From assembly GCA_958299035.1 (NCBI GenBank), contig CATQJL010000001.1, positions 32,289,554 through 32,353,553 of the forward strand: a stretch of 64,000 nt of DNA, given 5' to 3'. Under the pieces are notes generated by a model that saw only the letters and a list, made by a program, of their open reading frames with translations, searched no databases and was not told the origin of the DNA. Both the position numbers and the translations under genes were made by a program. This DNA comes from Cylicocyclus nassatus (taxonomy: Eukaryota; Nematoda; Chromadorea; Rhabditida; Strongylidae). Positions 1 through 64,000 of this stretch are shown in pieces (positions within the stretch are counted from its first letter, which is position 1; every line of letters begins with the position of its first letter).

Positions 1-171
1 GTAGCGCTTCCGCATTTGCGCGGAAGAATGATGCTCGAAAATCGCTGGCGCAGTATAACTAATTGATGTTTAAAGGTCGTGCAGTTGTTGAGGTGACGAA
101 AAGTCCATATCCATGCTCATCATAGAGAAAGTAAAGCTCAAAGACTGTCTGTACACATGATGTAGTAGCCG

Positions 172-253
172 GCAGCGATGTCCGAGTGGTTAAGGAGATT
201 GACTCGAAATCAATTGGGCTCTGGTCGCGCAGGTTCGGACCCTGCTCGCTGCG
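172..253 (+). pseudogene. tRNA-Ser(CGA), degenerate copy
   Basis: Spacer S1 upstream is cut by the window edge. The variable arm reads CTGGTCGC, which breaks its stem, and the T loop reads TTCGGAC, which changes the conserved A at canonical position 58. This is the most altered full-length copy and is probably poorly functional. Confidence 0.7.
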
Positions 254-257
254 AATC

Positions 258-261
258 TTTT
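258..261 (+). terminator. Pol III terminator, S2 type (T4)
   Basis: The T4 run lies 5 bases after the tRNA at 172 and is repeated at the start of every S2 spacer. It is one T shorter than the S1 run, so read-through could differ between the two spacers. Confidence 0.8.
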
Positions 262-272
262 GTCTAGAGACA
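261..272 (+). repeat. Short inverted repeat in S2
   Basis: TGTCT-AG-AGACA overlaps the last T of the terminator. The GTCTAA allele keeps the arms; the GTTTAG allele leaves only a G-U pair in RNA. Function is unknown. Confidence 0.5.
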
Positions 273-367
273 TCGTGCCCTTCTTAGCGCACATTCTTAG
301 GTAACTTTGTCGAAACACTTTATAGGCAGAAATACAAAGCTCTGGAACCACTAACGATCACCAGCTG

Positions 368-449
368 GCAGCGATGTCCGAGTGGTTAAGGAGATTGACT
401 AGAAATCAATTGGGCTCTGCCCGCGCAGGTTCGAATCCTGCTCGCTGCG
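368..449 (+). tRNA. tRNA-Ser(AGA)
   Basis: Behind S2. Type copy of the AGA gene: acceptor GCAGCGA/TCGCTGC, anticodon at 401-403, G discriminator, no intron. Adenosine 34 should be edited to inosine, reading UCU, UCC and UCA. Confidence 0.96.
428..438 (+). promoter_or_regulatory. Internal B box, type copy
   Basis: GGTTCGAATCC in the T arm of the tRNA at 368 matches the eukaryotic Pol III B box. It lies at index 61-71 of each gene. C55 alleles read GGTCCGAATCC. Confidence 0.9.
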
Positions 450-453
450 AATC

Positions 454-458
454 TTTTT
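454..458 (+). terminator. Pol III terminator, S1 type (T5)
   Basis: The T5 run lies 5 bases after the discriminator G of the tRNA at 368. The same run opens nearly every S1 spacer. Confidence 0.85.
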
Positions 459-469
459 GTGCGTAGCGG

Positions 470-487
470 TTCCGCATTTGCGCGGAA
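470..487 (+). repeat. S1 hairpin
   Basis: TTCCGC and GCGGAA flank a 6-base loop. The C allele of S1 lengthens the stem to CTTCCGC/GCGGAAG. It lies 11 bases after the T5 run. Confidence 0.6.
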
Positions 488-611
488 GAATGATGCTCGA
501 AAATCGCTGGCGCAGTATAACTAATTGATGTTTAAAGGTCGTGCAGTTGTTGAGGTGACGAAAAGTCCATATCCATGCTCATCATAGGAAAAGTAAAGCT
601 CAAGGTGTCTG

Positions 612-628
612 TACTACATGATGTAGTA
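612..628 (+). promoter_or_regulatory. S1b palindrome upstream of tRNA
   Basis: The 17-base TACTACAT-G-ATGTAGTA is a perfect dyad at -21 to -5 from the tRNA at 633. Every S1b copy has it; ordinary S1 (TACACATG or TATACATG) has a broken or shortened version. It may mark a TFIIIB-site difference or be a recombination by-product. Confidence 0.45.
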
Positions 629-632
629 GCCG

Positions 633-714
633 GCAGCGATGTCCGAGTGGTTAAGGAGATTGACTCGAAATCAATTGGGCTCTGCCCGCGCAGGTTCGAA
701 TCCTGCTCGCTGCG
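633..714 (+). tRNA. tRNA-Ser(CGA)
   Basis: Behind S1b. Type copy of the CGA gene: anticodon 666-668, reads UCG. It differs from the AGA copy at 368 only at the first anticodon base. Confidence 0.96.
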
Positions 715-898
715 AATCTTTTTGTGCGTAGCGTTTCCGCATTTGCGCGGAAGAATGATGCTCGAAAATCGCTGGCGCAGTATAACTAATTGATGTTTAA
801 AGGTCGTGCAGTTGTTGAGGTGACGAAAAGTCCATATACATGCTCATCATAGGAAAAGTAAAGCTCAAAGACTGTCTGTATACATGATGTAGTAGCCG

Positions 899-980
899 GC
901 AGCGATGTCCGAGTGGTTAAGGAGATTGACTCGAAATCAATTGGGCTCTGCCCGCGCAGGTTCGAATCCTGCTCGCTGCG
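899..980 (+). tRNA. tRNA-Ser(CGA)
   Basis: Behind S1. Reference body. Confidence 0.95.
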
Positions 981-1164
981 AATCTTTTTGTGCGTAGCGG
1001 TTCCGCATTTGCGCGGAAGAATGATGCTCGAAAATCGCTGGCGCAGTATAACTAATTGATGTTTAAAGGTCGTGCAGTTGTTGAGGTGACGAAAAGTCCA
1101 TATCCATGCTCATCATAGGAAAAGTAAAGCTCAAAGGCGGTCTGTACACATGATGTAGTAGCCG

Positions 1165-1246
1165 GCAGCGATGTCCGAGTGGTTAAGGAGATTGACTCGA
1201 AATCAATTGGGCTCCGCCCGCGCAGGTTCGAATCCTGCTCGCTGCG
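1165..1246 (+). tRNA. tRNA-Ser(CGA)
   Basis: Behind S1. Loop TCC. Confidence 0.95.
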
Positions 1247-1430
1247 AATCTTTTTGTGCGTAGCGGTTCCGCATTTGCGCGGAAGAATGATGCTCGAAAA
1301 TCGCTGGCGCAGTATAACTAATTGATGTTTAAAGGTCGTGCAGTTGTTGAGGTGACGAAAAGTCCATATCCATGCTCATCATAGGAAAAGTAAAGCTCAA
1401 AGACTGTCTGTATACATGATGTAGTAGCCG

Positions 1431-1512
1431 GCAGCGATGTCCGAGTGGTTAAGGAGATTGACTCGAAATCAAATGGGCTCTGCCCGCGCAGGTTCGAATC
1501 CTGCTCGCTGCG
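1431..1512 (+). tRNA. tRNA-Ser(CGA)
   Basis: Behind S1. A43 opens the outer anticodon-stem pair. Confidence 0.9.
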
Positions 1513-1696
1513 AATCTTTTTGTGCGTAGCGCTTCCGCATTTGCGCGGAAGAATGATGCTCGAAAATCGCTGGCGCAGTATAACTAATTGATGTTTAAAG
1601 GTCGTGCAGTTGTTGAGGTGACGAAAAGTCCATATCCATGCTCATCATAGAGAAAGTAAAGCTCAAAGACTGTCTGTACACATGATGTAGTAGCCG

Positions 1697-1779
1697 GCAG
1701 CGATGTCCGAGTGGTTAAGGAGATTTGACTCGAAATCAATTGGGCTCTGCCCGCGCAGGTTCGAATCCTGCTCGCTGCG
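1697..1779 (+). tRNA. tRNA-Ser(CGA), 83 bp
   Basis: Behind S1. One extra T in the 5' anticodon stem (ATTTGA), probably a bulge. Confidence 0.8.
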
Positions 1780-1962
1780 AATCTTTTTGTGCGTAGCGGT
1801 TCCGCATTTGCGCGGAAGAATGATGCTCGAAAATCGCTGGCGCAGTATAACTAATTGATGTTTAAAGGTCGTGCAGTTGTTGAGGTGACGAAAAGTCCAT
1901 ATCCATGCTCATCATAGGAAAAGTAAAGCTCAAGGTGTCTGTACTACATGATGTAGTAGCCG

Positions 1963-2044
1963 GCAGCGATGTCCGAGTGGTTAAGGAGATTGACTCGAAA
2001 TCAATTGGGCTCTGCCCGCGCAGGTTCGAATCCTGCTCGCTGCG
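1963..2044 (+). tRNA. tRNA-Ser(CGA)
   Basis: Behind S1b. Reference body. Confidence 0.95.
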
Positions 2045-2228
2045 AATCTTTTTGTGCGTAGCGGTTCCGCATTTGCGCGGAAGAATGATGCTCGAAAATC
2101 GCTGGCGCAGTATAACTAATTGATGTTTAAAGGTCGTGCAGTTGTTGAGGTGACGAAAAGTCCATATCCATGCTCATCATAGGAAAAGTAAAGCTCAAAG
2201 ACTGTCTGTATACATGATGTAGTAGCCG

Positions 2229-2310
2229 GCAGCGATGTCCGAGTGGTTAAGGAGATTGACTCGAAATCAAATGGGCTCTGCCCGCGCAGGTTCGAATCCT
2301 GCTCGCTGCG
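2229..2310 (+). tRNA. tRNA-Ser(CGA)
   Basis: Behind S1. A43. Confidence 0.9.
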
Positions 2311-2494
2311 AATCTTTTTGTGCGTAGCGCTTCCGCATTTGCGCGGAAGAATGATGCTCGAAAATCGCTGGCGCAGTATAACTAATTGATGTTTAAAGGT
2401 CGTGCAGTTGTTGAGGTGACGAAAAGTCCATATCCATGCTCATCATAGAGAAAGTAAAGCTCAAAGACTGTCTGTACACATGATGTAGTAGCCG

Positions 2495-2577
2495 GCAGCG
2501 ATGTCCGAGTGGTTAAGGAGATTTGACTCGAAATCAATTGGGCTCTGCCCGCGCAGGTTCGAATCCTGCTCGCTGCG
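2495..2577 (+). tRNA. tRNA-Ser(CGA), 83 bp
   Basis: Behind S1. Extra T in the anticodon stem, as at 1697. Confidence 0.8.
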
Positions 2578-2760
2578 AATCTTTTTGTGCGTAGCGGTTC
2601 CGCATTTGCGCGGAAGAATGATGCTCGAAAATCGCTGGCGCAGTATAACTAATTGATGTTTAAAGGTCGTGCAGTTGTTGAGGTGACGAAAAGTCCATAT
2701 CCATGCTCATCATAGGAAAAGTAAAGCTCAAGGTGTCTGTACTACATGATGTAGTAGCCG

Positions 2761-2842
2761 GCAGCGATGTCCGAGTGGTTAAGGAGATTGACTCGAAATC
2801 AATTGGGCTCTGCCCGCGCAGGTTCGAATCCTGCTCGCTGCG
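2761..2842 (+). tRNA. tRNA-Ser(CGA)
   Basis: Behind S1b. Reference body. Confidence 0.95.
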
Positions 2843-3026
2843 AATCTTTTTGTGCGTAGCGGTTCCGCATTTGCGCGGAAGAATGATGCTCGAAAATCGC
2901 TGGCGCAGTATAACTAATTGATGTTTAAAGGTCGTGCAGTTGTTGAGGTGACGAAAAGTCCATATCCATGCTCATCATAGGAAAAGTAAAGCTCAAAGAC
3001 TGTCTGTATACATGATGTAGTAGCCG

Positions 3027-3108
3027 GCAGCGATGTCCGAGTGGTTAAGGAGATTGACTCGAAATCAAATGGGCTCTGCCCGCGCAGGTTCGAATCCTGC
3101 TCGCTGCG
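3027..3108 (+). tRNA. tRNA-Ser(CGA)
   Basis: Behind S1. A43. Confidence 0.9.
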
Positions 3109-3222
3109 AATCTTTTGTCTAGAGACATCGTGCCCTTCTTAGCGCACATTCTTAGGTAACTTTGTCGAAACACTTTATAGGCAGAAATACAAAGCTCTGG
3201 AACCACTAACGATCACCAGCTG

Positions 3223-3304
3223 GCAGCGATGTCCGAGTGGTTAAGGAGATTGACTAGAAATCAATTGGGCTCTGCCCGCGCAGGTTCGAATCCTGCTCGC
3301 TGCG
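3223..3304 (+). tRNA. tRNA-Ser(AGA)
   Basis: Behind S2. Reference body. Confidence 0.95.
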
Positions 3305-3487
3305 AATCTTTTTGTGCGTAGCGGTTCCGCATTTGCGCGGAAGAATGATGCTCGAAAATCGCTGGCGCAGTATAACTAATTGATGTTTAAAGGTCGTGCA
3401 GTTGTTGAGGTGACGAAAAGTCCATATCCATGCTCATCATAGGAAAAGTAAAGCTCAAGGTGTCTGTACTACATGATGTAGTAGCCG

Positions 3488-3569
3488 GCAGCGATGTCCG
3501 AGTGGTTAAGGAGATTGACTCGAAATCAATTGGGCTCTGCCCGCGCAGGTTCGAATCCTGCTCGCTGCG
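3488..3569 (+). tRNA. tRNA-Ser(CGA)
   Basis: Behind S1b. Reference body. Confidence 0.95.
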
Positions 3570-3753
3570 AATCTTTTTGTGCGTAGCGTTTCCGCATTTG
3601 CGCGGAAGAATGATGCTCGAAAATCGCTGGCGCAGTATAACTAATTGATGTTTAAAGGTCGTGCAGTTGTTGAGGTGACGAAAAGTCCATATCCATGCTC
3701 ATCATAGGAAAAGTAAAGCTCAAAGACTGTCTGTATACATGATGTAGTAGCCG

Positions 3754-3835
3754 GCAGCGATGTCCGAGTGGTTAAGGAGATTGACTCGAAATCAATTGGG
3801 CTCTGCCCGCGCAGGTTCGAATCCTGCTCGCTGCG
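3754..3835 (+). tRNA. tRNA-Ser(CGA)
   Basis: Behind S1. Reference body. Confidence 0.95.
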
Positions 3836-3949
3836 AATCTTTTGTCTAGAGACATCGTGCCCTTCTTAGCGCACATTCTTAGGTAACTTTGTCGAAACAC
3901 TTTATAGGCAGAAATTCAAAGCTCTGGAACCACTAACGATCACCAGCTG

Positions 3950-4031
3950 GCAGCGATGTCCGAGTGGTTAAAGAGATTGACTAGAAATCAATTGGGCTCT
4001 GCCCGCGCAGGTCCGAATCCTGCTCGCTGCG
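3950..4031 (+). tRNA. tRNA-Ser(AGA), A23 C55
   Basis: Behind S2. A23 breaks a D-stem pair and C55 alters the B box. Confidence 0.75.
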
Positions 4032-4215
4032 AATCTTTTTGTGCGTAGCGGTTCCGCATTTGCGCGGAAGAATGATGCTCGAAAATCGCTGGCGCAGTAT
4101 AACTAATTGATGTTTAAAGGTCGTGCAGTTGTTGAGGTGACGAAAAGTCCATATCCATGCTCATCATAGGAAAAGTAAAGCTCAAAGACTGTTTGTACAC
4201 ATGATGTAGTAGCCG

Positions 4216-4297
4216 GCAGCGATGTCCGAGTGGTTAAGGAGATTGACTCGAAATCAATTGGGCTCTGCCCGCGCAGGTTCGAATCCTGCTCGCTGCG
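4216..4297 (+). tRNA. tRNA-Ser(CGA)
   Basis: Behind S1. Reference body. Confidence 0.95.
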
Positions 4298-4480
4298 AAT
4301 CTTTTTGTGCGTAGCGGTTCCGCATTTGCGCGGAAGAATGATGCTCGAAAATCGCTGGCGCAGTATAACTAATTGATGTTTAAAGGTCGTGCAGTTGTTG
4401 AGGTGACGAAAAGTCCATATCCATGCTCATCATAGGAAAAGTAAAGCTCAAGGTGTCTGTACTACATGATGTAGTAGCCG

Positions 4481-4562
4481 GCAGCGATGTCCGAGTGGTT
4501 AAGGAGATTGACTCGAAATCAATTGGGCTCTGCCCGCGCAGGTTCGAATCCTGCTCGCTGCG
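4481..4562 (+). tRNA. tRNA-Ser(CGA)
   Basis: Behind S1b. Reference body. Confidence 0.95.
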
Positions 4563-4746
4563 AATCTTTTTGTGCGTAGCGTTTCCGCATTTGCGCGGAA
4601 GAATGATGCTCGAAAATCGCTGGCGCAGTATAACTAATTGATGTTTAAAGGTCGTGCAGTTGTTGAGGTGACGAAAAGTCCATATCCATGCTCATCATAG
4701 GAAAAGTAAAGCTCAAAGACTGTCTGTATACATGATGTAGTAGCCG

Positions 4747-4828
4747 GCAGCGATGTCCGAGTGGTTAAGGAGATTGACTCGAAATCAATTGGGCTCTGCC
4801 CGCGCAGGTTCGAATCCTGCTCGCTGCG
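4747..4828 (+). tRNA. tRNA-Ser(CGA)
   Basis: Behind S1. Reference body. Confidence 0.95.
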
Positions 4829-4942
4829 AATCTTTTGTCTAGAGACATCGTGCCCTTCTTAGCGCACATTCTTAGGTAACTTTGTCGAAACACTTTATAG
4901 GCAGAAATTCAAAGCTCTGGAACCACTAACGATCACCAGCTG

Positions 4943-5024
4943 GCAGCGATGTCCGAGTGGTTAAAGAGATTGACTAGAAATCAATTGGGCTCTGCCCGCG
5001 CAGGTCCGAATCCTGCTCGCTGCG
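4943..5024 (+). tRNA. tRNA-Ser(AGA), A23 C55
   Basis: Behind S2. Same alleles as 3950. Confidence 0.75.
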
Positions 5025-5208
5025 AATCTTTTTGTGCGTAGCGGTTCCGCATTTGCGCGGAAGAATGATGCTCGAAAATCGCTGGCGCAGTATAACTAAT
5101 TGATGTTTAAAGGTCGTGCAGTTGTTGAGGTGACGAAAAGTCCATATCCATGCTCATCATAGGAAAAGTAAAGCTCAAAGACTGTTTGTACACATGATGT
5201 AGTAGCCG

Positions 5209-5290
5209 GCAGCGATGTCCGAGTGGTTAAGGAGATTGACTCGAAATCAATTGGGCTCTGCCCGCGCAGGTTCGAATCCTGCTCGCTGCG
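5209..5290 (+). tRNA. tRNA-Ser(CGA)
   Basis: Behind S1. Reference body. Confidence 0.95.
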
Positions 5291-5473
5291 AATCTTTTTG
5301 TGCGTAGCGGTTCCGCATTTGCGCGGAAGAATGATGCTCGAAAATCGCTGGCGCAGTATAACTAATTGATGTTTAAAGGTCGTGCAGTTGTTGAGGTGAC
5401 GAAAAGTCCATATCCATGCTCATCATAGGAAAAGTAAAGCTCAAGGTGTCTGTACTACATGATGTAGTAGCCG

Positions 5474-5555
5474 GCAGCGATGTCCGAGTGGTTAAGGAGA
5501 TTGACTCGAAATCAATTGGGCTCTGCCCGCGCAGGTTCGAATCCTGCTCGCTGCG
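5474..5555 (+). tRNA. tRNA-Ser(CGA)
   Basis: Behind S1b. Reference body. Confidence 0.95.
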
Positions 5556-5739
5556 AATCTTTTTGTGCGTAGCGTTTCCGCATTTGCGCGGAAGAATGAT
5601 GCTCGAAAATCGCTGGCGCAGTATAACTAATTGATGTTTAAAGGTCGTGCAGTTGTTGAGGTGACGAAAAGTCCATATCCATGCTCATCATAGGAAAAGT
5701 AAAGCTCAAAGACTGTCTGTATACATGATGTAGTAGCCG

Positions 5740-5821
5740 GCAGCGATGTCCGAGTGGTTAAGGAGATTGACTCGAAATCAATTGGGCTCTGCCCGCGCAG
5801 GTTCGAATCCTGCTCGCTGCG
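5740..5821 (+). tRNA. tRNA-Ser(CGA)
   Basis: Behind S1. Reference body. Confidence 0.95.
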
Positions 5822-5935
5822 AATCTTTTGTCTAGAGACATCGTGCCCTTCTTAGCGCACATTCTTAGGTAACTTTGTCGAAACACTTTATAGGCAGAAA
5901 TTCAAAGCTCTGGAACCACTAACGATCACCAGCTG

Positions 5936-6017
5936 GCAGCGATGTCCGAGTGGTTAAAGAGATTGACTAGAAATCAATTGGGCTCTGCCCGCGCAGGTCC
6001 GAATCCTGCTCGCTGCG
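5936..6017 (+). tRNA. tRNA-Ser(AGA), A23 C55
   Basis: Behind S2. Same alleles as 3950. Confidence 0.75.
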
Positions 6018-6201
6018 AATCTTTTTGTGCGTAGCGGTTCCGCATTTGCGCGGAAGAATGATGCTCGAAAATCGCTGGCGCAGTATAACTAATTGATGTT
6101 TAAAGGTCGTGCAGTTGTTGAGGTGACGAAAAGTCCATATCCATGCTCATCATAGGAAAAGTAAAGCTCAAAGACTGTTTGTACACATGATGTAGTAGCC
6201 G

Positions 6202-6283
6202 GCAGCGATGTCCGAGTGGTTAAGGAGATTGACTCGAAATCAATTGGGCTCTGCCCGCGCAGGTTCGAATCCTGCTCGCTGCG
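6202..6283 (+). tRNA. tRNA-Ser(CGA)
   Basis: Behind S1. Reference body. Confidence 0.95.
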
Positions 6284-6466
6284 AATCTTTTTGTGCGTAG
6301 CGGTTCCGCATTTGCGCGGAAGAATGATGCTCGAAAATCGCTGGCGCAGTATAACTAATTGATGTTTAAAGGTCGTGCAGTTGTTGAGGTGACGAAAAGT
6401 CCATATCCATGCTCATCATAGGAAAAGTAAAGCTCAAGGTGTCTGTACTACATGATGTAGTAGCCG

Positions 6467-6548
6467 GCAGCGATGTCCGAGTGGTTAAGGAGATTGACTC
6501 GAAATCAATTGGGCTCTGCCCGCGCAGGTTCGAATCCTGCTCGCTGCG
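6467..6548 (+). tRNA. tRNA-Ser(CGA)
   Basis: Behind S1b. Reference body. Confidence 0.95.
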
Positions 6549-6732
6549 AATCTTTTTGTGCGTAGCGTTTCCGCATTTGCGCGGAAGAATGATGCTCGAA
6601 AATCGCTGGCGCAGTATAACTAATTGATGTTTAAAGGTCGTGCAGTTGTTGAGGTGACGAAAAGTCCATATTTATGCTCATCATAGGAAAAGTAAAGCTC
6701 AAAGACTGTCTGTATACATGATGTAGTAGCCG

Positions 6733-6814
6733 GCAGCGATGTCCGAGTGGTTAAGGAGATTGACTCGAAATCAATTGGGCTCTGCCCGCGCAGGTTCGAA
6801 TCCTGCTCGCTGCG
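6733..6814 (+). tRNA. tRNA-Ser(CGA)
   Basis: Behind S1 (with a private CATATTTATG change). Reference body. Confidence 0.95.
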
Positions 6815-6928
6815 AATCTTTTGTCTAGAGACATCGTGCCCTTCTTAGCGCACATTCTTAGGTAACTTTGTCGAAACACTTTATAGGCAGAAATTCAAAG
6901 CTCTGGAACCACTAACGATCACCAGCTG

Positions 6929-7010
6929 GCAGCGATGTCCGAGTGGTTAAAGAGATTGACTAGAAATCAATTGGGCTCTGCCCGCGCAGGTCCGAATCCT
7001 GCTCGCTGCG
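6929..7010 (+). tRNA. tRNA-Ser(AGA), A23 C55
   Basis: Behind S2. Same alleles as 3950. Confidence 0.75.
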
Positions 7011-7194
7011 AATCTTTTTGTGCGTAGCGGTTCCGCATTTGCGCGGAAGAATGATGCTCGAAAATCGCTGGCGCAGTATAACTAATTGATGTTTAAAGGT
7101 CGTGCAGTTGTTGAGGTGACGAAAAGTCCATATCCATGCTCATCATAGGAAAAGTAAAGCTCAAAGACTGTTTGTACACATGATGTAGTAGCCG

Positions 7195-7276
7195 GCAGCG
7201 ATGTCCGAGTGGTTAAGGAGATTGACTCGAAATCAATTGGGCTCTGCCCGCGCAGGTTCGAATCCTGCTCGCTGCG
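7195..7276 (+). tRNA. tRNA-Ser(CGA)
   Basis: Behind S1. Reference body. Confidence 0.95.
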
Positions 7277-7460
7277 AATCTTTTTGTGCGTAGCGGTTCC
7301 GCATTTGCGCGGAAGAATGATGCTCGAAAATCGCTGGCGCAGTATAACTAATTGATGTTTAAAGGTCGTGCAGTTGTTGAGGTGACGAAAAGTCCATATC
7401 CATGCTCATCATAGGAAAAGTAAAGCTCAAAGACTGTCTGTATACATGATGTAGTAGCCG

Positions 7461-7542
7461 GCAGCGATGTCCGAGTGGTTAAGGAGATTGACTCGAAATC
7501 AATTGGGCTCTGCCCGCGCAGGTTCGAATCCTGCTCGCTGCG
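7461..7542 (+). tRNA. tRNA-Ser(CGA)
   Basis: Behind S1. Reference body. Confidence 0.95.
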
Positions 7543-7656
7543 AATCTTTTGTCTAGAGACATCGTGCCCTTCTTAGCGCACATTCTTAGGTAACTTTGTC
7601 GAAACACTTTATAGGCAGAAATTCAAAGCTCTGGAACCACTAACGATCACCAGCTG

Positions 7657-7738
7657 GCAGCGATGTCCGAGTGGTTAAAGAGATTGACTAGAAATCAATT
7701 GGGCTCTGCCCGCGCAGGTCCGAATCCTGCTCGCTGCG
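7657..7738 (+). tRNA. tRNA-Ser(AGA), A23 C55
   Basis: Behind S2. Same alleles as 3950. Confidence 0.75.
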
Positions 7739-7922
7739 AATCTTTTTGTGCGTAGCGGTTCCGCATTTGCGCGGAAGAATGATGCTCGAAAATCGCTGGC
7801 GCAGTATAACTAATTGATGTTTAAAGGTCGTGCAGTTGTTGAGGTGACGAAAAGTCCATATCCATGCTCATCATAGGAAAAGTAAAGCTCAAAGACTGTT
7901 TGTACACATGATGTAGTAGCCG

Positions 7923-8004
7923 GCAGCGATGTCCGAGTGGTTAAGGAGATTGACTCGAAATCAATTGGGCTCTGCCCGCGCAGGTTCGAATCCTGCTCGC
8001 TGCG
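7923..8004 (+). tRNA. tRNA-Ser(CGA)
   Basis: Behind S1. Reference body. Confidence 0.95.
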
Positions 8005-8188
8005 AATCTTTTTGTGCGTAGCGGTTCCGCATTTGCGCGGAAGAATGATGCTCGAAAATCGCTGGCGCAGTATAACTAATTGATGTTTAAAGGTCGTGCA
8101 GTTGTTGAGGTGACGAAAAGTCCATATCCATGCTCATCATAGGAAAAGTAAAGCTCAAAGACGGTCTGTACACATGATGTAGTAGCCG

Positions 8189-8270
8189 GCAGCGATGTCC
8201 GAGTGGTTAAGGAGATTGACTCGAAATCAATTGGGCTCTGCCCGCGCAGGTTCGAATCCTGCTCGCTGCG
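8189..8270 (+). tRNA. tRNA-Ser(CGA)
   Basis: Behind S1. Reference body. Confidence 0.95.
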
Positions 8271-8454
8271 AATCTTTTTGTGCGTAGCGGTTCCGCATTT
8301 GCGCGGAAGAATGATGCTCGAAAATCGCTGGCGCAGTATAACTAATTGATGTTTAAAGGTCGTGCAGTTGTTGAGGTGACGAAAAGTCCATATCCATGCT
8401 CATCATAGGAAAAGTAAAGCTCAAAGACTGTCTGTATACATGATGTAGTAGCCG

Positions 8455-8537
8455 GCAGCGATGTCCGAGTGGTTAAAGAGATTTGACTCGAAATCAATTG
8501 GGCTCTGCCCGCGCAGGTTCGAATCCTGCTCGCTGCG
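8455..8537 (+). tRNA. tRNA-Ser(CGA), 83 bp
   Basis: Behind S1. A23 plus an extra T in the anticodon stem. Confidence 0.75.
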
Positions 8538-8720
8538 AATCTTTTTGTGCGTAGCGGTTCCGCATTTGCGCGGAAGAATGATGCTCGAAAATCGCTGGCG
8601 CAGTATAACTAATTGATGTTTAAAGGTCGTGCAGTTGTTGAGGTGACGAAAAGTCCATATCCATGCTCATCATAGGAAAAGTAAAGCTCAAGGTGTCTGT
8701 ACTACATGATGTAGTAGCCG

Positions 8721-8802
8721 GCAGCGATGTCCGAGTGGTTAAGGAGATTGACTCGAAATCAATTGGGCTCTGCCCGCGCAGGTTCGAATCCTGCTCGCTG
8801 CG
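8721..8802 (+). tRNA. tRNA-Ser(CGA)
   Basis: Behind S1b. Reference body. Confidence 0.95.
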
Positions 8803-8985
8803 AATCTTTTTGTGCGTAGCGGTTCCGCATTTGCGCGGAAGAATGATGCTCGAAAATCGCTGGCGCAGTATAACTAATTGATGTTTAAAGGTCGTGCAGT
8901 TGTTGAGGTGACGAAAAGTCCATATCCATGCTCATCATAGGAAAAGTAAAGCTCAAGGTGTCTGTACTACATGATGTAGTAGCCG

Positions 8986-9067
8986 GCAGCGATGTCCGAG
9001 TGGTTAAGGAGATTGACTCAAAATCAATTGGGCTCTGCCCGCGCAGGTTCGAATCCTGCTCGCTGCG
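8986..9067 (+). tRNA. Ser-type tRNA with CAA (Leu) anticodon
   Basis: Behind S1b. The body is identical to the CGA gene, but anticodon base 2 is A, giving CAA at 9019-9021, which pairs with Leu UUG. The acceptor, long variable arm and G discriminator remain serine type. SerRS generally ignores the anticodon, so an expressed copy could put Ser at UUG. It may equally be silent or a sequencing error. Confidence 0.85.
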
Positions 9068-9250
9068 AATCTTTTTGTGCGTAGCGGTTCCGCATTTGCG
9101 CGGAAGAATGATGCTCGAAAATCGCTGGCGCAGTATAACTAATTGATGTTTAAAGGTCGTGCAGTTGCTGAGGTGACGAAAAGTCCATATCCATGCTCAT
9201 CATAGGAAAAGTAAAGCTCAAGGTGTCTGTACTACATGATGTAGTAGCCG

Positions 9251-9332
9251 GCAGCGATGTCCGAGTGGTTAAGGAGATTGACTCGAAATCAATTGGGCTC
9301 TGCCCGCGCAGGTTCGAATCCTGCTCGCTGCG
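9251..9332 (+). tRNA. tRNA-Ser(CGA)
   Basis: Behind S1b. Reference body. Confidence 0.95.
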
Positions 9333-9516
9333 AATCTTTTTGTGCGTAGCGGTTCCGCATTTGCGCGGAAGAATGATGCTCGAAAATCGCTGGCGCAGTA
9401 TAACTAATTGATGTTTGAAGGTCGTGCAGTTGTTGAGGTGACGAAAAGTCCATATCCATGCTCATCATAGGAAAAGTAAAGCTCAAAGACTGTCTGTATA
9501 CATGATGTAGTAGCCG

Positions 9517-9598
9517 GCAGCGATGTCCGAGTGGTTAAGGAGATTGACTCGAAATCAATTGGGCTCTGCCCGCGCAGGTTCGAATCCTGCTCGCTGCG
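9517..9598 (+). tRNA. tRNA-Ser(CGA)
   Basis: Behind S1. Reference body. Confidence 0.95.
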
Positions 9599-9712
9599 AA
9601 TCTTTTGTCTAAAGACATCGTGCCCTTCTTAGCGCACATTCTTAGGTAACTTTGTCGAAACACTTTATAGGCAGAAATTCAAAGCTCTGGAACCACTAAC
9701 AATCACCAGCTG

Positions 9713-9794
9713 GCAGCGATGTCCGAGTGGTTAAGGAGATTGACTAGAAATCAATTGGGCTCTGCCCGCGCAGGTCCGAATCGTGCTCGCTGCG
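9713..9794 (+). tRNA. tRNA-Ser(AGA), C55 G71
   Basis: Behind S2. G71 breaks a T-stem pair in addition to C55. Confidence 0.7.
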
Positions 9795-9977
9795 AATCTT
9801 TTTGTCCGTAGCGGTTCCGCATTTGCGCGGAAGAATGATGCTCGAAAATCGCTGGCGCAGTATAGCTAATTGATGTTTAAAGGTCGTGCAGTTGTTGAGG
9901 TGACGAAAAGTCCATATCCATGCTCATCATAGGAAAAGTAAAGCTCAAAGACTGTCTGTATACATGATGTGTAGCCG

Positions 9978-10059
9978 GCAGCGATGTCCGAGTGGTTAAG
10001 GAGATTGACTCGAAATCAATTGGGCTCTGCCCGCGCAGGTTCGAATCCTGCTCGCTGCG
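9978..10059 (+). tRNA. tRNA-Ser(CGA)
   Basis: Behind S1 shortened by one A (GATGTGTAG). Reference body. Confidence 0.95.
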
Positions 10060-10173
10060 AATCTTTTGTCTAAAGACATCGTGCCCTTCTTAGCGCACAT
10101 TCTTGGGTGACTTTGTCGAAACACTTTATAGGCAGAAATTTAAAGCTCTGGAACCACTAACGATCACCAGCTG

Positions 10174-10255
10174 GCAGCGATGTCCGAGTGGTTAAGGAGA
10201 TTGACTAGAAATCAATTGGGCTCTGCCCGCGCAGGTCCGAATCCTGCTCGCTGCG
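10174..10255 (+). tRNA. tRNA-Ser(AGA), C55
   Basis: Behind S2. C55. Confidence 0.8.
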
Positions 10256-10439
10256 AATCTTTTTGTGCGTAGCGGTTGCGCATTTGCGCGGAAGAATGAT
10301 GCTCGAAAATCGCTGGCGCAGTATAACTAATTGGTGTTTAAAGGTCGTGCAGTTGTTGAGGTGACGAAAAGTCCATATCCATGCTCATCATAGGAAAAGT
10401 AAAGCTCAAAGACTGTCTGTACACATGATGTAGTAGCCG

Positions 10440-10521
10440 GCAGCGATGTCCGAGTGGTTAAGGAGATTGACTCGAAATCAATTGGGCTCTGCCCGCGCAG
10501 GTTCGAATCCTGCTCGCTGCG
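10440..10521 (+). tRNA. tRNA-Ser(CGA)
   Basis: Behind S1. Reference body. Confidence 0.95.
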
Positions 10522-10635
10522 AATCTTTTGTCTAGAGACATCGTGCCCTTCTTAGCGCACATTCTTGGGTAACTTTGTCGAAACACTTTATAGGCAGAAA
10601 TTCAAAGCTCTGGAACCACTAACGATCACCAGCTG

Positions 10636-10717
10636 GCAGCGATGTCCGAGTGGTTAAGGAGATTGACTAGAAATCAATTGGGCTCTGCCCGCGCAGGTTC
10701 GAATCCTGCTCGCTGCG
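10636..10717 (+). tRNA. tRNA-Ser(AGA)
   Basis: Behind S2. Reference body. Confidence 0.95.
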
Positions 10718-10900
10718 AATCTTTTTGTGCGTAGCGGTTCCGCATTTGCGCGGAAGAATGATGCTCGAAAATCGCTGGCGCAGTATAACTAATTGATGTT
10801 TAAAGGTCGTGCAGTTGTTGAGGTGACGAAAAGTCCATATCCATGCTCATCATAGGAAAAGTAAAGCTCAAGGTGTCTGTACTACATGATGTAGTAGCCG

Positions 10901-10982
10901 GCAGCGATGTCCGAGTGGTTAAGGAGATTGACTAGAAATCAATTGGGCTCTGCCCGCGCAGGTTCGAATCCTGCTCGCTGCG
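10901..10982 (+). tRNA. tRNA-Ser(AGA)
   Basis: Behind S1b, a recombinant spacer/anticodon pair. Reference body. Confidence 0.95.
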
Positions 10983-11165
10983 AATCTTTTTGTGCGTAGC
11001 GGTTCCGCATTTGCGCGGAAGAATGATGCTCGAAAATCGCTGGCGCAGTATAACTAATTGATGTTTAAAGGTCGTGCAGTTGTTGAGGTGACGAAAAGTC
11101 CATATCCATGCTCATCATAGGAAAAGTAAAGCTCAAGGTGTCTGTACTACATGATGTAGTAGCCG

Positions 11166-11247
11166 GCAGCGATGTCAGAGTGGTTAAGGAGATTGACTCG
11201 AAATCAATTGGGCTCTGCCCGCGCAGGTTCGAATCCTGCTCGCTGCG
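11166..11247 (+). tRNA. tRNA-Ser(CGA), A12
   Basis: Behind S1b. A12 breaks the inner D-stem pair. Confidence 0.85.
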
Positions 11248-11361
11248 AATCTTTTGTCTAAAGACATCGTGCCCTTCTTAGCGCACATTCTTAGGTAACT
11301 TTGTCGAAACACTTTATAGGCAGAAATTCAAAGCTCTGGAACCACTAACGATCACCAGCTG

Positions 11362-11438
11362 GCAGTCCGAGTGGTTAAGGAGATTGACTAGAAATCAATT
11401 GGGCTCTGCCCGCGCAGGTCCGAATCGTGCTCGCTGCG
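11362..11438 (+). pseudogene. tRNA-Ser(AGA), 5-bp deletion
   Basis: Behind S2. Bases CGATG (index 5-9) are missing, removing the inner acceptor strand and the start of the A box. It also has C55 and G71. The acceptor stem cannot form fully. Confidence 0.85.
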
Positions 11439-11622
11439 AATCTTTTTGTCCGTAGCGGTTCCGCATTTGCGCGGAAGAATGATGCTCGAAAATCGCTGGC
11501 GCAGTATAGCTAATTGATGTTTAAAGGTCGTGCAGTTGTTGAGGTGACGAAAAGTCCATATCCATGCTCATCATAGGAAAAGTAAAGCTCAAAGACTGTC
11601 TGTACACATGATGTAGTAGCCG

Positions 11623-11704
11623 GCAGCGATGTCCGAGTGGTTAAGGAGATTGACTCGAAATCAATTGGGCTCTGCCCGCGCAGGTCCGAATCCTGCTCGC
11701 TGCG
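11623..11704 (+). tRNA. tRNA-Ser(CGA), C55
   Basis: Behind S1. C55 is rare in CGA genes (only here and at 13268). Confidence 0.8.
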
Positions 11705-11818
11705 ATTCTTTTGTCTAGAGACATCGTGCCCTTCTTAGCGCACATTCTTGGGTAACTTTGTCGAAACACTTTATAGGCAGAAATTCAAAGCTCTGGAACC
11801 ACTAACGATCACCAGCTG

Positions 11819-11900
11819 GCAGCGATGTCCGAGTGGTTAAGGAGATTGACTAGAAATCAATTGGGCTCTGCCCGCGCAGGTCCGAATCCTGCTCGCTGCG
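11819..11900 (+). tRNA. tRNA-Ser(AGA), C55
   Basis: Behind S2. C55. Confidence 0.8.
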
Positions 11901-12084
11901 AATCTTTTTGTGCGTAGCGGTTGCGCATTTGCGCGGAAGAATGATGCTCGAAAATCGCTGGCGCAGTATAACTAATTGGTGTTTAAAGGTCGTGCAGTTG
12001 TTGAGGTGACGAAAAGTCCATATCCATGCTCATCATAGGAAAAGTAAAGCTCAAAGACTGTCTGTACACATGATGTAGTAGCCG

Positions 12085-12166
12085 GCAGCGATGTCCGAGT
12101 GGTTAAGGAGATTGACTCGAAATCAATTGGGCTCTGCCCGCGCAGGTTCGAATCCTGCTCGCTGCG
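12085..12166 (+). tRNA. tRNA-Ser(CGA)
   Basis: Behind S1. Reference body. Confidence 0.95.
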
Positions 12167-12280
12167 AATCTTTTGTCTAGAGACATCGTGCCCTTCTTAG
12201 CGCACATTCTTGGGTAACTTTGTCGAAACACTTTATAGGCAGAAATTCAAAGCTCTGGAACCACTAACGATCACCAGCTG

Positions 12281-12362
12281 GCAGCGATGTCCGAGTGGTT
12301 AAGGAGATTGACTAGAAATCAATTGGGCTCTGCCCGCGCAGGTTCGAATCCTGCTCGCTGCG
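12281..12362 (+). tRNA. tRNA-Ser(AGA)
   Basis: Behind S2. Reference body. Confidence 0.95.
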
Positions 12363-12545
12363 AATCTTTTTGTGCGTAGCGGTTCCGCATTTGCGCGGAA
12401 GAATGATGCTCGAAAATCGCTGGCGCAGTATAACTAATTGATGTTTAAAGGTCGTGCAGTTGTTGAGGTGACGAAAAGTCCATATCCATGCTCATCATAG
12501 GAAAAGTAAAGCTCAAGGTGTCTGTACTACATGATGTAGTAGCCG

Positions 12546-12627
12546 GCAGCGATGTCCGAGTGGTTAAGGAGATTGACTAGAAATCAATTGGGCTCTGCCC
12601 GCGCAGGTTCGAATCCTGCTCGCTGCG
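12546..12627 (+). tRNA. tRNA-Ser(AGA)
   Basis: Behind S1b (recombinant pair). Reference body. Confidence 0.95.
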
Positions 12628-12810
12628 AATCTTTTTGTGCGTAGCGGTTCCGCATTTGCGCGGAAGAATGATGCTCGAAAATCGCTGGCGCAGTATAACT
12701 AATTGATGTTTAAAGGTCGTGCAGTTGTTGAGGTGACGAAAAGTCCATATCCATGCTCATCATAGGAAAAGTAAAGCTCAAGGTGTCTGTACTACATGAT
12801 GTAGTAGCCG

Positions 12811-12892
12811 GCAGCGATGTCAGAGTGGTTAAGGAGATTGACTCGAAATCAATTGGGCTCTGCCCGCGCAGGTTCGAATCCTGCTCGCTGCG
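12811..12892 (+). tRNA. tRNA-Ser(CGA), A12
   Basis: Behind S1b. A12. Confidence 0.85.
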
Positions 12893-13006
12893 AATCTTTT
12901 GTCTAAAGACATCGTGCCCTTCTTAGCGCACATTCTTAGGTAACTTTGTCGAAACACTTTATAGGCAGAAATTCAAAGCTCTGGAACCACTAACGATCAC
13001 CAGCTG

Positions 13007-13083
13007 GCAGTCCGAGTGGTTAAGGAGATTGACTAGAAATCAATTGGGCTCTGCCCGCGCAGGTCCGAATCGTGCTCGCTGCG
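13007..13083 (+). pseudogene. tRNA-Ser(AGA), 5-bp deletion
   Basis: Behind S2. Same deletion, C55 and G71 as 11362. Confidence 0.85.
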
Positions 13084-13267
13084 AATCTTTTTGTCCGTAG
13101 CGGTTCCGCATTTGCGCGGAAGAATGATGCTCGAAAATCGCTGGCGCAGTATAGCTAATTGATGTTTAAAGGTCGTGCAGTTGTTGAGGTGACGAAAAGT
13201 CCATATCCATGCTCATCATAGGAAAAGTAAAGCTCAAAGACTGTCTGTATACATGATGTAGTAGCCG

Positions 13268-13349
13268 GCAGCGATGTCCGAGTGGTTAAGGAGATTGACT
13301 CGAAATCAATTGGGCTCTGCCCGCGCAGGTCCGAATCCTGCTCGCTGCG
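13268..13349 (+). tRNA. tRNA-Ser(CGA), C55
   Basis: Behind S1. C55. Followed by S1 where the sister copy at 11623 has S2, so one unit was lost. Confidence 0.8.
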
Positions 13350-13533
13350 AATCTTTTTGTGCGTAGCGGTTGCGCATTTGCGCGGAAGAATGATGCTCGA
13401 AAATCGCTGGCGCAGTATAACTAATTGGTGTTTAAAGGTCGTGCAGTTGTTGAGGTGACGAAAAGTCCATATCCATGCTCATCATAGGAAAAGTAAAGCT
13501 CAAAGACTGTCTGTACACATGATGTAGTAGCCG

Positions 13534-13615
13534 GCAGCGATGTCCGAGTGGTTAAGGAGATTGACTCGAAATCAACTGGGCTCTGCCCGCGCAGGTTCGA
13601 ATCCTGCTCGCTGCG
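13534..13615 (+). tRNA. tRNA-Ser(CGA), C43
   Basis: Behind S1. C43 opens the outer anticodon-stem pair. Confidence 0.9.
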
Positions 13616-13729
13616 AATCTTTTGTCTAGAGACATCGTGCCCTTCTTAGCGCACATTCTTGGGTAACTTTGTCGAAACACTTTATAGGCAGAAATTCAAA
13701 GCTCTGGAACCACTAACGATCACCAGCTG

Positions 13730-13811
13730 GCAGCGATGTCCGAGTGGTTAAGGAGATTGACTAGAAATCAATTGGGCTCTGCCCGCGCAGGTTCGAATCC
13801 TGCTCGCTGCG
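13730..13811 (+). tRNA. tRNA-Ser(AGA)
   Basis: Behind S2. Reference body. Confidence 0.95.
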
Positions 13812-13994
13812 AATCTTTTTGTGCGTAGCGGTTCCGCATTTGCGCGGAAGAATGATGCTCGAAAATCGCTGGCGCAGTATAACTAATTGATGTTTAAAGG
13901 TCGTGCAGTTGTTGAGGTGACGAAAAGTCCATATCCATGCTCATCATAGGAAAAGTAAAGCTCAAGGTGTCTGTACTACATGATGTAGTAGCCG

Positions 13995-14076
13995 GCAGCG
14001 ATGTCCGAGTGGTTAAGGAGATTGACTAGAAATCAATTGGGCTCTGCCCGCGCAGGTTCGAATCCTGCTCGCTGCG
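13995..14076 (+). tRNA. tRNA-Ser(AGA)
   Basis: Behind S1b (recombinant pair). Reference body. Confidence 0.95.
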
Positions 14077-14259
14077 AATCTTTTTGTGCGTAGCGGTTCC
14101 GCATTTGCGCGGAAGAATGATGCTCGAAAATCGCTGGCGCAGTATAACTAATTGATGTTTAAAGGTCGTGCAGTTGTTGAGGTGACGAAAAGTCCATATC
14201 CATGCTCATCATAGGAAAAGTAAAGCTCAAGGTGTCTGTACTACATGATGTAGTAGCCG

Positions 14260-14341
14260 GCAGCGATGTCAGAGTGGTTAAGGAGATTGACTCGAAATCA
14301 ATTGGGCTCTGCCCGCGCAGGTTCGAATCCTGCTCGCTGCG
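14260..14341 (+). tRNA. tRNA-Ser(CGA), A12
   Basis: Behind S1b. A12. Confidence 0.85.
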
Positions 14342-14455
14342 AATCTTTTGTCTAAAGACATCGTGCCCTTCTTAGCGCACATTCTTAGGTAACTTTGTCG
14401 AAACACTTTATAGGCAGAAATTCAAAGCTCTGGAACCACTAACGATCACCAGCTG

Positions 14456-14532
14456 GCAGTCCGAGTGGTTAAGGAGATTGACTAGAAATCAATTGGGCTC
14501 TGCCCGCGCAGGTCCGAATCGTGCTCGCTGCG
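14456..14532 (+). pseudogene. tRNA-Ser(AGA), 5-bp deletion
   Basis: Behind S2. Same deletion, C55 and G71 as 11362. Confidence 0.85.
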
Positions 14533-14716
14533 AATCTTTTTGTGCGTAGCGGTTCCGCATTTGCGCGGAATAATGATGCTCGAAAATCGCTGGCGCAGTA
14601 TAACTAATTGATGTTTAAAGGTTGTGCAGTTGTTGAGGTGACGAAAAGTCCATATCCATGCTCATCATAGGAAAAGTAAAGCTCAAAGACTGTCTGTATA
14701 CATGATGTAGTAGCCG

Positions 14717-14798
14717 GCAGCGATGTCCGAGTGGTTAAGGAGATTGACTCGAAATCAATTGGGCTCTGCCCGCGCAGGTTCGAATCCTGCTCGCTGCG
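14717..14798 (+). tRNA. tRNA-Ser(CGA)
   Basis: Behind S1 (GGAATAATG allele). Reference body. Confidence 0.95.
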
Positions 14799-14912
14799 AA
14801 TCTTTTGTCTAAAGACATCGTGCCCTTCTTAGCGCACATTCTTAGGTAACTTTGTCGAAACACTTTATAGGCAGAAATTCAAAGCTCTGGAACCACTAAC
14901 GATCACCAGCTG

Positions 14913-14994
14913 GCAGCGATGTCCGAGTGGTTAAGGAGATTGACTAGAAATCAATTGGGCTCTGCCCGCGCAGGTCCGAATCCTGCTCGCTGCG
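14913..14994 (+). tRNA. tRNA-Ser(AGA), C55
   Basis: Behind S2. C55. Confidence 0.8.
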
Positions 14995-15177
14995 AATCTT
15001 TTTGTGCGTAGCGGTTCCGCACTTGCGCGGAAGAATGATGCTCGAAAATCGCTGGCGCAGTATAACTAATTGATGTTTAAAGGTCGTGCAGTTGTTGAGG
15101 TGACGAAAAGTCCATATCCATGCTCATCATAGGAAAAGTAAAGCTCAAGGTGTCTGTACTACATGATGTAGTAGCCG

Positions 15178-15259
15178 GCAGCGATGTCCGAGTGGTTAAG
15201 GAGATTGACTAGAAATCAATTGGGCTCTGCCCGCGCAGGTTCGAATCCTGCTCGCTGCG
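15178..15259 (+). tRNA. tRNA-Ser(AGA)
   Basis: Behind S1b (recombinant pair). Reference body. Confidence 0.95.
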
Positions 15260-15442
15260 AATCTTTTTGTGCGTAGCGGTTCCGCATTTGCGCGGAAGAA
15301 TGATGCTCGAAAATCGCTGGCGCAGTATAACTAATTGATGTTTAAAGGTCGTGCAGTTGTTGAGGTGACGAAAAGTCCATATCCATGCTCATCATAGGAA
15401 AAGTAAAGCTCAAGGTGTCTGTACTACATGATGTAGTAGCCG

Positions 15443-15524
15443 GCAGCGATGTCAGAGTGGTTAAGGAGATTGACTCGAAATCAATTGGGCTCTGCCCGCG
15501 CAGGTTCGAATCCTGCTCGCTGCG
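15443..15524 (+). tRNA. tRNA-Ser(CGA), A12
   Basis: Behind S1b. A12. Confidence 0.85.
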
Positions 15525-15638
15525 AATCTTTTGTCTAAAGACATCGTGCCCTTCTTAGCGCACATTCTTAGGTAACTTTGTCGAAACACTTTATAGGCAG
15601 AAATTCAAAGCTCTGGAACCACTAACGATCACCAGCTG

Positions 15639-15715
15639 GCAGTCCGAGTGGTTAAGGAGATTGACTAGAAATCAATTGGGCTCTGCCCGCGCAGGTCCGA
15701 ATCGTGCTCGCTGCG
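15639..15715 (+). pseudogene. tRNA-Ser(AGA), 5-bp deletion
   Basis: Behind S2. Same deletion, C55 and G71 as 11362. Confidence 0.85.
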
Positions 15716-15899
15716 AATCTTTTTGTGCGTAGCGGTTCCGCATTTGCGCGGAATAATGATGCTCGAAAATCGCTGGCGCAGTATAACTAATTGATGTTTA
15801 AAGGTTGTGCAGTTGTTGAGGTGACGAAAAGTCCATATCCATGCTCATCATAGGAAAAGTAAAGCTCAAAGACTGTCTGTATACATGATGTAGTAGCCG

Positions 15900-15981
15900 G
15901 CAGCGATGTCCGAGTGGTTAAGAAGATTGACTCGAAATCAATTGGGCTCTGCCCGCGCAGGTTCGAATCCTGCTCGCTGCG
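15900..15981 (+). tRNA. tRNA-Ser(CGA), A24
   Basis: Behind S1. A24 breaks a D-stem pair. Confidence 0.88.
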
Positions 15982-16095
15982 AATCTTTTGTCTAAAGACA
16001 TCGTGCCCTTCTTAGCGCACATTCTTAGGTAACTTTGTCGAAACACTTTATAGGCAGAAATTCAAAGCTCTGGAACCACTAACGATCACCAGCTG

Positions 16096-16177
16096 GCAGC
16101 GATGTCCGAGTGGTTAAGGAGATTGACTAGAAATCAATTGGGCTCTGCCCGCGCAGGTCCGAATCCTGCTCGCTGCG
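16096..16177 (+). tRNA. tRNA-Ser(AGA), C55
   Basis: Behind S2. C55. Confidence 0.8.
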
Positions 16178-16361
16178 AATCTTTTTGTGCGTAGCGGTTC
16201 CGCATTTCCGCGGAAGAATGATGCTCGAAAATCGCTGGCGCAGTATAACTAATTGATGTTTAAAGGTCGTGCAGTTGTTGAGGTGACGAAAAGTCCATAT
16301 CCATGCTCATCATAGGAAAAGTAAAGCTCAAAGACTGTCTGTACACATGATGTAGTAGCCG

Positions 16362-16443
16362 GCAGCGATGTCCGAGTGGTTAAGGAGATTGACTCGAAAT
16401 CAATTGGGCTCTGCACGCGCAGGTTCGAATCCTGCTCGCTGCG
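16362..16443 (+). tRNA. tRNA-Ser(CGA), variable-arm change
   Basis: Behind S1. GCACGC replaces GCCCGC and breaks one variable-stem pair. Confidence 0.88.
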
Positions 16444-16626
16444 AATCTTTTTGTGCGTAGCGGTTCCGCATTTGCGCGGAAGAATGATGCTCGAAAATCG
16501 CTGGCGCAGTATAACTAATTGATGTTTAAAGGTCGTGCAGTTGTTGAGGTGACGAAAAGTCCATATCCATGCTAATCATAGGAAAAGTAAAGCTCAAGGT
16601 GTCTGTACTACATGATGTAGTAGCCG

Positions 16627-16708
16627 GCAGCGATGTCCGAGTGGTTAAGGAGATTGACTCGAAATCAATTGGGCTCTGCCCGCGCAGGTTCGAATCCTGC
16701 TCGCTGCG
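16627..16708 (+). tRNA. tRNA-Ser(CGA)
   Basis: Behind S1b (GCTAATC allele). Reference body. Confidence 0.95.
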
Positions 16709-16892
16709 AATCTTTTTGTGCGTAGCGGTTCCGCATTTGCGCGGAAGAATGATGCTCGAAAATCGCTGGCGCAGTATAACTAATTGATGTTTAAAGGTCG
16801 TGCAGTTGTTGAGGTGACGAAAAGTCCATATCCATGCTCATCATAGGAAAAGTAAAGCTCAAAGACTGTCTGTATACATGATGTAGTAGCCG

Positions 16893-16974
16893 GCAGCGAT
16901 GTCCGAGTGGTTAAGGAGATTGACTCGAAATCAATTGGGCTCTGCCCGCGCGGGTTCGAATCCTGCTCGCTGCG
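16893..16974 (+). tRNA. tRNA-Ser(CGA), G60
   Basis: Behind S1. G60 makes a T-stem G-U pair. Confidence 0.92.
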
Positions 16975-17158
16975 AATCTTTTTGTGCGTAGCGGTTCCGC
17001 ATTTGCGCGGAAGAATGATGCTCGAAAATCGCTGGCGCAGTATAACTAATTGATGTTTAAAGGTCGTGCAGTTGTTGAGGTGACGAAAAGTCCATATCCA
17101 TGCTCATCATAGGAAAAGTAAAGCTCAAAGACTGTCTGTATACATGATGTAGTAGCCG

Positions 17159-17240
17159 GCAGCGATGTCCGAGTGGTTAAGGAGATTGACTCGAAATCAA
17201 TTGGGCTCTGCCCGCGCAGGTTCGAATCCTGCTCGCTGCG
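17159..17240 (+). tRNA. tRNA-Ser(CGA)
   Basis: Behind S1. Reference body. Confidence 0.95.
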
Positions 17241-17354
17241 AATCTTTTGTCTAAAGACATCGTGCCCTTCTTAGCGCACATTCTTAGGTAACTTTGTCGA
17301 AACACTTTATAGGCAGAAATTCAAAGCTCTGGAACCACTAACGATCACCAGCTG

Positions 17355-17436
17355 GCAGCGATGTCCGAGTGGTTAAGGAGATTGACTAGAAATCAATTGG
17401 GCTCTGCCCGCGCAGGTCCGAATCCTGCTCGCTGCG
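17355..17436 (+). tRNA. tRNA-Ser(AGA), C55
   Basis: Behind S2. C55. Confidence 0.8.
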
Positions 17437-17619
17437 AATCTTTTTGTGCGTAGCGGTTCCGCATTTGCGCGGAAGAATGATGCTCGAAAATCGCTGGCGC
17501 AGTATAACTAATTGATGTTTAAAGGTCGTGCAGTTGTTGAGGTGACGAAAAGTCCATATCCATGCTCATCATAGGAAAAGTAAAGCTCAAGGTGTCTGTA
17601 CTACATGATGTAGTAGCCG

Positions 17620-17701
17620 GCAGCGATGTCCGAGTGGTTAAGGAGATTGACTAGAAATCAATTGGGCTCTGCCCGCGCAGGTTCGAATCCTGCTCGCTGC
17701 G
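17620..17701 (+). tRNA. tRNA-Ser(AGA)
   Basis: Behind S1b (recombinant pair). Reference body. Confidence 0.95.
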
Positions 17702-17884
17702 AATCTTTTTGTGCGTAGCGGTTCCGCATTTGCGCGGAAGAATGATGCTCGAAAATCGCTGGCGCAGTATAACTAATTGATGTTTAAAGGTCGTGCAGTT
17801 GTTGAGGTGACGAAAAGTCCATATCCATGCTCATCATAGGAAAAGTAAAGCTCAAGGTGTCTGTACTACATGATGTAGTAGCCG

Positions 17885-17966
17885 GCAGCGATGTCAGAGT
17901 GGTTAAGGAGATTGACTCGAAATCAATTGGGCTCTGCCCGCGCAGGTTCGAATCCTGCTCGCTGCG
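17885..17966 (+). tRNA. tRNA-Ser(CGA), A12
   Basis: Behind S1b. A12. Confidence 0.85.
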
Positions 17967-18080
17967 AATCTTTTGTCTAAAGACATCGTGCCCTTCTTAG
18001 CGCACATTCTTAGGTAACTTTGTCGAAACACTTTATAGGCAGAAATTCAAAGCTCTGGAACCACTAACGATCACCAGCTG

Positions 18081-18157
18081 GCAGTCCGAGTGGTTAAGGA
18101 GATTGACTAGAAATCAATTGGGCTCTGCCCGCGCAGGTCCGAGTCGTGCTCGCTGCG
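18081..18157 (+). pseudogene. tRNA-Ser(AGA), 5-bp deletion
   Basis: Behind S2. Same deletion, C55 and G71 as 11362, plus an extra A to G in the T loop (CCGAGTC). Confidence 0.85.
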
Positions 18158-18341
18158 AATCTTTTTGTGCGTAGCGGTTCCGCATTTGCGCGGAATAATG
18201 ATGCTCGAAAATCGCTGGCGCAGTATAACTAATTGATGTTTAAAGGTTGTGCAGTTGTTGAGGTGACGAAAAGTCCATATCCATGCTCATCATAGGAAAA
18301 GTAAAGCTCAAAGACTGTCTGTATACATGATGTAGTAGCCG

Positions 18342-18423
18342 GCAGCGATGTCCGAGTGGTTAAGGAGATTGACTCGAAATCAATTGGGCTCTGCCCGCGC
18401 AGGTTCGAATCCTGCTCGCTGCG
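18342..18423 (+). tRNA. tRNA-Ser(CGA)
   Basis: Behind S1. Reference body. Confidence 0.95.
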
Positions 18424-18537
18424 AATCTTTTGTCTAAAGACATCGTGCCCTTCTTAGCGCACATTCTTAGGTAACTTTGTCGAAACACTTTATAGGCAGA
18501 AATTCAAAGCTCTGGAACCACTAACGATCACCAGCTG

Positions 18538-18619
18538 GCAGCGATGTCCGAGTGGTTAAGGAGATTGACTAGAAATCAATTGGGCTCTGCCCGCGCAGGT
18601 CCGAATCCTGCTCGCTGCG
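18538..18619 (+). tRNA. tRNA-Ser(AGA), C55
   Basis: Behind S2. C55. Confidence 0.8.
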
Positions 18620-18803
18620 AATCTTTTTGTGCGTAGCGGTTCCGCATTTCCGCGGAAGAATGATGCTCGAAAATCGCTGGCGCAGTATAACTAATTGATG
18701 TTTAAAGGTCGTGCAGTTGTTGAGGTGACGAAAAGTCCATATCCATGCTCATCATAGGAAAAGTAAAGCTCAAAGACTGTCTGTACACATGATGTAGTAG
18801 CCG

Positions 18804-18885
18804 GCAGCGATGTCCGAGTGGTTAAGGAGATTGACTCGAAATCAATTGGGCTCTGCACGCGCAGGTTCGAATCCTGCTCGCTGCG
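18804..18885 (+). tRNA. tRNA-Ser(CGA), variable-arm change
   Basis: Behind S1. GCACGC as at 16362. Confidence 0.88.
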
Positions 18886-19068
18886 AATCTTTTTGTGCGT
18901 AGCGGTTCCGCATTTGCGCGGAAGAATGATGCTCGAAAATCGCTGGCGCAGTATAACTAATTGATGTTTAAAGGTCGTGCAGTTGTTGAGGTGACGAAAA
19001 GTCCATATCCATGCTAATCATAGGAAAAGTAAAGCTCAAGGTGTCTGTACTACATGATGTAGTAGCCG

Positions 19069-19150
19069 GCAGCGATGTCCGAGTGGTTAAGGAGATTGAC
19101 TCGAAATCAATTGGGCTCTGCCCGCGCAGGTTCGAATCCTGCTCGCTGCG
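19069..19150 (+). tRNA. tRNA-Ser(CGA)
   Basis: Behind S1b. Reference body. Confidence 0.95.
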
Positions 19151-19334
19151 AATCTTTTTGTGCGTAGCGGTTCCGCATTTGCGCGGAAGAATGATGCTCG
19201 AAAATCGCTGGCGCAGTATAACTAATTGATGTTTAAAGGTCGTGCAGTTGTTGAGGTGACGAAAAGTCCATATCCATGCTCATCATAGGAAAAGTAAAGC
19301 TCAAAGACTGTCTGTATACATGATGTAGTAGCCG

Positions 19335-19416
19335 GCAGCGATGTCCGAGTGGTTAAGGAGATTGACTCGAAATCAATTGGGCTCTGCCCGCGCGGGTTCG
19401 AATCCTGCTCGCTGCG
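19335..19416 (+). tRNA. tRNA-Ser(CGA), G60
   Basis: Behind S1. G60. Confidence 0.92.
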
Positions 19417-19530
19417 AATCTTTTGTCTAAAGACATCGTGCCCTTCTTAGCGCACATTCTTAGGTAACTTTGTCGAAACACTTTATAGGCAGAAATTCAA
19501 AGCTCTGGAACCACTAACAATCACCAGCAG

Positions 19531-19612
19531 GCAGCGATGTCCGAGTGGTTAAGGAGATTGACTAGAAACCAATTGGGCTCTGCCCGCGCAGGTCCGAATC
19601 GTGCTCGCTGCG
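19531..19612 (+). tRNA. tRNA-Ser(AGA), C39 C55 G71
   Basis: Behind S2. C39 opens the anticodon-loop closing pair; C55 and G71 weaken the T arm. Confidence 0.65.
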
Positions 19613-19796
19613 AATCTTTTTGTGCGTAGCGGTTCCGCATTTGCGCGGAAGAATGATGCTCGAAAATCGCTGGCGCAGTATAACTAATTGATGTTTAAAG
19701 GTCGTGCAGTTGTTGAGGCGACGAAAAGTCCATATCCATGCTCATCATAGGAAAAGTAAAGCTCAAAGACTGCCTGTACACATGATGTAGTAGCCG

Positions 19797-19878
19797 GCAG
19801 CGATGTCCGAGTGGTTAAGGAGATTGACTCGAAATCAATTGGGCTCTGCCCGCGCAGGTTCGAATCCTGCTCGCTGCG
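19797..19878 (+). tRNA. tRNA-Ser(CGA)
   Basis: Behind S1. Reference body. Confidence 0.95.
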
Positions 19879-19992
19879 AATCTTTTGTTTAGAGACATCG
19901 TGCCCTTCTTAGCGCACATTCTTAGGTAACTTTGTCGAAACACTTTATAGGCAGAAATTCAAAGCTCTGGAACCACTAACGATCACCAGCTG

Positions 19993-20074
19993 GCAGCGAT
20001 GTCCGAGTGGTTAAGGAGATTGACTAGAAATCAATTGGGCTCTGCCCGCGCAGGTCCGAATCCTGCTCGCTGCG
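19993..20074 (+). tRNA. tRNA-Ser(AGA), C55
   Basis: Behind S2. C55. Confidence 0.8.
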
Positions 20075-20258
20075 AATCTTTTTGTGCGTAGCGGTTCCGC
20101 ATTTGCGCGGAAGAATGATGCTCGAAAATCGCTGGCGCAGTATAACTAATTGATGTTTAAAGGTCGTGCAGTTGTTGAGGTGACGAAAAGTCCATATCCA
20201 TGCTCATCATAGGAAAAGTAAAGCTCAAAGACTGTCTGTACACATGATGTAGTAGCCG

Positions 20259-20340
20259 GCAGCGATGTCCGAGTGGTTAAGGAGATTGACTCGAAATCAA
20301 TTGGGCTCTGCCCGCGCAGGTTCGAATCCTGCTCGCTGCG
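20259..20340 (+). tRNA. tRNA-Ser(CGA)
   Basis: Behind S1. Reference body. Confidence 0.95.
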
Positions 20341-20454
20341 AATCTTTTGTCTAGAGGCATCGTGCCCTTCTTAGCGCACATTCTTAGGTAACTTTGTCGA
20401 AACACTTTATAGGCAGAAATTCAAAGCTCTGGAACCACTAACGATCACCAGCTG

Positions 20455-20536
20455 GCAGCGATGTCCGAGTGGTTAAGGAGATTGACTAGAAATCAATTGG
20501 GCTCTGCCCGCGCAGGTCCGAATCCTGCTCGCTGCG
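20455..20536 (+). tRNA. tRNA-Ser(AGA), C55
   Basis: Behind S2. C55. Confidence 0.8.
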
Positions 20537-20720
20537 AATCTTTTTGTGCGTAGCGGTTCCGCATTTGCGCGGAAGAATGATGCTCGAAAATCGCTGGCGC
20601 AGTATAACTAATTGATGTTTAAAGGTCGTGCAGTTGTTGAGGTGACGAAAAGTCCATATCCATGCTCATCATAGGAAAAGTAAAGCTCAAAGACTGTCTG
20701 TACACATGATGTAGTAGCCG

Positions 20721-20802
20721 GCAGCGATGTCCGAGTGGTTAAGGAGATTGACTCGAAATCAATTGGGCTCTGCACGCGCAGGTTCGAATCCTGCTCGCTG
20801 CG
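20721..20802 (+). tRNA. tRNA-Ser(CGA), variable-arm change
   Basis: Behind S1. GCACGC as at 16362. Confidence 0.88.
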
Positions 20803-20985
20803 AATCTTTTTGTGCGTAGCGGTTCCGCATTTGCGCGGAAGAATGATGCTCGAAAATCGCTGGCGCAGTATAACTAATTGATGTTTAAAGGTCGTGCAGT
20901 TGTTGAGGTGACGAAAAGTCCATATCCATGCTAATCATAGGAAAAGTAAAGCTCAAGGTGTCTGTACTACATGATGTAGTAGCCG

Positions 20986-21067
20986 GCAGCGATGTCCGAG
21001 TGGTTAAGGAGATTGACTCGAAATCAATTGGGCTCTGCCCGCGCAGGTTCGAATCCTGCTCGCTGCG
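20986..21067 (+). tRNA. tRNA-Ser(CGA)
   Basis: Behind S1b. Reference body. Confidence 0.95.
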
Positions 21068-21251
21068 AATCTTTTTGTGCGTAGCGGTTCCGCATTTGCG
21101 CGGAAGAATGATGCTCGAAAATCGCTGGCGCAGTATAACTAATTGATGTTTAAAGGTCGTGCAGTTGTTGAGGTGACGAAAAGTCCATATCCATGCTCAT
21201 CATAGGAAAAGTAAAGCTCAAAGACTGTCTGTATACATGATGTAGTAGCCG

Positions 21252-21333
21252 GCAGCGATGTCCGAGTGGTTAAGGAGATTGACTCGAAATCAATTGGGCT
21301 CTGCCCGCGCGGGTTCGAATCCTGCTCGCTGCG
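21252..21333 (+). tRNA. tRNA-Ser(CGA), G60
   Basis: Behind S1. G60. Confidence 0.92.
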
Positions 21334-21447
21334 AATCTTTTGTCTAAAGACATCGTGCCCTTCTTAGCGCACATTCTTAGGTAACTTTGTCCAAACACTT
21401 TATAGGCAGAAATTCAAAGCTCTGGAACCACTAACAATCACCAGCAG

Positions 21448-21529
21448 GCAGCGATGTCCGAGTGGTTAAGGAGATTGACTAGAAACCAATTGGGCTCTGC
21501 CCGCGCAGGTCCGAATCGTGCTCGCTGCG
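21448..21529 (+). tRNA. tRNA-Ser(AGA), C39 C55 G71
   Basis: Behind S2. Same alleles as 19531. Confidence 0.65.
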
Positions 21530-21713
21530 AATCTTTTTGTGCGTAGCGGTTCCGCATTTGCGCGGAAGAATGATGCTCGAAAATCGCTGGCGCAGTATAA
21601 CTAATTGATGTTTAAAGGTCGTGCAGTTGTTGAGGCGACGAAAAGTCCATATCCATGCTCATCATAGGAAAAGTAAAGCTCAAAGACTGCCTGTACACAT
21701 GATGTAGTAGCCG

Positions 21714-21795
21714 GCAGCGATGTCCGAGTGGTTAAGGAGATTGACTCGAAATCAATTGGGCTCTGCCCGCGCAGGTTCGAATCCTGCTCGCTGCG
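21714..21795 (+). tRNA. tRNA-Ser(CGA)
   Basis: Behind S1. Reference body. Confidence 0.95.
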
Positions 21796-21909
21796 AATCT
21801 TTTGTTTAGAGACATCGTGCCCTTCTTAGCGCACATTCTTAGGTAACTTTGTCGAAACACTTTATAGGCAGAAATTCAAAGCTCTGGAACCACTAACGAT
21901 CACCAGCTG

Positions 21910-21991
21910 GCAGCGATGTCCGAGTGGTTAAGGAGATTGACTAGAAATCAATTGGGCTCTGCCCGCGCAGGTCCGAATCCTGCTCGCTGCG
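21910..21991 (+). tRNA. tRNA-Ser(AGA), C55
   Basis: Behind S2. C55. Confidence 0.8.
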
Positions 21992-22175
21992 AATCTTTTT
22001 GTGCGTAGCGGTTCCGCATTTGCGCGGAAGAATGATGCTCGAAAATCGCTGGCGCAGTATAACTAATTGATGTTTAAAGGTCGTGCAGTTGTTGAGGTGA
22101 CGAAAAGTCCATATCCATGCTCATCATAGGAAAAGTAAAGCTCAAAGACTGTCTGTACACATGATGTAGTAGCCG

Positions 22176-22257
22176 GCAGCGATGTCCGAGTGGTTAAGGA
22201 GATTGACTCGAAATCAATTGGGCTCTGCCCGCGCAGGTTCGAATCCTGCTCGCTGCG
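22176..22257 (+). tRNA. tRNA-Ser(CGA)
   Basis: Behind S1. Reference body. Confidence 0.95.
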
Positions 22258-22371
22258 AATCTTTTGTTTAGAGACATCGTGCCCTTCTTAGCGCACATTC
22301 TTAGGTAACTTTGTCGAAACACTTTATAGGCAGAAATTCAAAGCTCTGGAACCACTAACGATCACCAGCTG

Positions 22372-22453
22372 GCAGCGATGTCCGAGTGGTTAAGGAGATT
22401 GACTAGAAATCAATTGGGCTCTGCCCGCGCAGGTCCGAATCCTGCTCGCTGCG
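22372..22453 (+). tRNA. tRNA-Ser(AGA), C55
   Basis: Behind S2. C55. Confidence 0.8.
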
Positions 22454-22637
22454 AATCTTTTTGTGCGTAGCGGTTCCGCATTTGCGCGGAAGAATGATGC
22501 TCGAAAATCGCTGGCGCAGTATAACTAATTGATGTTTAAAGGTCGTGCAGTTGTTGAGGTGACGAAAAGTCCATATCCATGCTCATCATAGGAAAAGTAA
22601 AGCTCAAAGACTGTCTGTACACATGATGTAGTAGCCG

Positions 22638-22719
22638 GCAGCGATGTCCGAGTGGTTAAGGAGATTGACTCGAAATCAATTGGGCTCTGCCCGCGCAGGT
22701 TCGAATCCTGCTCGCTGCG
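22638..22719 (+). tRNA. tRNA-Ser(CGA)
   Basis: Behind S1. Reference body. Confidence 0.95.
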
Positions 22720-22833
22720 AATCTTTTGTCTAGAGGCATCGTGCCCTTCTTAGCGCACATTCTTAGGTAACTTTGTCGAAACACTTTATAGGCAGAAATT
22801 CAAAGCTCTGGAACCACTAACGATCACCAGCTG

Positions 22834-22915
22834 GCAGCGATGTCCGAGTGGTTAAGGAGATTGACTAGAAATCAATTGGGCTCTGCCCGCGCAGGTCCGA
22901 ATCCTGCTCGCTGCG
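22834..22915 (+). tRNA. tRNA-Ser(AGA), C55
   Basis: Behind S2. C55. Confidence 0.8.
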
Positions 22916-23099
22916 AATCTTTTTGTGCGTAGCGGTTCCGCATTTGCGCGGAAGAATGATGCTCGAAAATCGCTGGCGCAGTATAACTAATTGATGTTTA
23001 AAGGTCGTGCAGTTGTTGAGGTGACGAAAAGTCCATATCCATGCTCATCATAGGAAAAGTAAAGCTCAAAGACTGTCTGTACACATGATGTAGTAGCCG

Positions 23100-23181
23100 G
23101 CAGCGATGTCCGAGTGGTTAAGGAGATTGACTCGAAATCAATTGGGCTCTGCCCGCGCAGGTTCGAATCCTGCTCGCTGCG
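23100..23181 (+). tRNA. tRNA-Ser(CGA)
   Basis: Behind S1. Reference body. Confidence 0.95.
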
Positions 23182-23295
23182 AATCTTTTGTTTAGAGACA
23201 TCGTGCCCTTCTTAGCGCACATTCTTAGGTAACTTTGTCGAAACACTTTATAGGCAGAAACTCAAAGCTCTGGAACCACTAACGATCAACAGCTG

Positions 23296-23377
23296 GCAGC
23301 GATGTCCGAGTGGTTAAGGAGATTGACTAGAAATCAATTGGGCTCTGCCCGCGCAGGTTCGAATCCTGCTCGCTGCG
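23296..23377 (+). tRNA. tRNA-Ser(AGA)
   Basis: Behind S2 (CAACAG allele). Reference body. Confidence 0.95.
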
Positions 23378-23561
23378 AATCTTTTTGTGCGTAGCGCTTC
23401 CGCATTTGCGCGGAAGAATGATGCTCGAAAATCGCTGGCGCAGTATAACTAATTGATGTTTAAGGGTCGTGCAGTTGTTGAGGTGACGAAAAGTCCATAT
23501 CCATGCTCATCATAGGAAAAGTAAAGCTCAAAGACTGTCTGTACACATGATGTAGTAGCCG

Positions 23562-23643
23562 GCAGCGATGTCCGAGTGGTTAAGGAGATTGACTCGAAAT
23601 CAATTGGGCTCCGCCCGCGCAGGTTCGAATCCTGCTCGCTGCG
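23562..23643 (+). tRNA. tRNA-Ser(CGA)
   Basis: Behind S1. Loop TCC. Confidence 0.95.
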
Positions 23644-23757
23644 AATCTTTTGTTTAGAGACATCGTGCCCTTCTTAGCGCACATTCTTAGGTAACTTTGT
23701 CGAAACACTTTATAGGCAGAAATTCAAAGCTCTGGAACCACTAACGATCACCAGCTG

Positions 23758-23839
23758 GCAGCGATGTCCGAGTGGTTAAGGAGATTGACTAGAAATCAAT
23801 TGGGCTCTGCCCGCGCAGGTCCGAATCCTGCTCGCTGCG
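23758..23839 (+). tRNA. tRNA-Ser(AGA), C55
   Basis: Behind S2. C55. Confidence 0.8.
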
Positions 23840-24023
23840 AATCTTTTTGTGCGTAGCGGTTCCGCATTTGCGCGGAAGAATGATGCTCGAAAATCGCTGG
23901 CGCAGTATAACTAATTGATGTTTAAAGGTCGTGCAGTTGTTGAGGCGACGAAAAGTCCATATCCATGCTCATCATAGGAAAAGTAAAGCTCAAAGACTGT
24001 CTGTACACATGATGTAGTAGCCG

Positions 24024-24105
24024 GCAGCGATGTCCGAGTGGTTAAGGAGATTGACTCGAAATCAATTGGGCTCTGCCCGCGCAGGTTCGAATCCTGCTCG
24101 CTGCG
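24024..24105 (+). tRNA. tRNA-Ser(CGA)
   Basis: Behind S1. Reference body. Confidence 0.95.
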
Positions 24106-24219
24106 AATCTTTTGTTTAGAGACATCGTGCCCTTCTTAGCGCACATTCTTAGGTAACTTTGTCGAAACACTTTATAGGCAGAAATTCAAAGCTCTGGAAC
24201 CACTAACGATCAACAGCTG

Positions 24220-24301
24220 GCAGCGATGTCCGAGTGGTTAAGGAGATTGACTAGAAATCAATTGGGCTCTGCCCGCGCAGGTTCGAATCCTGCTCGCTGC
24301 G
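24220..24301 (+). tRNA. tRNA-Ser(AGA)
   Basis: Behind S2. Reference body. Confidence 0.95.
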
Positions 24302-24485
24302 AATCTTTTTGTGCGTAGCGCTTCCGCATTTGCGCGGAAGAATGATGCTCGAAAATCGCTGGCGCAGTATAACTAATTGATGTTTAAGGGTCGTGCAGTT
24401 GTTGAGGTGACGAAAAGTCCATCTCCATGCTCATCATAGGAAAAGTAAAGCTCAAAGACTGTCTGTACACATGATGTAGTAGCCC

Positions 24486-24567
24486 GCAGCGATGTCCGAG
24501 TGGTTAAGGAGATTGACTCGAAATCAATTGGGCTCCGCCCGCGCAGGTTCGAATCCTGCTCGCTGCG
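24486..24567 (+). tRNA. tRNA-Ser(CGA)
   Basis: Behind S1 (AGCCCG end). Loop TCC. Confidence 0.95.
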
Positions 24568-24681
24568 AATCTTTTGTCTAGAGACATCGTGCCCTTCTTA
24601 GCGCACATTCTTAGGTAACTTTGTCGAAACACTTTGTAGGCAGAAATTCAAAGCTCTGGAACCACTAACGATCACCAGCTG

Positions 24682-24763
24682 GCAGCGATGTCCGAGTGGT
24701 TAAGGAGATTGACTCGAAATCAATTGGGCTCCGCCCGCGCAGGTTCGAATCCTGCTCGCTGCG
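24682..24763 (+). tRNA. tRNA-Ser(CGA)
   Basis: Behind S2, a recombinant spacer/anticodon pair. Loop TCC. Confidence 0.95.
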
Positions 24764-24877
24764 AATCTTTTGTCTAGAGACATCGTGCCCTTCTTAGCGC
24801 ACATTCTTAGGTAACTTTGTCGAAACACTTTATAGGCAGAAATTCAAAGCTCTGGAACCACTAACGATCAACAGCTG

Positions 24878-24959
24878 GCAGCGATGTCCGAGTGGTTAAG
24901 GAGATTGACTAGAAATCAATTGGGCTCTGCCCGCGCAGGTTCGAATCCTGCTCGCTGCG
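24878..24959 (+). tRNA. tRNA-Ser(AGA)
   Basis: Behind S2. Reference body. Confidence 0.95.
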
Positions 24960-25143
24960 AATCTTTTTGTGCGTAGCGCTTCCGCATTTGCGCGGAAGAA
25001 TGATGCTCGAAAATCGCTGGCGCAGTATAACTAATTGATGTTTAAGGGTCGTGCAGTTGTTGAGGTGACGAAAAGTCCATATCCATGCTCATCATAGGAA
25101 AAGTAAAGCTCAAAGACTGTCTGTACACATGATGTAGTAGCCG

Positions 25144-25225
25144 GCAGCGATGTCCGAGTGGTTAAGGAGATTGACTCGAAATCAATTGGGCTCCGCCCGC
25201 GCAGGTTCGAATCCTGCTCGCTGCG
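25144..25225 (+). tRNA. tRNA-Ser(CGA)
   Basis: Behind S1. Loop TCC. Confidence 0.95.
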
Positions 25226-25339
25226 AATCTTTTGTTTAGAGACATCGTGCCCTTCTTAGCGCACATTCTTAGGTAACTTTGTCGAAACACTTTATAGGCA
25301 GAAATTCAAAGCTCTGGAACCACTAACGATCACCAGCTG

Positions 25340-25421
25340 GCAGCGATGTCCGAGTGGTTAAGGAGATTGACTAGAAATCAATTGGGCTCTGCCCGCGCAG
25401 GTCCGAATCCTGCTCGCTGCG
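25340..25421 (+). tRNA. tRNA-Ser(AGA), C55
   Basis: Behind S2. C55. Confidence 0.8.
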
Positions 25422-25605
25422 AATCTTTTTGTGCGTAGCGGTTCCGCATTTGCGCGGAAGAATGATGCTCGAAAATCGCTGGCGCAGTATAACTAATTGA
25501 TGTTTAAAGGTCGTGCAGTTGTTGAGGCGACGAAAAGTCCATATCCATGCTCATCATAGGAAAAGTAAAGCTCAAAGACTGTCTGTACACATGATGTAGT
25601 AGCCG

Positions 25606-25687
25606 GCAGCGATGTCCGAGTGGTTAAGGAGATTGACTCGAAATCAATTGGGCTCTGCCCGCGCAGGTTCGAATCCTGCTCGCTGCG
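25606..25687 (+). tRNA. tRNA-Ser(CGA)
   Basis: Behind S1. Reference body. Confidence 0.95.
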
Positions 25688-25801
25688 AATCTTTTGTTTA
25701 GAGACATCGTGCCCTTCTTAGCGCACATTCTTAGGTAACTTTGTCGAAACACTTTATAGGCAGAAATTCAAAGCTCTGGAACCACTAACGATCAACAGCT
25801 G

Positions 25802-25883
25802 GCAGCGATGTCCGAGTGGTTAAGGAGATTGACTAGAAATCAATTGGGCTCTGCCCGCGCAGGTTCGAATCCTGCTCGCTGCG
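25802..25883 (+). tRNA. tRNA-Ser(AGA)
   Basis: Behind S2. Reference body. Confidence 0.95.
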
Positions 25884-26067
25884 AATCTTTTTGTGCGTAG
25901 CGCTTCCGCATTTGCGCGGAAGAATGATGCTCGAAAATCGCTGGCGCAGTATAACTAATTGATGTTTAAGGGTCGTGCAGTTGTTGAGGTGACGAAAAGT
26001 CCATCTCCATGCTCATCATAGGAAAAGTAAAGCTCAAAGACTGTCTGTACACATGATGTAGTAGCCC

Positions 26068-26149
26068 GCAGCGATGTCCGAGTGGTTAAGGAGATTGACT
26101 CGAAATCAATTGGGCTCCGCCCGCGCAGGTTCGAATCCTGCTCGCTGCG
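26068..26149 (+). tRNA. tRNA-Ser(CGA)
   Basis: Behind S1 (AGCCCG end). Loop TCC. Confidence 0.95.
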
Positions 26150-26263
26150 AATCTTTTGTCTAGAGACATCGTGCCCTTCTTAGCGCACATTCTTAGGTAA
26201 CTTTGTCGAAACACTTTGTAGGCAGAAATTCAAAGCTCTGGAACCACTAACGATCACCAGCTG

Positions 26264-26345
26264 GCAGCGATGTCCGAGTGGTTAAGGAGATTGACTCGAA
26301 ATCAATTGGGCTCCGCCCGCGCAGGTTCGAATCCTGCTCGCTGCG
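26264..26345 (+). tRNA. tRNA-Ser(CGA)
   Basis: Behind S2 (recombinant pair). Loop TCC. Confidence 0.95.
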
Positions 26346-26459
26346 AATCTTTTGTCTAGAGACATCGTGCCCTTCTTAGCGCACATTCTTAGGTAACTTT
26401 GTCGAAACACTTTATAGGCAGAAATTCAAAGCTCTGGAACCACTAACGATCAACAGCTG

Positions 26460-26541
26460 GCAGCAATGTCCGAGTGGTTAAGGAGATTGACTAGAAATCA
26501 ATTGGGCTCTGCCCGCGCAGGTTCGAATCCTGCTCGCTGCG
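26460..26541 (+). tRNA. tRNA-Ser(AGA), A6
   Basis: Behind S2. A6 breaks one acceptor-stem pair. Confidence 0.85.
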
Positions 26542-26655
26542 AATCTTTTGTCTAGAGACATCGTGCCCTTCTTAGCGCACATTCTTAGGTAACTTTGTCG
26601 AAACACTTTATAGGCAGAAATTCAAAGCTCTGGAACCACTAACGATCACCAGCTG

Positions 26656-26737
26656 GCAGCGATGTCCGAGTGGTTAAGGAGATTGACTAGAAATCAATTG
26701 GGCTCTGCCCGCGCAGGTTCGAATCCTGCTCGCTGCG
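26656..26737 (+). tRNA. tRNA-Ser(AGA)
   Basis: Behind S2. Reference body. Confidence 0.95.
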
Positions 26738-26921
26738 AATCTTTTTGTGCGTAGCGCTTCCGCATTTGCGCGGAAGAATGATGCTCGAAAATCGCTGGCG
26801 CAGTATAACTAATTGATGTTTAAGGGTCGTGCAGTTGTTGAGGTGACGAAAAGTCCATATCCATGCTCATCATAGGAAAAGTAAAGCTCAAAGACTGTCT
26901 GTACACATGATGTAGTAGCCG

Positions 26922-27003
26922 GCAGCGATGTCCGAGTGGTTAAGGAGATTGACTAGAAATTAATTGGGCTCTGCCCGCGCAGGTTCGAATCCTGCTCGCT
27001 GCG
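26922..27003 (+). tRNA. tRNA-Ser(AGA), T40
   Basis: Behind S1 (recombinant pair). T40 gives a G-U anticodon-stem pair. Its T5 terminator is broken to TCTCTTT. Confidence 0.9.
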
Positions 27004-27005
27004 AA

Positions 27006-27012
27006 TCTCTTT
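27006..27012 (+). terminator. Broken Pol III terminator
   Basis: The S1 T5 run after the tRNA at 26922 reads TCTCTTT, leaving no T4 run. Its sister copy at 29427 keeps T5. Transcripts may run on into S1b and the tRNA at 27187. Confidence 0.7.
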
Positions 27013-27186
27013 GTGCGTAGCGGTTCCGCATTTGCGCGGAGGAATGATGCTCGAAAATCGCTGGCGCAGTATAACTAATTGATGTTTAAAGGTTGTGCAG
27101 TTGTTGAGGTGACCAAGAGTCCATATCCATGCTCATCATAGGAAAAGTAAAGCTCAAGGTGTCTGTACTACATGATGTAGTAGCCG

Positions 27187-27268
27187 GCAGCGATGTTCGA
27201 GTGGTTAAGGAGATTGACTCGAAATCAATTGGGCCCTGCCCGCGCAGGTTCGAATCCTGCTCGCTGCG
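27187..27268 (+). tRNA. tRNA-Ser(CGA), T11
   Basis: Behind S1b. T11 gives a D-stem G-U pair; loop CCT. Confidence 0.93.
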
Positions 27269-27382
27269 AATCTTTTGTCTAAAGACATCGTGCCCTTCTT
27301 AGCGCACATTCTTAGGTAACTTTGTCGAAACACTTTATAGGCAGAAATTCAAAGCTCTGGAACCACTAACGATCACCAGCTG

Positions 27383-27464
27383 GCAGCGATGTCCGAGTGG
27401 TTAAGGAGATTGACTAGAAATCAATTGGGCTCTGCCCGCGCAGGTCCGAATCCTGCTCGCTGCG
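27383..27464 (+). tRNA. tRNA-Ser(AGA), C55
   Basis: Behind S2. C55. Confidence 0.8.
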
Positions 27465-27648
27465 AATCTTTTTGTGCGTAGCGGTTCCGCATTTGCGCGG
27501 AAGAATGATGCTCGAAAATCGCTGGCGCAGTATAACTAATTGATGTTTAAAGGTCGTGCAGTTGTTGAGGCGACGAAAAGTCCATATCCATGCTCATCAT
27601 AGGAAAAGTAAAGCTCAAAGACTGTCTGTACACATGATGTAGTAGCCG

Positions 27649-27730
27649 GCAGCGATGTCCGAGTGGTTAAGGAGATTGACTCGAAATCAATTGGGCCCTG
27701 CCCGCGCAGGTTCGAATCCTGCTCGCTGCG
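27649..27730 (+). tRNA. tRNA-Ser(CGA)
   Basis: Behind S1. Loop CCT. Confidence 0.95.
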
Positions 27731-27844
27731 AATCTTTTGTCTAAAGACATCGTGCCCTTCTTAGCGCACATTCTTAGGTAACTTTGTCGAAACACTTTAT
27801 AGGCAGAAATTCAAAGCTCTGGAACCACTAACGATCACCAGCTG

Positions 27845-27926
27845 GCAGCGATGTCCGAGTGGTTAAGGAGATTGACTAGAAATCAATTGGGCTCTGCCCG
27901 CGCAGGTCCGAATCCTGCTCGCTGCG
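27845..27926 (+). tRNA. tRNA-Ser(AGA), C55
   Basis: Behind S2. Last C55 copy in the window. Confidence 0.8.
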
Positions 27927-28110
27927 AATCTTTTTGTGCGTAGCGGTTCCGCATTTGCGCGGAAGAATGATGCTCGAAAATCGCTGGCGCAGTATAACTA
28001 ATTGATGTTTAAAGGTCGTGCAGTTGTTGAGGCGACGAAAAGTCCATATCCATGCTCATCATAGGAAAAGTAAAGCTCAAAGACTGCCTGTACACATGAT
28101 GTAGTAGCCG

Positions 28111-28192
28111 GCAGCGATGTCCGAGTGGTTAAGGAGATTGACTCGAAATCAATTGGGCTCTGCCCGCGCAGGTTCGAATCCTGCTCGCTGCG
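28111..28192 (+). tRNA. tRNA-Ser(CGA)
   Basis: Behind S1. Reference body. Confidence 0.95.
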
Positions 28193-28306
28193 AATCTTTT
28201 GTTTAGAGACATCGTGCCCTTCTTAGCGCACATTCTTAGGTAACTTTGTCGAAACACTTTATAGGCAGAAATTCAAAGCTCTGGAACCACTAACGATCAA
28301 CAGCTG

Positions 28307-28388
28307 GCAGCGATGTCCGAGTGGTTAAGGAGATTGACTAGAAATCAATTGGGCTCTGCCCGCGCAGGTTCGAATCCTGCTCGCTGCG
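28307..28388 (+). tRNA. tRNA-Ser(AGA)
   Basis: Behind S2. Reference body. Confidence 0.95.
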
Positions 28389-28502
28389 AATCTTTTGTCT
28401 AGAGACATCGTGCCCTTCTTAGCGCACATTCTTAGGTAACTTTGTCGAAACACTTTATAGGCAGAAATTCAAAGCTCTGGAACCACTAACGATCACCAGC
28501 TG

Positions 28503-28584
28503 GCAGCGATGTCCGAGTGGTTAAGGAGATTGACTAGAAATCAATTGGGCTCTGCCCGCGCAGGTTCGAATCCTGCTCGCTGCG
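28503..28584 (+). tRNA. tRNA-Ser(AGA)
   Basis: Behind S2. Reference body. Confidence 0.95.
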
Positions 28585-28768
28585 AATCTTTTTGTGCGTA
28601 GCGCTTCCGCATTTGCGCGGAAGAATGATGCTCGAAAATCGCTGGCGCAGTATAACTAATTGATGTTTAAGGGTCGTGCAGTTGTTGAGGTGACGAAAAG
28701 TCCATATCCATGCTCATCATAGGAAAAGTAAAGCTCAAAGACTGTCTGTACACATGATGTAGTAGCCG

Positions 28769-28850
28769 GCAGCGATGTCCGAGTGGTTAAGGAGATTGAC
28801 TCGAAATCAATTGGGCTCCGCCCGCGCAGGTTCGAATCCTGCTCGCTGCG
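28769..28850 (+). tRNA. tRNA-Ser(CGA)
   Basis: Behind S1. Loop TCC. Confidence 0.95.
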
Positions 28851-28964
28851 AATCTTTTGTCTAGAGACATCGTGCCCTTCTTAGCGCACATTCTTAGGTA
28901 ACTTTGTCGAAACACTTTGTAGGCAGAAATTCAAAGCTCTGGAACCACTAACGATCACCAGCTG

Positions 28965-29046
28965 GCAGCGATGTCCGAGTGGTTAAGGAGATTGACTAGA
29001 AATCAATTGGGCTCTGCCCGCGCAGGTTCGAATCCTGCTCGCTGCG
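28965..29046 (+). tRNA. tRNA-Ser(AGA)
   Basis: Behind S2. Reference body. Confidence 0.95.
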
Positions 29047-29160
29047 AATCTTTTGTCTAGAGACATCGTGCCCTTCTTAGCGCACATTCTTAGGTAACTT
29101 TGTCGAAACACTTTATAGGCAGAAATTCAAAGCTCTGGAACCACTAACGATCACCAGCTG

Positions 29161-29242
29161 GCAGCGATGTCCGAGTGGTTAAGGAGATTGACTAGAAATC
29201 AATTGGGCTCTGCCCGCGCAGGTTCGAATCCTGCTCGCTGCG
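29161..29242 (+). tRNA. tRNA-Ser(AGA)
   Basis: Behind S2. Reference body. Confidence 0.95.
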
Positions 29243-29426
29243 AATCTTTTTGTGCGTAGCGCTTCCGCATTTGCGCGGAAGAATGATGCTCGAAAATCGC
29301 TGGCGCAGTATAACTAATTGATGTTTAAGGGTCGTGCAGTTGTTGAGGTGACGAAAAGTCCATATCCATGCTCATCATAGGAAAAGTAAAGCTCAAAGAC
29401 TGTCTGTACACATGATGTAGTAGCCG

Positions 29427-29508
29427 GCAGCGATGTCCGAGTGGTTAAGGAGATTGACTAGAAATTAATTGGGCTCTGCCCGCGCAGGTTCGAATCCTGC
29501 TCGCTGCG
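29427..29508 (+). tRNA. tRNA-Ser(AGA), T40
   Basis: Behind S1 (recombinant pair). T40. Confidence 0.93.
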
Positions 29509-29691
29509 AATCTTTTTGTGCGTAGCGGTTCCGCATTTGCGCGGAGGAATGATGCTCGAAAATCGCTGGCGCAGTATAACTAATTGATGTTTAAAGGTTG
29601 TGCAGTTGTTGAGGTGACCAAGAGTCCATATCCATGCTCATCATAGGAAAAGTAAAGCTCAAGGTGTCTGTACTACATGATGTAGTAGCCG

Positions 29692-29773
29692 GCAGCGATG
29701 TTCGAGTGGTTAAGGAGATTGACTCGAAATCAATTGGGCCCTGCCCGCGCAGGTTCGAATCCTGCTCGCTGCG
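29692..29773 (+). tRNA. tRNA-Ser(CGA), T11
   Basis: Behind S1b. T11, loop CCT. Confidence 0.93.
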
Positions 29774-29887
29774 AATCTTTTGTCTAAAGACATCGTGCCC
29801 TTCTTAGCGCACATTCTTAGGTAACTTTGTCGAAACACTTTATAGGCAGAAATTCAAAGCTCTGGAACCACTAACGATCAACAGCTG

Positions 29888-29969
29888 GCAGCGATGTCCG
29901 AGTGGTTAAGGAGATTGACTAGAAATCAATTGGGCTCTGCCCGCGCAGGTTCGAATCCTGCTCGCTGCG
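29888..29969 (+). tRNA. tRNA-Ser(AGA)
   Basis: Behind S2. Reference body. Confidence 0.95.
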
Positions 29970-30083
29970 AATCTTTTGTCTAGAGACATCGTGCCCTTCT
30001 TAGCGCACATTCTTAGGTAACTTTGTCGAAACACTTTATAGGCAGAAATTCAAAGCTCTGGAACCACTAACGATCACCAGCTG

Positions 30084-30165
30084 GCAGCGATGTCCGAGTG
30101 GTTAAGGAGATTGACTCGAAATCAATTGGGCTCTGCCCGCGCAGGTTCGAATCCTGCTCGCTGCG
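30084..30165 (+). tRNA. tRNA-Ser(CGA)
   Basis: Behind S2 (recombinant pair). Reference body. Confidence 0.95.
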
Positions 30166-30348
30166 AATCTTTTTGTGCGTAGCGGTTCCGCATTTGCGCG
30201 GAAGAATGATGCTCGAAAATCGCTGGCGCAGTATAACTAATTGATGTTTAAAGGTCGTGCAGTTGTTGAGGTGACGAAAAGTCCATATCCATGCTCATCA
30301 TAGGAAAAGTAAAGCTCAAGGTGTCTGTACTACATGATGTAGTAGCCG

Positions 30349-30430
30349 GCAGCGATGTCCGAGTGGTTAAGGAAATTGACTCGAAATCAATTGGGCTCCG
30401 CCCGCGCAGGTTCGAATCCTGCTCGCTGCG
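30349..30430 (+). tRNA. tRNA-Ser(CGA), A26
   Basis: Behind S1b. A26, loop TCC. Confidence 0.93.
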
Positions 30431-30544
30431 AATCTTTTGTCTAGAGACATCGTGCCCTTCTTAGCGCACATTCTTAGGTAACTTTGTCGAAACACTTTGT
30501 AGGCAGAAATTCAAAGCTCTGGAACCACTAACGATCACCAGCTG

Positions 30545-30626
30545 GCAGCGATGTCCGAGTGGTTAAGGAGATTGACTAGAAATCAATTGGGCTCTGCCCG
30601 CGCAGGTTCGAATCCTGCTCGCTGCG
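30545..30626 (+). tRNA. tRNA-Ser(AGA)
   Basis: Behind S2. Reference body. Confidence 0.95.
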
Positions 30627-30740
30627 AATCTTTTGTCTAGAGACATCGTGCCCTTCTTAGCGCACGTTCTTAGGTAACTTTGTCGAAACACTTTATAGGC
30701 AGAAATTCAAAGCTCTGGAACCACTAACGATCACCAGCTG

Positions 30741-30822
30741 GCAGCGATGTCCGAGTGGTTAAGGAGATTGACTAGAAATCAATTGGGCTCTGCCCGCGCA
30801 GGTTCGAATCCTGCTCGCTGCG
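30741..30822 (+). tRNA. tRNA-Ser(AGA)
   Basis: Behind S2. Reference body. Confidence 0.95.
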
Positions 30823-31006
30823 AATCTTTTTGTGCGTAGCGCTTCCGCATTTGCGCGGAAGAATGATGCTCGAAAATCGCTGGCGCAGTATAACTAATTG
30901 ATGTTTAAGGGTCGTGCAGTTGTTGAGGTGACGAAAAGTCCATATCCATGCTCATCATAGGAAAAGTAAAGCTCAAAGACTGTCTGTACACATGATGTTG
31001 TAGCCG

Positions 31007-31088
31007 GCAGCGATGTCCGAGTGGTTAAGGAGATTGACTAGAAATTAATTGGGCTCTGCCCGCGCAGGTTCGAATCCTGCTCGCTGCG
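31007..31088 (+). tRNA. tRNA-Ser(AGA), T40
   Basis: Behind S1 (recombinant pair). T40. Confidence 0.93.
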
Positions 31089-31271
31089 AATCTTTTTGTG
31101 CGTAGCGGTTCCGCATTTGCGCGGAGGAATGATGCTCGAAAATCGCTGGCGCAGTATAACTAATTGATGTTTAAAGGTTGTGCAGTTGTTGAGGTGACCA
31201 AGAGTCCATATCCATGCTCATCATAGGAAAAGTAAAGCTCAAGGTGTCTGTACTACATGATGTAGTAGCCG

Positions 31272-31353
31272 GCAGCGATGTTCGAGTGGTTAAGGAGATT
31301 GACTCGAAATCAATTGGGCCCTGCCCGCGCAGGTTCGAATCCTGCTCGCTGCG
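31272..31353 (+). tRNA. tRNA-Ser(CGA), T11
   Basis: Behind S1b. T11, loop CCT. Confidence 0.93.
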
Positions 31354-31467
31354 AATCTTTTGTCTAAAGACATCGTGCCCTTCTTAGCGCACATTCTTAG
31401 GTAACTTTGTCGAAACACTTTATAGGCAGAAATTCAAAGCTCTGGAACCACTAACGATCAACAGCTG

Positions 31468-31549
31468 GCAGCGATGTCCGAGTGGTTAAGGAGATTGACT
31501 AGAAATCAATTGGGCTCTGCCCGCGCAGGTTCGAATCCTGCTCGCTGCG
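31468..31549 (+). tRNA. tRNA-Ser(AGA)
   Basis: Behind S2. Reference body. Confidence 0.95.
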
Positions 31550-31663
31550 AATCTTTTGTCTAGAGACATCGTGCCCTTCTTAGCGCACATTCTTAGGTAA
31601 CTTTGTCGAAACACTTTATAGGCAGAAATTCAAAGCTCTGGAACCACTAACGATCACCAGCTG

Positions 31664-31745
31664 GCAGCGATGTCCGAGTGGTTAAGGAGATTGACTCGAA
31701 ATCAATTGGGCTCTGCCCGCGCAGGTTCGAATCCTGCTCGCTGCG
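31664..31745 (+). tRNA. tRNA-Ser(CGA)
   Basis: Behind S2 (recombinant pair). Reference body. Confidence 0.95.
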
Positions 31746-31928
31746 AATCTTTTTGTGCGTAGCGGTTCCGCATTTGCGCGGAAGAATGATGCTCGAAAAT
31801 CGCTGGCGCAGTATAACTAATTGATGTTTAAAGGTCGTGCAGTTGTTGAGGTGACGAAAAGTCCATATCCATGCTCATCATAGGAAAAGTAAAGCTCAAG
31901 GTGTCTGTACTACATGATGTAGTAGCCG

Positions 31929-32010
31929 GCAGCGATGTCCGAGTGGTTAAGGAAATTGACTCGAAATCAATTGGGCTCCGCCCGCGCAGGTTCGAATCCT
32001 GCTCGCTGCG
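31929..32010 (+). tRNA. tRNA-Ser(CGA), A26
   Basis: Behind S1b. A26, loop TCC. Confidence 0.93.
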
Positions 32011-32124
32011 AATCTTTTGTCTAGAGACATCGTGCCCTTCTTAGCGCACATTCTTAGGTAACTTTGTCGAAACACTTTGTAGGCAGAAATTCAAAGCTCT
32101 GGAACCACTAACGATCACCAGCTG

Positions 32125-32206
32125 GCAGCGATGTCCGAGTGGTTAAGGAGATTGACTAGAAATCAATTGGGCTCTGCCCGCGCAGGTTCGAATCCTGCTC
32201 GCTGCG
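32125..32206 (+). tRNA. tRNA-Ser(AGA)
   Basis: Behind S2. Reference body. Confidence 0.95.
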
Positions 32207-32390
32207 AATCTTTTTGTGCGTAGCGCTTCCGCATTTGCGCGGAAGAATGATGCTCGAAAATCGCTGGCGCAGTATAACTAATTGATGTTTAAGGGTCGTG
32301 CAGTTGTTGAGGTGACGAAAAGTCCATATCCATGCTCATCATAGGAAAAGTAAAGCTTAAAGACTGTCTGTACACATGATGTAGTAGCCG

Positions 32391-32472
32391 GCAGCGATGT
32401 CCGAGTGGTTAAGGAGATTGACTCGAAATCAATTGGGCTCCGCCCGCGCAGGTTCGAATCCTGCTCGCTGCG
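32391..32472 (+). tRNA. tRNA-Ser(CGA)
   Basis: Behind S1. Loop TCC. Confidence 0.95.
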
Positions 32473-32586
32473 AATCTTTTGTCTAGAGACATCGTGCCCT
32501 TCTTAGCGCACATTCTTAGGTAACTTTGTCGAAACACTTTGTAGGCAGAAATTCAAAGCTCTGGAACCACTAACGATCAACAGCTG

Positions 32587-32668
32587 GCAGCGATGTCCGA
32601 GTGGTTAAGGAGATTGACTAGAAATCAATTGGGCTCTGCCCGCGCAGGTTCGAATCCTGCTCGCTGCG
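32587..32668 (+). tRNA. tRNA-Ser(AGA)
   Basis: Behind S2. Reference body. Confidence 0.95.
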
Positions 32669-32851
32669 AATCTTTTTGTGCGTAGCGGTTCCGCATTTGC
32701 GCGGAGGAATGATGCTCGAAAATCGCTGGCGCAGTATAACTAATTGATGTTTAAAGGTTGTGCAGTTGTTGAGGTGACCAAGAGTCCATATCCATGCTCA
32801 TCATAGGAAAAGTAAAGCTCAAGGTGTCTGTACTACATGATGTAGTAGCCG

Positions 32852-32933
32852 GCAGCGATGTTCGAGTGGTTAAGGAGATTGACTCGAAATCAATTGGGCC
32901 CTGCCCGCGCAGGTTCGAATCCTGCTCGCTGCG
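32852..32933 (+). tRNA. tRNA-Ser(CGA), T11
   Basis: Behind S1b. T11, loop CCT. Confidence 0.93.
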
Positions 32934-33047
32934 AATCTTTTGTCTAAAGACATCGTGCCCTTCTTAGCGCACATTCTTAGGTAACTTTGTCGAAACACTT
33001 TATAGGCAGAAATTCAAAGCTCTGGAACCACTAACGATCACCAGCTG

Positions 33048-33129
33048 GCAGCGATGTCCGAGTGGTTAAGGAGATTGACTAGAAATCAATTGGGCTCTGC
33101 CCGCGCAGGTTCGAATCCTGCTCGCTGCG
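33048..33129 (+). tRNA. tRNA-Ser(AGA)
   Basis: Behind S2. Reference body. Confidence 0.95.
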
Positions 33130-33243
33130 AATCTTTTGTCTAGAGACATCGTGCCCTTCTTCGCGCACATTCTTAGGTAACTTTGTCGAAACACTTTATA
33201 GGCAGAAATTCAAAGCTCTGGAACCACTAACGATCACCAGCTG

Positions 33244-33325
33244 GCAGCGATGTCCGAGTGGTTAAGGAGATTGACTAGAAATCAATTGGGCTCTGCCCGC
33301 GCAGGTTCGAATCCTGCTCGCTGCG
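33244..33325 (+). tRNA. tRNA-Ser(AGA)
   Basis: Behind S2. Reference body. Confidence 0.95.
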
Positions 33326-33509
33326 AATCTTTTTGTGCGTAGCGCTTCCGCATTTGCGCGGAAGAATGATGCTCGAAAATCGCTGGCGCAGTATAACTAA
33401 TTGATGTTTAAGGGTCGTGCAGTTGTTGAGGTGACGAAAAGTCCATATCCATGCTCATCATAGGAAAAGTAAAGCTCAAAGACTGTCTGTACACATGATG
33501 TAGTAGCCG

Positions 33510-33591
33510 GCAGCGATGTCCGAGTGGTTAAGGAGATTGACTAGAAATTAATTGGGCTCTGCCCGCGCAGGTTCGAATCCTGCTCGCTGCG
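33510..33591 (+). tRNA. tRNA-Ser(AGA), T40
   Basis: Behind S1 (recombinant pair). T40. Confidence 0.93.
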
Positions 33592-33774
33592 AATCTTTTT
33601 GTGCGTAGCGGTTCCGCATTTGCGCGGAGGAATGATGCTCGAAAATCGCTGGCGCAGTATAACTAATTGATGTTTAAGGGTCGTGCAGTTGTTGAGGTGA
33701 CGAAAAGTCCATATCCATGCTCATCATAGGAAAAGTAAAGCTCAAGGTGTCTGTACTACATGATGTAGTAGCCG

Positions 33775-33856
33775 GCAGCGATGTTCGAGTGGTTAAGGAG
33801 ATTGACTCGAAATCAATTGGGCCCTGCCCGCGCAGGTTCGAATCCTGCTCGCTGCG
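33775..33856 (+). tRNA. tRNA-Ser(CGA), T11
   Basis: Behind S1b. T11, loop CCT. Confidence 0.93.
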
Positions 33857-33970
33857 AATCTTTTGTCTAAAGACATCGTGCCCTTCTTAGCGCACATTCT
33901 TAGGTAACTTTGTCGAAACACTTTATAGGCAGAAATTCAAAGCTCTGGAACCACTAACGATCAACAGCTG

Positions 33971-34052
33971 GCAGCGATGTCCTAGTGGTTAAGGAGATTG
34001 ACTAGAAATCAATTGGGCTCTGCCCGCGCAGGTTCGAATCCTGCTCGCTGCG
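33971..34052 (+). tRNA. tRNA-Ser(AGA), T13
   Basis: Behind S2. T13 in the D loop. Confidence 0.9.
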
Positions 34053-34166
34053 AATCTTTTGTCTAGAGACATCGTGCCCTTCTTAGCGCACATTCTTAGG
34101 TAACTTTGTCGAAACACTTTATAGGCAGAAATTCAAAGCTCTGGAACCACTAACGATCACCAGCTG

Positions 34167-34248
34167 GCAGCGATGTCCGAGTGGTTAAGGAGATTGACTC
34201 GAAATCAATTGGGCCCTGCCCGCGCAGGTTCGAATCCTGCTCGCTGCG
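34167..34248 (+). tRNA. tRNA-Ser(CGA)
   Basis: Behind S2 (recombinant pair). Loop CCT. Confidence 0.95.
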
Positions 34249-34362
34249 AATCTTTTGTCTAAAGACATCGTGCCCTTCTTAGCGCACATTCTTAGGTAAC
34301 TTTGTCGAAACACTTTATAGGCAGAAATTCAAAGCTCTGGAACCACTAACGATCACCAGCTG

Positions 34363-34444
34363 GCAGCGATGTCCGAGTGGTTAAGGAGATTGACTAGAAA
34401 TCAATTGGGCTCTGCCCGCGCAGGTTCGAATCCTGCTCGCTGCG
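34363..34444 (+). tRNA. tRNA-Ser(AGA)
   Basis: Behind S2. Reference body. Confidence 0.95.
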
Positions 34445-34558
34445 AATCTTTTGTCTAGAGACATCGTGCCCTTCTTAGCGCACATTCTTAGGTAACTTTG
34501 TCGAAACACTTTATAGGCAGAAATTCAAAGCTCTGGAACCACTAACGATCACCAGCTG

Positions 34559-34640
34559 GCAGCGATGTCCGAGTGGTTAAGGAGATTGACTAGAAATCAA
34601 TTGGGCTCTGCCCGCGCAGGTTCGAATCCTGCTCGCTGCG
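34559..34640 (+). tRNA. tRNA-Ser(AGA)
   Basis: Behind S2. Reference body. Confidence 0.95.
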
Positions 34641-34824
34641 AATCTTTTTGTGCGTAGCGCTTCCGCATTTGCGCGGAAGAATGATGCTCGAAAATCGCTG
34701 GCGCAGTATAACTAATTGATGTTTAAGGGTCGTGCAGTTGTTGAGGTGACGAAAAGTCCATATCCATGCTCATCATAGGAAAAGTAAAGCTTAAAGACTG
34801 TCTGTACACATGATGTAGTAGCCG

Positions 34825-34906
34825 GCAGCGATGTCCGAGTGGTTAAGGAGATTGACTCGAAATCAATTGGGCTCCGCCCGCGCAGGTTCGAATCCTGCTC
34901 GCTGCG
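34825..34906 (+). tRNA. tRNA-Ser(CGA)
   Basis: Behind S1. Loop TCC. Confidence 0.95.
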
Positions 34907-35020
34907 AATCTTTTGTCTAGAGACATCGTGCCCTTCTTAGCGCACATTCTTAGGTAACTTTGTCGAAACACTTTGTAGGCAGAAATTCAAAGCTCTGGAA
35001 CCACTAACGATCAACAGCTG

Positions 35021-35102
35021 GCAGCGATGTCCGAGTGGTTAAGGAGATTGACTAGAAATCAATTGGGCTCTGCCCGCGCAGGTTCGAATCCTGCTCGCTG
35101 CG
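35021..35102 (+). tRNA. tRNA-Ser(AGA)
   Basis: Behind S2. Reference body. Confidence 0.95.
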
Positions 35103-35285
35103 AATCTTTTTGTGCGTAGCGGTTCCGCATTTGCGCGGAGGAATGATGCTCGAAAATCGCTGGCGCAGTATAACTAATTGATGTTTAAAGGTTGTGCAGT
35201 TGTTGAGGTGACCAAGAGTCCATATCCATGCTCATCATAGGAAAAGTAAAGCTCAAGGTGTCTGTACTACATGATGTAGTAGCCG

Positions 35286-35367
35286 GCAGCGATGTTCGAG
35301 TGGTTAAGGAGATTGACTCGAAATCAATTGGGCCCTGCCCGCGCAGGTTCGAATCCTGCTCGCTGCG
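35286..35367 (+). tRNA. tRNA-Ser(CGA), T11
   Basis: Behind S1b. T11, loop CCT. Confidence 0.93.
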
Positions 35368-35481
35368 AATCTTTTGTCTAAAGACATCGTGCCCTTCTTA
35401 GCGCACATTCTTAGGTAACTTTGTCGAAACACTTTATAGGCAGAAATTCAAAGCTCTGGAACCACTAACGATCACCAGCTG

Positions 35482-35563
35482 GCAGCGATGTCCGAGTGGT
35501 TAAGGAGATTGACTAGAAATCAATTGGGCTCTGCCCGCGCAGGTTCGAATCCTGCTCGCTGCG
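35482..35563 (+). tRNA. tRNA-Ser(AGA)
   Basis: Behind S2. Reference body. Confidence 0.95.
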
Positions 35564-35677
35564 AATCTTTTGTCTAGAGACATCGTGCCCTTCTTAGCGC
35601 ACATTCTTAGGTAACTTTGTCGAAACACTTTATAGGCAGAAATTCAAAGCTCTGGAACCACTAACGATCACCAGCTG

Positions 35678-35759
35678 GCAGCGATGTCCGAGTGGTTAAG
35701 GAGATTGACTAGAAATCAATTGGGCTCTGCCCGCGCAGGTTCGAATCCTGCTCGCTGCG
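35678..35759 (+). tRNA. tRNA-Ser(AGA)
   Basis: Behind S2. Reference body. Confidence 0.95.
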
Positions 35760-35943
35760 AATCTTTTTGTGCGTAGCGCTTCCGCATTTGCGCGGAAGAA
35801 TGATGCTCGAAAATCGCTGGCGCAGTATAACTAATTGATGTTTAAGGGTCGTGCAGTTGTTGAGGTGACGAAAAGTCCATATCCATGCTCATCATAGGAA
35901 AAGTAAAGCTCAAAGACTGTCTGTACACATGATGTAGTAGCCG

Positions 35944-36025
35944 GCAGCGATGTCCGAGTGGTTAAGGAGATTGACTAGAAATTAATTGGGCTCTGCCCGC
36001 GCAGGTTCGAATCCTGCTCGCTGCG
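35944..36025 (+). tRNA. tRNA-Ser(AGA), T40
   Basis: Behind S1 (recombinant pair). T40. Confidence 0.93.
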
Positions 36026-36208
36026 AATCTTTTTGTGCGTAGCGGTTCCGCATTTGCGCGGAGGAATGATGCTCGAAAATCGCTGGCGCAGTATAACTAA
36101 TTGATGTTTAAGGGTCGTGCAGTTGTTGAGGTGACGAAAAGTCCATATCCATGCTCATCATAGGAAAAGTAAAGCTCAAGGTGTCTGTACTACATGATGT
36201 AGTAGCCG

Positions 36209-36290
36209 GCAGCGATGTTCGAGTGGTTAAGGAGATTGACTCGAAATCAATTGGGCCCTGCCCGCGCAGGTTCGAATCCTGCTCGCTGCG
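36209..36290 (+). tRNA. tRNA-Ser(CGA), T11
   Basis: Behind S1b. T11, loop CCT. Confidence 0.93.
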
Positions 36291-36404
36291 AATCTTTTGT
36301 CTAAAGACATCGTGCCCTTCTTAGCGCACATTCTTAGGTAACTTTGTCGAAACACTTTATAGGCAGAAATTCAAAGCTCTGGAACCACTAACGATCAACA
36401 GCTG

Positions 36405-36486
36405 GCAGCGATGTCCTAGTGGTTAAGGAGATTGACTAGAAATCAATTGGGCTCTGCCCGCGCAGGTTCGAATCCTGCTCGCTGCG
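36405..36486 (+). tRNA. tRNA-Ser(AGA), T13
   Basis: Behind S2. T13. Confidence 0.9.
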
Positions 36487-36600
36487 AATCTTTTGTCTAG
36501 AGACATCGTGCCCTTCTTAGCGCACATTCTTAGGTAACTTTGTCGAAACACTTTATAGGCAGAAATTCAAAGCTCTGGAACCACTAACGATCACCAGCTG

Positions 36601-36682
36601 GCAGCGATGTCCGAGTGGTTAAGGAGATTGACTCGAAATCAATTGGGCCCTGCCCGCGCAGGTTCGAATCCTGCTCGCTGCG
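36601..36682 (+). tRNA. tRNA-Ser(CGA)
   Basis: Behind S2 (recombinant pair). Loop CCT. Confidence 0.95.
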
Positions 36683-36796
36683 AATCTTTTGTCTAAAGAC
36701 ATCGTGCCCTTCTTAGCGCACATTCTTAGGTAACTTTGTCGAAACACTTTATAGGCAGAAATTCAAAGCTCTGGAACCACTAACGATCACCAGCTG

Positions 36797-36878
36797 GCAG
36801 CGATGTCCGAGTGGTTAAGGAGATTGACTAGAAATCAATTGGGCTCTGCCCGCGCAGGTTCGAATCCTGCTCGCTGCG
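36797..36878 (+). tRNA. tRNA-Ser(AGA)
   Basis: Behind S2. Reference body. Confidence 0.95.
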
Positions 36879-36992
36879 AATCTTTTGTCTAGAGACATCG
36901 TGCCCTTCTTAGCGCACATTCTTAGGTAACTTTGTCGAAACACTTTATAGGCAGAAATTCAAAGCTCTGGAACCACTAACGATCACCAGCTG

Positions 36993-37074
36993 GCAGCGAT
37001 GTCCGAGTGGTTAAGGAGATTGACTAGAAATCAATTGGGCTCTGCCCGCGCAGGTTCGAATCCTGCTCGCTGCG
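36993..37074 (+). tRNA. tRNA-Ser(AGA)
   Basis: Behind S2. Reference body. Confidence 0.95.
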
Positions 37075-37258
37075 AATCTTTTTGTGCGTAGCGCTTCCGC
37101 ATTTGCGCGGAAGAATGATGCTCGAAAATCGCTGGCGCAGTATAACTAATTGATGTTTAAGGGTCGTGCAGTTGTTGAGGTGACGAAAAGTCCATATCCA
37201 TGCTCATCATAGGAAAAGTAAAGCTCAAAGACTGTCTGTACACATGATGTAGTAGCCG

Positions 37259-37340
37259 GCAGCGATGTCCGAGTGGTTAAGGAGATTGACTAGAAATTAA
37301 TTGGGCTCTGCCCGCGCAGGTTCGAATCCTGCTCGCTGCG
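37259..37340 (+). tRNA. tRNA-Ser(AGA), T40
   Basis: Behind S1 (recombinant pair). T40. Confidence 0.93.
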
Positions 37341-37523
37341 AATCTTTTTGTGCGTAGCGGTTCCGCATTTGCGCGGAGGAATGATGCTCGAAAATCGCTG
37401 GCGCAGTATAACTAATTGATGTTTAAGGGTCGTGCAGTTGTTGAGGTGACGAAAAGTCCATATCCATGCTCATCATAGGAAAAGTAAAGCTCAAGGTGTC
37501 TGTACTACATGATGTAGTAGCCG

Positions 37524-37605
37524 GCAGCGATGTTCGAGTGGTTAAGGAGATTGACTCGAAATCAATTGGGCCCTGCCCGCGCAGGTTCGAATCCTGCTCG
37601 CTGCG
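37524..37605 (+). tRNA. tRNA-Ser(CGA), T11
   Basis: Behind S1b. T11, loop CCT. Confidence 0.93.
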
Positions 37606-37719
37606 AATCTTTTGTCTAAAGACATCGTGCCCTTCTTAGCGCACATTCTTAGGTAACTTTGTCGAAACACTTTATAGGCAGAAATTCAAAGCTCTGGAAC
37701 CACTAACGATCAACAGCTG

Positions 37720-37801
37720 GCAGCGATGTCCTAGTGGTTAAGGAGATTGACTAGAAATCAATTGGGCTCTGCCCGCGCAGGTTCGAATCCTGCTCGCTGC
37801 G
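37720..37801 (+). tRNA. tRNA-Ser(AGA), T13
   Basis: Behind S2. T13. Confidence 0.9.
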
Positions 37802-37915
37802 AATCTTTTGTCTAGAGACATCGTGCCCTTCTTAGCGCACATTCTTAGGTAACTTTGTCGAAACACTTTATAGGCAGAAATTCAAAGCTCTGGAACCACT
37901 AACGATCACCAGCTG

Positions 37916-37997
37916 GCAGCGATGTCCGAGTGGTTAAGGAGATTGACTCGAAATCAATTGGGCTCTGCCCGCGCAGGTTCGAATCCTGCTCGCTGCG
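37916..37997 (+). tRNA. tRNA-Ser(CGA)
   Basis: Behind S2 (recombinant pair). Reference body. Confidence 0.95.
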
Positions 37998-38180
37998 AAT
38001 CTTTTTGTGCGTAGCGGTTCCGCATTTGCGCGGAAGAATGATGCTCGAAAATCGCTGGCGCAGTATAACTAATTGATGTTTAAAGGTCGTGCAGTTGTTG
38101 AGGTGACGAAAAGTCCATATCCATGCTCATCATAGGAAAAGTAAAGCTCAAGGTGTCTGTACTACATGATGTAGTAGCCG

Positions 38181-38262
38181 GCAGCGATGTCCGAGTGGTT
38201 AAGGAGATTGACTAGAAATTAATTGGGCTCTGCCCGCGCAGGTTCGAATCCTGCTCGCTGCG
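38181..38262 (+). tRNA. tRNA-Ser(AGA), T40
   Basis: Behind S1b (recombinant pair). T40. Confidence 0.93.
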
Positions 38263-38445
38263 AATCTTTTTGTGCGTAGCGGTTCCGCATTTGCGCGGAG
38301 GAATGATGCTCGAAAATCGCTGGCGCAGTATAACTAATTGATGTTTAAAGGTCGTGCAGTTGTTGAGGTGACGAAAAGTCCATATCCATGCTCATCATAG
38401 GAAAAGTAAAGCTCAAGGTGTCTGTACTACATGATGTAGTAGCCG

Positions 38446-38527
38446 GCAGCGATGTCCGAGTGGTTAAGGAAATTGACTCGAAATCAATTGGGCTCCGCCC
38501 GCGCAGGTTCGAATCCTGCTCGCTGCG
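38446..38527 (+). tRNA. tRNA-Ser(CGA), A26
   Basis: Behind S1b. A26, loop TCC. Confidence 0.93.
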
Positions 38528-38641
38528 AATCTTTTGTCTAGAGACATCGTGCCCTTCTTAGCGCACATTCTTAGGTAACTTTGTCGAAACACTTTGTAGG
38601 CAGAAATTCAAAGCTCTGGAACCACTAACGATCACCAGCTG

Positions 38642-38723
38642 GCAGCGATGTCCGAGTGGTTAAGGAGATTGACTAGAAATCAATTGGGCTCTGCCCGCGC
38701 AGGTTCGAATCCTGCTCGCTGCG
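38642..38723 (+). tRNA. tRNA-Ser(AGA)
   Basis: Behind S2. Reference body. Confidence 0.95.
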
Positions 38724-38907
38724 AATCTTTTTGTGCGTAGCGCTTCCGCATTTGCGCGGAAGAATGATGCTCGAAAATCGCTGGCGCAGTATAACTAATT
38801 GATGTTTAAGGGTCGTGCAGTTGTTGAGGTGACGAAAAGTCCATATCCATGCTCATCATAGGAAAAGTAAAGCTTAAAGACTGTCTGTACACATGATGTA
38901 GTAGCCG

Positions 38908-38989
38908 GCAGCGATGTCCGAGTGGTTAAGGAGATTGACTCGAAATCAATTGGGCTCCGCCCGCGGAGGTTCGAATCCTGCTCGCTGCG
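38908..38989 (+). tRNA. tRNA-Ser(CGA), G59
   Basis: Behind S1. G59 breaks a T-stem pair; loop TCC. Confidence 0.88.
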
Positions 38990-39103
38990 AATCTTTTGTC
39001 TAGAGACATCGTGCCCTTCTTAGCGCACATTCTTAGGTAACTTTGTCGAAACACTTTGTAGGCAGAAATTCAAAGCTCTGGAACCACTAACGATCAACAG
39101 CTG

Positions 39104-39185
39104 GCAGCGATGTCCGAGTGGTTAAGGAGATTGACTAGAAATCAATTGGGCTCTGCCCGCGCAGGTTCGAATCCTGCTCGCTGCG
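39104..39185 (+). tRNA. tRNA-Ser(AGA)
   Basis: Behind S2. Reference body. Confidence 0.95.
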
Positions 39186-39368
39186 AATCTTTTTGTGCGT
39201 AGCGGTTCCGCATTTGCGCGGAGGAATGATGCTCGAAAATCGCTGGCGCAGTATAACTAATTGATGTTTAAAGGTTGTGCAGTTGTTGAGGTGACCAAGA
39301 GTCCATATCCATGCTCATCATAGGAAAAGTAAAGCTCAAGGTGTCTGTACTACATGATGTAGTAGCCG

Positions 39369-39450
39369 GCAGCGATGTTCGAGTGGTTAAGGAGATTGAC
39401 TCGAAATCAATTGGGCCCTGCCCGCGCAGGTTCGAATCCTGCTCGCTGCG
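39369..39450 (+). tRNA. tRNA-Ser(CGA), T11
   Basis: Behind S1b. T11, loop CCT. Confidence 0.93.
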
Positions 39451-39564
39451 AATCTTTTGTCTAAAGACATCGTGCCCTTCTTAGCGCACATTCTTAGGTA
39501 ACTTTGTCGAAACACTTTATAGGCAGAAATTCAAAGCTCTGGAACCACTAACGATCAACAGCTG

Positions 39565-39646
39565 GCAGCGATGTCCGAGTGGTTAAGGAGATTGACTAGA
39601 AATCAATTGGGCTCTGCCCGCGCAGGTTCGAATCCTGCTCGCTGCG
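39565..39646 (+). tRNA. tRNA-Ser(AGA)
   Basis: Behind S2. Reference body. Confidence 0.95.
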
Positions 39647-39760
39647 AATCTTTTGTCTAGAGACATCGTGCCCTTCTTAGCGCACATTCTTAGGTAACTT
39701 TGTCGAAACACTTTATAGGCAGAAATTCAAAGCTCTGGAACCACTAACGATCACCAGCTG

Positions 39761-39842
39761 GCAGCGATGTCCGAGGGGTTAAGGAGATTGACTAGAAATC
39801 AATTGGGCTCTGCCCGCGCAGGTTCGAATCCTGATCGCTGCG
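39761..39842 (+). tRNA. tRNA-Ser(AGA), G16 A74
   Basis: Behind S2. G16 changes the D loop and A74 breaks the outer T-stem pair. Confidence 0.82.
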
Positions 39843-40026
39843 AATCTTTTTGTGCGTAGCGCTTCCGCATTTGCGCGGAAGAATGATGCTCGAAAATCGC
39901 TGGCGCAGTATAACTAATTGATGTTTAAGGGTCGTGCAGTTGTTGAGGTGACGAAAAGTCCATATCCATGCTCATCTTAGGAAAAGTAAAGCTCAAAGAC
40001 TGTCTGTACACATGATGTAGTAGCCG

Positions 40027-40108
40027 GCAGCGATGTCCGAGTGGTTAAGGAGATTGACTAGAAATTAATTGAGCTCTGCCCGCGCAGGTTCGAATCCTGC
40101 TCGCTGCG
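40027..40108 (+). tRNA. tRNA-Ser(AGA), T40 plus variable-arm A
   Basis: Behind S1 (recombinant pair). T40; GAGC replaces GGGC and breaks a variable-stem pair. Confidence 0.85.
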
Positions 40109-40291
40109 AATCTTTTTGTGCGTAGCGCTTCCGCATTTGCGCGGAAGAATGATGCTCGAAAATCGCTGGCGCAGTATAACTAATTGATGTTTAAGGGTCG
40201 TGCAGTTGTTGAGGTGACGAAAAGTCCATATCCATGCTCATCATAGGAAAAGTAAAGCTCAAGGTGTCTGTACTACATGATGTAGTAGCCG

Positions 40292-40373
40292 GCAGCGATG
40301 TTCGAGTGGTTAAGGAGATTGACTCGAAATCAATTGGGCCCTGCCCGCGCAGGTTCGAATCCTGTTAGCTGCG
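40292..40373 (+). tRNA. tRNA-Ser(CGA), T11 T74 A76
   Basis: Behind S1b. Loop CCT. T74 and A76 alter the T-stem end and break an acceptor pair. Confidence 0.78.
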
Positions 40374-40487
40374 AATCTTTTGTCTAAAGACATCGTGCCC
40401 TTCTTAGCGCACATTCTTAGGTAACTTTGTCGAAACACTTTATAGGCAGAAATTCAAAGCTCTGGAACCACTAACGATCAACAGCTG

Positions 40488-40569
40488 GCAGCGATGTCCG
40501 AGTGGTTAAGGAGATTGACTAGAAATCAATTGGGCTCTGCCCGCGCAGGTTCGAATCCTGCTCGCTGCG
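40488..40569 (+). tRNA. tRNA-Ser(AGA)
   Basis: Behind S2. Reference body. Confidence 0.95.
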
Positions 40570-40683
40570 AATCTTTTGTCTAGAGACATCGTGCCCTTCT
40601 TAGCGCACATTCTTAGGTAACTTTGTCGAAACACTTTATAGGCAGAAATTCAAAGCTCTGGAACCACTAACGATCACCAGCTG

Positions 40684-40765
40684 GCAGCGATGTCCGAGTG
40701 GTTAAGGAGATTGACTAGAAATCAATTGGGCTCTGCCCGCGCAGGTTCGAATCCTGCTCGCTGCG
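40684..40765 (+). tRNA. tRNA-Ser(AGA)
   Basis: Behind S2. Reference body. Confidence 0.95.
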
Positions 40766-40949
40766 AATCTTTTTGTGCGTAGCGCTTCCGCATTTGCGCG
40801 GAAGAATGATGCTCGAAAATCGCTGGCGCAGTATAACTAATTGATGTTTAAGGGTCGTGCAGTTGTTGAGGTGACGAAAAGTCCATATCCATGCTCATCA
40901 TAGGAAAAGTAAAGCTCAAAGACTGTCTGTACACATGATGTAGTAGCCG

Positions 40950-41031
40950 GCAGCGATGTCCGAGTGGTTAAGGAGATTGACTCGAAATCAATTGGGCTCC
41001 GCCCGCGCAGGTTCGAATCCTGCTCGCTGCG
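40950..41031 (+). tRNA. tRNA-Ser(CGA)
   Basis: Behind S1. Loop TCC. Confidence 0.95.
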
Positions 41032-41145
41032 AATCTTTTGTCTAGAGACATCGTGCCCTTCTTAGCGCACATTCTTAGGTAACTTTGTCGAAACACTTTA
41101 TAGGCAGAAATTCAAAGCTCTGGAACCACTAACGATCACCAGCTG

Positions 41146-41227
41146 GCAGCGATGTCCGAGTGGTTAAGGAGATTGACTAGAAATCAATTGGGCTCTGCCC
41201 GCGCAGGTTCGAATCCTGCTCGCTGCG
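41146..41227 (+). tRNA. tRNA-Ser(AGA)
   Basis: Behind S2. Reference body. Confidence 0.95.
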
Positions 41228-41410
41228 AATCTTTTTGTGCGTAGCGGTTCCGCATTTGCGCGGAAGAATGATGCTCGAAAATCGCTGGCGCAGTATAACT
41301 AATTGATGTTTAAAGGTCGTGCAGTTGTTGAGGTGACGAAAAGTCCATATCCATGCTCATCATAGGAAAAGTAAAGCTCAAGGTGTCTGTACTACATGAT
41401 GTAGTAGCCG

Positions 41411-41492
41411 GCAGCGATGTCCGAGTGGTTAAGGAAATTGACTCGAAATCAATTGGGCTCCGCCCGCGCAGGTTCGAATCCTGCTCGCTGCG
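41411..41492 (+). tRNA. tRNA-Ser(CGA), A26
   Basis: Behind S1b. A26, loop TCC. Confidence 0.93.
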
Positions 41493-41606
41493 AATCTTTT
41501 GTCTAGAGACATCGTGCCCTTCTTAGCGCACATTCGTAGGTAACTTTGTCGAAACACTTTGTAGGCAGAAATTCAAAGCTCTGGAACCACTAACGATCAC
41601 CAGCTG

Positions 41607-41688
41607 GCAGCGATGTCCGAGTGGTTAAGGAGATTGACTAGAAATCAATTGGGCTCTGCCCGCGCAGGTTCGAATCCTGCTCGCTGCG
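41607..41688 (+). tRNA. tRNA-Ser(AGA)
   Basis: Behind S2 (CATTCGTAGG allele). Reference body. Confidence 0.95.
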
Positions 41689-41872
41689 AATCTTTTTGTG
41701 CGTAGCGGTTCCGCATTTGCGCGGAGGAATGATGCTCGAAAATCGCTGGCGCAGTATAACTAATTGATGTTTAAAGGTTGTGCAGTTGTTGAGGTGACCA
41801 AGAGTCCATATCCATGCTCATCATAGGAAAAGTAAAGCTCAAAGACTGTCTGTACACATGATGTAGTAGCCG

Positions 41873-41954
41873 GCAGCGATGTCCGAGTGGTTAAGGAGAT
41901 TGACTCGAAATCAATTGGGCTCTGCCCGCGCAGGTTCGAATCCTGCTCGCTGCG
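41873..41954 (+). tRNA. tRNA-Ser(CGA)
   Basis: Behind S1. Reference body. Confidence 0.95.
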
Positions 41955-42068
41955 AATCTTTTGTCTAGAGACATCGTGCCCTTCTTAGCGCACATTCTTA
42001 GGTAACTTTGTCGAAACACTTTATAGGCAGAAATTCAAAGCTCTGGAACCACTAACGATCACCAGCTG

Positions 42069-42150
42069 GCAGCGATGTCCGAGTGGTTAAGGAGATTGAC
42101 TAGAAATCAATTGGGCTCTGCCCGCGCAGGTTCGAATCCTGCTCGCTGCG
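42069..42150 (+). tRNA. tRNA-Ser(AGA)
   Basis: Behind S2. Reference body. Confidence 0.95.
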
Positions 42151-42334
42151 AATCTTTTTGTGCGTAGCGCTTCCGCATTTGCGCGGAAGAATGATGCTCG
42201 AAAATCGCTGGCGCAGTATAACTAATTGATGTTTAAGGGTCGTGCAGTTGTTGAGGTGACGAAAAGTCCATATCCATGCTCATCATAGGAAAAGTAAAGC
42301 TCAAAGACTGTCTGTACACATGATGTAGTAGCCG

Positions 42335-42416
42335 GCAGCGATGTCCGAGTGGTTAAGGAAATTGACTCGAAATCAATTGGGCTCCGCCCGCGCAGGTTCG
42401 AATCCTGCTCGCTGCG
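42335..42416 (+). tRNA. tRNA-Ser(CGA), A26
   Basis: Behind S1. A26, loop TCC. Confidence 0.93.
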
Positions 42417-42530
42417 AATCTTTTGTCTAGAGACATCGTGCCCTTCTTAGCGCACATTCGTAGGTAACTTTGTCGAAACACTTTGTAGGCAGAAATTCAA
42501 AGCTCTGGAACCACTAACGATCACCAGCTG

Positions 42531-42612
42531 GCAGCGATGTCCGAGTGGTTAAGGAGATTGACTAGAAATCAATTGGGCTCTGCCCGCGCAGGTTCGAATC
42601 CTGCTCGCTGCG
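42531..42612 (+). tRNA. tRNA-Ser(AGA)
   Basis: Behind S2 (CATTCGTAGG allele). Reference body. Confidence 0.95.
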
Positions 42613-42796
42613 AATCTTTTTGTGCGTAGCGGTTCCGCATTTGCGCGGAGGAATGATGCTCGAAAATCGCTGGCGCAGTATAACTAATTGATGTTTAAAG
42701 GTTGTGCAGTTGTTGAGGTGACCAAGAGTCCATATCCATGCTCATCATAGGAAAAGTAAAGCTCAAAGACTGTCTGTACACATGATGTAGTAGCCG

Positions 42797-42878
42797 GCAG
42801 CGATGTCCGAGTGGTTAAGGAGATTGACTCGAAATCAATTGGGCTCTGCCCGCGCAGGTTCGAATCCTGCTCGCTGCG
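42797..42878 (+). tRNA. tRNA-Ser(CGA)
   Basis: Behind S1. Reference body. Confidence 0.95.
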
Positions 42879-42992
42879 AATCTTTTGTCTAGAGACATCG
42901 TGCCCTTCTTAGCGCACATTCTTAGGTAACTTTGTCGAAACACTTTATAGGCAGAAATTCAAAGCTCTGGAACCACTAACGATCACCAGCTG

Positions 42993-43074
42993 GCAGCGAT
43001 GTCCGAGTGGTTAAGGAGATTGACTCGAAATCAATTGGGCCCTGCCCGCGCAGGTTCGAATCCTGCTCGCTGCG
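42993..43074 (+). tRNA. tRNA-Ser(CGA)
   Basis: Behind S2 (recombinant pair). Loop CCT. Confidence 0.95.
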
Positions 43075-43188
43075 AATCTTTTGTCTAAAGACATCGTGCC
43101 CTTCTTAGCGCACATTCTTAGGTAACTTTGTCGAAACACTTTATAGGCAGAAATTCAAAGCTCTGGAACCACTAACGATCAACAGCTG

Positions 43189-43270
43189 GCAGCGATGTCC
43201 GAGTGGTTAAGGAGATTGACTAGAAATCAATTGGGCTCTGCCCGCGCAGGTTCGAATCCTGCTCGCTGCG
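43189..43270 (+). tRNA. tRNA-Ser(AGA)
   Basis: Behind S2. Reference body. Confidence 0.95.
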
Positions 43271-43384
43271 AATCTTTTGTCTAGAGACATCGTGCCCTTC
43301 TTAGCGCACATTCTTAGGTAACTTTGTCGAAACACTTTATAGGCAGAAATTCAAAGCTCTGGAACCACTAACGATCACCAGCTG

Positions 43385-43466
43385 GCAGCGATGTCCGAGT
43401 GGTTAAGGAGATTGACTAGAAATCAATTGGGCTCTGCCCGCGCAGGTTCGAATCCTGCTCGCTGCG
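43385..43466 (+). tRNA. tRNA-Ser(AGA)
   Basis: Behind S2. Reference body. Confidence 0.95.
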
Positions 43467-43650
43467 AATCTTTTTGTGCGTAGCGCTTCCGCATTTGCGC
43501 GGAGGAATGATGCTCGAAAATCGCTGGCGCAGTATAACTAATTGATGTTTAAGGGTCGTGCAGTTGTTGAGGTGACGAAAAGTCCATATCCATGCTCATC
43601 ATAGGAAAAGTAAAGCTCAAAGACTGTCTGTACACATGATGTAGTAGCCG

Positions 43651-43732
43651 GCAGCGATGTCCGAGTGGTTAAGGAGATTGACTCGAAATCAATTGGGCTC
43701 CGCCCGCGCAGGTTCGAATCCTGCTCGCTGCG
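43651..43732 (+). tRNA. tRNA-Ser(CGA)
   Basis: Behind S1. Loop TCC. Confidence 0.95.
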
Positions 43733-43846
43733 AATCTTTTGTCTAGAGACATCGTGCCCTTCTTAGCGCACATTCTTAGGTAACTTTGTCGAAACACTTT
43801 ATAGGCAGAAATTCAAAGCTCTGGAACCACTAACGATCACCAGCTG

Positions 43847-43928
43847 GCAGCGATGTCCGAGTGGTTAAGGAGATTGACTAGAAATCAATTGGGCTTTGCC
43901 CGCGCAGGTTCGAATCCTGCTCGCTGCG
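43847..43928 (+). tRNA. tRNA-Ser(AGA)
   Basis: Behind S2. Loop TTT. Confidence 0.95.
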
Positions 43929-44112
43929 AATCTTTTTGTGCGTAGCGCTTCCGCATTTGCGCGGAAGAATGATGCTCGAAAATCGCTGGCGCAGTATAAC
44001 TAATTGATGTTTAAGGGTCGTGCAGTTGTTGAGGTGACGAAAAGTCCATATCCATGCTCATCATAGGAAAAGTAAAGCTCAAAGACTGTCTGTACACATG
44101 ATGTAGTAGCCG

Positions 44113-44194
44113 GCAGCGATGTCCGAGTGGTTAAGGAGATTGACTCGAAATCAATTGGGCTCCGCCCGCGCAGGTTCGAATCCTGCTCGCTGCG
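44113..44194 (+). tRNA. tRNA-Ser(CGA)
   Basis: Behind S1. Loop TCC. Confidence 0.95.
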
Positions 44195-44308
44195 AATCTT
44201 TTGTCTAGAGACATCGTGCCCTTCTTAGCGCACATTCTTAGGTAACTTTGTCGAAACACTTTGTAGGCAGAAATTCAAAGCTCTGGAACCACTAACGATC
44301 ACCAGCTG

Positions 44309-44390
44309 GCAGCGATGTCCGAGTGGTTAAGGAGATTGACTAGAAATCAATTGGGCTCTGCCCGCGCAGGTTCGAATCCTGCTCGCTGCG
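44309..44390 (+). tRNA. tRNA-Ser(AGA)
   Basis: Behind S2. Reference body. Confidence 0.95.
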
Positions 44391-44574
44391 AATCTTTTTG
44401 TGCGTAGCGGTTCCGCATTTGCGCGGAGGAATGATGCTCGAAAATCGCTGGCGCAGTATAACTAATTGATGTTTAAAGGTTGTGCAGTTGTTGAGGTGAC
44501 CAAGAGTCCATATCCATGCTCATCATAGGAAAAGTAAAGCTCAAAGACTGTCTGTACACATGATGTAGTAGCCG

Positions 44575-44656
44575 GCAGCGATGTCCGAGTGGTTAAGGAG
44601 ATTGACTCGAAATCAATTGGGCTCTGCCCGCGCAGGTTCGAATCCTGCTCGCTGCG
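44575..44656 (+). tRNA. tRNA-Ser(CGA)
   Basis: Behind S1. Reference body. Confidence 0.95.
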
Positions 44657-44770
44657 AATCTTTTGTCTAGAGACATCGTGCCCTTCTTAGCGCACATTCT
44701 TAGGTAACTTTGTCGAAACACTTTATAGGCAGAAATTCAAAGCTCTGGAACCACTAACGATCACCAGCTG

Positions 44771-44852
44771 GCAGCGATGTCCGAGTGGTTAAGGAGATTG
44801 ACTAGAAATCAATTGGGCTCTGCCCGCGCAGGTTCGAATCCTGCTCGCTGCG
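44771..44852 (+). tRNA. tRNA-Ser(AGA)
   Basis: Behind S2. Reference body. Confidence 0.95.
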
Positions 44853-45036
44853 AATCTTTTTGTGCGTAGCGCTTCCGCATTTGCGCGGAAGAATGATGCT
44901 CGAAAATCGCTGGCGCAGTATAACTAATTGATGTTTAAGGGTCGTGCAGTTGTTGAGGTGACGAAAAGTCCATATCCATGCTCATCATAGGAAAAGTAAA
45001 GCTCAAAGACTGTCTGTACACATGATGTAGTAGCCG

Positions 45037-45118
45037 GCAGCGATGTCCGAGTGGTTAAGGAAATTGACTCGAAATCAATTGGGCTCCGCCCGCGCAGGTT
45101 CAAATCCTGCTCGCTGCG
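45037..45118 (+). tRNA. tRNA-Ser(CGA), A26 and T-loop A
   Basis: Behind S1. A26, loop TCC; the T loop reads TTCAAAT, a purine swap compatible with the B box. Confidence 0.9.
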
Positions 45119-45232
45119 AATCTTTTGTCTAGAGACATCGTGCCCTTCTTAGCGCACATTCGTAGGTAACTTTGTCGAAACACTTTGTAGGCAGAAATTC
45201 AAAGCTCTGGAACCACTAACGATCACCAGCTG

Positions 45233-45314
45233 GCAGCGATGTCCGAGTGGTTAAGGAGATTGACTAGAAATCAATTGGGCTCTGCCCGCGCAGGTTCGAA
45301 TCCTGCTCGCTGCG
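45233..45314 (+). tRNA. tRNA-Ser(AGA)
   Basis: Behind S2 (CATTCGTAGG allele). Reference body. Confidence 0.95.
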
Positions 45315-45498
45315 AATCTTTTTGTGCGTAGCGGTTCCGCATATGCGCGGAGGAATGATGCTCGAAAATCGCTGGCGCAGTATAACTAATTGATGTTTAA
45401 AGGTTGTGCAGTTGTTGAGGTGACCAAGAGTCCATATCCATGCTCATCATAGGAAAAGTAAAGCTCAAAGACTGTCTGTACACATGATGTAGTAGCCG

Positions 45499-45580
45499 GC
45501 AGCGATGTCCGAGTGGTTAAGGAGATTGACTCGAAATCAATTGGGCTCTGCCCGCGCAGGTTCGAATCCTGCTCGCTGCG
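45499..45580 (+). tRNA. tRNA-Ser(CGA)
   Basis: Behind S1. Reference body. Confidence 0.95.
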
Positions 45581-45694
45581 AATCTTTTGTCTAGAGACAT
45601 CGTGCCCTTCTTAGCGCACATTCTTAGGTAACTTTGTCGAAACACTTTATAGGCAGAAATTCAAAGCTCTGGAACCACTAACGATCACCAGCTG

Positions 45695-45776
45695 GCAGCG
45701 ATGTCCGAGTGGTTAAGGAGATTGACTCGAAATCAATTGGGCCCTGCCCGCGCAGGTTCGAATCCTGCTCGCTGCG
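45695..45776 (+). tRNA. tRNA-Ser(CGA)
   Basis: Behind S2 (recombinant pair). Loop CCT. Confidence 0.95.
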
Positions 45777-45890
45777 AATCTTTTGTCTAAAGACATCGTG
45801 CCCTTCTTAGCGCACATTCTTAGGTAACTTTGTCGAAACACTTTATAGGCAGAAATTCAAAGCTCTGGAACCACTAACGATCAACAGCTG

Positions 45891-45972
45891 GCAGCGATGT
45901 CCGAGTGGTTAAGGAGATTGACTAGAAATCAATTGGGCTCTGCCCGCGCAGGTTCGAATCCTGCTCGCTGCG
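45891..45972 (+). tRNA. tRNA-Ser(AGA)
   Basis: Behind S2. Reference body. Confidence 0.95.
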
Positions 45973-46086
45973 AATCTTTTGTCTAGAGACATCGTGCCCT
46001 TCTTAGCGCACATTCTTAGGTAACTTTGTCGAAACACTTTATAGGCAGAAATTCAAAGCTCTGGAACCACTAACGATCACCAGCTG

Positions 46087-46168
46087 GCAGCGATGTCCGA
46101 GTGGTTAAGGAGATTGACTAGAAATCAATTGGGCTCTGCCCGCGCAGGTTCGAATCCTGCTCGCTGCG
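46087..46168 (+). tRNA. tRNA-Ser(AGA)
   Basis: Behind S2. Reference body. Confidence 0.95.
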
Positions 46169-46352
46169 AATCTTTTTGTGCGTAGCGCTTCCGCATTTGC
46201 GCGGAAGAATGATGCTCGAAAATCGCTGGCGCAGTATAACTAATTGATGTTTAAGGGTCGTGCAGTTGTTGAGGTGACGAAAAGTCCATATCCATGCTCA
46301 TCATAGGAAAAGTAAAGCTCAAAGACTGTCTGTACACATGATGTAGTAGCCG

Positions 46353-46434
46353 GCAGCGATGTCCGAGTGGTTAAGGAGATTGACTCGAAATCAATTGGGC
46401 TCCGCCCGCGCAGGTTCGAATCCTGCTCGCTGCG
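46353..46434 (+). tRNA. tRNA-Ser(CGA)
   Basis: Behind S1. Loop TCC. Confidence 0.95.
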
Positions 46435-46548
46435 AATCTTTTGTCTAGAGACATCGTGCCCTTCTTAGCGCACATTCTTAGGTAACTTTGTCGAAACACT
46501 TTATAGGCAGAAATTCAAAGCTCTGGAACCACTAACGATCACCAGCTG

Positions 46549-46630
46549 GCAGCGATGTCCGAGTGGTTAAGGAGATTGACTAGAAATCAATTGGGCTCTG
46601 CCCGCGCAGGTTCGAATCCTGCTCGCTGCG
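46549..46630 (+). tRNA. tRNA-Ser(AGA)
   Basis: Behind S2. Reference body. Confidence 0.95.
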
Positions 46631-46814
46631 AATCTTTTTGTGCGTAGCGCTTCCGCATTTGCGCGGAAGAATGATGCTCGAAAATCGCTGGCGCAGTATA
46701 ACTAATTGATGTTTAAGGGTCGTGCAGTTGTTGAGGTGACGAAAAGTCCATATCCATGCTCATCATAGGAAAAGTAAAGCTCAAAGACTGTCTGTACACA
46801 TGATGTAGTAGCCG

Positions 46815-46896
46815 GCAGCGATGTCCGAGTGGTTAAGGAGATTGACTCGAAATCAATTGGGCTCCGCCCGCGCAGGTTCGAATCCTGCTCGCTGCG
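46815..46896 (+). tRNA. tRNA-Ser(CGA)
   Basis: Behind S1. Loop TCC. Confidence 0.95.
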
Positions 46897-47010
46897 AATC
46901 TTTTGTCTAGAGACATCGTGCCCTTCTTAGCGCACATTCTTAGGTAACTTTGTCGAAACACTTTATAGGCAGAAATTCAAAGCTCTGGAACCACTAACGA
47001 TCACCAGCTG

Positions 47011-47092
47011 GCAGCGATGTCCGAGTGGTTAAGGAGATTGACTAGAAATCAATTGGGCTTTGCCCGCGCAGGTTCGAATCCTGCTCGCTGCG
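47011..47092 (+). tRNA. tRNA-Ser(AGA)
   Basis: Behind S2. Loop TTT. Confidence 0.95.
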
Positions 47093-47276
47093 AATCTTTT
47101 TGTGCGTAGCGCTTCCGCATTTGCGCGGAAGAATGATGCTCGAAAATCGCTGGCGCAGTATAACTAATTGATGTTTAAGGGTCGTGCAGTTGTTGAGGTG
47201 ACGAAAAGTCCATATCCATGCTCATCATAGGAAAAGTAAAGCTCAAAGACTGTCTGTACACATGATGTAGTAGCCG

Positions 47277-47358
47277 GCAGCGATGTCCGAGTGGTTAAGG
47301 AGATTGACTCGAAATCAATTGGGCTCCGCCCGCGCAGGTTCGAATCCTGCTCGCTGCG
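47277..47358 (+). tRNA. tRNA-Ser(CGA)
   Basis: Behind S1. Loop TCC. Confidence 0.95.
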
Positions 47359-47472
47359 AATCTTTTGTCTAGAGACATCGTGCCCTTCTTAGCGCACATT
47401 CTTAGGTAACTTTGTCGAAACACTTTATAGGCAGAAATTCAAAGCTCTGGAACCACTAACGATCACCAGCTG

Positions 47473-47554
47473 GCAGCGATGTCCGAGTGGTTAAGGAGAT
47501 TGACTAGAAATCAATTGGGCTCTGCCCGCGCAGGTTCGAATCCTGCTCGCTGCG
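47473..47554 (+). tRNA. tRNA-Ser(AGA)
   Basis: Behind S2. Reference body. Confidence 0.95.
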
Positions 47555-47738
47555 AATCTTTTTGTGCGTAGCGCTTCCGCATTTGCGCGGAAGAATGATG
47601 CTCGAAAATCGCTGGCGCAGTATAACTAATTGATGTTTAAGGGTCGTGCAGTTGTTGAGGTGACGAAAAGTCCATATCCATGCTCATCATAGGAAAAGTA
47701 AAGCTCAAAGACTGTCTGTACACATGATGTAGTAGCCG

Positions 47739-47820
47739 GCAGCGATGTCCGAGTGGTTAAGGAGATTGACTCGAAATCAATTGGGCTCCGCCCGCGCAGG
47801 TTCGAATCCTGCTCGCTGCG
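47739..47820 (+). tRNA. tRNA-Ser(CGA)
   Basis: Behind S1. Loop TCC. Confidence 0.95.
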
Positions 47821-47934
47821 AATCTTTTGTCTAGAGACATCGTGCCCTTCTTAGCGCACATTCTTAGGTAACTTTGTCGAAACACTTTATAGGCAGAAAT
47901 TCAAAGCTCTGGAACCACTAACGATCACCAGCTG

Positions 47935-48016
47935 GCAGCGATGTCCGAGTGGTTAAGGAGATTGACTAGAAATCAATTGGGCTTTGCCCGCGCAGGTTCG
48001 AATCCTGCTCGCTGCG
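47935..48016 (+). tRNA. tRNA-Ser(AGA)
   Basis: Behind S2. Loop TTT. Confidence 0.95.
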
Positions 48017-48200
48017 AATCTTTTTGTGCGTAGCGCTTCCGCATTTGCGCGGAAGAATGATGCTCGAAAATCGCTGGCGCAGTATAACTAATTGATGTTT
48101 AAGGGTCGTGCAGTTGTTGAGGTGACGAAAAGTCCATATCCATGCTCATCATAGGAAAAGTAAAGCTCAAAGACTGTCTGTACACATGATGTAGTAGCCG

Positions 48201-48282
48201 GCAGCGATGTCCGAGTGGTTAAGGAGATTGACTCGAAATCAATTGGGCTCCGCCCGCGCAGGTTCGAATCCTGCTCGCTGCG
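48201..48282 (+). tRNA. tRNA-Ser(CGA)
   Basis: Behind S1. Loop TCC. Confidence 0.95.
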
Positions 48283-48396
48283 AATCTTTTGTCTAGAGAC
48301 ATCGTGCCCTTCTTAGCGCACATTCTTAGGTAACTTTGTCGAAACACTTTATAGGCAGAAATTCAAAGCTCTGGAACCACTAACGATCACCAGCTG

Positions 48397-48478
48397 GCAG
48401 CGATGTCCGAGTGGTTAAGGAGATTGACTAGAAATCAATTGGGCTCTGCCCGCGCAGGTTCGAATCCTGCTCGCTGCG
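48397..48478 (+). tRNA. tRNA-Ser(AGA)
   Basis: Behind S2. Reference body. Confidence 0.95.
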
Positions 48479-48661
48479 AATCTTTTTGTGCGTAGCGGTT
48501 CCGCATTTGCGCGGAAGAATGATGCTCGAAAATCGCTGGCGCAGTATAACTAATTGATGTTTAAAGGTCGTGCAGTTGTTGAGGTGACGAAAAGTCCATA
48601 TCCATGCTCATCATAGGAAAAGTAAAGCTCAAGGTGTCTGTACTACATGATGTAGTAGCCG

Positions 48662-48743
48662 GCAGCGATGTCCGAGTGGTTAAGGAAATTGACTCGAAAT
48701 CAATTGGGCTCCGCCCGCGCAGGTTCGAATCCTGCTCGCTGCG
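48662..48743 (+). tRNA. tRNA-Ser(CGA), A26
   Basis: Behind S1b. A26, loop TCC. Confidence 0.93.
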
Positions 48744-48857
48744 AATCTTTTGTCTAGAGACATCGTGCCCTTCTTAGCGCACATTCGTAGGTAACTTTGT
48801 CGAAACACTTTGTAGGCAGAAATTCAAAGCTCTGGAACCACTAACGATCACCAGCTG

Positions 48858-48939
48858 GCAGCGATGTCCGAGTGGTTAAGGAGATTGACTAGAAATCAAT
48901 TGGGCTCTGCCCGCGCAGGTTCGAATCCTGCTCGCTGCG
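48858..48939 (+). tRNA. tRNA-Ser(AGA)
   Basis: Behind S2 (CATTCGTAGG allele). Reference body. Confidence 0.95.
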
Positions 48940-49123
48940 AATCTTTTTGTGCGTAGCGGTTCCGCATTTGCGCGGAGGAATGATGCTCGAAAATCGCTGG
49001 CGCAGTATAACTAATTGATGTTTAAAGGTTGTGCAGTTGTTGAGGTGACCAAGAGTCCATATCCATGCTCATCATAGGAAAAGTAAAGCTCAAAGACTGT
49101 CTGTACACATGATGTAGTAGCCG

Positions 49124-49205
49124 GCAGCGATGTCCGAGTGGTTAAGGAGATTGACTCGAAATCAATTGGGCTCTGCCCGCGCAGGTTCGAATCCTGCTCG
49201 CTGCG
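49124..49205 (+). tRNA. tRNA-Ser(CGA)
   Basis: Behind S1. Reference body. Confidence 0.95.
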
Positions 49206-49319
49206 AATCTTTTGTCTAGAGACATCGTGCCCTTCTTAGCGCACATTCTTAGGTAACTTTGTCGAAACACTTTATAGGCAGAAATTCAAAGCTCTGGAAC
49301 CACTAACGATCACCAGCTG

Positions 49320-49401
49320 GCAGCGATGTCCGAGTGGTTAAGGAGATTGACTAGAAATCAATTGGGCTCTGCCCGCGCAGGTTCGAATCCTGCTCGCTGC
49401 G
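49320..49401 (+). tRNA. tRNA-Ser(AGA)
   Basis: Behind S2. Reference body. Confidence 0.95.
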
Positions 49402-49585
49402 AATCTTTTTGTGCGTAGCGCTTCCGCATTTGCGCGGAAGAATGATGCTCGAAAATCGCTGGCGCAGTATAACTAATTGATGTTTAAGGGTCGTGCAGTT
49501 GTTGAGGTGACGAAAAGTCCATATCCATGCTCATCATAGGAAAAGTAAAGCTCAAAGACTGTCTGTACACATGATGTAGTAGCCG

Positions 49586-49667
49586 GCAGCGATGTCCGAG
49601 TGGTTAAGGAGATTGACTCGAAATCAATTGGGCTCCGCCCGCGCAGGTTCGAATCCTGCTCGCTGCG
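49586..49667 (+). tRNA. tRNA-Ser(CGA)
   Basis: Behind S1. Loop TCC. Confidence 0.95.
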
Positions 49668-49781
49668 AATCTTTTGTCTAGAGACATCGTGCCCTTCTTA
49701 GCGCACATTCTTAGGTAACTTTGTCGAAACACTTTATAGGCAGAAATTCAAAGCTCTGGAACCACTAACGATCACCAGCTG

Positions 49782-49863
49782 GCAGCGATGTCCGAGTGGT
49801 TAAGGAGGTTGACTAGAAATCAATTGGGCTCTGCCCGCGCAGGTTCGAATACTGCTCGCTGCG
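49782..49863 (+). tRNA. tRNA-Ser(AGA), G27 A70
   Basis: Behind S2. G27 gives a G-U pair; A70 breaks the T-stem pair next to the loop and changes the B box end. Confidence 0.8.
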
Positions 49864-50047
49864 AATCTTTTTGTGCGTAGCGGTTCCGCATTTGCGCGGA
49901 AGAATGATGCTCGAAAATCGCTGGCGCAGTATAACTAATTGATGTTTAAAGGTTGTGCAGTTGTTGAGGTGACAAAAAGTCCATATCCATGCTCATCATT
50001 GGAAAAGTAAAGCTTAAAGACTGCCTGTACACATGATGTAGTAGCCG

Positions 50048-50057
50048 GCTCGCTGCG
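50048..50057 (+). pseudogene. tRNA-Ser stub after 72-bp deletion
   Basis: S1 runs straight into GCTCGCTGCG, the last 10 bases of a tRNA. Index 1-72 is gone; a shared GC at both breakpoints fits microhomology deletion. The S1 here has private marks (GACAAAAAG, CATTGG, GCTTAAAGACTGCC). Confidence 0.9.
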
Positions 50058-50171
50058 AATCTTTTGTCTAGAGACATCGTGCCCTTCTTAGCGCACATTC
50101 TTAGGTAACTTTGTCGAAACACTTTATAGGCAGAAATTCAAAGCTCTGGAACCACTAACGGTCACCAGCTG

Positions 50172-50253
50172 GCAGCGATGTCCGAGTGGTTAAGGAGATT
50201 GACTAGAAATCAATTGGGCTCTGCCCGCGCAGGTTCGAATCCTGCTCGCTGCG
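50172..50253 (+). tRNA. tRNA-Ser(AGA)
   Basis: Behind S2 (AACGGTCACC allele), after the stub. Reference body. Confidence 0.95.
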
Positions 50254-50436
50254 AATCTTTTTGTGCGTAGCGGTTCCGCATTTGCGCGGAAGAATGATGC
50301 TCGAAAATCGCTGGCGCAGTATAACTAATTGATGTTTAAAGGTCGTGCAGTTGTTGAGGTGACGAAAAGTCCATATCCATGCTCATCATAGGAAAAGTAA
50401 AGCTCAAGGTGTCTGTACTACATGATGTAGTAGCCG

Positions 50437-50518
50437 GCAGCGATGTCCGAGTGGTTAAGGAAATTGACTCGAAATCAATTGGGCTCCGCCCGCGCAGGTT
50501 CGAATCCTGCTCGCTGCG
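50437..50518 (+). tRNA. tRNA-Ser(CGA), A26
   Basis: Behind S1b. A26, loop TCC. Confidence 0.93.
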
Positions 50519-50632
50519 AATCTTTTGTCTAGAGACATCGTGCCCTTCTTAGCGCACATTCTTAGGTAACTTTGTCGAAACACTTTGTAGGCAGAAATTC
50601 AAAGCTCTGGAACCACTAACGATCACCAGCTG

Positions 50633-50714
50633 GCAGCGATGTCCGAGTGGTTAAGGAGATTGACTCGAAATCAATTGGGCTCTGCCCGCGCAGGTTCGAA
50701 TCCTGCTCGCTGCG
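50633..50714 (+). tRNA. tRNA-Ser(CGA)
   Basis: Behind S2 (recombinant pair). Reference body. Confidence 0.95.
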
Positions 50715-50898
50715 AATCTTTTTGTGCGTAGCGCTTCCGCATTTGCGCGGAAGAATGATGCTCGAAAATCGCTGGCGCAGTATAACTAATTGATGTTTAA
50801 GGGTCGTGCAGTTGTTGAGGTGACGAAAAGTCCATATCCATGCTCATCATAGGAAAAGTAAAGCTCAAAGACTGTCTGTACACATGATGTAGTAGCCG

Positions 50899-50980
50899 GC
50901 AGCGATGTCCGAGTGGTTAAGGAGATTGACTCGAAATCAATTGGGCTCCGCCCGCGCAGGTTCGAATCCTGCTCGCTGCG
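50899..50980 (+). tRNA. tRNA-Ser(CGA)
   Basis: Behind S1. Loop TCC. The following AATG changes the base before the T4 run. Confidence 0.95.
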
Positions 50981-51094
50981 AATGTTTTGTCTAGAGACAT
51001 CGTGCCCTTCTTAGCGCACATTCTTAGGTAACTTTGTCGAAACACTTTATAGGCAGAAATTCAAAGCTCTGGAACCACTAACGGTCACCAGCTG

Positions 51095-51176
51095 GCAGCG
51101 ATGTCCGAGTGGTTAAGGAGATTGACTAGAAATCAATTGGGCTCTGCCCGCGCAGGTTCGAATCCTGCTCGCTGCG
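51095..51176 (+). tRNA. tRNA-Ser(AGA)
   Basis: Behind S2. Reference body. Confidence 0.95.
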
Positions 51177-51359
51177 AATCTTTTTGTGCGTAGCGGTTCC
51201 GCATTTGCGCGGAAGAATGATGCTCGAAAATCGCTGGCGCAGTATAACTAATTGATGTTTAAAGGTCGTGCAGTTGTTGAGGTGACGAAAAGTCCATATC
51301 CATGCTCATCATAGGAAAAGTAAAGCTCAAGGTGTCTGTACTACATGATGTAGTAGCCG

Positions 51360-51441
51360 GCAGCGATGTCCGAGTGGTTAAGGAAATTGACTCGAAATCA
51401 ATTGGGCTCCGCCCGCGCAGGTTCGAATCCTGCTCGCTGCG
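51360..51441 (+). tRNA. tRNA-Ser(CGA), A26
   Basis: Behind S1b. A26, loop TCC. Confidence 0.93.
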
Positions 51442-51555
51442 AATCTTTTGTCTAGAGACATCGTGCCCTTCTTAGCGCACATTCTTAGGTAACTTTGTCG
51501 AAACACTTTGTAGGCAGAAATTCAAAGCTCTGGAACCACTAACGATCACCAGCTG

Positions 51556-51637
51556 GCAGCGATGTCCGAGTGGTCAAGGAGATTGACTCGAAATCAATTG
51601 GGCTCTGCCCGCGCAGGTTCGAATCCTGCTCGCTGCG
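51556..51637 (+). tRNA. tRNA-Ser(CGA), C20
   Basis: Behind S2 (recombinant pair). C20 in the D loop. Confidence 0.93.
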
Positions 51638-51821
51638 AATCTTTTTGTGCGTAGCGCTTCCGCATTTGCGCGGAAGAATGATGCTCGAAAATCGCTGGCG
51701 CAGTATAACTAATTGATGTTTAAGGGTCGTGCAGTTGTTGAGGTGACGAAAAGTCCATATCCATGCTCATCATAGGAAAAGTAAAGCTCAAAGACTGTCT
51801 GTACACATGATGTAGTAGCCG

Positions 51822-51903
51822 GCAGCGATGTCCGAGTGGTTAAGGAGATTGACTCGAAATCAATTGGGCTCCGCCCGCGCAGGTTCGAATCCTGCTCGCT
51901 GCG
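51822..51903 (+). tRNA. tRNA-Ser(CGA)
   Basis: Behind S1. Loop TCC. Confidence 0.95.
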
Positions 51904-52017
51904 AATCTTTTGTCTAGAGACATCGTGCCCTTCTTAGCGCACATTCTTAGGTAACTTTGTCGAAACACTTTATAGGCAGAAATTCAAAGCTCTGGAACCA
52001 CTAACGATCACCAGCTG

Positions 52018-52099
52018 GCAGCGATGTCCGAGTGGTTAAGGAGGTTGACTAGAAATCAATTGGGCTCTGCCCGCGCAGGTTCGAATACTGCTCGCTGCG
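52018..52099 (+). tRNA. tRNA-Ser(AGA), G27 A70
   Basis: Behind S2. Same alleles as 49782. Confidence 0.8.
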
Positions 52100-52282
52100 A
52101 ATCTTTTTGTGCGTAGCGGTTCCGCATTTGCGCGGAAGAATGATGCTCGAAAATCGCTGGCGCAGTATAACTAATTGATGTTTAAAGGTCGTGCAGTTGT
52201 TGAGGTGACGAAAAGTCCATATCCATGCTCATCATAGGAAAAGTAAAGCTCAAGGTGTCTGTACTACATGATGTAGTAGCCG

Positions 52283-52364
52283 GCAGCGATGTCCGAGTGG
52301 TTAAGGAAATTGACTCGAAATCAATTGGGCTCCGCCCGCGCAGGTTCGAATCCTGCTCGCTGCG
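52283..52364 (+). tRNA. tRNA-Ser(CGA), A26
   Basis: Behind S1b. A26, loop TCC. Confidence 0.93.
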
Positions 52365-52478
52365 AATCTTTTGTCTAGAGACATCGTGCCCTTCTTAGCG
52401 CACATTCTTAGGTAACTTTGTCGAAACACTTTGTAGGCAGAAATTTAAAGCTCTGGAACCACTAACGATCACCAGCTG

Positions 52479-52560
52479 GCAGCGATGTCCGAGTGGTTAA
52501 GGAGATTGACTAGAAATCAATTGGGCTCTGCCCGCGCAGGTTCGAATCCTGCTCGCTGCG
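52479..52560 (+). tRNA. tRNA-Ser(AGA)
   Basis: Behind S2. Reference body. Confidence 0.95.
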
Positions 52561-52744
52561 AATCTTTTTGTGCGTAGCGGTTCCGCATTTGCGCGGAGGA
52601 ATGATGCTCGAAAATCGCTGGCGCAGTATAACTAATTGATGTTTAAAGGTTGTGCAGTTGTTGAGGTGACCAAGAGTCCATATCCATGCTCGTCATAGGA
52701 AAAGTAAAGCTCAAGGACTGTTTGTACACATGATGTAGTAGCCG

Positions 52745-52826
52745 GCAGCGATGTCCGAGTGGTTAAGGAGATTGACTCGAAATCAATTGGGCTCTGCCCG
52801 CGCAGGTTCGAATCCTGCTCGCTGCG
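52745..52826 (+). tRNA. tRNA-Ser(CGA)
   Basis: Behind S1. Reference body. Confidence 0.95.
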
Positions 52827-52940
52827 AATCTTTTGTCTAGAGACATCGTGCCCTTCTTAGCGCACATTCTTAGGTAACTTTGTCGAAACACTTTATAGGC
52901 AGAAATTCAAAGCTCTGGAACCACTAACGATCACCAGCTG

Positions 52941-53022
52941 GCAGCGATGTCCGAGTGGTTAAGGAGATTGACTAGAAATCAATTGGGCTCTGCCCGCGCA
53001 GGTTCGAATCCTGCTCGCTGCG
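52941..53022 (+). tRNA. tRNA-Ser(AGA)
   Basis: Behind S2. Reference body. Confidence 0.95.
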
Positions 53023-53205
53023 AATCTTTTTGTGCGTAGCGCTTCCGCATTTGCGCGGAAGAATGATGCTCGAAAATCGCTGGCGCAGTATAACTAATTG
53101 ATGTTTAAGGGTCGTGCAGTTGTTGAGGTGACGAAAAGTCCATATCCATGCTCATCATAGGAAAAGTAAAGCTCAAGGTGTCTGTACTACATGATGTAGT
53201 AGCCG

Positions 53206-53287
53206 GCAGCGATGTCCGAGTGGTTAAGGAGATTGACTCGAAATCAATTGGGCTCTGCCCGCGCAGGTTCGAATCCTGCTCGCTGCG
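53206..53287 (+). tRNA. tRNA-Ser(CGA)
   Basis: Behind S1b. Reference body. Confidence 0.95.
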
Positions 53288-53401
53288 AATCTTTTGTCTA
53301 GAGACATCGTGCCCTTCTTAGCGCACATTCTTAGGTAACTTTGTCGAAACACTTTGTAGGCAGAAATTCAAAGCTCTGGAACCACTAACGATCACCAGGT
53401 G

Positions 53402-53483
53402 GCAGCGATGTCCGAGTGGTTAAGGAGATTGACTAGAAATCAATTGGGCTCTGCCCGCGCAGGTTCGAATCCTGCTCGCTGCG
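53402..53483 (+). tRNA. tRNA-Ser(AGA)
   Basis: Behind S2 (CCAGGTG end). Reference body. Confidence 0.95.
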
Positions 53484-53667
53484 AATCTTTTTGTGCGTAG
53501 CGGTTCCGCATTTGCGCGGAGGAATGATGCTCGAAAATCGCTGGCGCAGTATAACTAATTGATGTTTAAAGGTTGTGCAGTTGTTGAGGTGACCAAGAGT
53601 CCATATCCATGCTCATCATAGGAAAAGTAAAGCTCAAAGACTGTCTGTACACATGATGTAGTAGCCG

Positions 53668-53749
53668 GCAGCGATGTCCGAGTGGTTAAGGAGATTGACT
53701 CGAAATCAATTGGGCTCTGCCCGCGCAGGTTCGAATCCTGCTCGCTGCG
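53668..53749 (+). tRNA. tRNA-Ser(CGA)
   Basis: Behind S1. Reference body. Confidence 0.95.
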
Positions 53750-53863
53750 AGTCTTTTGTCTAGAGACATCGTGCCCTTCTTAGCGCACATTCTTAGGTAA
53801 CTTTGTCGAAACACTTTGTAGGCAGAAATTCAAAGCTCTGGAACCACTAACGATCACCAGCTG

Positions 53864-53945
53864 GCAGCGATGTCCGAGTGGTTAAGGAGATTGACTAGAA
53901 ATCAATTGGGCTCTGCCCGCGCAGGTTCGAATCCTGCTCGCTGCG
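53864..53945 (+). tRNA. tRNA-Ser(AGA)
   Basis: Behind S2. Reference body. Confidence 0.95.
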
Positions 53946-54129
53946 AATCTTTTTGTGCGTAGCGGTTCCGCATTTGCGCGGAGGAATGATGCTCGAAAAC
54001 CGCTGGCGCAGTATGACTAATTGATGTTTAAAGGTTGTGCAGTTGTTGAGGTGACCAAGAGTCCATATCCATGCTCATCATAGGAAAAGTAAAGCTCAAA
54101 GACTGTCTGTACACATGATGTAGTAGCCG

Positions 54130-54211
54130 GCAGCGATGTCCGAGTGGTTAAGGAGATTGACTCGAAATCAATTGGGCTCTGCCCGCGCAGGTTCGAATCC
54201 TGCTCGCTGCG
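54130..54211 (+). tRNA. tRNA-Ser(CGA)
   Basis: Behind S1. Reference body. Confidence 0.95.
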
Positions 54212-54325
54212 AATCTTTTGTCTAGAGACATCGTGCCCTTCTTAGCGCACATTCTTAGGTAACTTTGTCGAAACACTTTATAGGCAGAAATTCAAAGCTC
54301 TGGAACCACTAACGATCACCAGCTG

Positions 54326-54407
54326 GCAGCGATGTCCGAGTGGTTAAGGAGATTGACTAGAAATCAATTGGGCTCTGCCCGCGCAGGTTCGAATCCTGCT
54401 CGCTGCG
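54326..54407 (+). tRNA. tRNA-Ser(AGA)
   Basis: Behind S2. Reference body. Confidence 0.95.
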
Positions 54408-54591
54408 AATCTTTTTGTGCGTAGCGGTTCCGCATTTGCGCGGAGGAATGATGCTCGAAAATCGCTGGCGCAGTATAACTAATTGATGTTTAAAGGTTGT
54501 GCAGTTGTTGAGGTGACCAAGAGTCCATATCCATGCTCATCATAGGAAAAGTAAAGCTCAAAGACTGTCTGTACACATGATGTAGTAGCCG

Positions 54592-54673
54592 GCAGCGATG
54601 TCCGAGTGGTTAAGGAGATTGACTCGAAATCAATTGGACTCTGCCCGCGCAGGTTCGAATCCTGCTCGCTGCG
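54592..54673 (+). tRNA. tRNA-Ser(CGA), variable-arm A
   Basis: Behind S1. GGAC replaces GGGC and breaks a variable-stem pair. Confidence 0.88.
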
Positions 54674-54785
54674 AATCTTTTGTCTAGAGACATCGTGCCC
54701 TTCTTAGCGCACATTCTTAAGGCTTTGTCGAAACACTTTGTAGGCAGAAATTCAAAGCTCTGGAACCACTAACGATCACCAGCTG

Positions 54786-54867
54786 GCAGCGATGTCCGAG
54801 TGGTTAAGGAGATTGACTAGAAATCAATTGGGCTTTGCCCGCGCAGGTTCGAATCCTGCTCGCTGCG
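54786..54867 (+). tRNA. tRNA-Ser(AGA)
   Basis: Behind S2s. Loop TTT. Confidence 0.95.
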
Positions 54868-55051
54868 AATCTTTTTGTGCGTAGCGGTTCCGCATTTGCG
54901 CGGAGGAATGATGCTCGAAAATCGCTGGCGCAGTATAACTAATTGATGTTTAAAGGTTGTGCAGTTGTTGAGGTGACCAAGAGTCCATATCCATGCTCAT
55001 CACAGGAAAAGTAAAGCTCAAAGACTGTCTGTACACATGATGTAGTAGCCG

Positions 55052-55133
55052 GCAGCGATGTCCGAGTGGTTAAGGAGATTGACTCGAAATCAATTGGGCT
55101 CTGCCCGCGCAGGTTCGAATCCTGCTCGCTGCG
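55052..55133 (+). tRNA. tRNA-Ser(CGA)
   Basis: Behind S1. Reference body. Confidence 0.95.
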
Positions 55134-55247
55134 AATCTTTTGTCTAGAGACATCGTGCCCTTCTTAGCGCACATTCTTAGGTAACTTTGTCGAAACACTT
55201 TATAGGCAGAAATTCAAAGCTCTGGAACCACTAACGATCACCAGGTG

Positions 55248-55329
55248 GCAGCGATGTCCGAGTGGTTAAGGAGATTGACTAGAAATCAATTGGGCTCTGC
55301 CCGCGCAGGTTCGAATCCTGCTCGCTGCG
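55248..55329 (+). tRNA. tRNA-Ser(AGA)
   Basis: Behind S2 (CCAGGTG end). Reference body. Confidence 0.95.
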
Positions 55330-55513
55330 AATCTTTTTGTGCGTAGCGGTTCCGCATTTGCGCGGAGGAATGATGCTCGAAAATCGCTGGCGCAGTATAA
55401 CTAATTGATGTTTAAAGGTTGTGCAGTTGTTGAGGTGACCAAGAGTCCATATCCATGCTCATCATAGGAAAAGTAAAGCTCAAAGACTGTCTGTACACAT
55501 GATGTAGTAGCCG

Positions 55514-55595
55514 GCAGCGATGTCCGAGTGGTTAAGGAGATTGACTCGAAATCAATTGGACTCTGCCCGCGCAGGTTCGAATCCTGCTCGCTGCG
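55514..55595 (+). tRNA. tRNA-Ser(CGA), variable-arm A
   Basis: Behind S1. GGAC as at 54592. Confidence 0.88.
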
Positions 55596-55707
55596 AATCT
55601 TTTGTCTAGAGACATCGTGCCCTTCTTAGCGCACATTCTTAAGGCTTTGTCGAAACACTTTGTAGGCAGAAATTCAAAGCTCTGGAACCACTAACGATCA
55701 CCAGCTG

Positions 55708-55789
55708 GCAGCGATGTCCGAGTGGTTAAGGAGATTGACTAGAAATCAATTGGGCTTTGCCCGCGCAGGTTCGAATCCTGCTCGCTGCG
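55708..55789 (+). tRNA. tRNA-Ser(AGA)
   Basis: Behind S2s. Loop TTT. Confidence 0.95.
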
Positions 55790-55973
55790 AATCTTTTTGT
55801 GCGTAGCGGTTCCGCATTTGCGCGGAGGAATGATGCTCGAAAATCGCTGGCGCAGTATAACTAATTGATGTTTAAAGGTTGTGCAGTTGTTGAGGTGACC
55901 AAGAGTCCATATCCATGCTCATCATAGGAAAAGTAAAGCTCAAAGACTGTCTGTACACATGATGTAGTAGCCG

Positions 55974-56055
55974 GCAGCGATGTCCGAGTGGTTAAGGAGA
56001 TTGACTCGAAATCAATAGGGCTCTGCCCGCGCAGGTTCGAATCCTGCTCGCTGCG
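55974..56055 (+). tRNA. tRNA-Ser(CGA), A44
   Basis: Behind S1. A44 at the variable-arm start. Confidence 0.93.
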
Positions 56056-56169
56056 AATCTTTTGTCTAGAGACATCGTGCCCTTCTTAGCGCACATTCTT
56101 AGGTAACTTTGTCGAAACACTTTGTAGGCAGAAATTCAAAGCTCTGGAACCACTAACGATCACCAGCTG

Positions 56170-56251
56170 GCAGCGATGTCCGAGTGGTTAAGGAGATTGA
56201 CTAGAAATCAATTGGGCTCTGCCCGCGCAGGTTCGAATCCTGCTCGCTGCG
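56170..56251 (+). tRNA. tRNA-Ser(AGA)
   Basis: Behind S2. Reference body. Confidence 0.95.
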
Positions 56252-56435
56252 AATCTTTTTGTGCGTAGCGGTTCCGCATTTGCGCGGAGGAATGATGCTC
56301 GAAAATCGCTGGCGCAGTATGACTAATTGATGTTTAAAGGTTGTGCAGTTGTTGAGGTGACCAAGAGTCCATATCCATGCTCATCACAGGAAAAGTAAAG
56401 CTCAAAGACTGTCTGTACACATGATGTAGTAGCCG

Positions 56436-56517
56436 GCAGCGATGTCCGAGTGGTTAAGGAGATTGACTCGAAATCAATTGGGCTCTGCCCGCGCAGGTTC
56501 GAATCCTGCTCGCTGCG
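56436..56517 (+). tRNA. tRNA-Ser(CGA)
   Basis: Behind S1. Reference body. Confidence 0.95.
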
Positions 56518-56631
56518 AATCTTTTGTCTAGAGACATCGTGCCCTTCTTAGCGCACATTCTTAGGTAACTTTGTCGAAACACTTTATAGGCAGAAATTCA
56601 AAGCTCTGGAACCAATAACGATCACCAGCTG

Positions 56632-56713
56632 GCAGCGATGTCCGAGTGGTTAAGGAGATTGACTAGAAATCAATTGGGCTCTGCCCGCGCAGATTCGAAT
56701 CCTGCTCGCTGCG
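56632..56713 (+). tRNA. tRNA-Ser(AGA), A62
   Basis: Behind S2. A62 changes the second B-box base (GATTCG) and breaks the T-stem pair next to the loop. Confidence 0.8.
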
Positions 56714-56897
56714 AATCTTTTTGTGCGTAGCGGTTCCGCATTTGCGCGGAAGAATGATGCTCGAAAATCGCTGGCGCAGTATAACTAATTGATGTTTAAA
56801 GGTCGTGCAGTTGTTGAGGTGACGAAAAGTCCATATCCATGCTCATCATAGGAAAAGTAAAGCTCAAAGACTGTCTGTACACATGACGTAGTAGCCG

Positions 56898-56979
56898 GCA
56901 GCGATGTCCGAGTGGTTAAGGAGATTGACTCGAAATCAAATGGGCTCCGCCCGCGCAGGTTCGAATCCTGCTCGCTGCG
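56898..56979 (+). tRNA. tRNA-Ser(CGA), A43
   Basis: Behind S1 (GACGTAG allele). A43, loop TCC. Confidence 0.9.
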
Positions 56980-57093
56980 AATCTTTTGTCTAGAGACATC
57001 GTGCCCTTCTTAGCGCACATTCTTAGGTAACTTTGTCGAAACACTTTGTAGGCAGAAATTCAAAGCTCTGGAACCACTAACGATCACCAGGTG

Positions 57094-57175
57094 GCAGCGA
57101 TGTCCGAGTGGTTAAGGAGATTGACTAGAAATCAATTGGGCTCTGCCCGCGCAGGTTCGAATCCTGCTCGCTGCG
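57094..57175 (+). tRNA. tRNA-Ser(AGA)
   Basis: Behind S2 (CCAGGTG end). Reference body. Confidence 0.95.
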
Positions 57176-57359
57176 AATCTTTTTGTGCGTAGCGGTTCCG
57201 CATTTGCGCGGAGGAATGATGCTCGAAAATCGCTGGCGCAGTATAACTAATTGATGTTTAAAGGTTGTGCAGTTGTTGAGGTGACCAAGAGTCCATATCC
57301 ATGCTCATCATAGGAAAAGTAAAGCTCAAAGACTGTCTGTACACATGATGTAGTAGCCG

Positions 57360-57441
57360 GCAGCGATGTCCGAGTGGTTAAGGAGATTGACTCGAAATCA
57401 ATTGGACTCTGCCCGCGCAGGTTCGAATCCTGCTCGCTGCG
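57360..57441 (+). tRNA. tRNA-Ser(CGA), variable-arm A
   Basis: Behind S1. GGAC as at 54592. Confidence 0.88.
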
Positions 57442-57553
57442 AATCTTTTGTCTAGAGACATCGTGCCCTTCTTAGCGCACATTCTTAAGGCTTTGTCGAA
57501 ACACTTTGTAGGCAGAAATTCAAAGCTCTGGAACCACTAACGATCACCAGCTG

Positions 57554-57635
57554 GCAGCGATGTCCGAGTGGTTAAGGAGATTGACTAGAAATCAATTGGG
57601 CTTTGCCCGCGCAGGTTCGAATCCTGCTCGCTGCG
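57554..57635 (+). tRNA. tRNA-Ser(AGA)
   Basis: Behind S2s. Loop TTT. Confidence 0.95.
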
Positions 57636-57819
57636 AATCTTTTTGTGCGTAGCGGTTCCGCATTTGCGCGGAGGAATGATGCTCGAAAATCGCTGGCGCA
57701 GTATAACTAATTGATGTTTAAAGGTTGTGCAGTTGTTGAGGTGACCAAGAGTCCATATCCATGCTCATCATAGGAAAAGTAAAGCTCAAAGACTGTCTGT
57801 ACACATGATGTAGTAGCCG

Positions 57820-57901
57820 GCAGCGATGTCCGAGTGGTTAAGGAGATTGACTCGAAATCAATTGGGCTCTGCCCGCGCAGGTTCGAATCCTGCTCGCTGC
57901 G
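57820..57901 (+). tRNA. tRNA-Ser(CGA)
   Basis: Behind S1. Reference body. Confidence 0.95.
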
Positions 57902-58013
57902 AATCTTTTGTCTAGAGACATCGTGCCCTTCTTAGCGCACATTCTTAAGGCTTTGTCGAAACACTTTGTAGGCAGAAATTCAAAGCTCTGGAACCACTAA
58001 CGATCACCAGCTG

Positions 58014-58095
58014 GCAGCGATGTCCGAGTGGTTAAGGAGATTGACTAGAAATCAATTGGGCTTTGCCCGCGCAGGTTCGAATCCTGCTCGCTGCG
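58014..58095 (+). tRNA. tRNA-Ser(AGA)
   Basis: Behind S2s. Loop TTT. Confidence 0.95.
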
Positions 58096-58279
58096 AATCT
58101 TTTTGTGCGTAGCGGTTCCGCATTTGCGCGGAGGAATGATGCTCGAAAATCGCTGGCGCAGTATAACTAATTGATGTTTAAAGGTTGTGCAGTTGTTGAG
58201 GTGACCAAGAGTCCATATCCATGCTCATCATAGGAAAAGTAAAGCTCAAAGACTGTCTGTACACATGATGTAGTAGCCG

Positions 58280-58361
58280 GCAGCGATGTCCGAGTGGTTA
58301 AGGAGATTGACTCGAAATCAATAGGGCTCTGCCCGCGCAGGTTCGAATCCTGCTCGCTGCG
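58280..58361 (+). tRNA. tRNA-Ser(CGA), A44
   Basis: Behind S1. A44. Confidence 0.93.
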
Positions 58362-58475
58362 AATCTTTTGTCTAGAGACATCGTGCCCTTCTTAGCGCAC
58401 ATTCTTAGGTAACTTTGTCGAAACACTTTGTAGGCAGAAATTCAAAGCTCTGGAACCACTAACGATCACCAGCTG

Positions 58476-58557
58476 GCAGCGATGTCCGAGTGGTTAAGGA
58501 GATTGACTAGAAATCAATTGGGCTCTGCCCGCGCAGGTTCGAATCCTGCTCGCTGCG
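58476..58557 (+). tRNA. tRNA-Ser(AGA)
   Basis: Behind S2. Reference body. Confidence 0.95.
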
Positions 58558-58741
58558 AATCTTTTTGTGCGTAGCGGTTCCGCATTTGCGCGGAGGAATG
58601 ATGCTCGAAAATCGCTGGCGCAGTATGACTAATTGATGTTTAAAGGTTGTGCAGTTGTTGAGGTGACCAAGAGTCCATATCCATGCTCATCACAGGAAAA
58701 GTAAAGCTCAAAGACTGTCTGTACACATGATGTAGTAGCCG

Positions 58742-58823
58742 GCAGCGATGTCCGAGTGGTTAAGGAGATTGACTCGAAATCAATTGGGCTCTGCCCGCGC
58801 AGGTTCGAATCCTGCTCGCTGCG
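58742..58823 (+). tRNA. tRNA-Ser(CGA)
   Basis: Behind S1. Reference body. Confidence 0.95.
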
Positions 58824-58937
58824 AATCTTTTGTCTAGAGACATCGTGCCCTTCTTAGCGCACATTCTTAGGTAACTTTGTCGAAACACTTTATAGGCAGA
58901 AATTCAAAGCTCTGGAACCAATAACGATCACCAGCTG

Positions 58938-59019
58938 GCAGCGATGTCCGAGTGGTTAAGGAGATTGACTAGAAATCAATTGGGCTCTGCCCGCGCAGAT
59001 TCGAATCCTGCTCGCTGCG
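58938..59019 (+). tRNA. tRNA-Ser(AGA), A62
   Basis: Behind S2. A62 as at 56632. Confidence 0.8.
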
Positions 59020-59203
59020 AATCTTTTTGTGCGTAGCGGTTCCGCATTTGCGCGGAAGAATGATGCTCGAAAATCGCTGGCGCAGTATAACTAATTGATG
59101 TTTAAAGGTCGTGCAGTTGTTGAGGTGACGAAAAGTCCATATCCATGCTCATCATAGGAAAAGTAAAGCTCAAAGACTGTCTGTACACATGACGTAGTAG
59201 CCG

Positions 59204-59285
59204 GCAGCGATGTCCGAGTGGTTAAGGAGATTGACTCGAAATCAAATGGGCTCCGCCCGCGCAGGTTCGAATCCTGCTCGCTGCG
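59204..59285 (+). tRNA. tRNA-Ser(CGA), A43
   Basis: Behind S1 (GACGTAG allele). A43, loop TCC. Confidence 0.9.
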
Positions 59286-59399
59286 AATCTTTTGTCTAGA
59301 GACATCGTGCCCTTCTTAGCGCACATTCTTAGGTAACTTTGTCGAAACACTTTGTAGGCAGAAATTCAAAGCTCTGGAACCACTAACGATCACCAGGTG

Positions 59400-59481
59400 G
59401 CAGCGATGTCCGAGTGGTTAAGGAGATTGACTAGAAATCAATTGGGCTCTGCCCGCGCAGGTTCGAATCCTGCTCGCTGCG
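59400..59481 (+). tRNA. tRNA-Ser(AGA)
   Basis: Behind S2 (CCAGGTG end). Reference body. Confidence 0.95.
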
Positions 59482-59665
59482 AATCTTTTTGTGCGTAGCG
59501 GTTCCGCATTTGCGCGGAGGAATGATGCTCGAAAATCGCTGGCGCAGTATAACTAATTGATGTTTAAAGGTTGTGCAGTTGTTGAGGTGACCAAGAGTCC
59601 ATATCCATGCTCATCATAGGAAAAGTAAAGCTCAAAGACTGTCTGTACACATGATGTAGTAGCCG

Positions 59666-59747
59666 GCAGCGATGTCCGAGTGGTTAAGGAGATTGACTCG
59701 AAATCAATTGGACTCTGCCCGCGCAGGTTCGAATCCTGCTCGCTGCG
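59666..59747 (+). tRNA. tRNA-Ser(CGA), variable-arm A
   Basis: Behind S1. GGAC as at 54592. Confidence 0.88.
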
Positions 59748-59859
59748 AATCTTTTGTCTAGAGACATCGTGCCCTTCTTAGCGCACATTCTTAAGGCTTT
59801 GTCGAAACACTTTGTAGGCAGAAATTCAAAGCTCTGGAACCACTAACGATCACCAGCTG

Positions 59860-59941
59860 GCAGCGATGTCCGAGTGGTTAAGGAGATTGACTAGAAATCA
59901 ATTGGGCTTTGCCCGCGCAGGTTCGAATCCTGCTCGCTGCG
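59860..59941 (+). tRNA. tRNA-Ser(AGA)
   Basis: Behind S2s. Loop TTT. Confidence 0.95.
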
Positions 59942-60125
59942 AATCTTTTTGTGCGTAGCGGTTCCGCATTTGCGCGGAGGAATGATGCTCGAAAATCGCT
60001 GGCGCAGTATAACTAATTGATGTTTAAAGGTTGTGCAGTTGTTGAGGTGACCAAGAGTCCATATCCATGCTCATCATAGGAAAAGTAAAGCTCAAAGACT
60101 GTCTGTACACATGATGTAGTAGCCG

Positions 60126-60207
60126 GCAGCGATGTCCGAGTGGTTAAGGAGATTGACTCGAAATCAATTGGGCTCTGCCCGCGCAGGTTCGAATCCTGCT
60201 CGCTGCG
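60126..60207 (+). tRNA. tRNA-Ser(CGA)
   Basis: Behind S1. Reference body. Confidence 0.95.
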
Positions 60208-60321
60208 AATCTTTTGTCTAGAGACATCGTGCCCTTCTTAGCGCACATTCTTAGGTAACTTTGTCGAAACACTTTGTAGGCAGAAATTCAAAGCTCTGGA
60301 ACCACTAACGATCACCAGCTG

Positions 60322-60403
60322 GCAGCGATGTCCGAGTGGTTAAGGAGATTGACTAGAAATCAATTGGGCTCTGCCCGCGCAGGTTCGAATCCTGCTCGCT
60401 GCG
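60322..60403 (+). tRNA. tRNA-Ser(AGA)
   Basis: Behind S2. Reference body. Confidence 0.95.
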
Positions 60404-60587
60404 AATCTTTTTGTGCGTAGCGGTTCCGCATTTGCGCGGAAGAATGATGCTCGAAAATCGCTGGCGCAGTATAACTAATTGATGTTTAAAGGTCGTGCAG
60501 TTGTTGAGGTGACGAAAAGTCCATATCCATGCTCATCATAGGAAAAGTAAAGCTCAAAGACTGTCTGTACACATGATGTAGTAGCCG

Positions 60588-60669
60588 GCAGCGATGTCCG
60601 AGTGGTTAAGGAGATTGACTCGAAATCAATTGGGCTCTGCCCGCGCAGGTTCGAATCCTGCTCGCTGCG
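60588..60669 (+). tRNA. tRNA-Ser(CGA)
   Basis: Behind S1. Reference body. Confidence 0.95.
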
Positions 60670-60783
60670 AATCTTTTGTCTAGAGACATCGTGCCCTTCT
60701 TAGCGCACATTCTTAGGTAACTTTGTCGAAACACTTTGTAGGCAGAAATTCAAAGCTCTGGAACCACTAACGATCACCAGCTG

Positions 60784-60865
60784 GCAGCGATGTCCGAGTG
60801 GTTAAGGAGATTGACTAGAAATCAATTGGGCTCTGCCCGCGCAGGTTCGAATCCTGCTCGCTGCG
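60784..60865 (+). tRNA. tRNA-Ser(AGA)
   Basis: Behind S2. Reference body. Confidence 0.95.
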
Positions 60866-61049
60866 AATCTTTTTGTGCGTAGCGGTTCCGCATTTGCGCG
60901 GAAGAATGATGCTCGAAAATCGCTGGCGCAGTATAACTAATTGATGTTTAAAGGTCGTGCAGTTGTTGAGGTGACGAAAAGTCCATATCCATGCTCATCA
61001 TAGGAAAAGTAAAGCTCAAAGACTGTCTGTACACATGACGTAGTAGCCG

Positions 61050-61131
61050 GCAGCGATGTCCGAGTGGTTAAGGAGATTGACTCGAAATCAAATGGGCTCC
61101 GCCCGCGCAGGTTCGAATCCTGCTCGCTGCG
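61050..61131 (+). tRNA. tRNA-Ser(CGA), A43
   Basis: Behind S1 (GACGTAG allele). A43, loop TCC. Confidence 0.9.
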
Positions 61132-61245
61132 AATCTTTTGTCTAGAGACATCGTGCCCTTCTTAGCGCACATTCTTAGGTAACTTTGTCGAAACACTTTA
61201 TAGGCAGAAATTCAAAGCTCTGGAACCACTAACGATCACCAGCTG

Positions 61246-61327
61246 GCAGCGATGTCCGAGTGGTTAAGGAGATTGACTAGAAATCAATTGGGCTCTGCCC
61301 GCGCAGGTTCGAATCCTGCTCGCTGCG
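61246..61327 (+). tRNA. tRNA-Ser(AGA)
   Basis: Behind S2. Reference body. Confidence 0.95.
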
Positions 61328-61512
61328 AATCTTTTTGTGCGTAGCGGTTCCGCATTTGCGCAGAAGAATGATGCTCGAAAATCGCTGGCGCAGTATAACT
61401 AATTGATGTTTAAAGGTCGTGCAGTTGTTGAGGTGACGAAAAGTCCATATCCATGCTCATCATAGGAAAAGTAAAGCTCAAGGACTGTCTGTACTACATG
61501 ATGTAGTAGCCG

Positions 61513-61594
61513 GCAGCGATGTCCGAGTGGTTAAGGAGATTGACTTGAAATCAATTGGGCTCTGCCCGCGCAGGTTCGAATCCTGCTCGCTGCG
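61513..61594 (+). tRNA. tRNA-Ser(TGA)
   Basis: Behind a 185-bp S1 hybrid (CAAGGACTG plus the S1b palindrome). Anticodon TGA at 61546-61548 reads UCA (and UCG by wobble), a third Ser isoacceptor made by one base change from CGA. Confidence 0.93.
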
Positions 61595-61708
61595 AATCTT
61601 TTGTCTAGAGACATCGTGCCCTTCTTAGCGCACATTCTTAGGTAACTTTGTCGAAACACTTTATAGGCAGAAATTCAAAGCTCTGGAACCACTAACGATC
61701 ACCAGCTG

Positions 61709-61790
61709 GCAGCGATGTCCGAGTGGTTAAGGAGATTGACTAGAAATCAATTGGGCTCTGCCCGCGCAGGTTCGAATCCTGCTCGCTGCG
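61709..61790 (+). tRNA. tRNA-Ser(AGA)
   Basis: Behind S2. Reference body. Confidence 0.95.
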
Positions 61791-61974
61791 AATCTTTTTG
61801 TGCGTAGCGGTTCCGCATTTGCGCGGAAGAATGATGCTCGAAAATCGCTGGCACAGTATAACTAATTGATGTTTAAAGGTTGTGCAGTTGTTGAGGTGAC
61901 AAAAAGTCCATATCCATGCTCATCATTGGAAAAGTAAAGCTTAAAGACTGCCTGTACACATGATGTAGTAGCCG

Positions 61975-61984
61975 GCTCGCTGCG
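61975..61984 (+). pseudogene. tRNA-Ser stub after 72-bp deletion
   Basis: Same junction and same marked S1 allele as the stub at 50048, so the deletion was copied with its unit. Confidence 0.9.
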
Positions 61985-62098
61985 AATCTTTTGTCTAGAG
62001 ACATCGTGCCCTTCTTAGCGCACATTCTTAGGTAACTTTGTCGAAACACTTTATAGGCAGAAATTCAAAGCTCTGGAACCACTAACGGTCACCAGCTG

Positions 62099-62180
62099 GC
62101 AGCGATGTCCGAGTGGTTAAGGAGATTGACTAGAAATCAATTGGGCTCTGCCCGCGCAGGTTCGAATCCTGCTCGCTGCG
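62099..62180 (+). tRNA. tRNA-Ser(AGA)
   Basis: Behind S2 (AACGGTCACC allele). Reference body. Confidence 0.95.
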
Positions 62181-62365
62181 AATCTTTTTGTGCGTAGCGG
62201 TTCCGCATTTGCGCAGAAGAATGATGCTCGAAAATCGCTGGCACAGTATAACTAATTGATGTTCAAAGGTCGTGCAGTTATTGAGGTGACGAAAAGTCCA
62301 TATCCATGCTCATCATAGGAAAAGTAAAGCTCAAGGACTGTCTGTACTACATGATGTAGTAGCCG

Positions 62366-62447
62366 GCAGCGATGTCCAAGTGGTTAAGGAGATTGACTTG
62401 AAATCAATTGGGCTCTGCCCGCGCAGGTTCGAATCCTGCTCGCTGCG
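62366..62447 (+). tRNA. tRNA-Ser(TGA), A13
   Basis: Behind the 185-bp S1 hybrid. Anticodon TGA at 62399-62401; A13 in the D loop. Confidence 0.9.
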
Positions 62448-62561
62448 AATCTTTTGTCTAGAGACATCGTGCCCTTCTTAGCGCACATTCTTAGGTAACT
62501 TTGTCGAAACACTTTGTAGGCAGAAATTCAAAGCTCTGGAACCACTAACGATCACCAGGTG

Positions 62562-62643
62562 GCAGCGATGTCCGAGTGGTTAAGGAGATTGACTAGAAAT
62601 CAATTGGGCTCTGCCCGCGCAGGTTCGAATCCTGCTCGCTGCG
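62562..62643 (+). tRNA. tRNA-Ser(AGA)
   Basis: Behind S2 (CCAGGTG end). Reference body. Confidence 0.95.
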
Positions 62644-62827
62644 AATGTTTTTGTGCGTAGCGGTTCCGCATTTGCGCGGAGGAATGATGCTCGAAAATCG
62701 CTGGCGCAGTATAACTAATTGATGTTTAAAGGTTGTGCAGTTTTTGAGGTGACCAAGAGTCCATATCCATGCTCATCATAGGAAAAGTAAAGCTCAAAGA
62801 CTGTCTGTACACATGATGTAGTAGCCG

Positions 62828-62909
62828 GCAGCGATGTCCGAGTGGTTAAGGAGATTGACTCGAAATCAATTGGGCTCTGCCCGCGCAGGTTCGAATCCTG
62901 CTCGCTGCG
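62828..62909 (+). tRNA. tRNA-Ser(CGA)
   Basis: Behind S1. Reference body. Confidence 0.95.
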
Positions 62910-63023
62910 AATCTTTTGTCTAGAGACATCGTGCCCTTCTTAGCGCACATTCTTAGGTAACTTTGTCGAAACACTTTGTAGGCAGAAATTCAAAGCTCTG
63001 GAACCACTAACGATCACCAGCTG

Positions 63024-63105
63024 GCAGCGATGTCCGAGTGGTTAAGGAGATTGACTAGAAATCAATTGGGCTCTGCCCGCGCAGGTTCGAATCCTGCTCG
63101 CTGCG
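63024..63105 (+). tRNA. tRNA-Ser(AGA)
   Basis: Behind S2. Reference body. Confidence 0.95.
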
Positions 63106-63219
63106 AATCTTTTGTCTAGAGACATCGTGCCCTTCTTAGCGCACATTCTTAGGTAACTTTGTCGAAACACTTTATAGGCAGAAATTCAAAGCTCTGGAAC
63201 CATTAACGATCACCAGCTG

Positions 63220-63301
63220 GCAGCGATGTCCGAGTGGTTAAGGAGATTGACTAGAAATCAATTGGGCTCTGCCCGCGCAGGTTCGAATCCTGCTCGCTGC
63301 G
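63220..63301 (+). tRNA. tRNA-Ser(AGA)
   Basis: Behind S2. Reference body. Confidence 0.95.
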
Positions 63302-63485
63302 AATCTTTTTGTGCGTAGCGGTTCCGCATTTGCGCGGAAGAATGATGCTCGAAAATCGCTGGCGCAGTATAACTAATTGATGTTTAAAGGTCGTGCAGTT
63401 GTTGAGGTGACGAAAAGTCCATATCCATGCTCATCATAGGAAAAGTAAAGCTCAAAGACTGTCTGTACACATGACGTAGTAGCCG

Positions 63486-63567
63486 GCAGCGATGTCCGAG
63501 TGGTTAAGGAGATTGACTCGAAATCAAATGGGCTCCGCCCGCGCAGGTTCGAATCCTGCTCGCTGCG
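63486..63567 (+). tRNA. tRNA-Ser(CGA), A43
   Basis: Behind S1 (GACGTAG allele). A43, loop TCC. Confidence 0.9.
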
Positions 63568-63681
63568 AATCTTTTGTCTAGAGACATCGTGCCCTTCTTA
63601 GCGCACATTCTTAGGTAACTTTGTCGAAACACTTTATAGGCAGAAATTCAAAGCTCTGGAACCACTAACGATCACCAGCTG

Positions 63682-63763
63682 GCAGCGATGTCCGAGTGGT
63701 TAAGGAGATTGACTAGAAATCAATTGGGCTCTGCCCGCGCAGGTTCGAATCCTGCTCGCTGCG
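63682..63763 (+). tRNA. tRNA-Ser(AGA)
   Basis: Behind S2. Reference body. Confidence 0.95.
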
Positions 63764-63947
63764 AATCTTTTTGTGCGTAGCGGTTCCGCATTTGCGCAGA
63801 AGAATGATGCTCGAAAATCGCTGGCACAGTATAACTAATTGATGTTCAAAGGTCGTGCAGTTATTGAGGTGACAAAAAGTCCATATCCATGCTCATCATT
63901 GGAAAAGTAAAGCTTAAAGACTGCCTGTACACATGATGTAGTAGCCG

Positions 63948-63957
63948 GCTCGCTGCG
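63948..63957 (+). pseudogene. tRNA-Ser stub after 72-bp deletion
   Basis: Third copy of the deleted unit. S2 follows and is cut by the window end. Confidence 0.9.
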
Positions 63958-64000
63958 AATCTTTTGTCTAGAGACATCGTGCCCTTCTTAGCGCACATTC

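Follow-up and report, generated by a model that had tools for sequence, protein, structure and literature searches.

The window analysed here, a stretch of DNA of 64,000 bp, consists over its full length of a single head-to-tail array of tRNA-Ser genes in two intermixed versions. We consider it probable that this is a genuine nuclear Pol III-type array, derived from two ancestral tRNA-Ser loci that were multiplied by unequal exchange.

Modules and gene content of the array

Three modules tile 63,970 of the 64,000 bases: an 82-bp tRNA-Ser body (34.8% of bases), spacer a (approximately 114 bp, n = 128, 22.7%), and spacer b (approximately 184 bp, n = 148, 42.5%). The two spacers are unrelated, sharing their first 8 bases and otherwise only chance words. 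The 30 untiled bases are three junctions without a tRNA (Table 1). A blastn search with the body returned 272 copies, all on the plus strand; the original prediction of about 272 copies in one orientation was thus exact. ARAGORN called 267 tRNAs, again on the plus strand only, comprising 266 Ser and one Leu (a CAA anticodon on a Ser body), and the surplus found by blastn was five copies with a shortened 5' end. At the gathering score, Rfam gave 264 matches, and among the 150 matches listed every one was to the tRNA family RF00005. Gene density was one tRNA gene per ~235 bp, with start-to-start distances of 194–390 bp for all 272 copies and 194–457 bp for the 267 full-length copies. The window opens within spacer b and closes within spacer a; the array therefore runs past both ends, as had been proposed.

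A run of four or more T residues opens 274 of the 276 spacers, T4 in all 128 copies of spacer a and T5 in 146 of the 148 copies of spacer b. One of the two exceptions is cut by the window start and in the other, at 27004, the run is broken. An origin as SINEs (tRNA-derived retroposons) was rejected, since the T4/T5 terminator stands directly 3' of the tRNA and the consensus spacer ends are not A-rich. Protein-coding content was also rejected: the longest closed stop-to-stop frame was 108 aa, the 28 frames of at least 100 aa were all on the minus strand, and the longest ones recur with the unit. Minus-strand Rfam matches to plastid UTR families were dropped as weak (at most 24.6 bits against 65.7, and 20.5 against 68). 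Exact body and spacer patterns had no match in collections of genome contigs and viral contigs, from which this genome and its near relatives may have been left out. The CpG observed/expected ratio in the window was 1.14, which makes a heavily CpG-methylated genome unlikely.

Table 1. Positions of the array, its zones and selected modules within the window.
Position	Strand	Feature	Detail or basis
1..64000	+	Tandem tRNA-Ser array, both ends open	Module tiling; 272 plus-strand copies
1..9600	+	Zone in which 265/266-bp b units predominate	30 b and 8 a units; a 993-bp local repeat spans 4 units
254..367	+	Example spacer a, 114 bp	Opens with AATCTTTT (Pol III-type T4 terminator); gives 196-bp unit
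368..449	+	Example tRNA-Ser(AGA), 82 bp, after spacer a	ARAGORN; Rfam tRNA 60.4 bits
450..632	+	Example spacer b, 183-184 bp	Opens with AATCTTTTT (T5); gives 265/266-bp unit
633..714	+	Example tRNA-Ser(CGA), 82 bp, after spacer b	ARAGORN; Rfam tRNA 61.7 bits
8986..9067	+	Serine-type body with anticodon CAA (Leu anticodon), rest consensus	ARAGORN; Rfam 62.4 bits
9600..24600	+	Mixed b/a zone	38 b, 25 a; 462-bp dimers interspersed
11362..11438	+	77-nt copy, 5' end damaged	No ARAGORN call; one of 5
Starts 13007, 14456, 15639, 18081	+	Remaining 77-nt, 5'-damaged copies	blastn; missed by ARAGORN
24600..41000	+	Zone where 196-bp a units often follow one another	42 a, 31 b; local repeats ~1.6 and 2.4-2.5 kb
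41000..64000	+	Zone with 462-bp dimers in almost regular succession	50 a, 48 b
50048..50057	+	Spacer b adjoining spacer a, tRNA missing	Module tiling
61513..61594	+	tRNA-Ser(TGA), first of two	ARAGORN
61975-61984; 63948-63957	+	Other b-to-a junctions without tRNA	Module tiling
62366-62447	+	tRNA-Ser(TGA), second of two	ARAGORN

The anticodons of the 272 copies are CGA (140), AGA (129), TGA (2) and CAA (1), and the array thus represents one amino acid, yet more than one gene. The prediction of a serine-only array held for 271 of 272 copies by anticodon, the exception being the leucine anticodon on a serine-type body; what had been described simply as tRNA-Ser genes proved to be two main isoacceptors, CGA and AGA, interleaved. 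Exact consensus AGA or CGA genes account for 136 of the 272 copies, and the consensus shows standard pairing at all cloverleaf pairs tested. With A and B boxes placed at their usual boundaries, 194 of the 264 82-nt copies combine consensus boxes with no new stem mismatch. Judged by sequence, the genes have the features of functional eukaryotic tRNA genes, namely a cloverleaf, internal A and B boxes, and a T-run terminator. Most copies look transcribable, and the array is therefore predicted to feed the Ser-UCN tRNA pool. In single-strand folding, three tRNA copies had z-scores between -2.1 and -2.3, and spacer a had one of -0.3. Of the minimum-energy folds of single sequences, that of the AGA example was cloverleaf-like, and those of the CGA and CAA examples were not; unmodified tRNAs often give folding energies without a cloverleaf minimum.

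Spacer linkage, mosaic copies and probable origin of the array

The anticodon tracks the upstream spacer: CGA was found in 129 of 145 copies following spacer b, and AGA in 116 of 127 copies following spacer a. Parental contexts make up 197 of the 272 copies (b-CGA-a, 99; a-AGA-b, 98). Single-switch contexts were seen in 67 copies, with the switch 3' of the wobble base in 48 and 5' of it in 19, and double-switch contexts in five; the remaining three are the TGA and CAA copies. Array copies are not independent, so that these counts of contexts are not counts of events. Among 264 copies, the wobble base was more strongly associated with the upstream spacer (0.80) than with the downstream spacer (0.60), and this order was reversed at position 49 (0.10 upstream, 0.26 downstream) and position 51 (0.32 and 0.40). 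Such a shift along the body is what breakpoints inside it predict. At other variable sites the lean was small or absent (e.g. 0.30 upstream and 0.28 downstream at position 64, same 264 copies). The pattern fits two tRNA-Ser loci with only the tRNA body in common, shuffled by exchange through that body.

On the reading we prefer, the ancestral loci would have been a CGA gene preceded by spacer b and an AGA gene preceded by spacer a, with only the 82-bp body and the next 8 bases, terminator included, in common. Both would have become neighbours, for the most part in a 462-bp dimer, and would have been multiplied through unequal exchange. Breakpoints inside the tRNA body may have shuffled the spacers and so given rise to a-a and b-b runs, and exchanges of several units at once may account for the local higher-order repeats and the homogeneity of the array (concerted evolution). 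As to the order of events, mixing of two monomer arrays would yield the same classes as the break-up of dimers, and gene conversion of the tRNA body could mimic crossovers.

The predicted higher-order structure was borne out. TRF reported mainly units of 196, 265/266 and 462 bp, and at score 50 it found no period below 196 bp in the whole window. Identical units lie close together: the median distance to the nearest one was 7 units, whereas shuffling within spacer type (500 runs) gave a mean of 22 and a lowest value of 15, so that none of the 500 reached the observed median. Zones along the array differ in composition (Table 1). A short array looped repeatedly by the assembler could be suspected from a window of pure repeat with both ends open. 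We regard this as extremely unlikely: there are 116 unit types among the 272 units (114 of 271 if counted start to start) and zones of unlike composition, and the longest exact repeat in the window is 2,422 bp, whereas looping should leave longer exact copies. The local higher-order repeats, the diversity of units and the limited length of exact repeats all favour a real array.

Sequence conservation and possible roles

Diversity was 0.0167 in the body (wobble base omitted), 0.0158 in spacer a and 0.0213 in spacer b, and at 120 copies there were 0.34 variants per site in the body against 0.19 and 0.24 in the spacers. The tRNA body is thus no more conserved than the spacers, which favours satellite-like drift. 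Transcribed tRNA genes have been proposed to mutate at a raised rate; this could be one source of the higher body count, which comes from related copies. In the B box, 25 of the 264 82-nt copies have C at the second T, three of them with a further G, and copies altered in this way have been multiplied. The acceptor stem is poor in variants (2 in 14 sites among the 264 82-nt copies; the five 77-nt copies, damaged there, were left out).

These data bear on whether the array is satellite DNA composed of tRNA genes only by accident. Its copies would then be mostly silent and have spread by drift alone, and tRNA-Ser genes at other sites would serve the cell. This is quite possible, if somewhat short of probable. 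It agrees with the similar diversity of body and spacers, the excess of variants per site in the body, the multiplied B-box alterations, and the near-equal frequency of CGA and AGA (140 vs. 129), which codon demand does not usually produce. The nearly universal terminator runs, the 136 exact consensus genes and the scarcity of acceptor-stem variants speak against it. Such a satellite would share the exchange mechanism of our preferred explanation and would deny only the supply of tRNA; confidence in the two therefore overlaps.

Selection for tRNA-Ser supply, for instance for an abundant serine-rich product, might instead keep the array long. The many exact consensus genes agree with this, and AGA, read as inosine, together with CGA would by established decoding rules serve all four UCN codons. 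The tRNA body shows no extra conservation, however, and we find this explanation unlikely. On our preferred reading, array length is probably set more by recombination and drift than by demand. A further idea, which we put forward with little confidence, is a Pol III satellite with a working tRNA gene as its monomer, which would have expanded regardless of codon demand and be kept homogeneous by exchange through the tRNA body. Altered tRNAs would then be produced steadily, here with TGA and CAA anticodons on a serine body. Since seryl-tRNA synthetase recognises its substrate by the long variable arm and not by the anticodon, UUG leucine codons would receive serine from the CAA copy.

We think it very unlikely that the array acts as a chromatin boundary or, with its many TFIIIC sites, as a structural or telomere-like domain. 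Repeats of tRNA genes have been connected with boundaries, the human one at 1q23.3 binding CTCF (PMC4041453), and a telomeric role has been proposed for Entamoeba arrays (PMC2652664); the motifs TTAGGC, TTAGGG, TTTAGGG, CCCTAA and GCCTAA, however, were all absent from the plus strand as written across the whole window.

Comparison with other tandem tRNA arrays

PMC2888827 defines a homogeneous tRNA gene cluster by neighbours less than 1000 nt apart that specify the same amino acid. All neighbours here are within that distance, and 271 of 272 copies agree in amino acid by anticodon; taken strictly by anticodon, the CAA copy falls outside. According to the original prediction, amino acids are mixed in the tandem tRNA arrays known so far, and a single-amino-acid array of this size with higher-order structure would be exceptional. 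This is contradicted by Phytophthora infestans, where 271 tRNA-Cys genes are described in one array with a 513-nt unit (PMC9584435), and tandem genes for one amino acid are also described in Arabidopsis (27 tandem tRNA-Pro) and in maize (28 tandem tRNA-Ile) (PMC12652284). Arrays of similar size for a single amino acid have thus already been published for other organisms. What distinguishes the present one is its density, one gene per ~235 bp, together with the two-spacer mosaic.

As in P. infestans, hundreds of near-identical genes for one amino acid are arranged head to tail with near-identical spacers (diversity 0.016 and 0.021), and sequence variants tend to group (PMC9584435). That account also describes arrays of same-amino-acid dimers with two anticodons (Gln CTG/TTG). 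Unlike those arrays, the present one has shorter units (196 and 266 bp), an irregular mixture of two unrelated spacers, and serine genes with CGA/AGA; the AGA serine gene of P. infestans is reported in an 850-nt dimer with tRNA-Val. For Hydractinia, arrays of ncRNAs including tRNAs are described with tens or even hundreds of copies (PMC11067881), beside which the spacers here measure ~114 and 184 bp. Entamoeba also has long tandem tRNA arrays, some with one-gene units ([H-GTG]), and their homogenisation has been attributed to concerted evolution; in contrast to the present array, a unit there can hold as many as 5 genes, and neighbouring genes are separated by short tandem repeats in E. histolytica and E. 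dispar (PMC2652664). None were found here by TRF at score 50, all periods being at least 196 bp, and an Entamoeba-type array was rejected. Plant tandem clusters, including 27 Tyr-Tyr-Ser units in Arabidopsis, comprise 2 to 110 genes, with the same anticodon in 77% of tandem neighbours (PMC12652284); they resemble this array in that tandem arrays of one amino acid occur among them, and differ in having fewer copies. The human 1q23.3 VNTR is likewise a tandem repeat with tRNA genes and is unstable in copy number, but its 7.3-kb unit is less than 6% tRNA sequence, against ~35% here (PMC4041453).

The array is a very dense addition to a type that long-read assemblies have revealed in several lineages. 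Since one common gene body is flanked by two unrelated spacers, the switch points of recombination are preserved in the array, which could serve as a gauge of exchange within tRNA genes. A further question is how a cell handles hundreds of extra tRNA genes, anticodon mutants included. A slight hint of a nematode origin comes from a precursor listed in a small-RNA study of Meloidogyne incognita: the body is identical to it at 60 of the 62 positions in the compared stretch and differs in the acceptor stem.

Composition of the array

The window was examined by ARAGORN, Tandem Repeats Finder (TRF), blastn with the tRNA body (the 82-bp tRNA-Ser gene sequence), and blastn module tiling. The original prediction of about 272 tRNA-Ser copies in one orientation was borne out by blastn, which found 272 bodies in the window, every one in + orientation. 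Of these, 264 are 82 nt long, three 83 nt, and five 77 nt. ARAGORN called 267 of the 272 (266 Ser and one Leu, by its anticodon CAA), and those missed are the five with a shortened 5' end. Rfam at the gathering score gave 264 matches, tRNA for every one among the matches listed (at least 150). Module tiling revealed only two types of sequence between bodies: 128 copies of spacer a, mostly 114 bp long, and 148 copies of spacer b, mostly 183-184 bp. Bodies and spacers account for 63,970 of the window's 64,000 bases, and the remaining 30 bases are three b-a junctions without a tRNA. The window opens within a spacer b and closes within a spacer a; the array thus extends past the window on both sides, as predicted. 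No closed frame in the window is longer than 108 aa, the five telomere-type motifs tested had zero occurrences in it, and CpG is not depleted there (observed/expected 1.14). In the stretch compared, a Meloidogyne incognita small-RNA precursor is identical to the body at 60 of 62 positions, a hint that the array may come from a nematode.

The accompanying claim that known tandem tRNA arrays mix amino acids is wrong. In Phytophthora infestans all 271 tRNA-Cys genes are in a single array built of 513-nt units, which by our own arithmetic (271 x 513 nt) would span about 139 kb if uninterrupted; dimer arrays with one amino acid and two anticodons also exist, and the authors checked tRNA gene numbers through read depth (PMC9584435). 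Plant tRNA clusters contain as many as 110 genes, and arrays for a single amino acid with 27 and 28 genes are cited (PMC12652284). Entamoeba has one-gene units alongside mixed units (PMC2652664). Searches of an open-licence library, judged mostly from result listings, yielded no report of this particular array, a result of little weight for novelty.

Anticodons and gene quality

The array consists of two tRNA-Ser genes, not a single one: anticodons among the 272 copies are CGA (140), AGA (129), TGA (2), and CAA (1). The upstream spacer tracks the anticodon, with CGA in 129 of 145 copies after b and AGA in 116 of 127 after a. Two contexts (upstream spacer, anticodon, downstream spacer) predominate, b-CGA-a with 99 copies and a-AGA-b with 98, and together yield the 462-bp dimer detected by TRF. 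Same-spacer contexts with the anticodon matching the upstream spacer are b-CGA-b (30) and a-AGA-a (18), followed by b-AGA-b (13), a-CGA-a (6), a-CGA-b (5), b-TGA-a (2), and b-CAA-b (1). If the CAA copy were charged with serine, leucine UUG codons would be decoded as serine.

The consensus body forms a full cloverleaf with a variable arm of four pairs, and the consensus genes score 61.7 (CGA) and 60.4 bits (AGA) in Rfam, where the threshold is 29 bits. In single-sequence folding the structure of minimum energy resembled a cloverleaf in the AGA example, but not in those with CGA and CAA. Exact consensus genes account for 136 of the 272 copies (76 AGA, 60 CGA). Among the 264 copies with a length of 82 nt, 225 lack any new stem mismatch, and 194 of the 264 combine this with consensus A and B boxes. 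A T4 run opens spacer a in 128/128 cases and a T5 run opens spacer b in 146/148; one exception is cut by the window start and the other has a broken run. Judged by sequence, at least part of the array is probably transcribed.

Higher-order structure, exchange, and homogenisation

Identical units cluster, which upholds the higher-order structure originally proposed. The 272 units fall into 116 distinct types (114 types for the 271 units delimited from one body start to the next), and the median distance to the nearest identical unit is 7 units, compared to a mean of 22 and a minimum of 15 in shuffles within spacer type (n = 500). An origin of the array in an assembly loop is very improbable, as a loop is expected to give exact copies longer than 2,422 bp, the longest exact repeat in the window (the second is 2,387 bp). 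Long reads of ordinary length could be sufficient for ordering the units.

Spacers a and b show no relation past their first 8 bases and chance words, and the body with those 8 bases is therefore the sole stretch for homologous recombination between the 196-bp a unit and the 265/266-bp b unit. Placing the switch 3' of the wobble base accounts for 48 copies, and placing it 5' of that base accounts for 19; since copies share ancestry, such context figures count copies, not events. Among 264 copies the wobble base was associated with the upstream spacer at 0.80 vs. 0.60 for the downstream, and body positions 49 (0.26 downstream vs. 0.10 upstream) and 51 (0.40 vs. 0.32) with the downstream spacer. 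The remaining variable sites lean little toward either, and position 64, close to the 3' end (0.30 upstream, 0.28 downstream), is at odds with a clean gradient.

Diversity was 0.0167 in the body (without the wobble base) and 0.0158 and 0.0213 in the spacers; variants per site at 120 copies were 0.34 and 0.19 and 0.24, respectively. The similar diversity of body and spacers counts against strong selection. In the B box the second T is replaced by C in 25 of 264 copies, three of these with another G, and copies with an altered B box have been multiplied. Homogenisation is thus visible, and selection on single copies is not. Most likely, two tRNA-Ser loci were brought together and amplified by unequal exchange, and exchange, partly within the tRNA body, maintains the likeness of the copies. 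The starting state may have been two monomer arrays that mixed, or a dimer that broke up. Array length is probably governed by recombination and drift.

Variant and damaged copies

Identical 5' damage recurs within one 7-kb zone, indicating that a broken gene was multiplied together with its neighbours. The junctions without a tRNA perhaps arose by deletion between short GC matches and were copied afterwards.

Regions and individual copies, in window positions
Position	Feature	Details
First 9.6 kb	b units predominate	993-bp local repeat
24.6-41 kb	many a-a runs	repeats of ~1.6 and 2.4-2.5 kb
41-64 kb	almost regular 462-bp dimer	
172-253	first full copy	four consensus differences (body positions 53, 54, 67, 69) in variable arm and T loop, each unique among 264 full-length copies
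470-487	GC-rich inverted repeat TTCCGC...GCGCGGAA	in spacer b, shortly past terminator; equivalent place in other b spacers
1697, 2495, 8455	83-nt copies	additional T in anticodon stem
8986-9067	anticodon CAA	serine body otherwise consensus
11362, 13007, 14456, 15639, 18081 (starts)	five copies	common damaged 5' end
26922-27003	AGA copy	CTTT at 27004 in place of T4/T5 run; terminator appears broken
50048, 61975, 63948	same-sequence junctions	whole tRNA absent; spacer b meets body 3' end and spacer a
61513-61594, 62366-62447	anticodon TGA, near right end	upstream b spacer of each ends ACTACATGATGTAGTAGCCG
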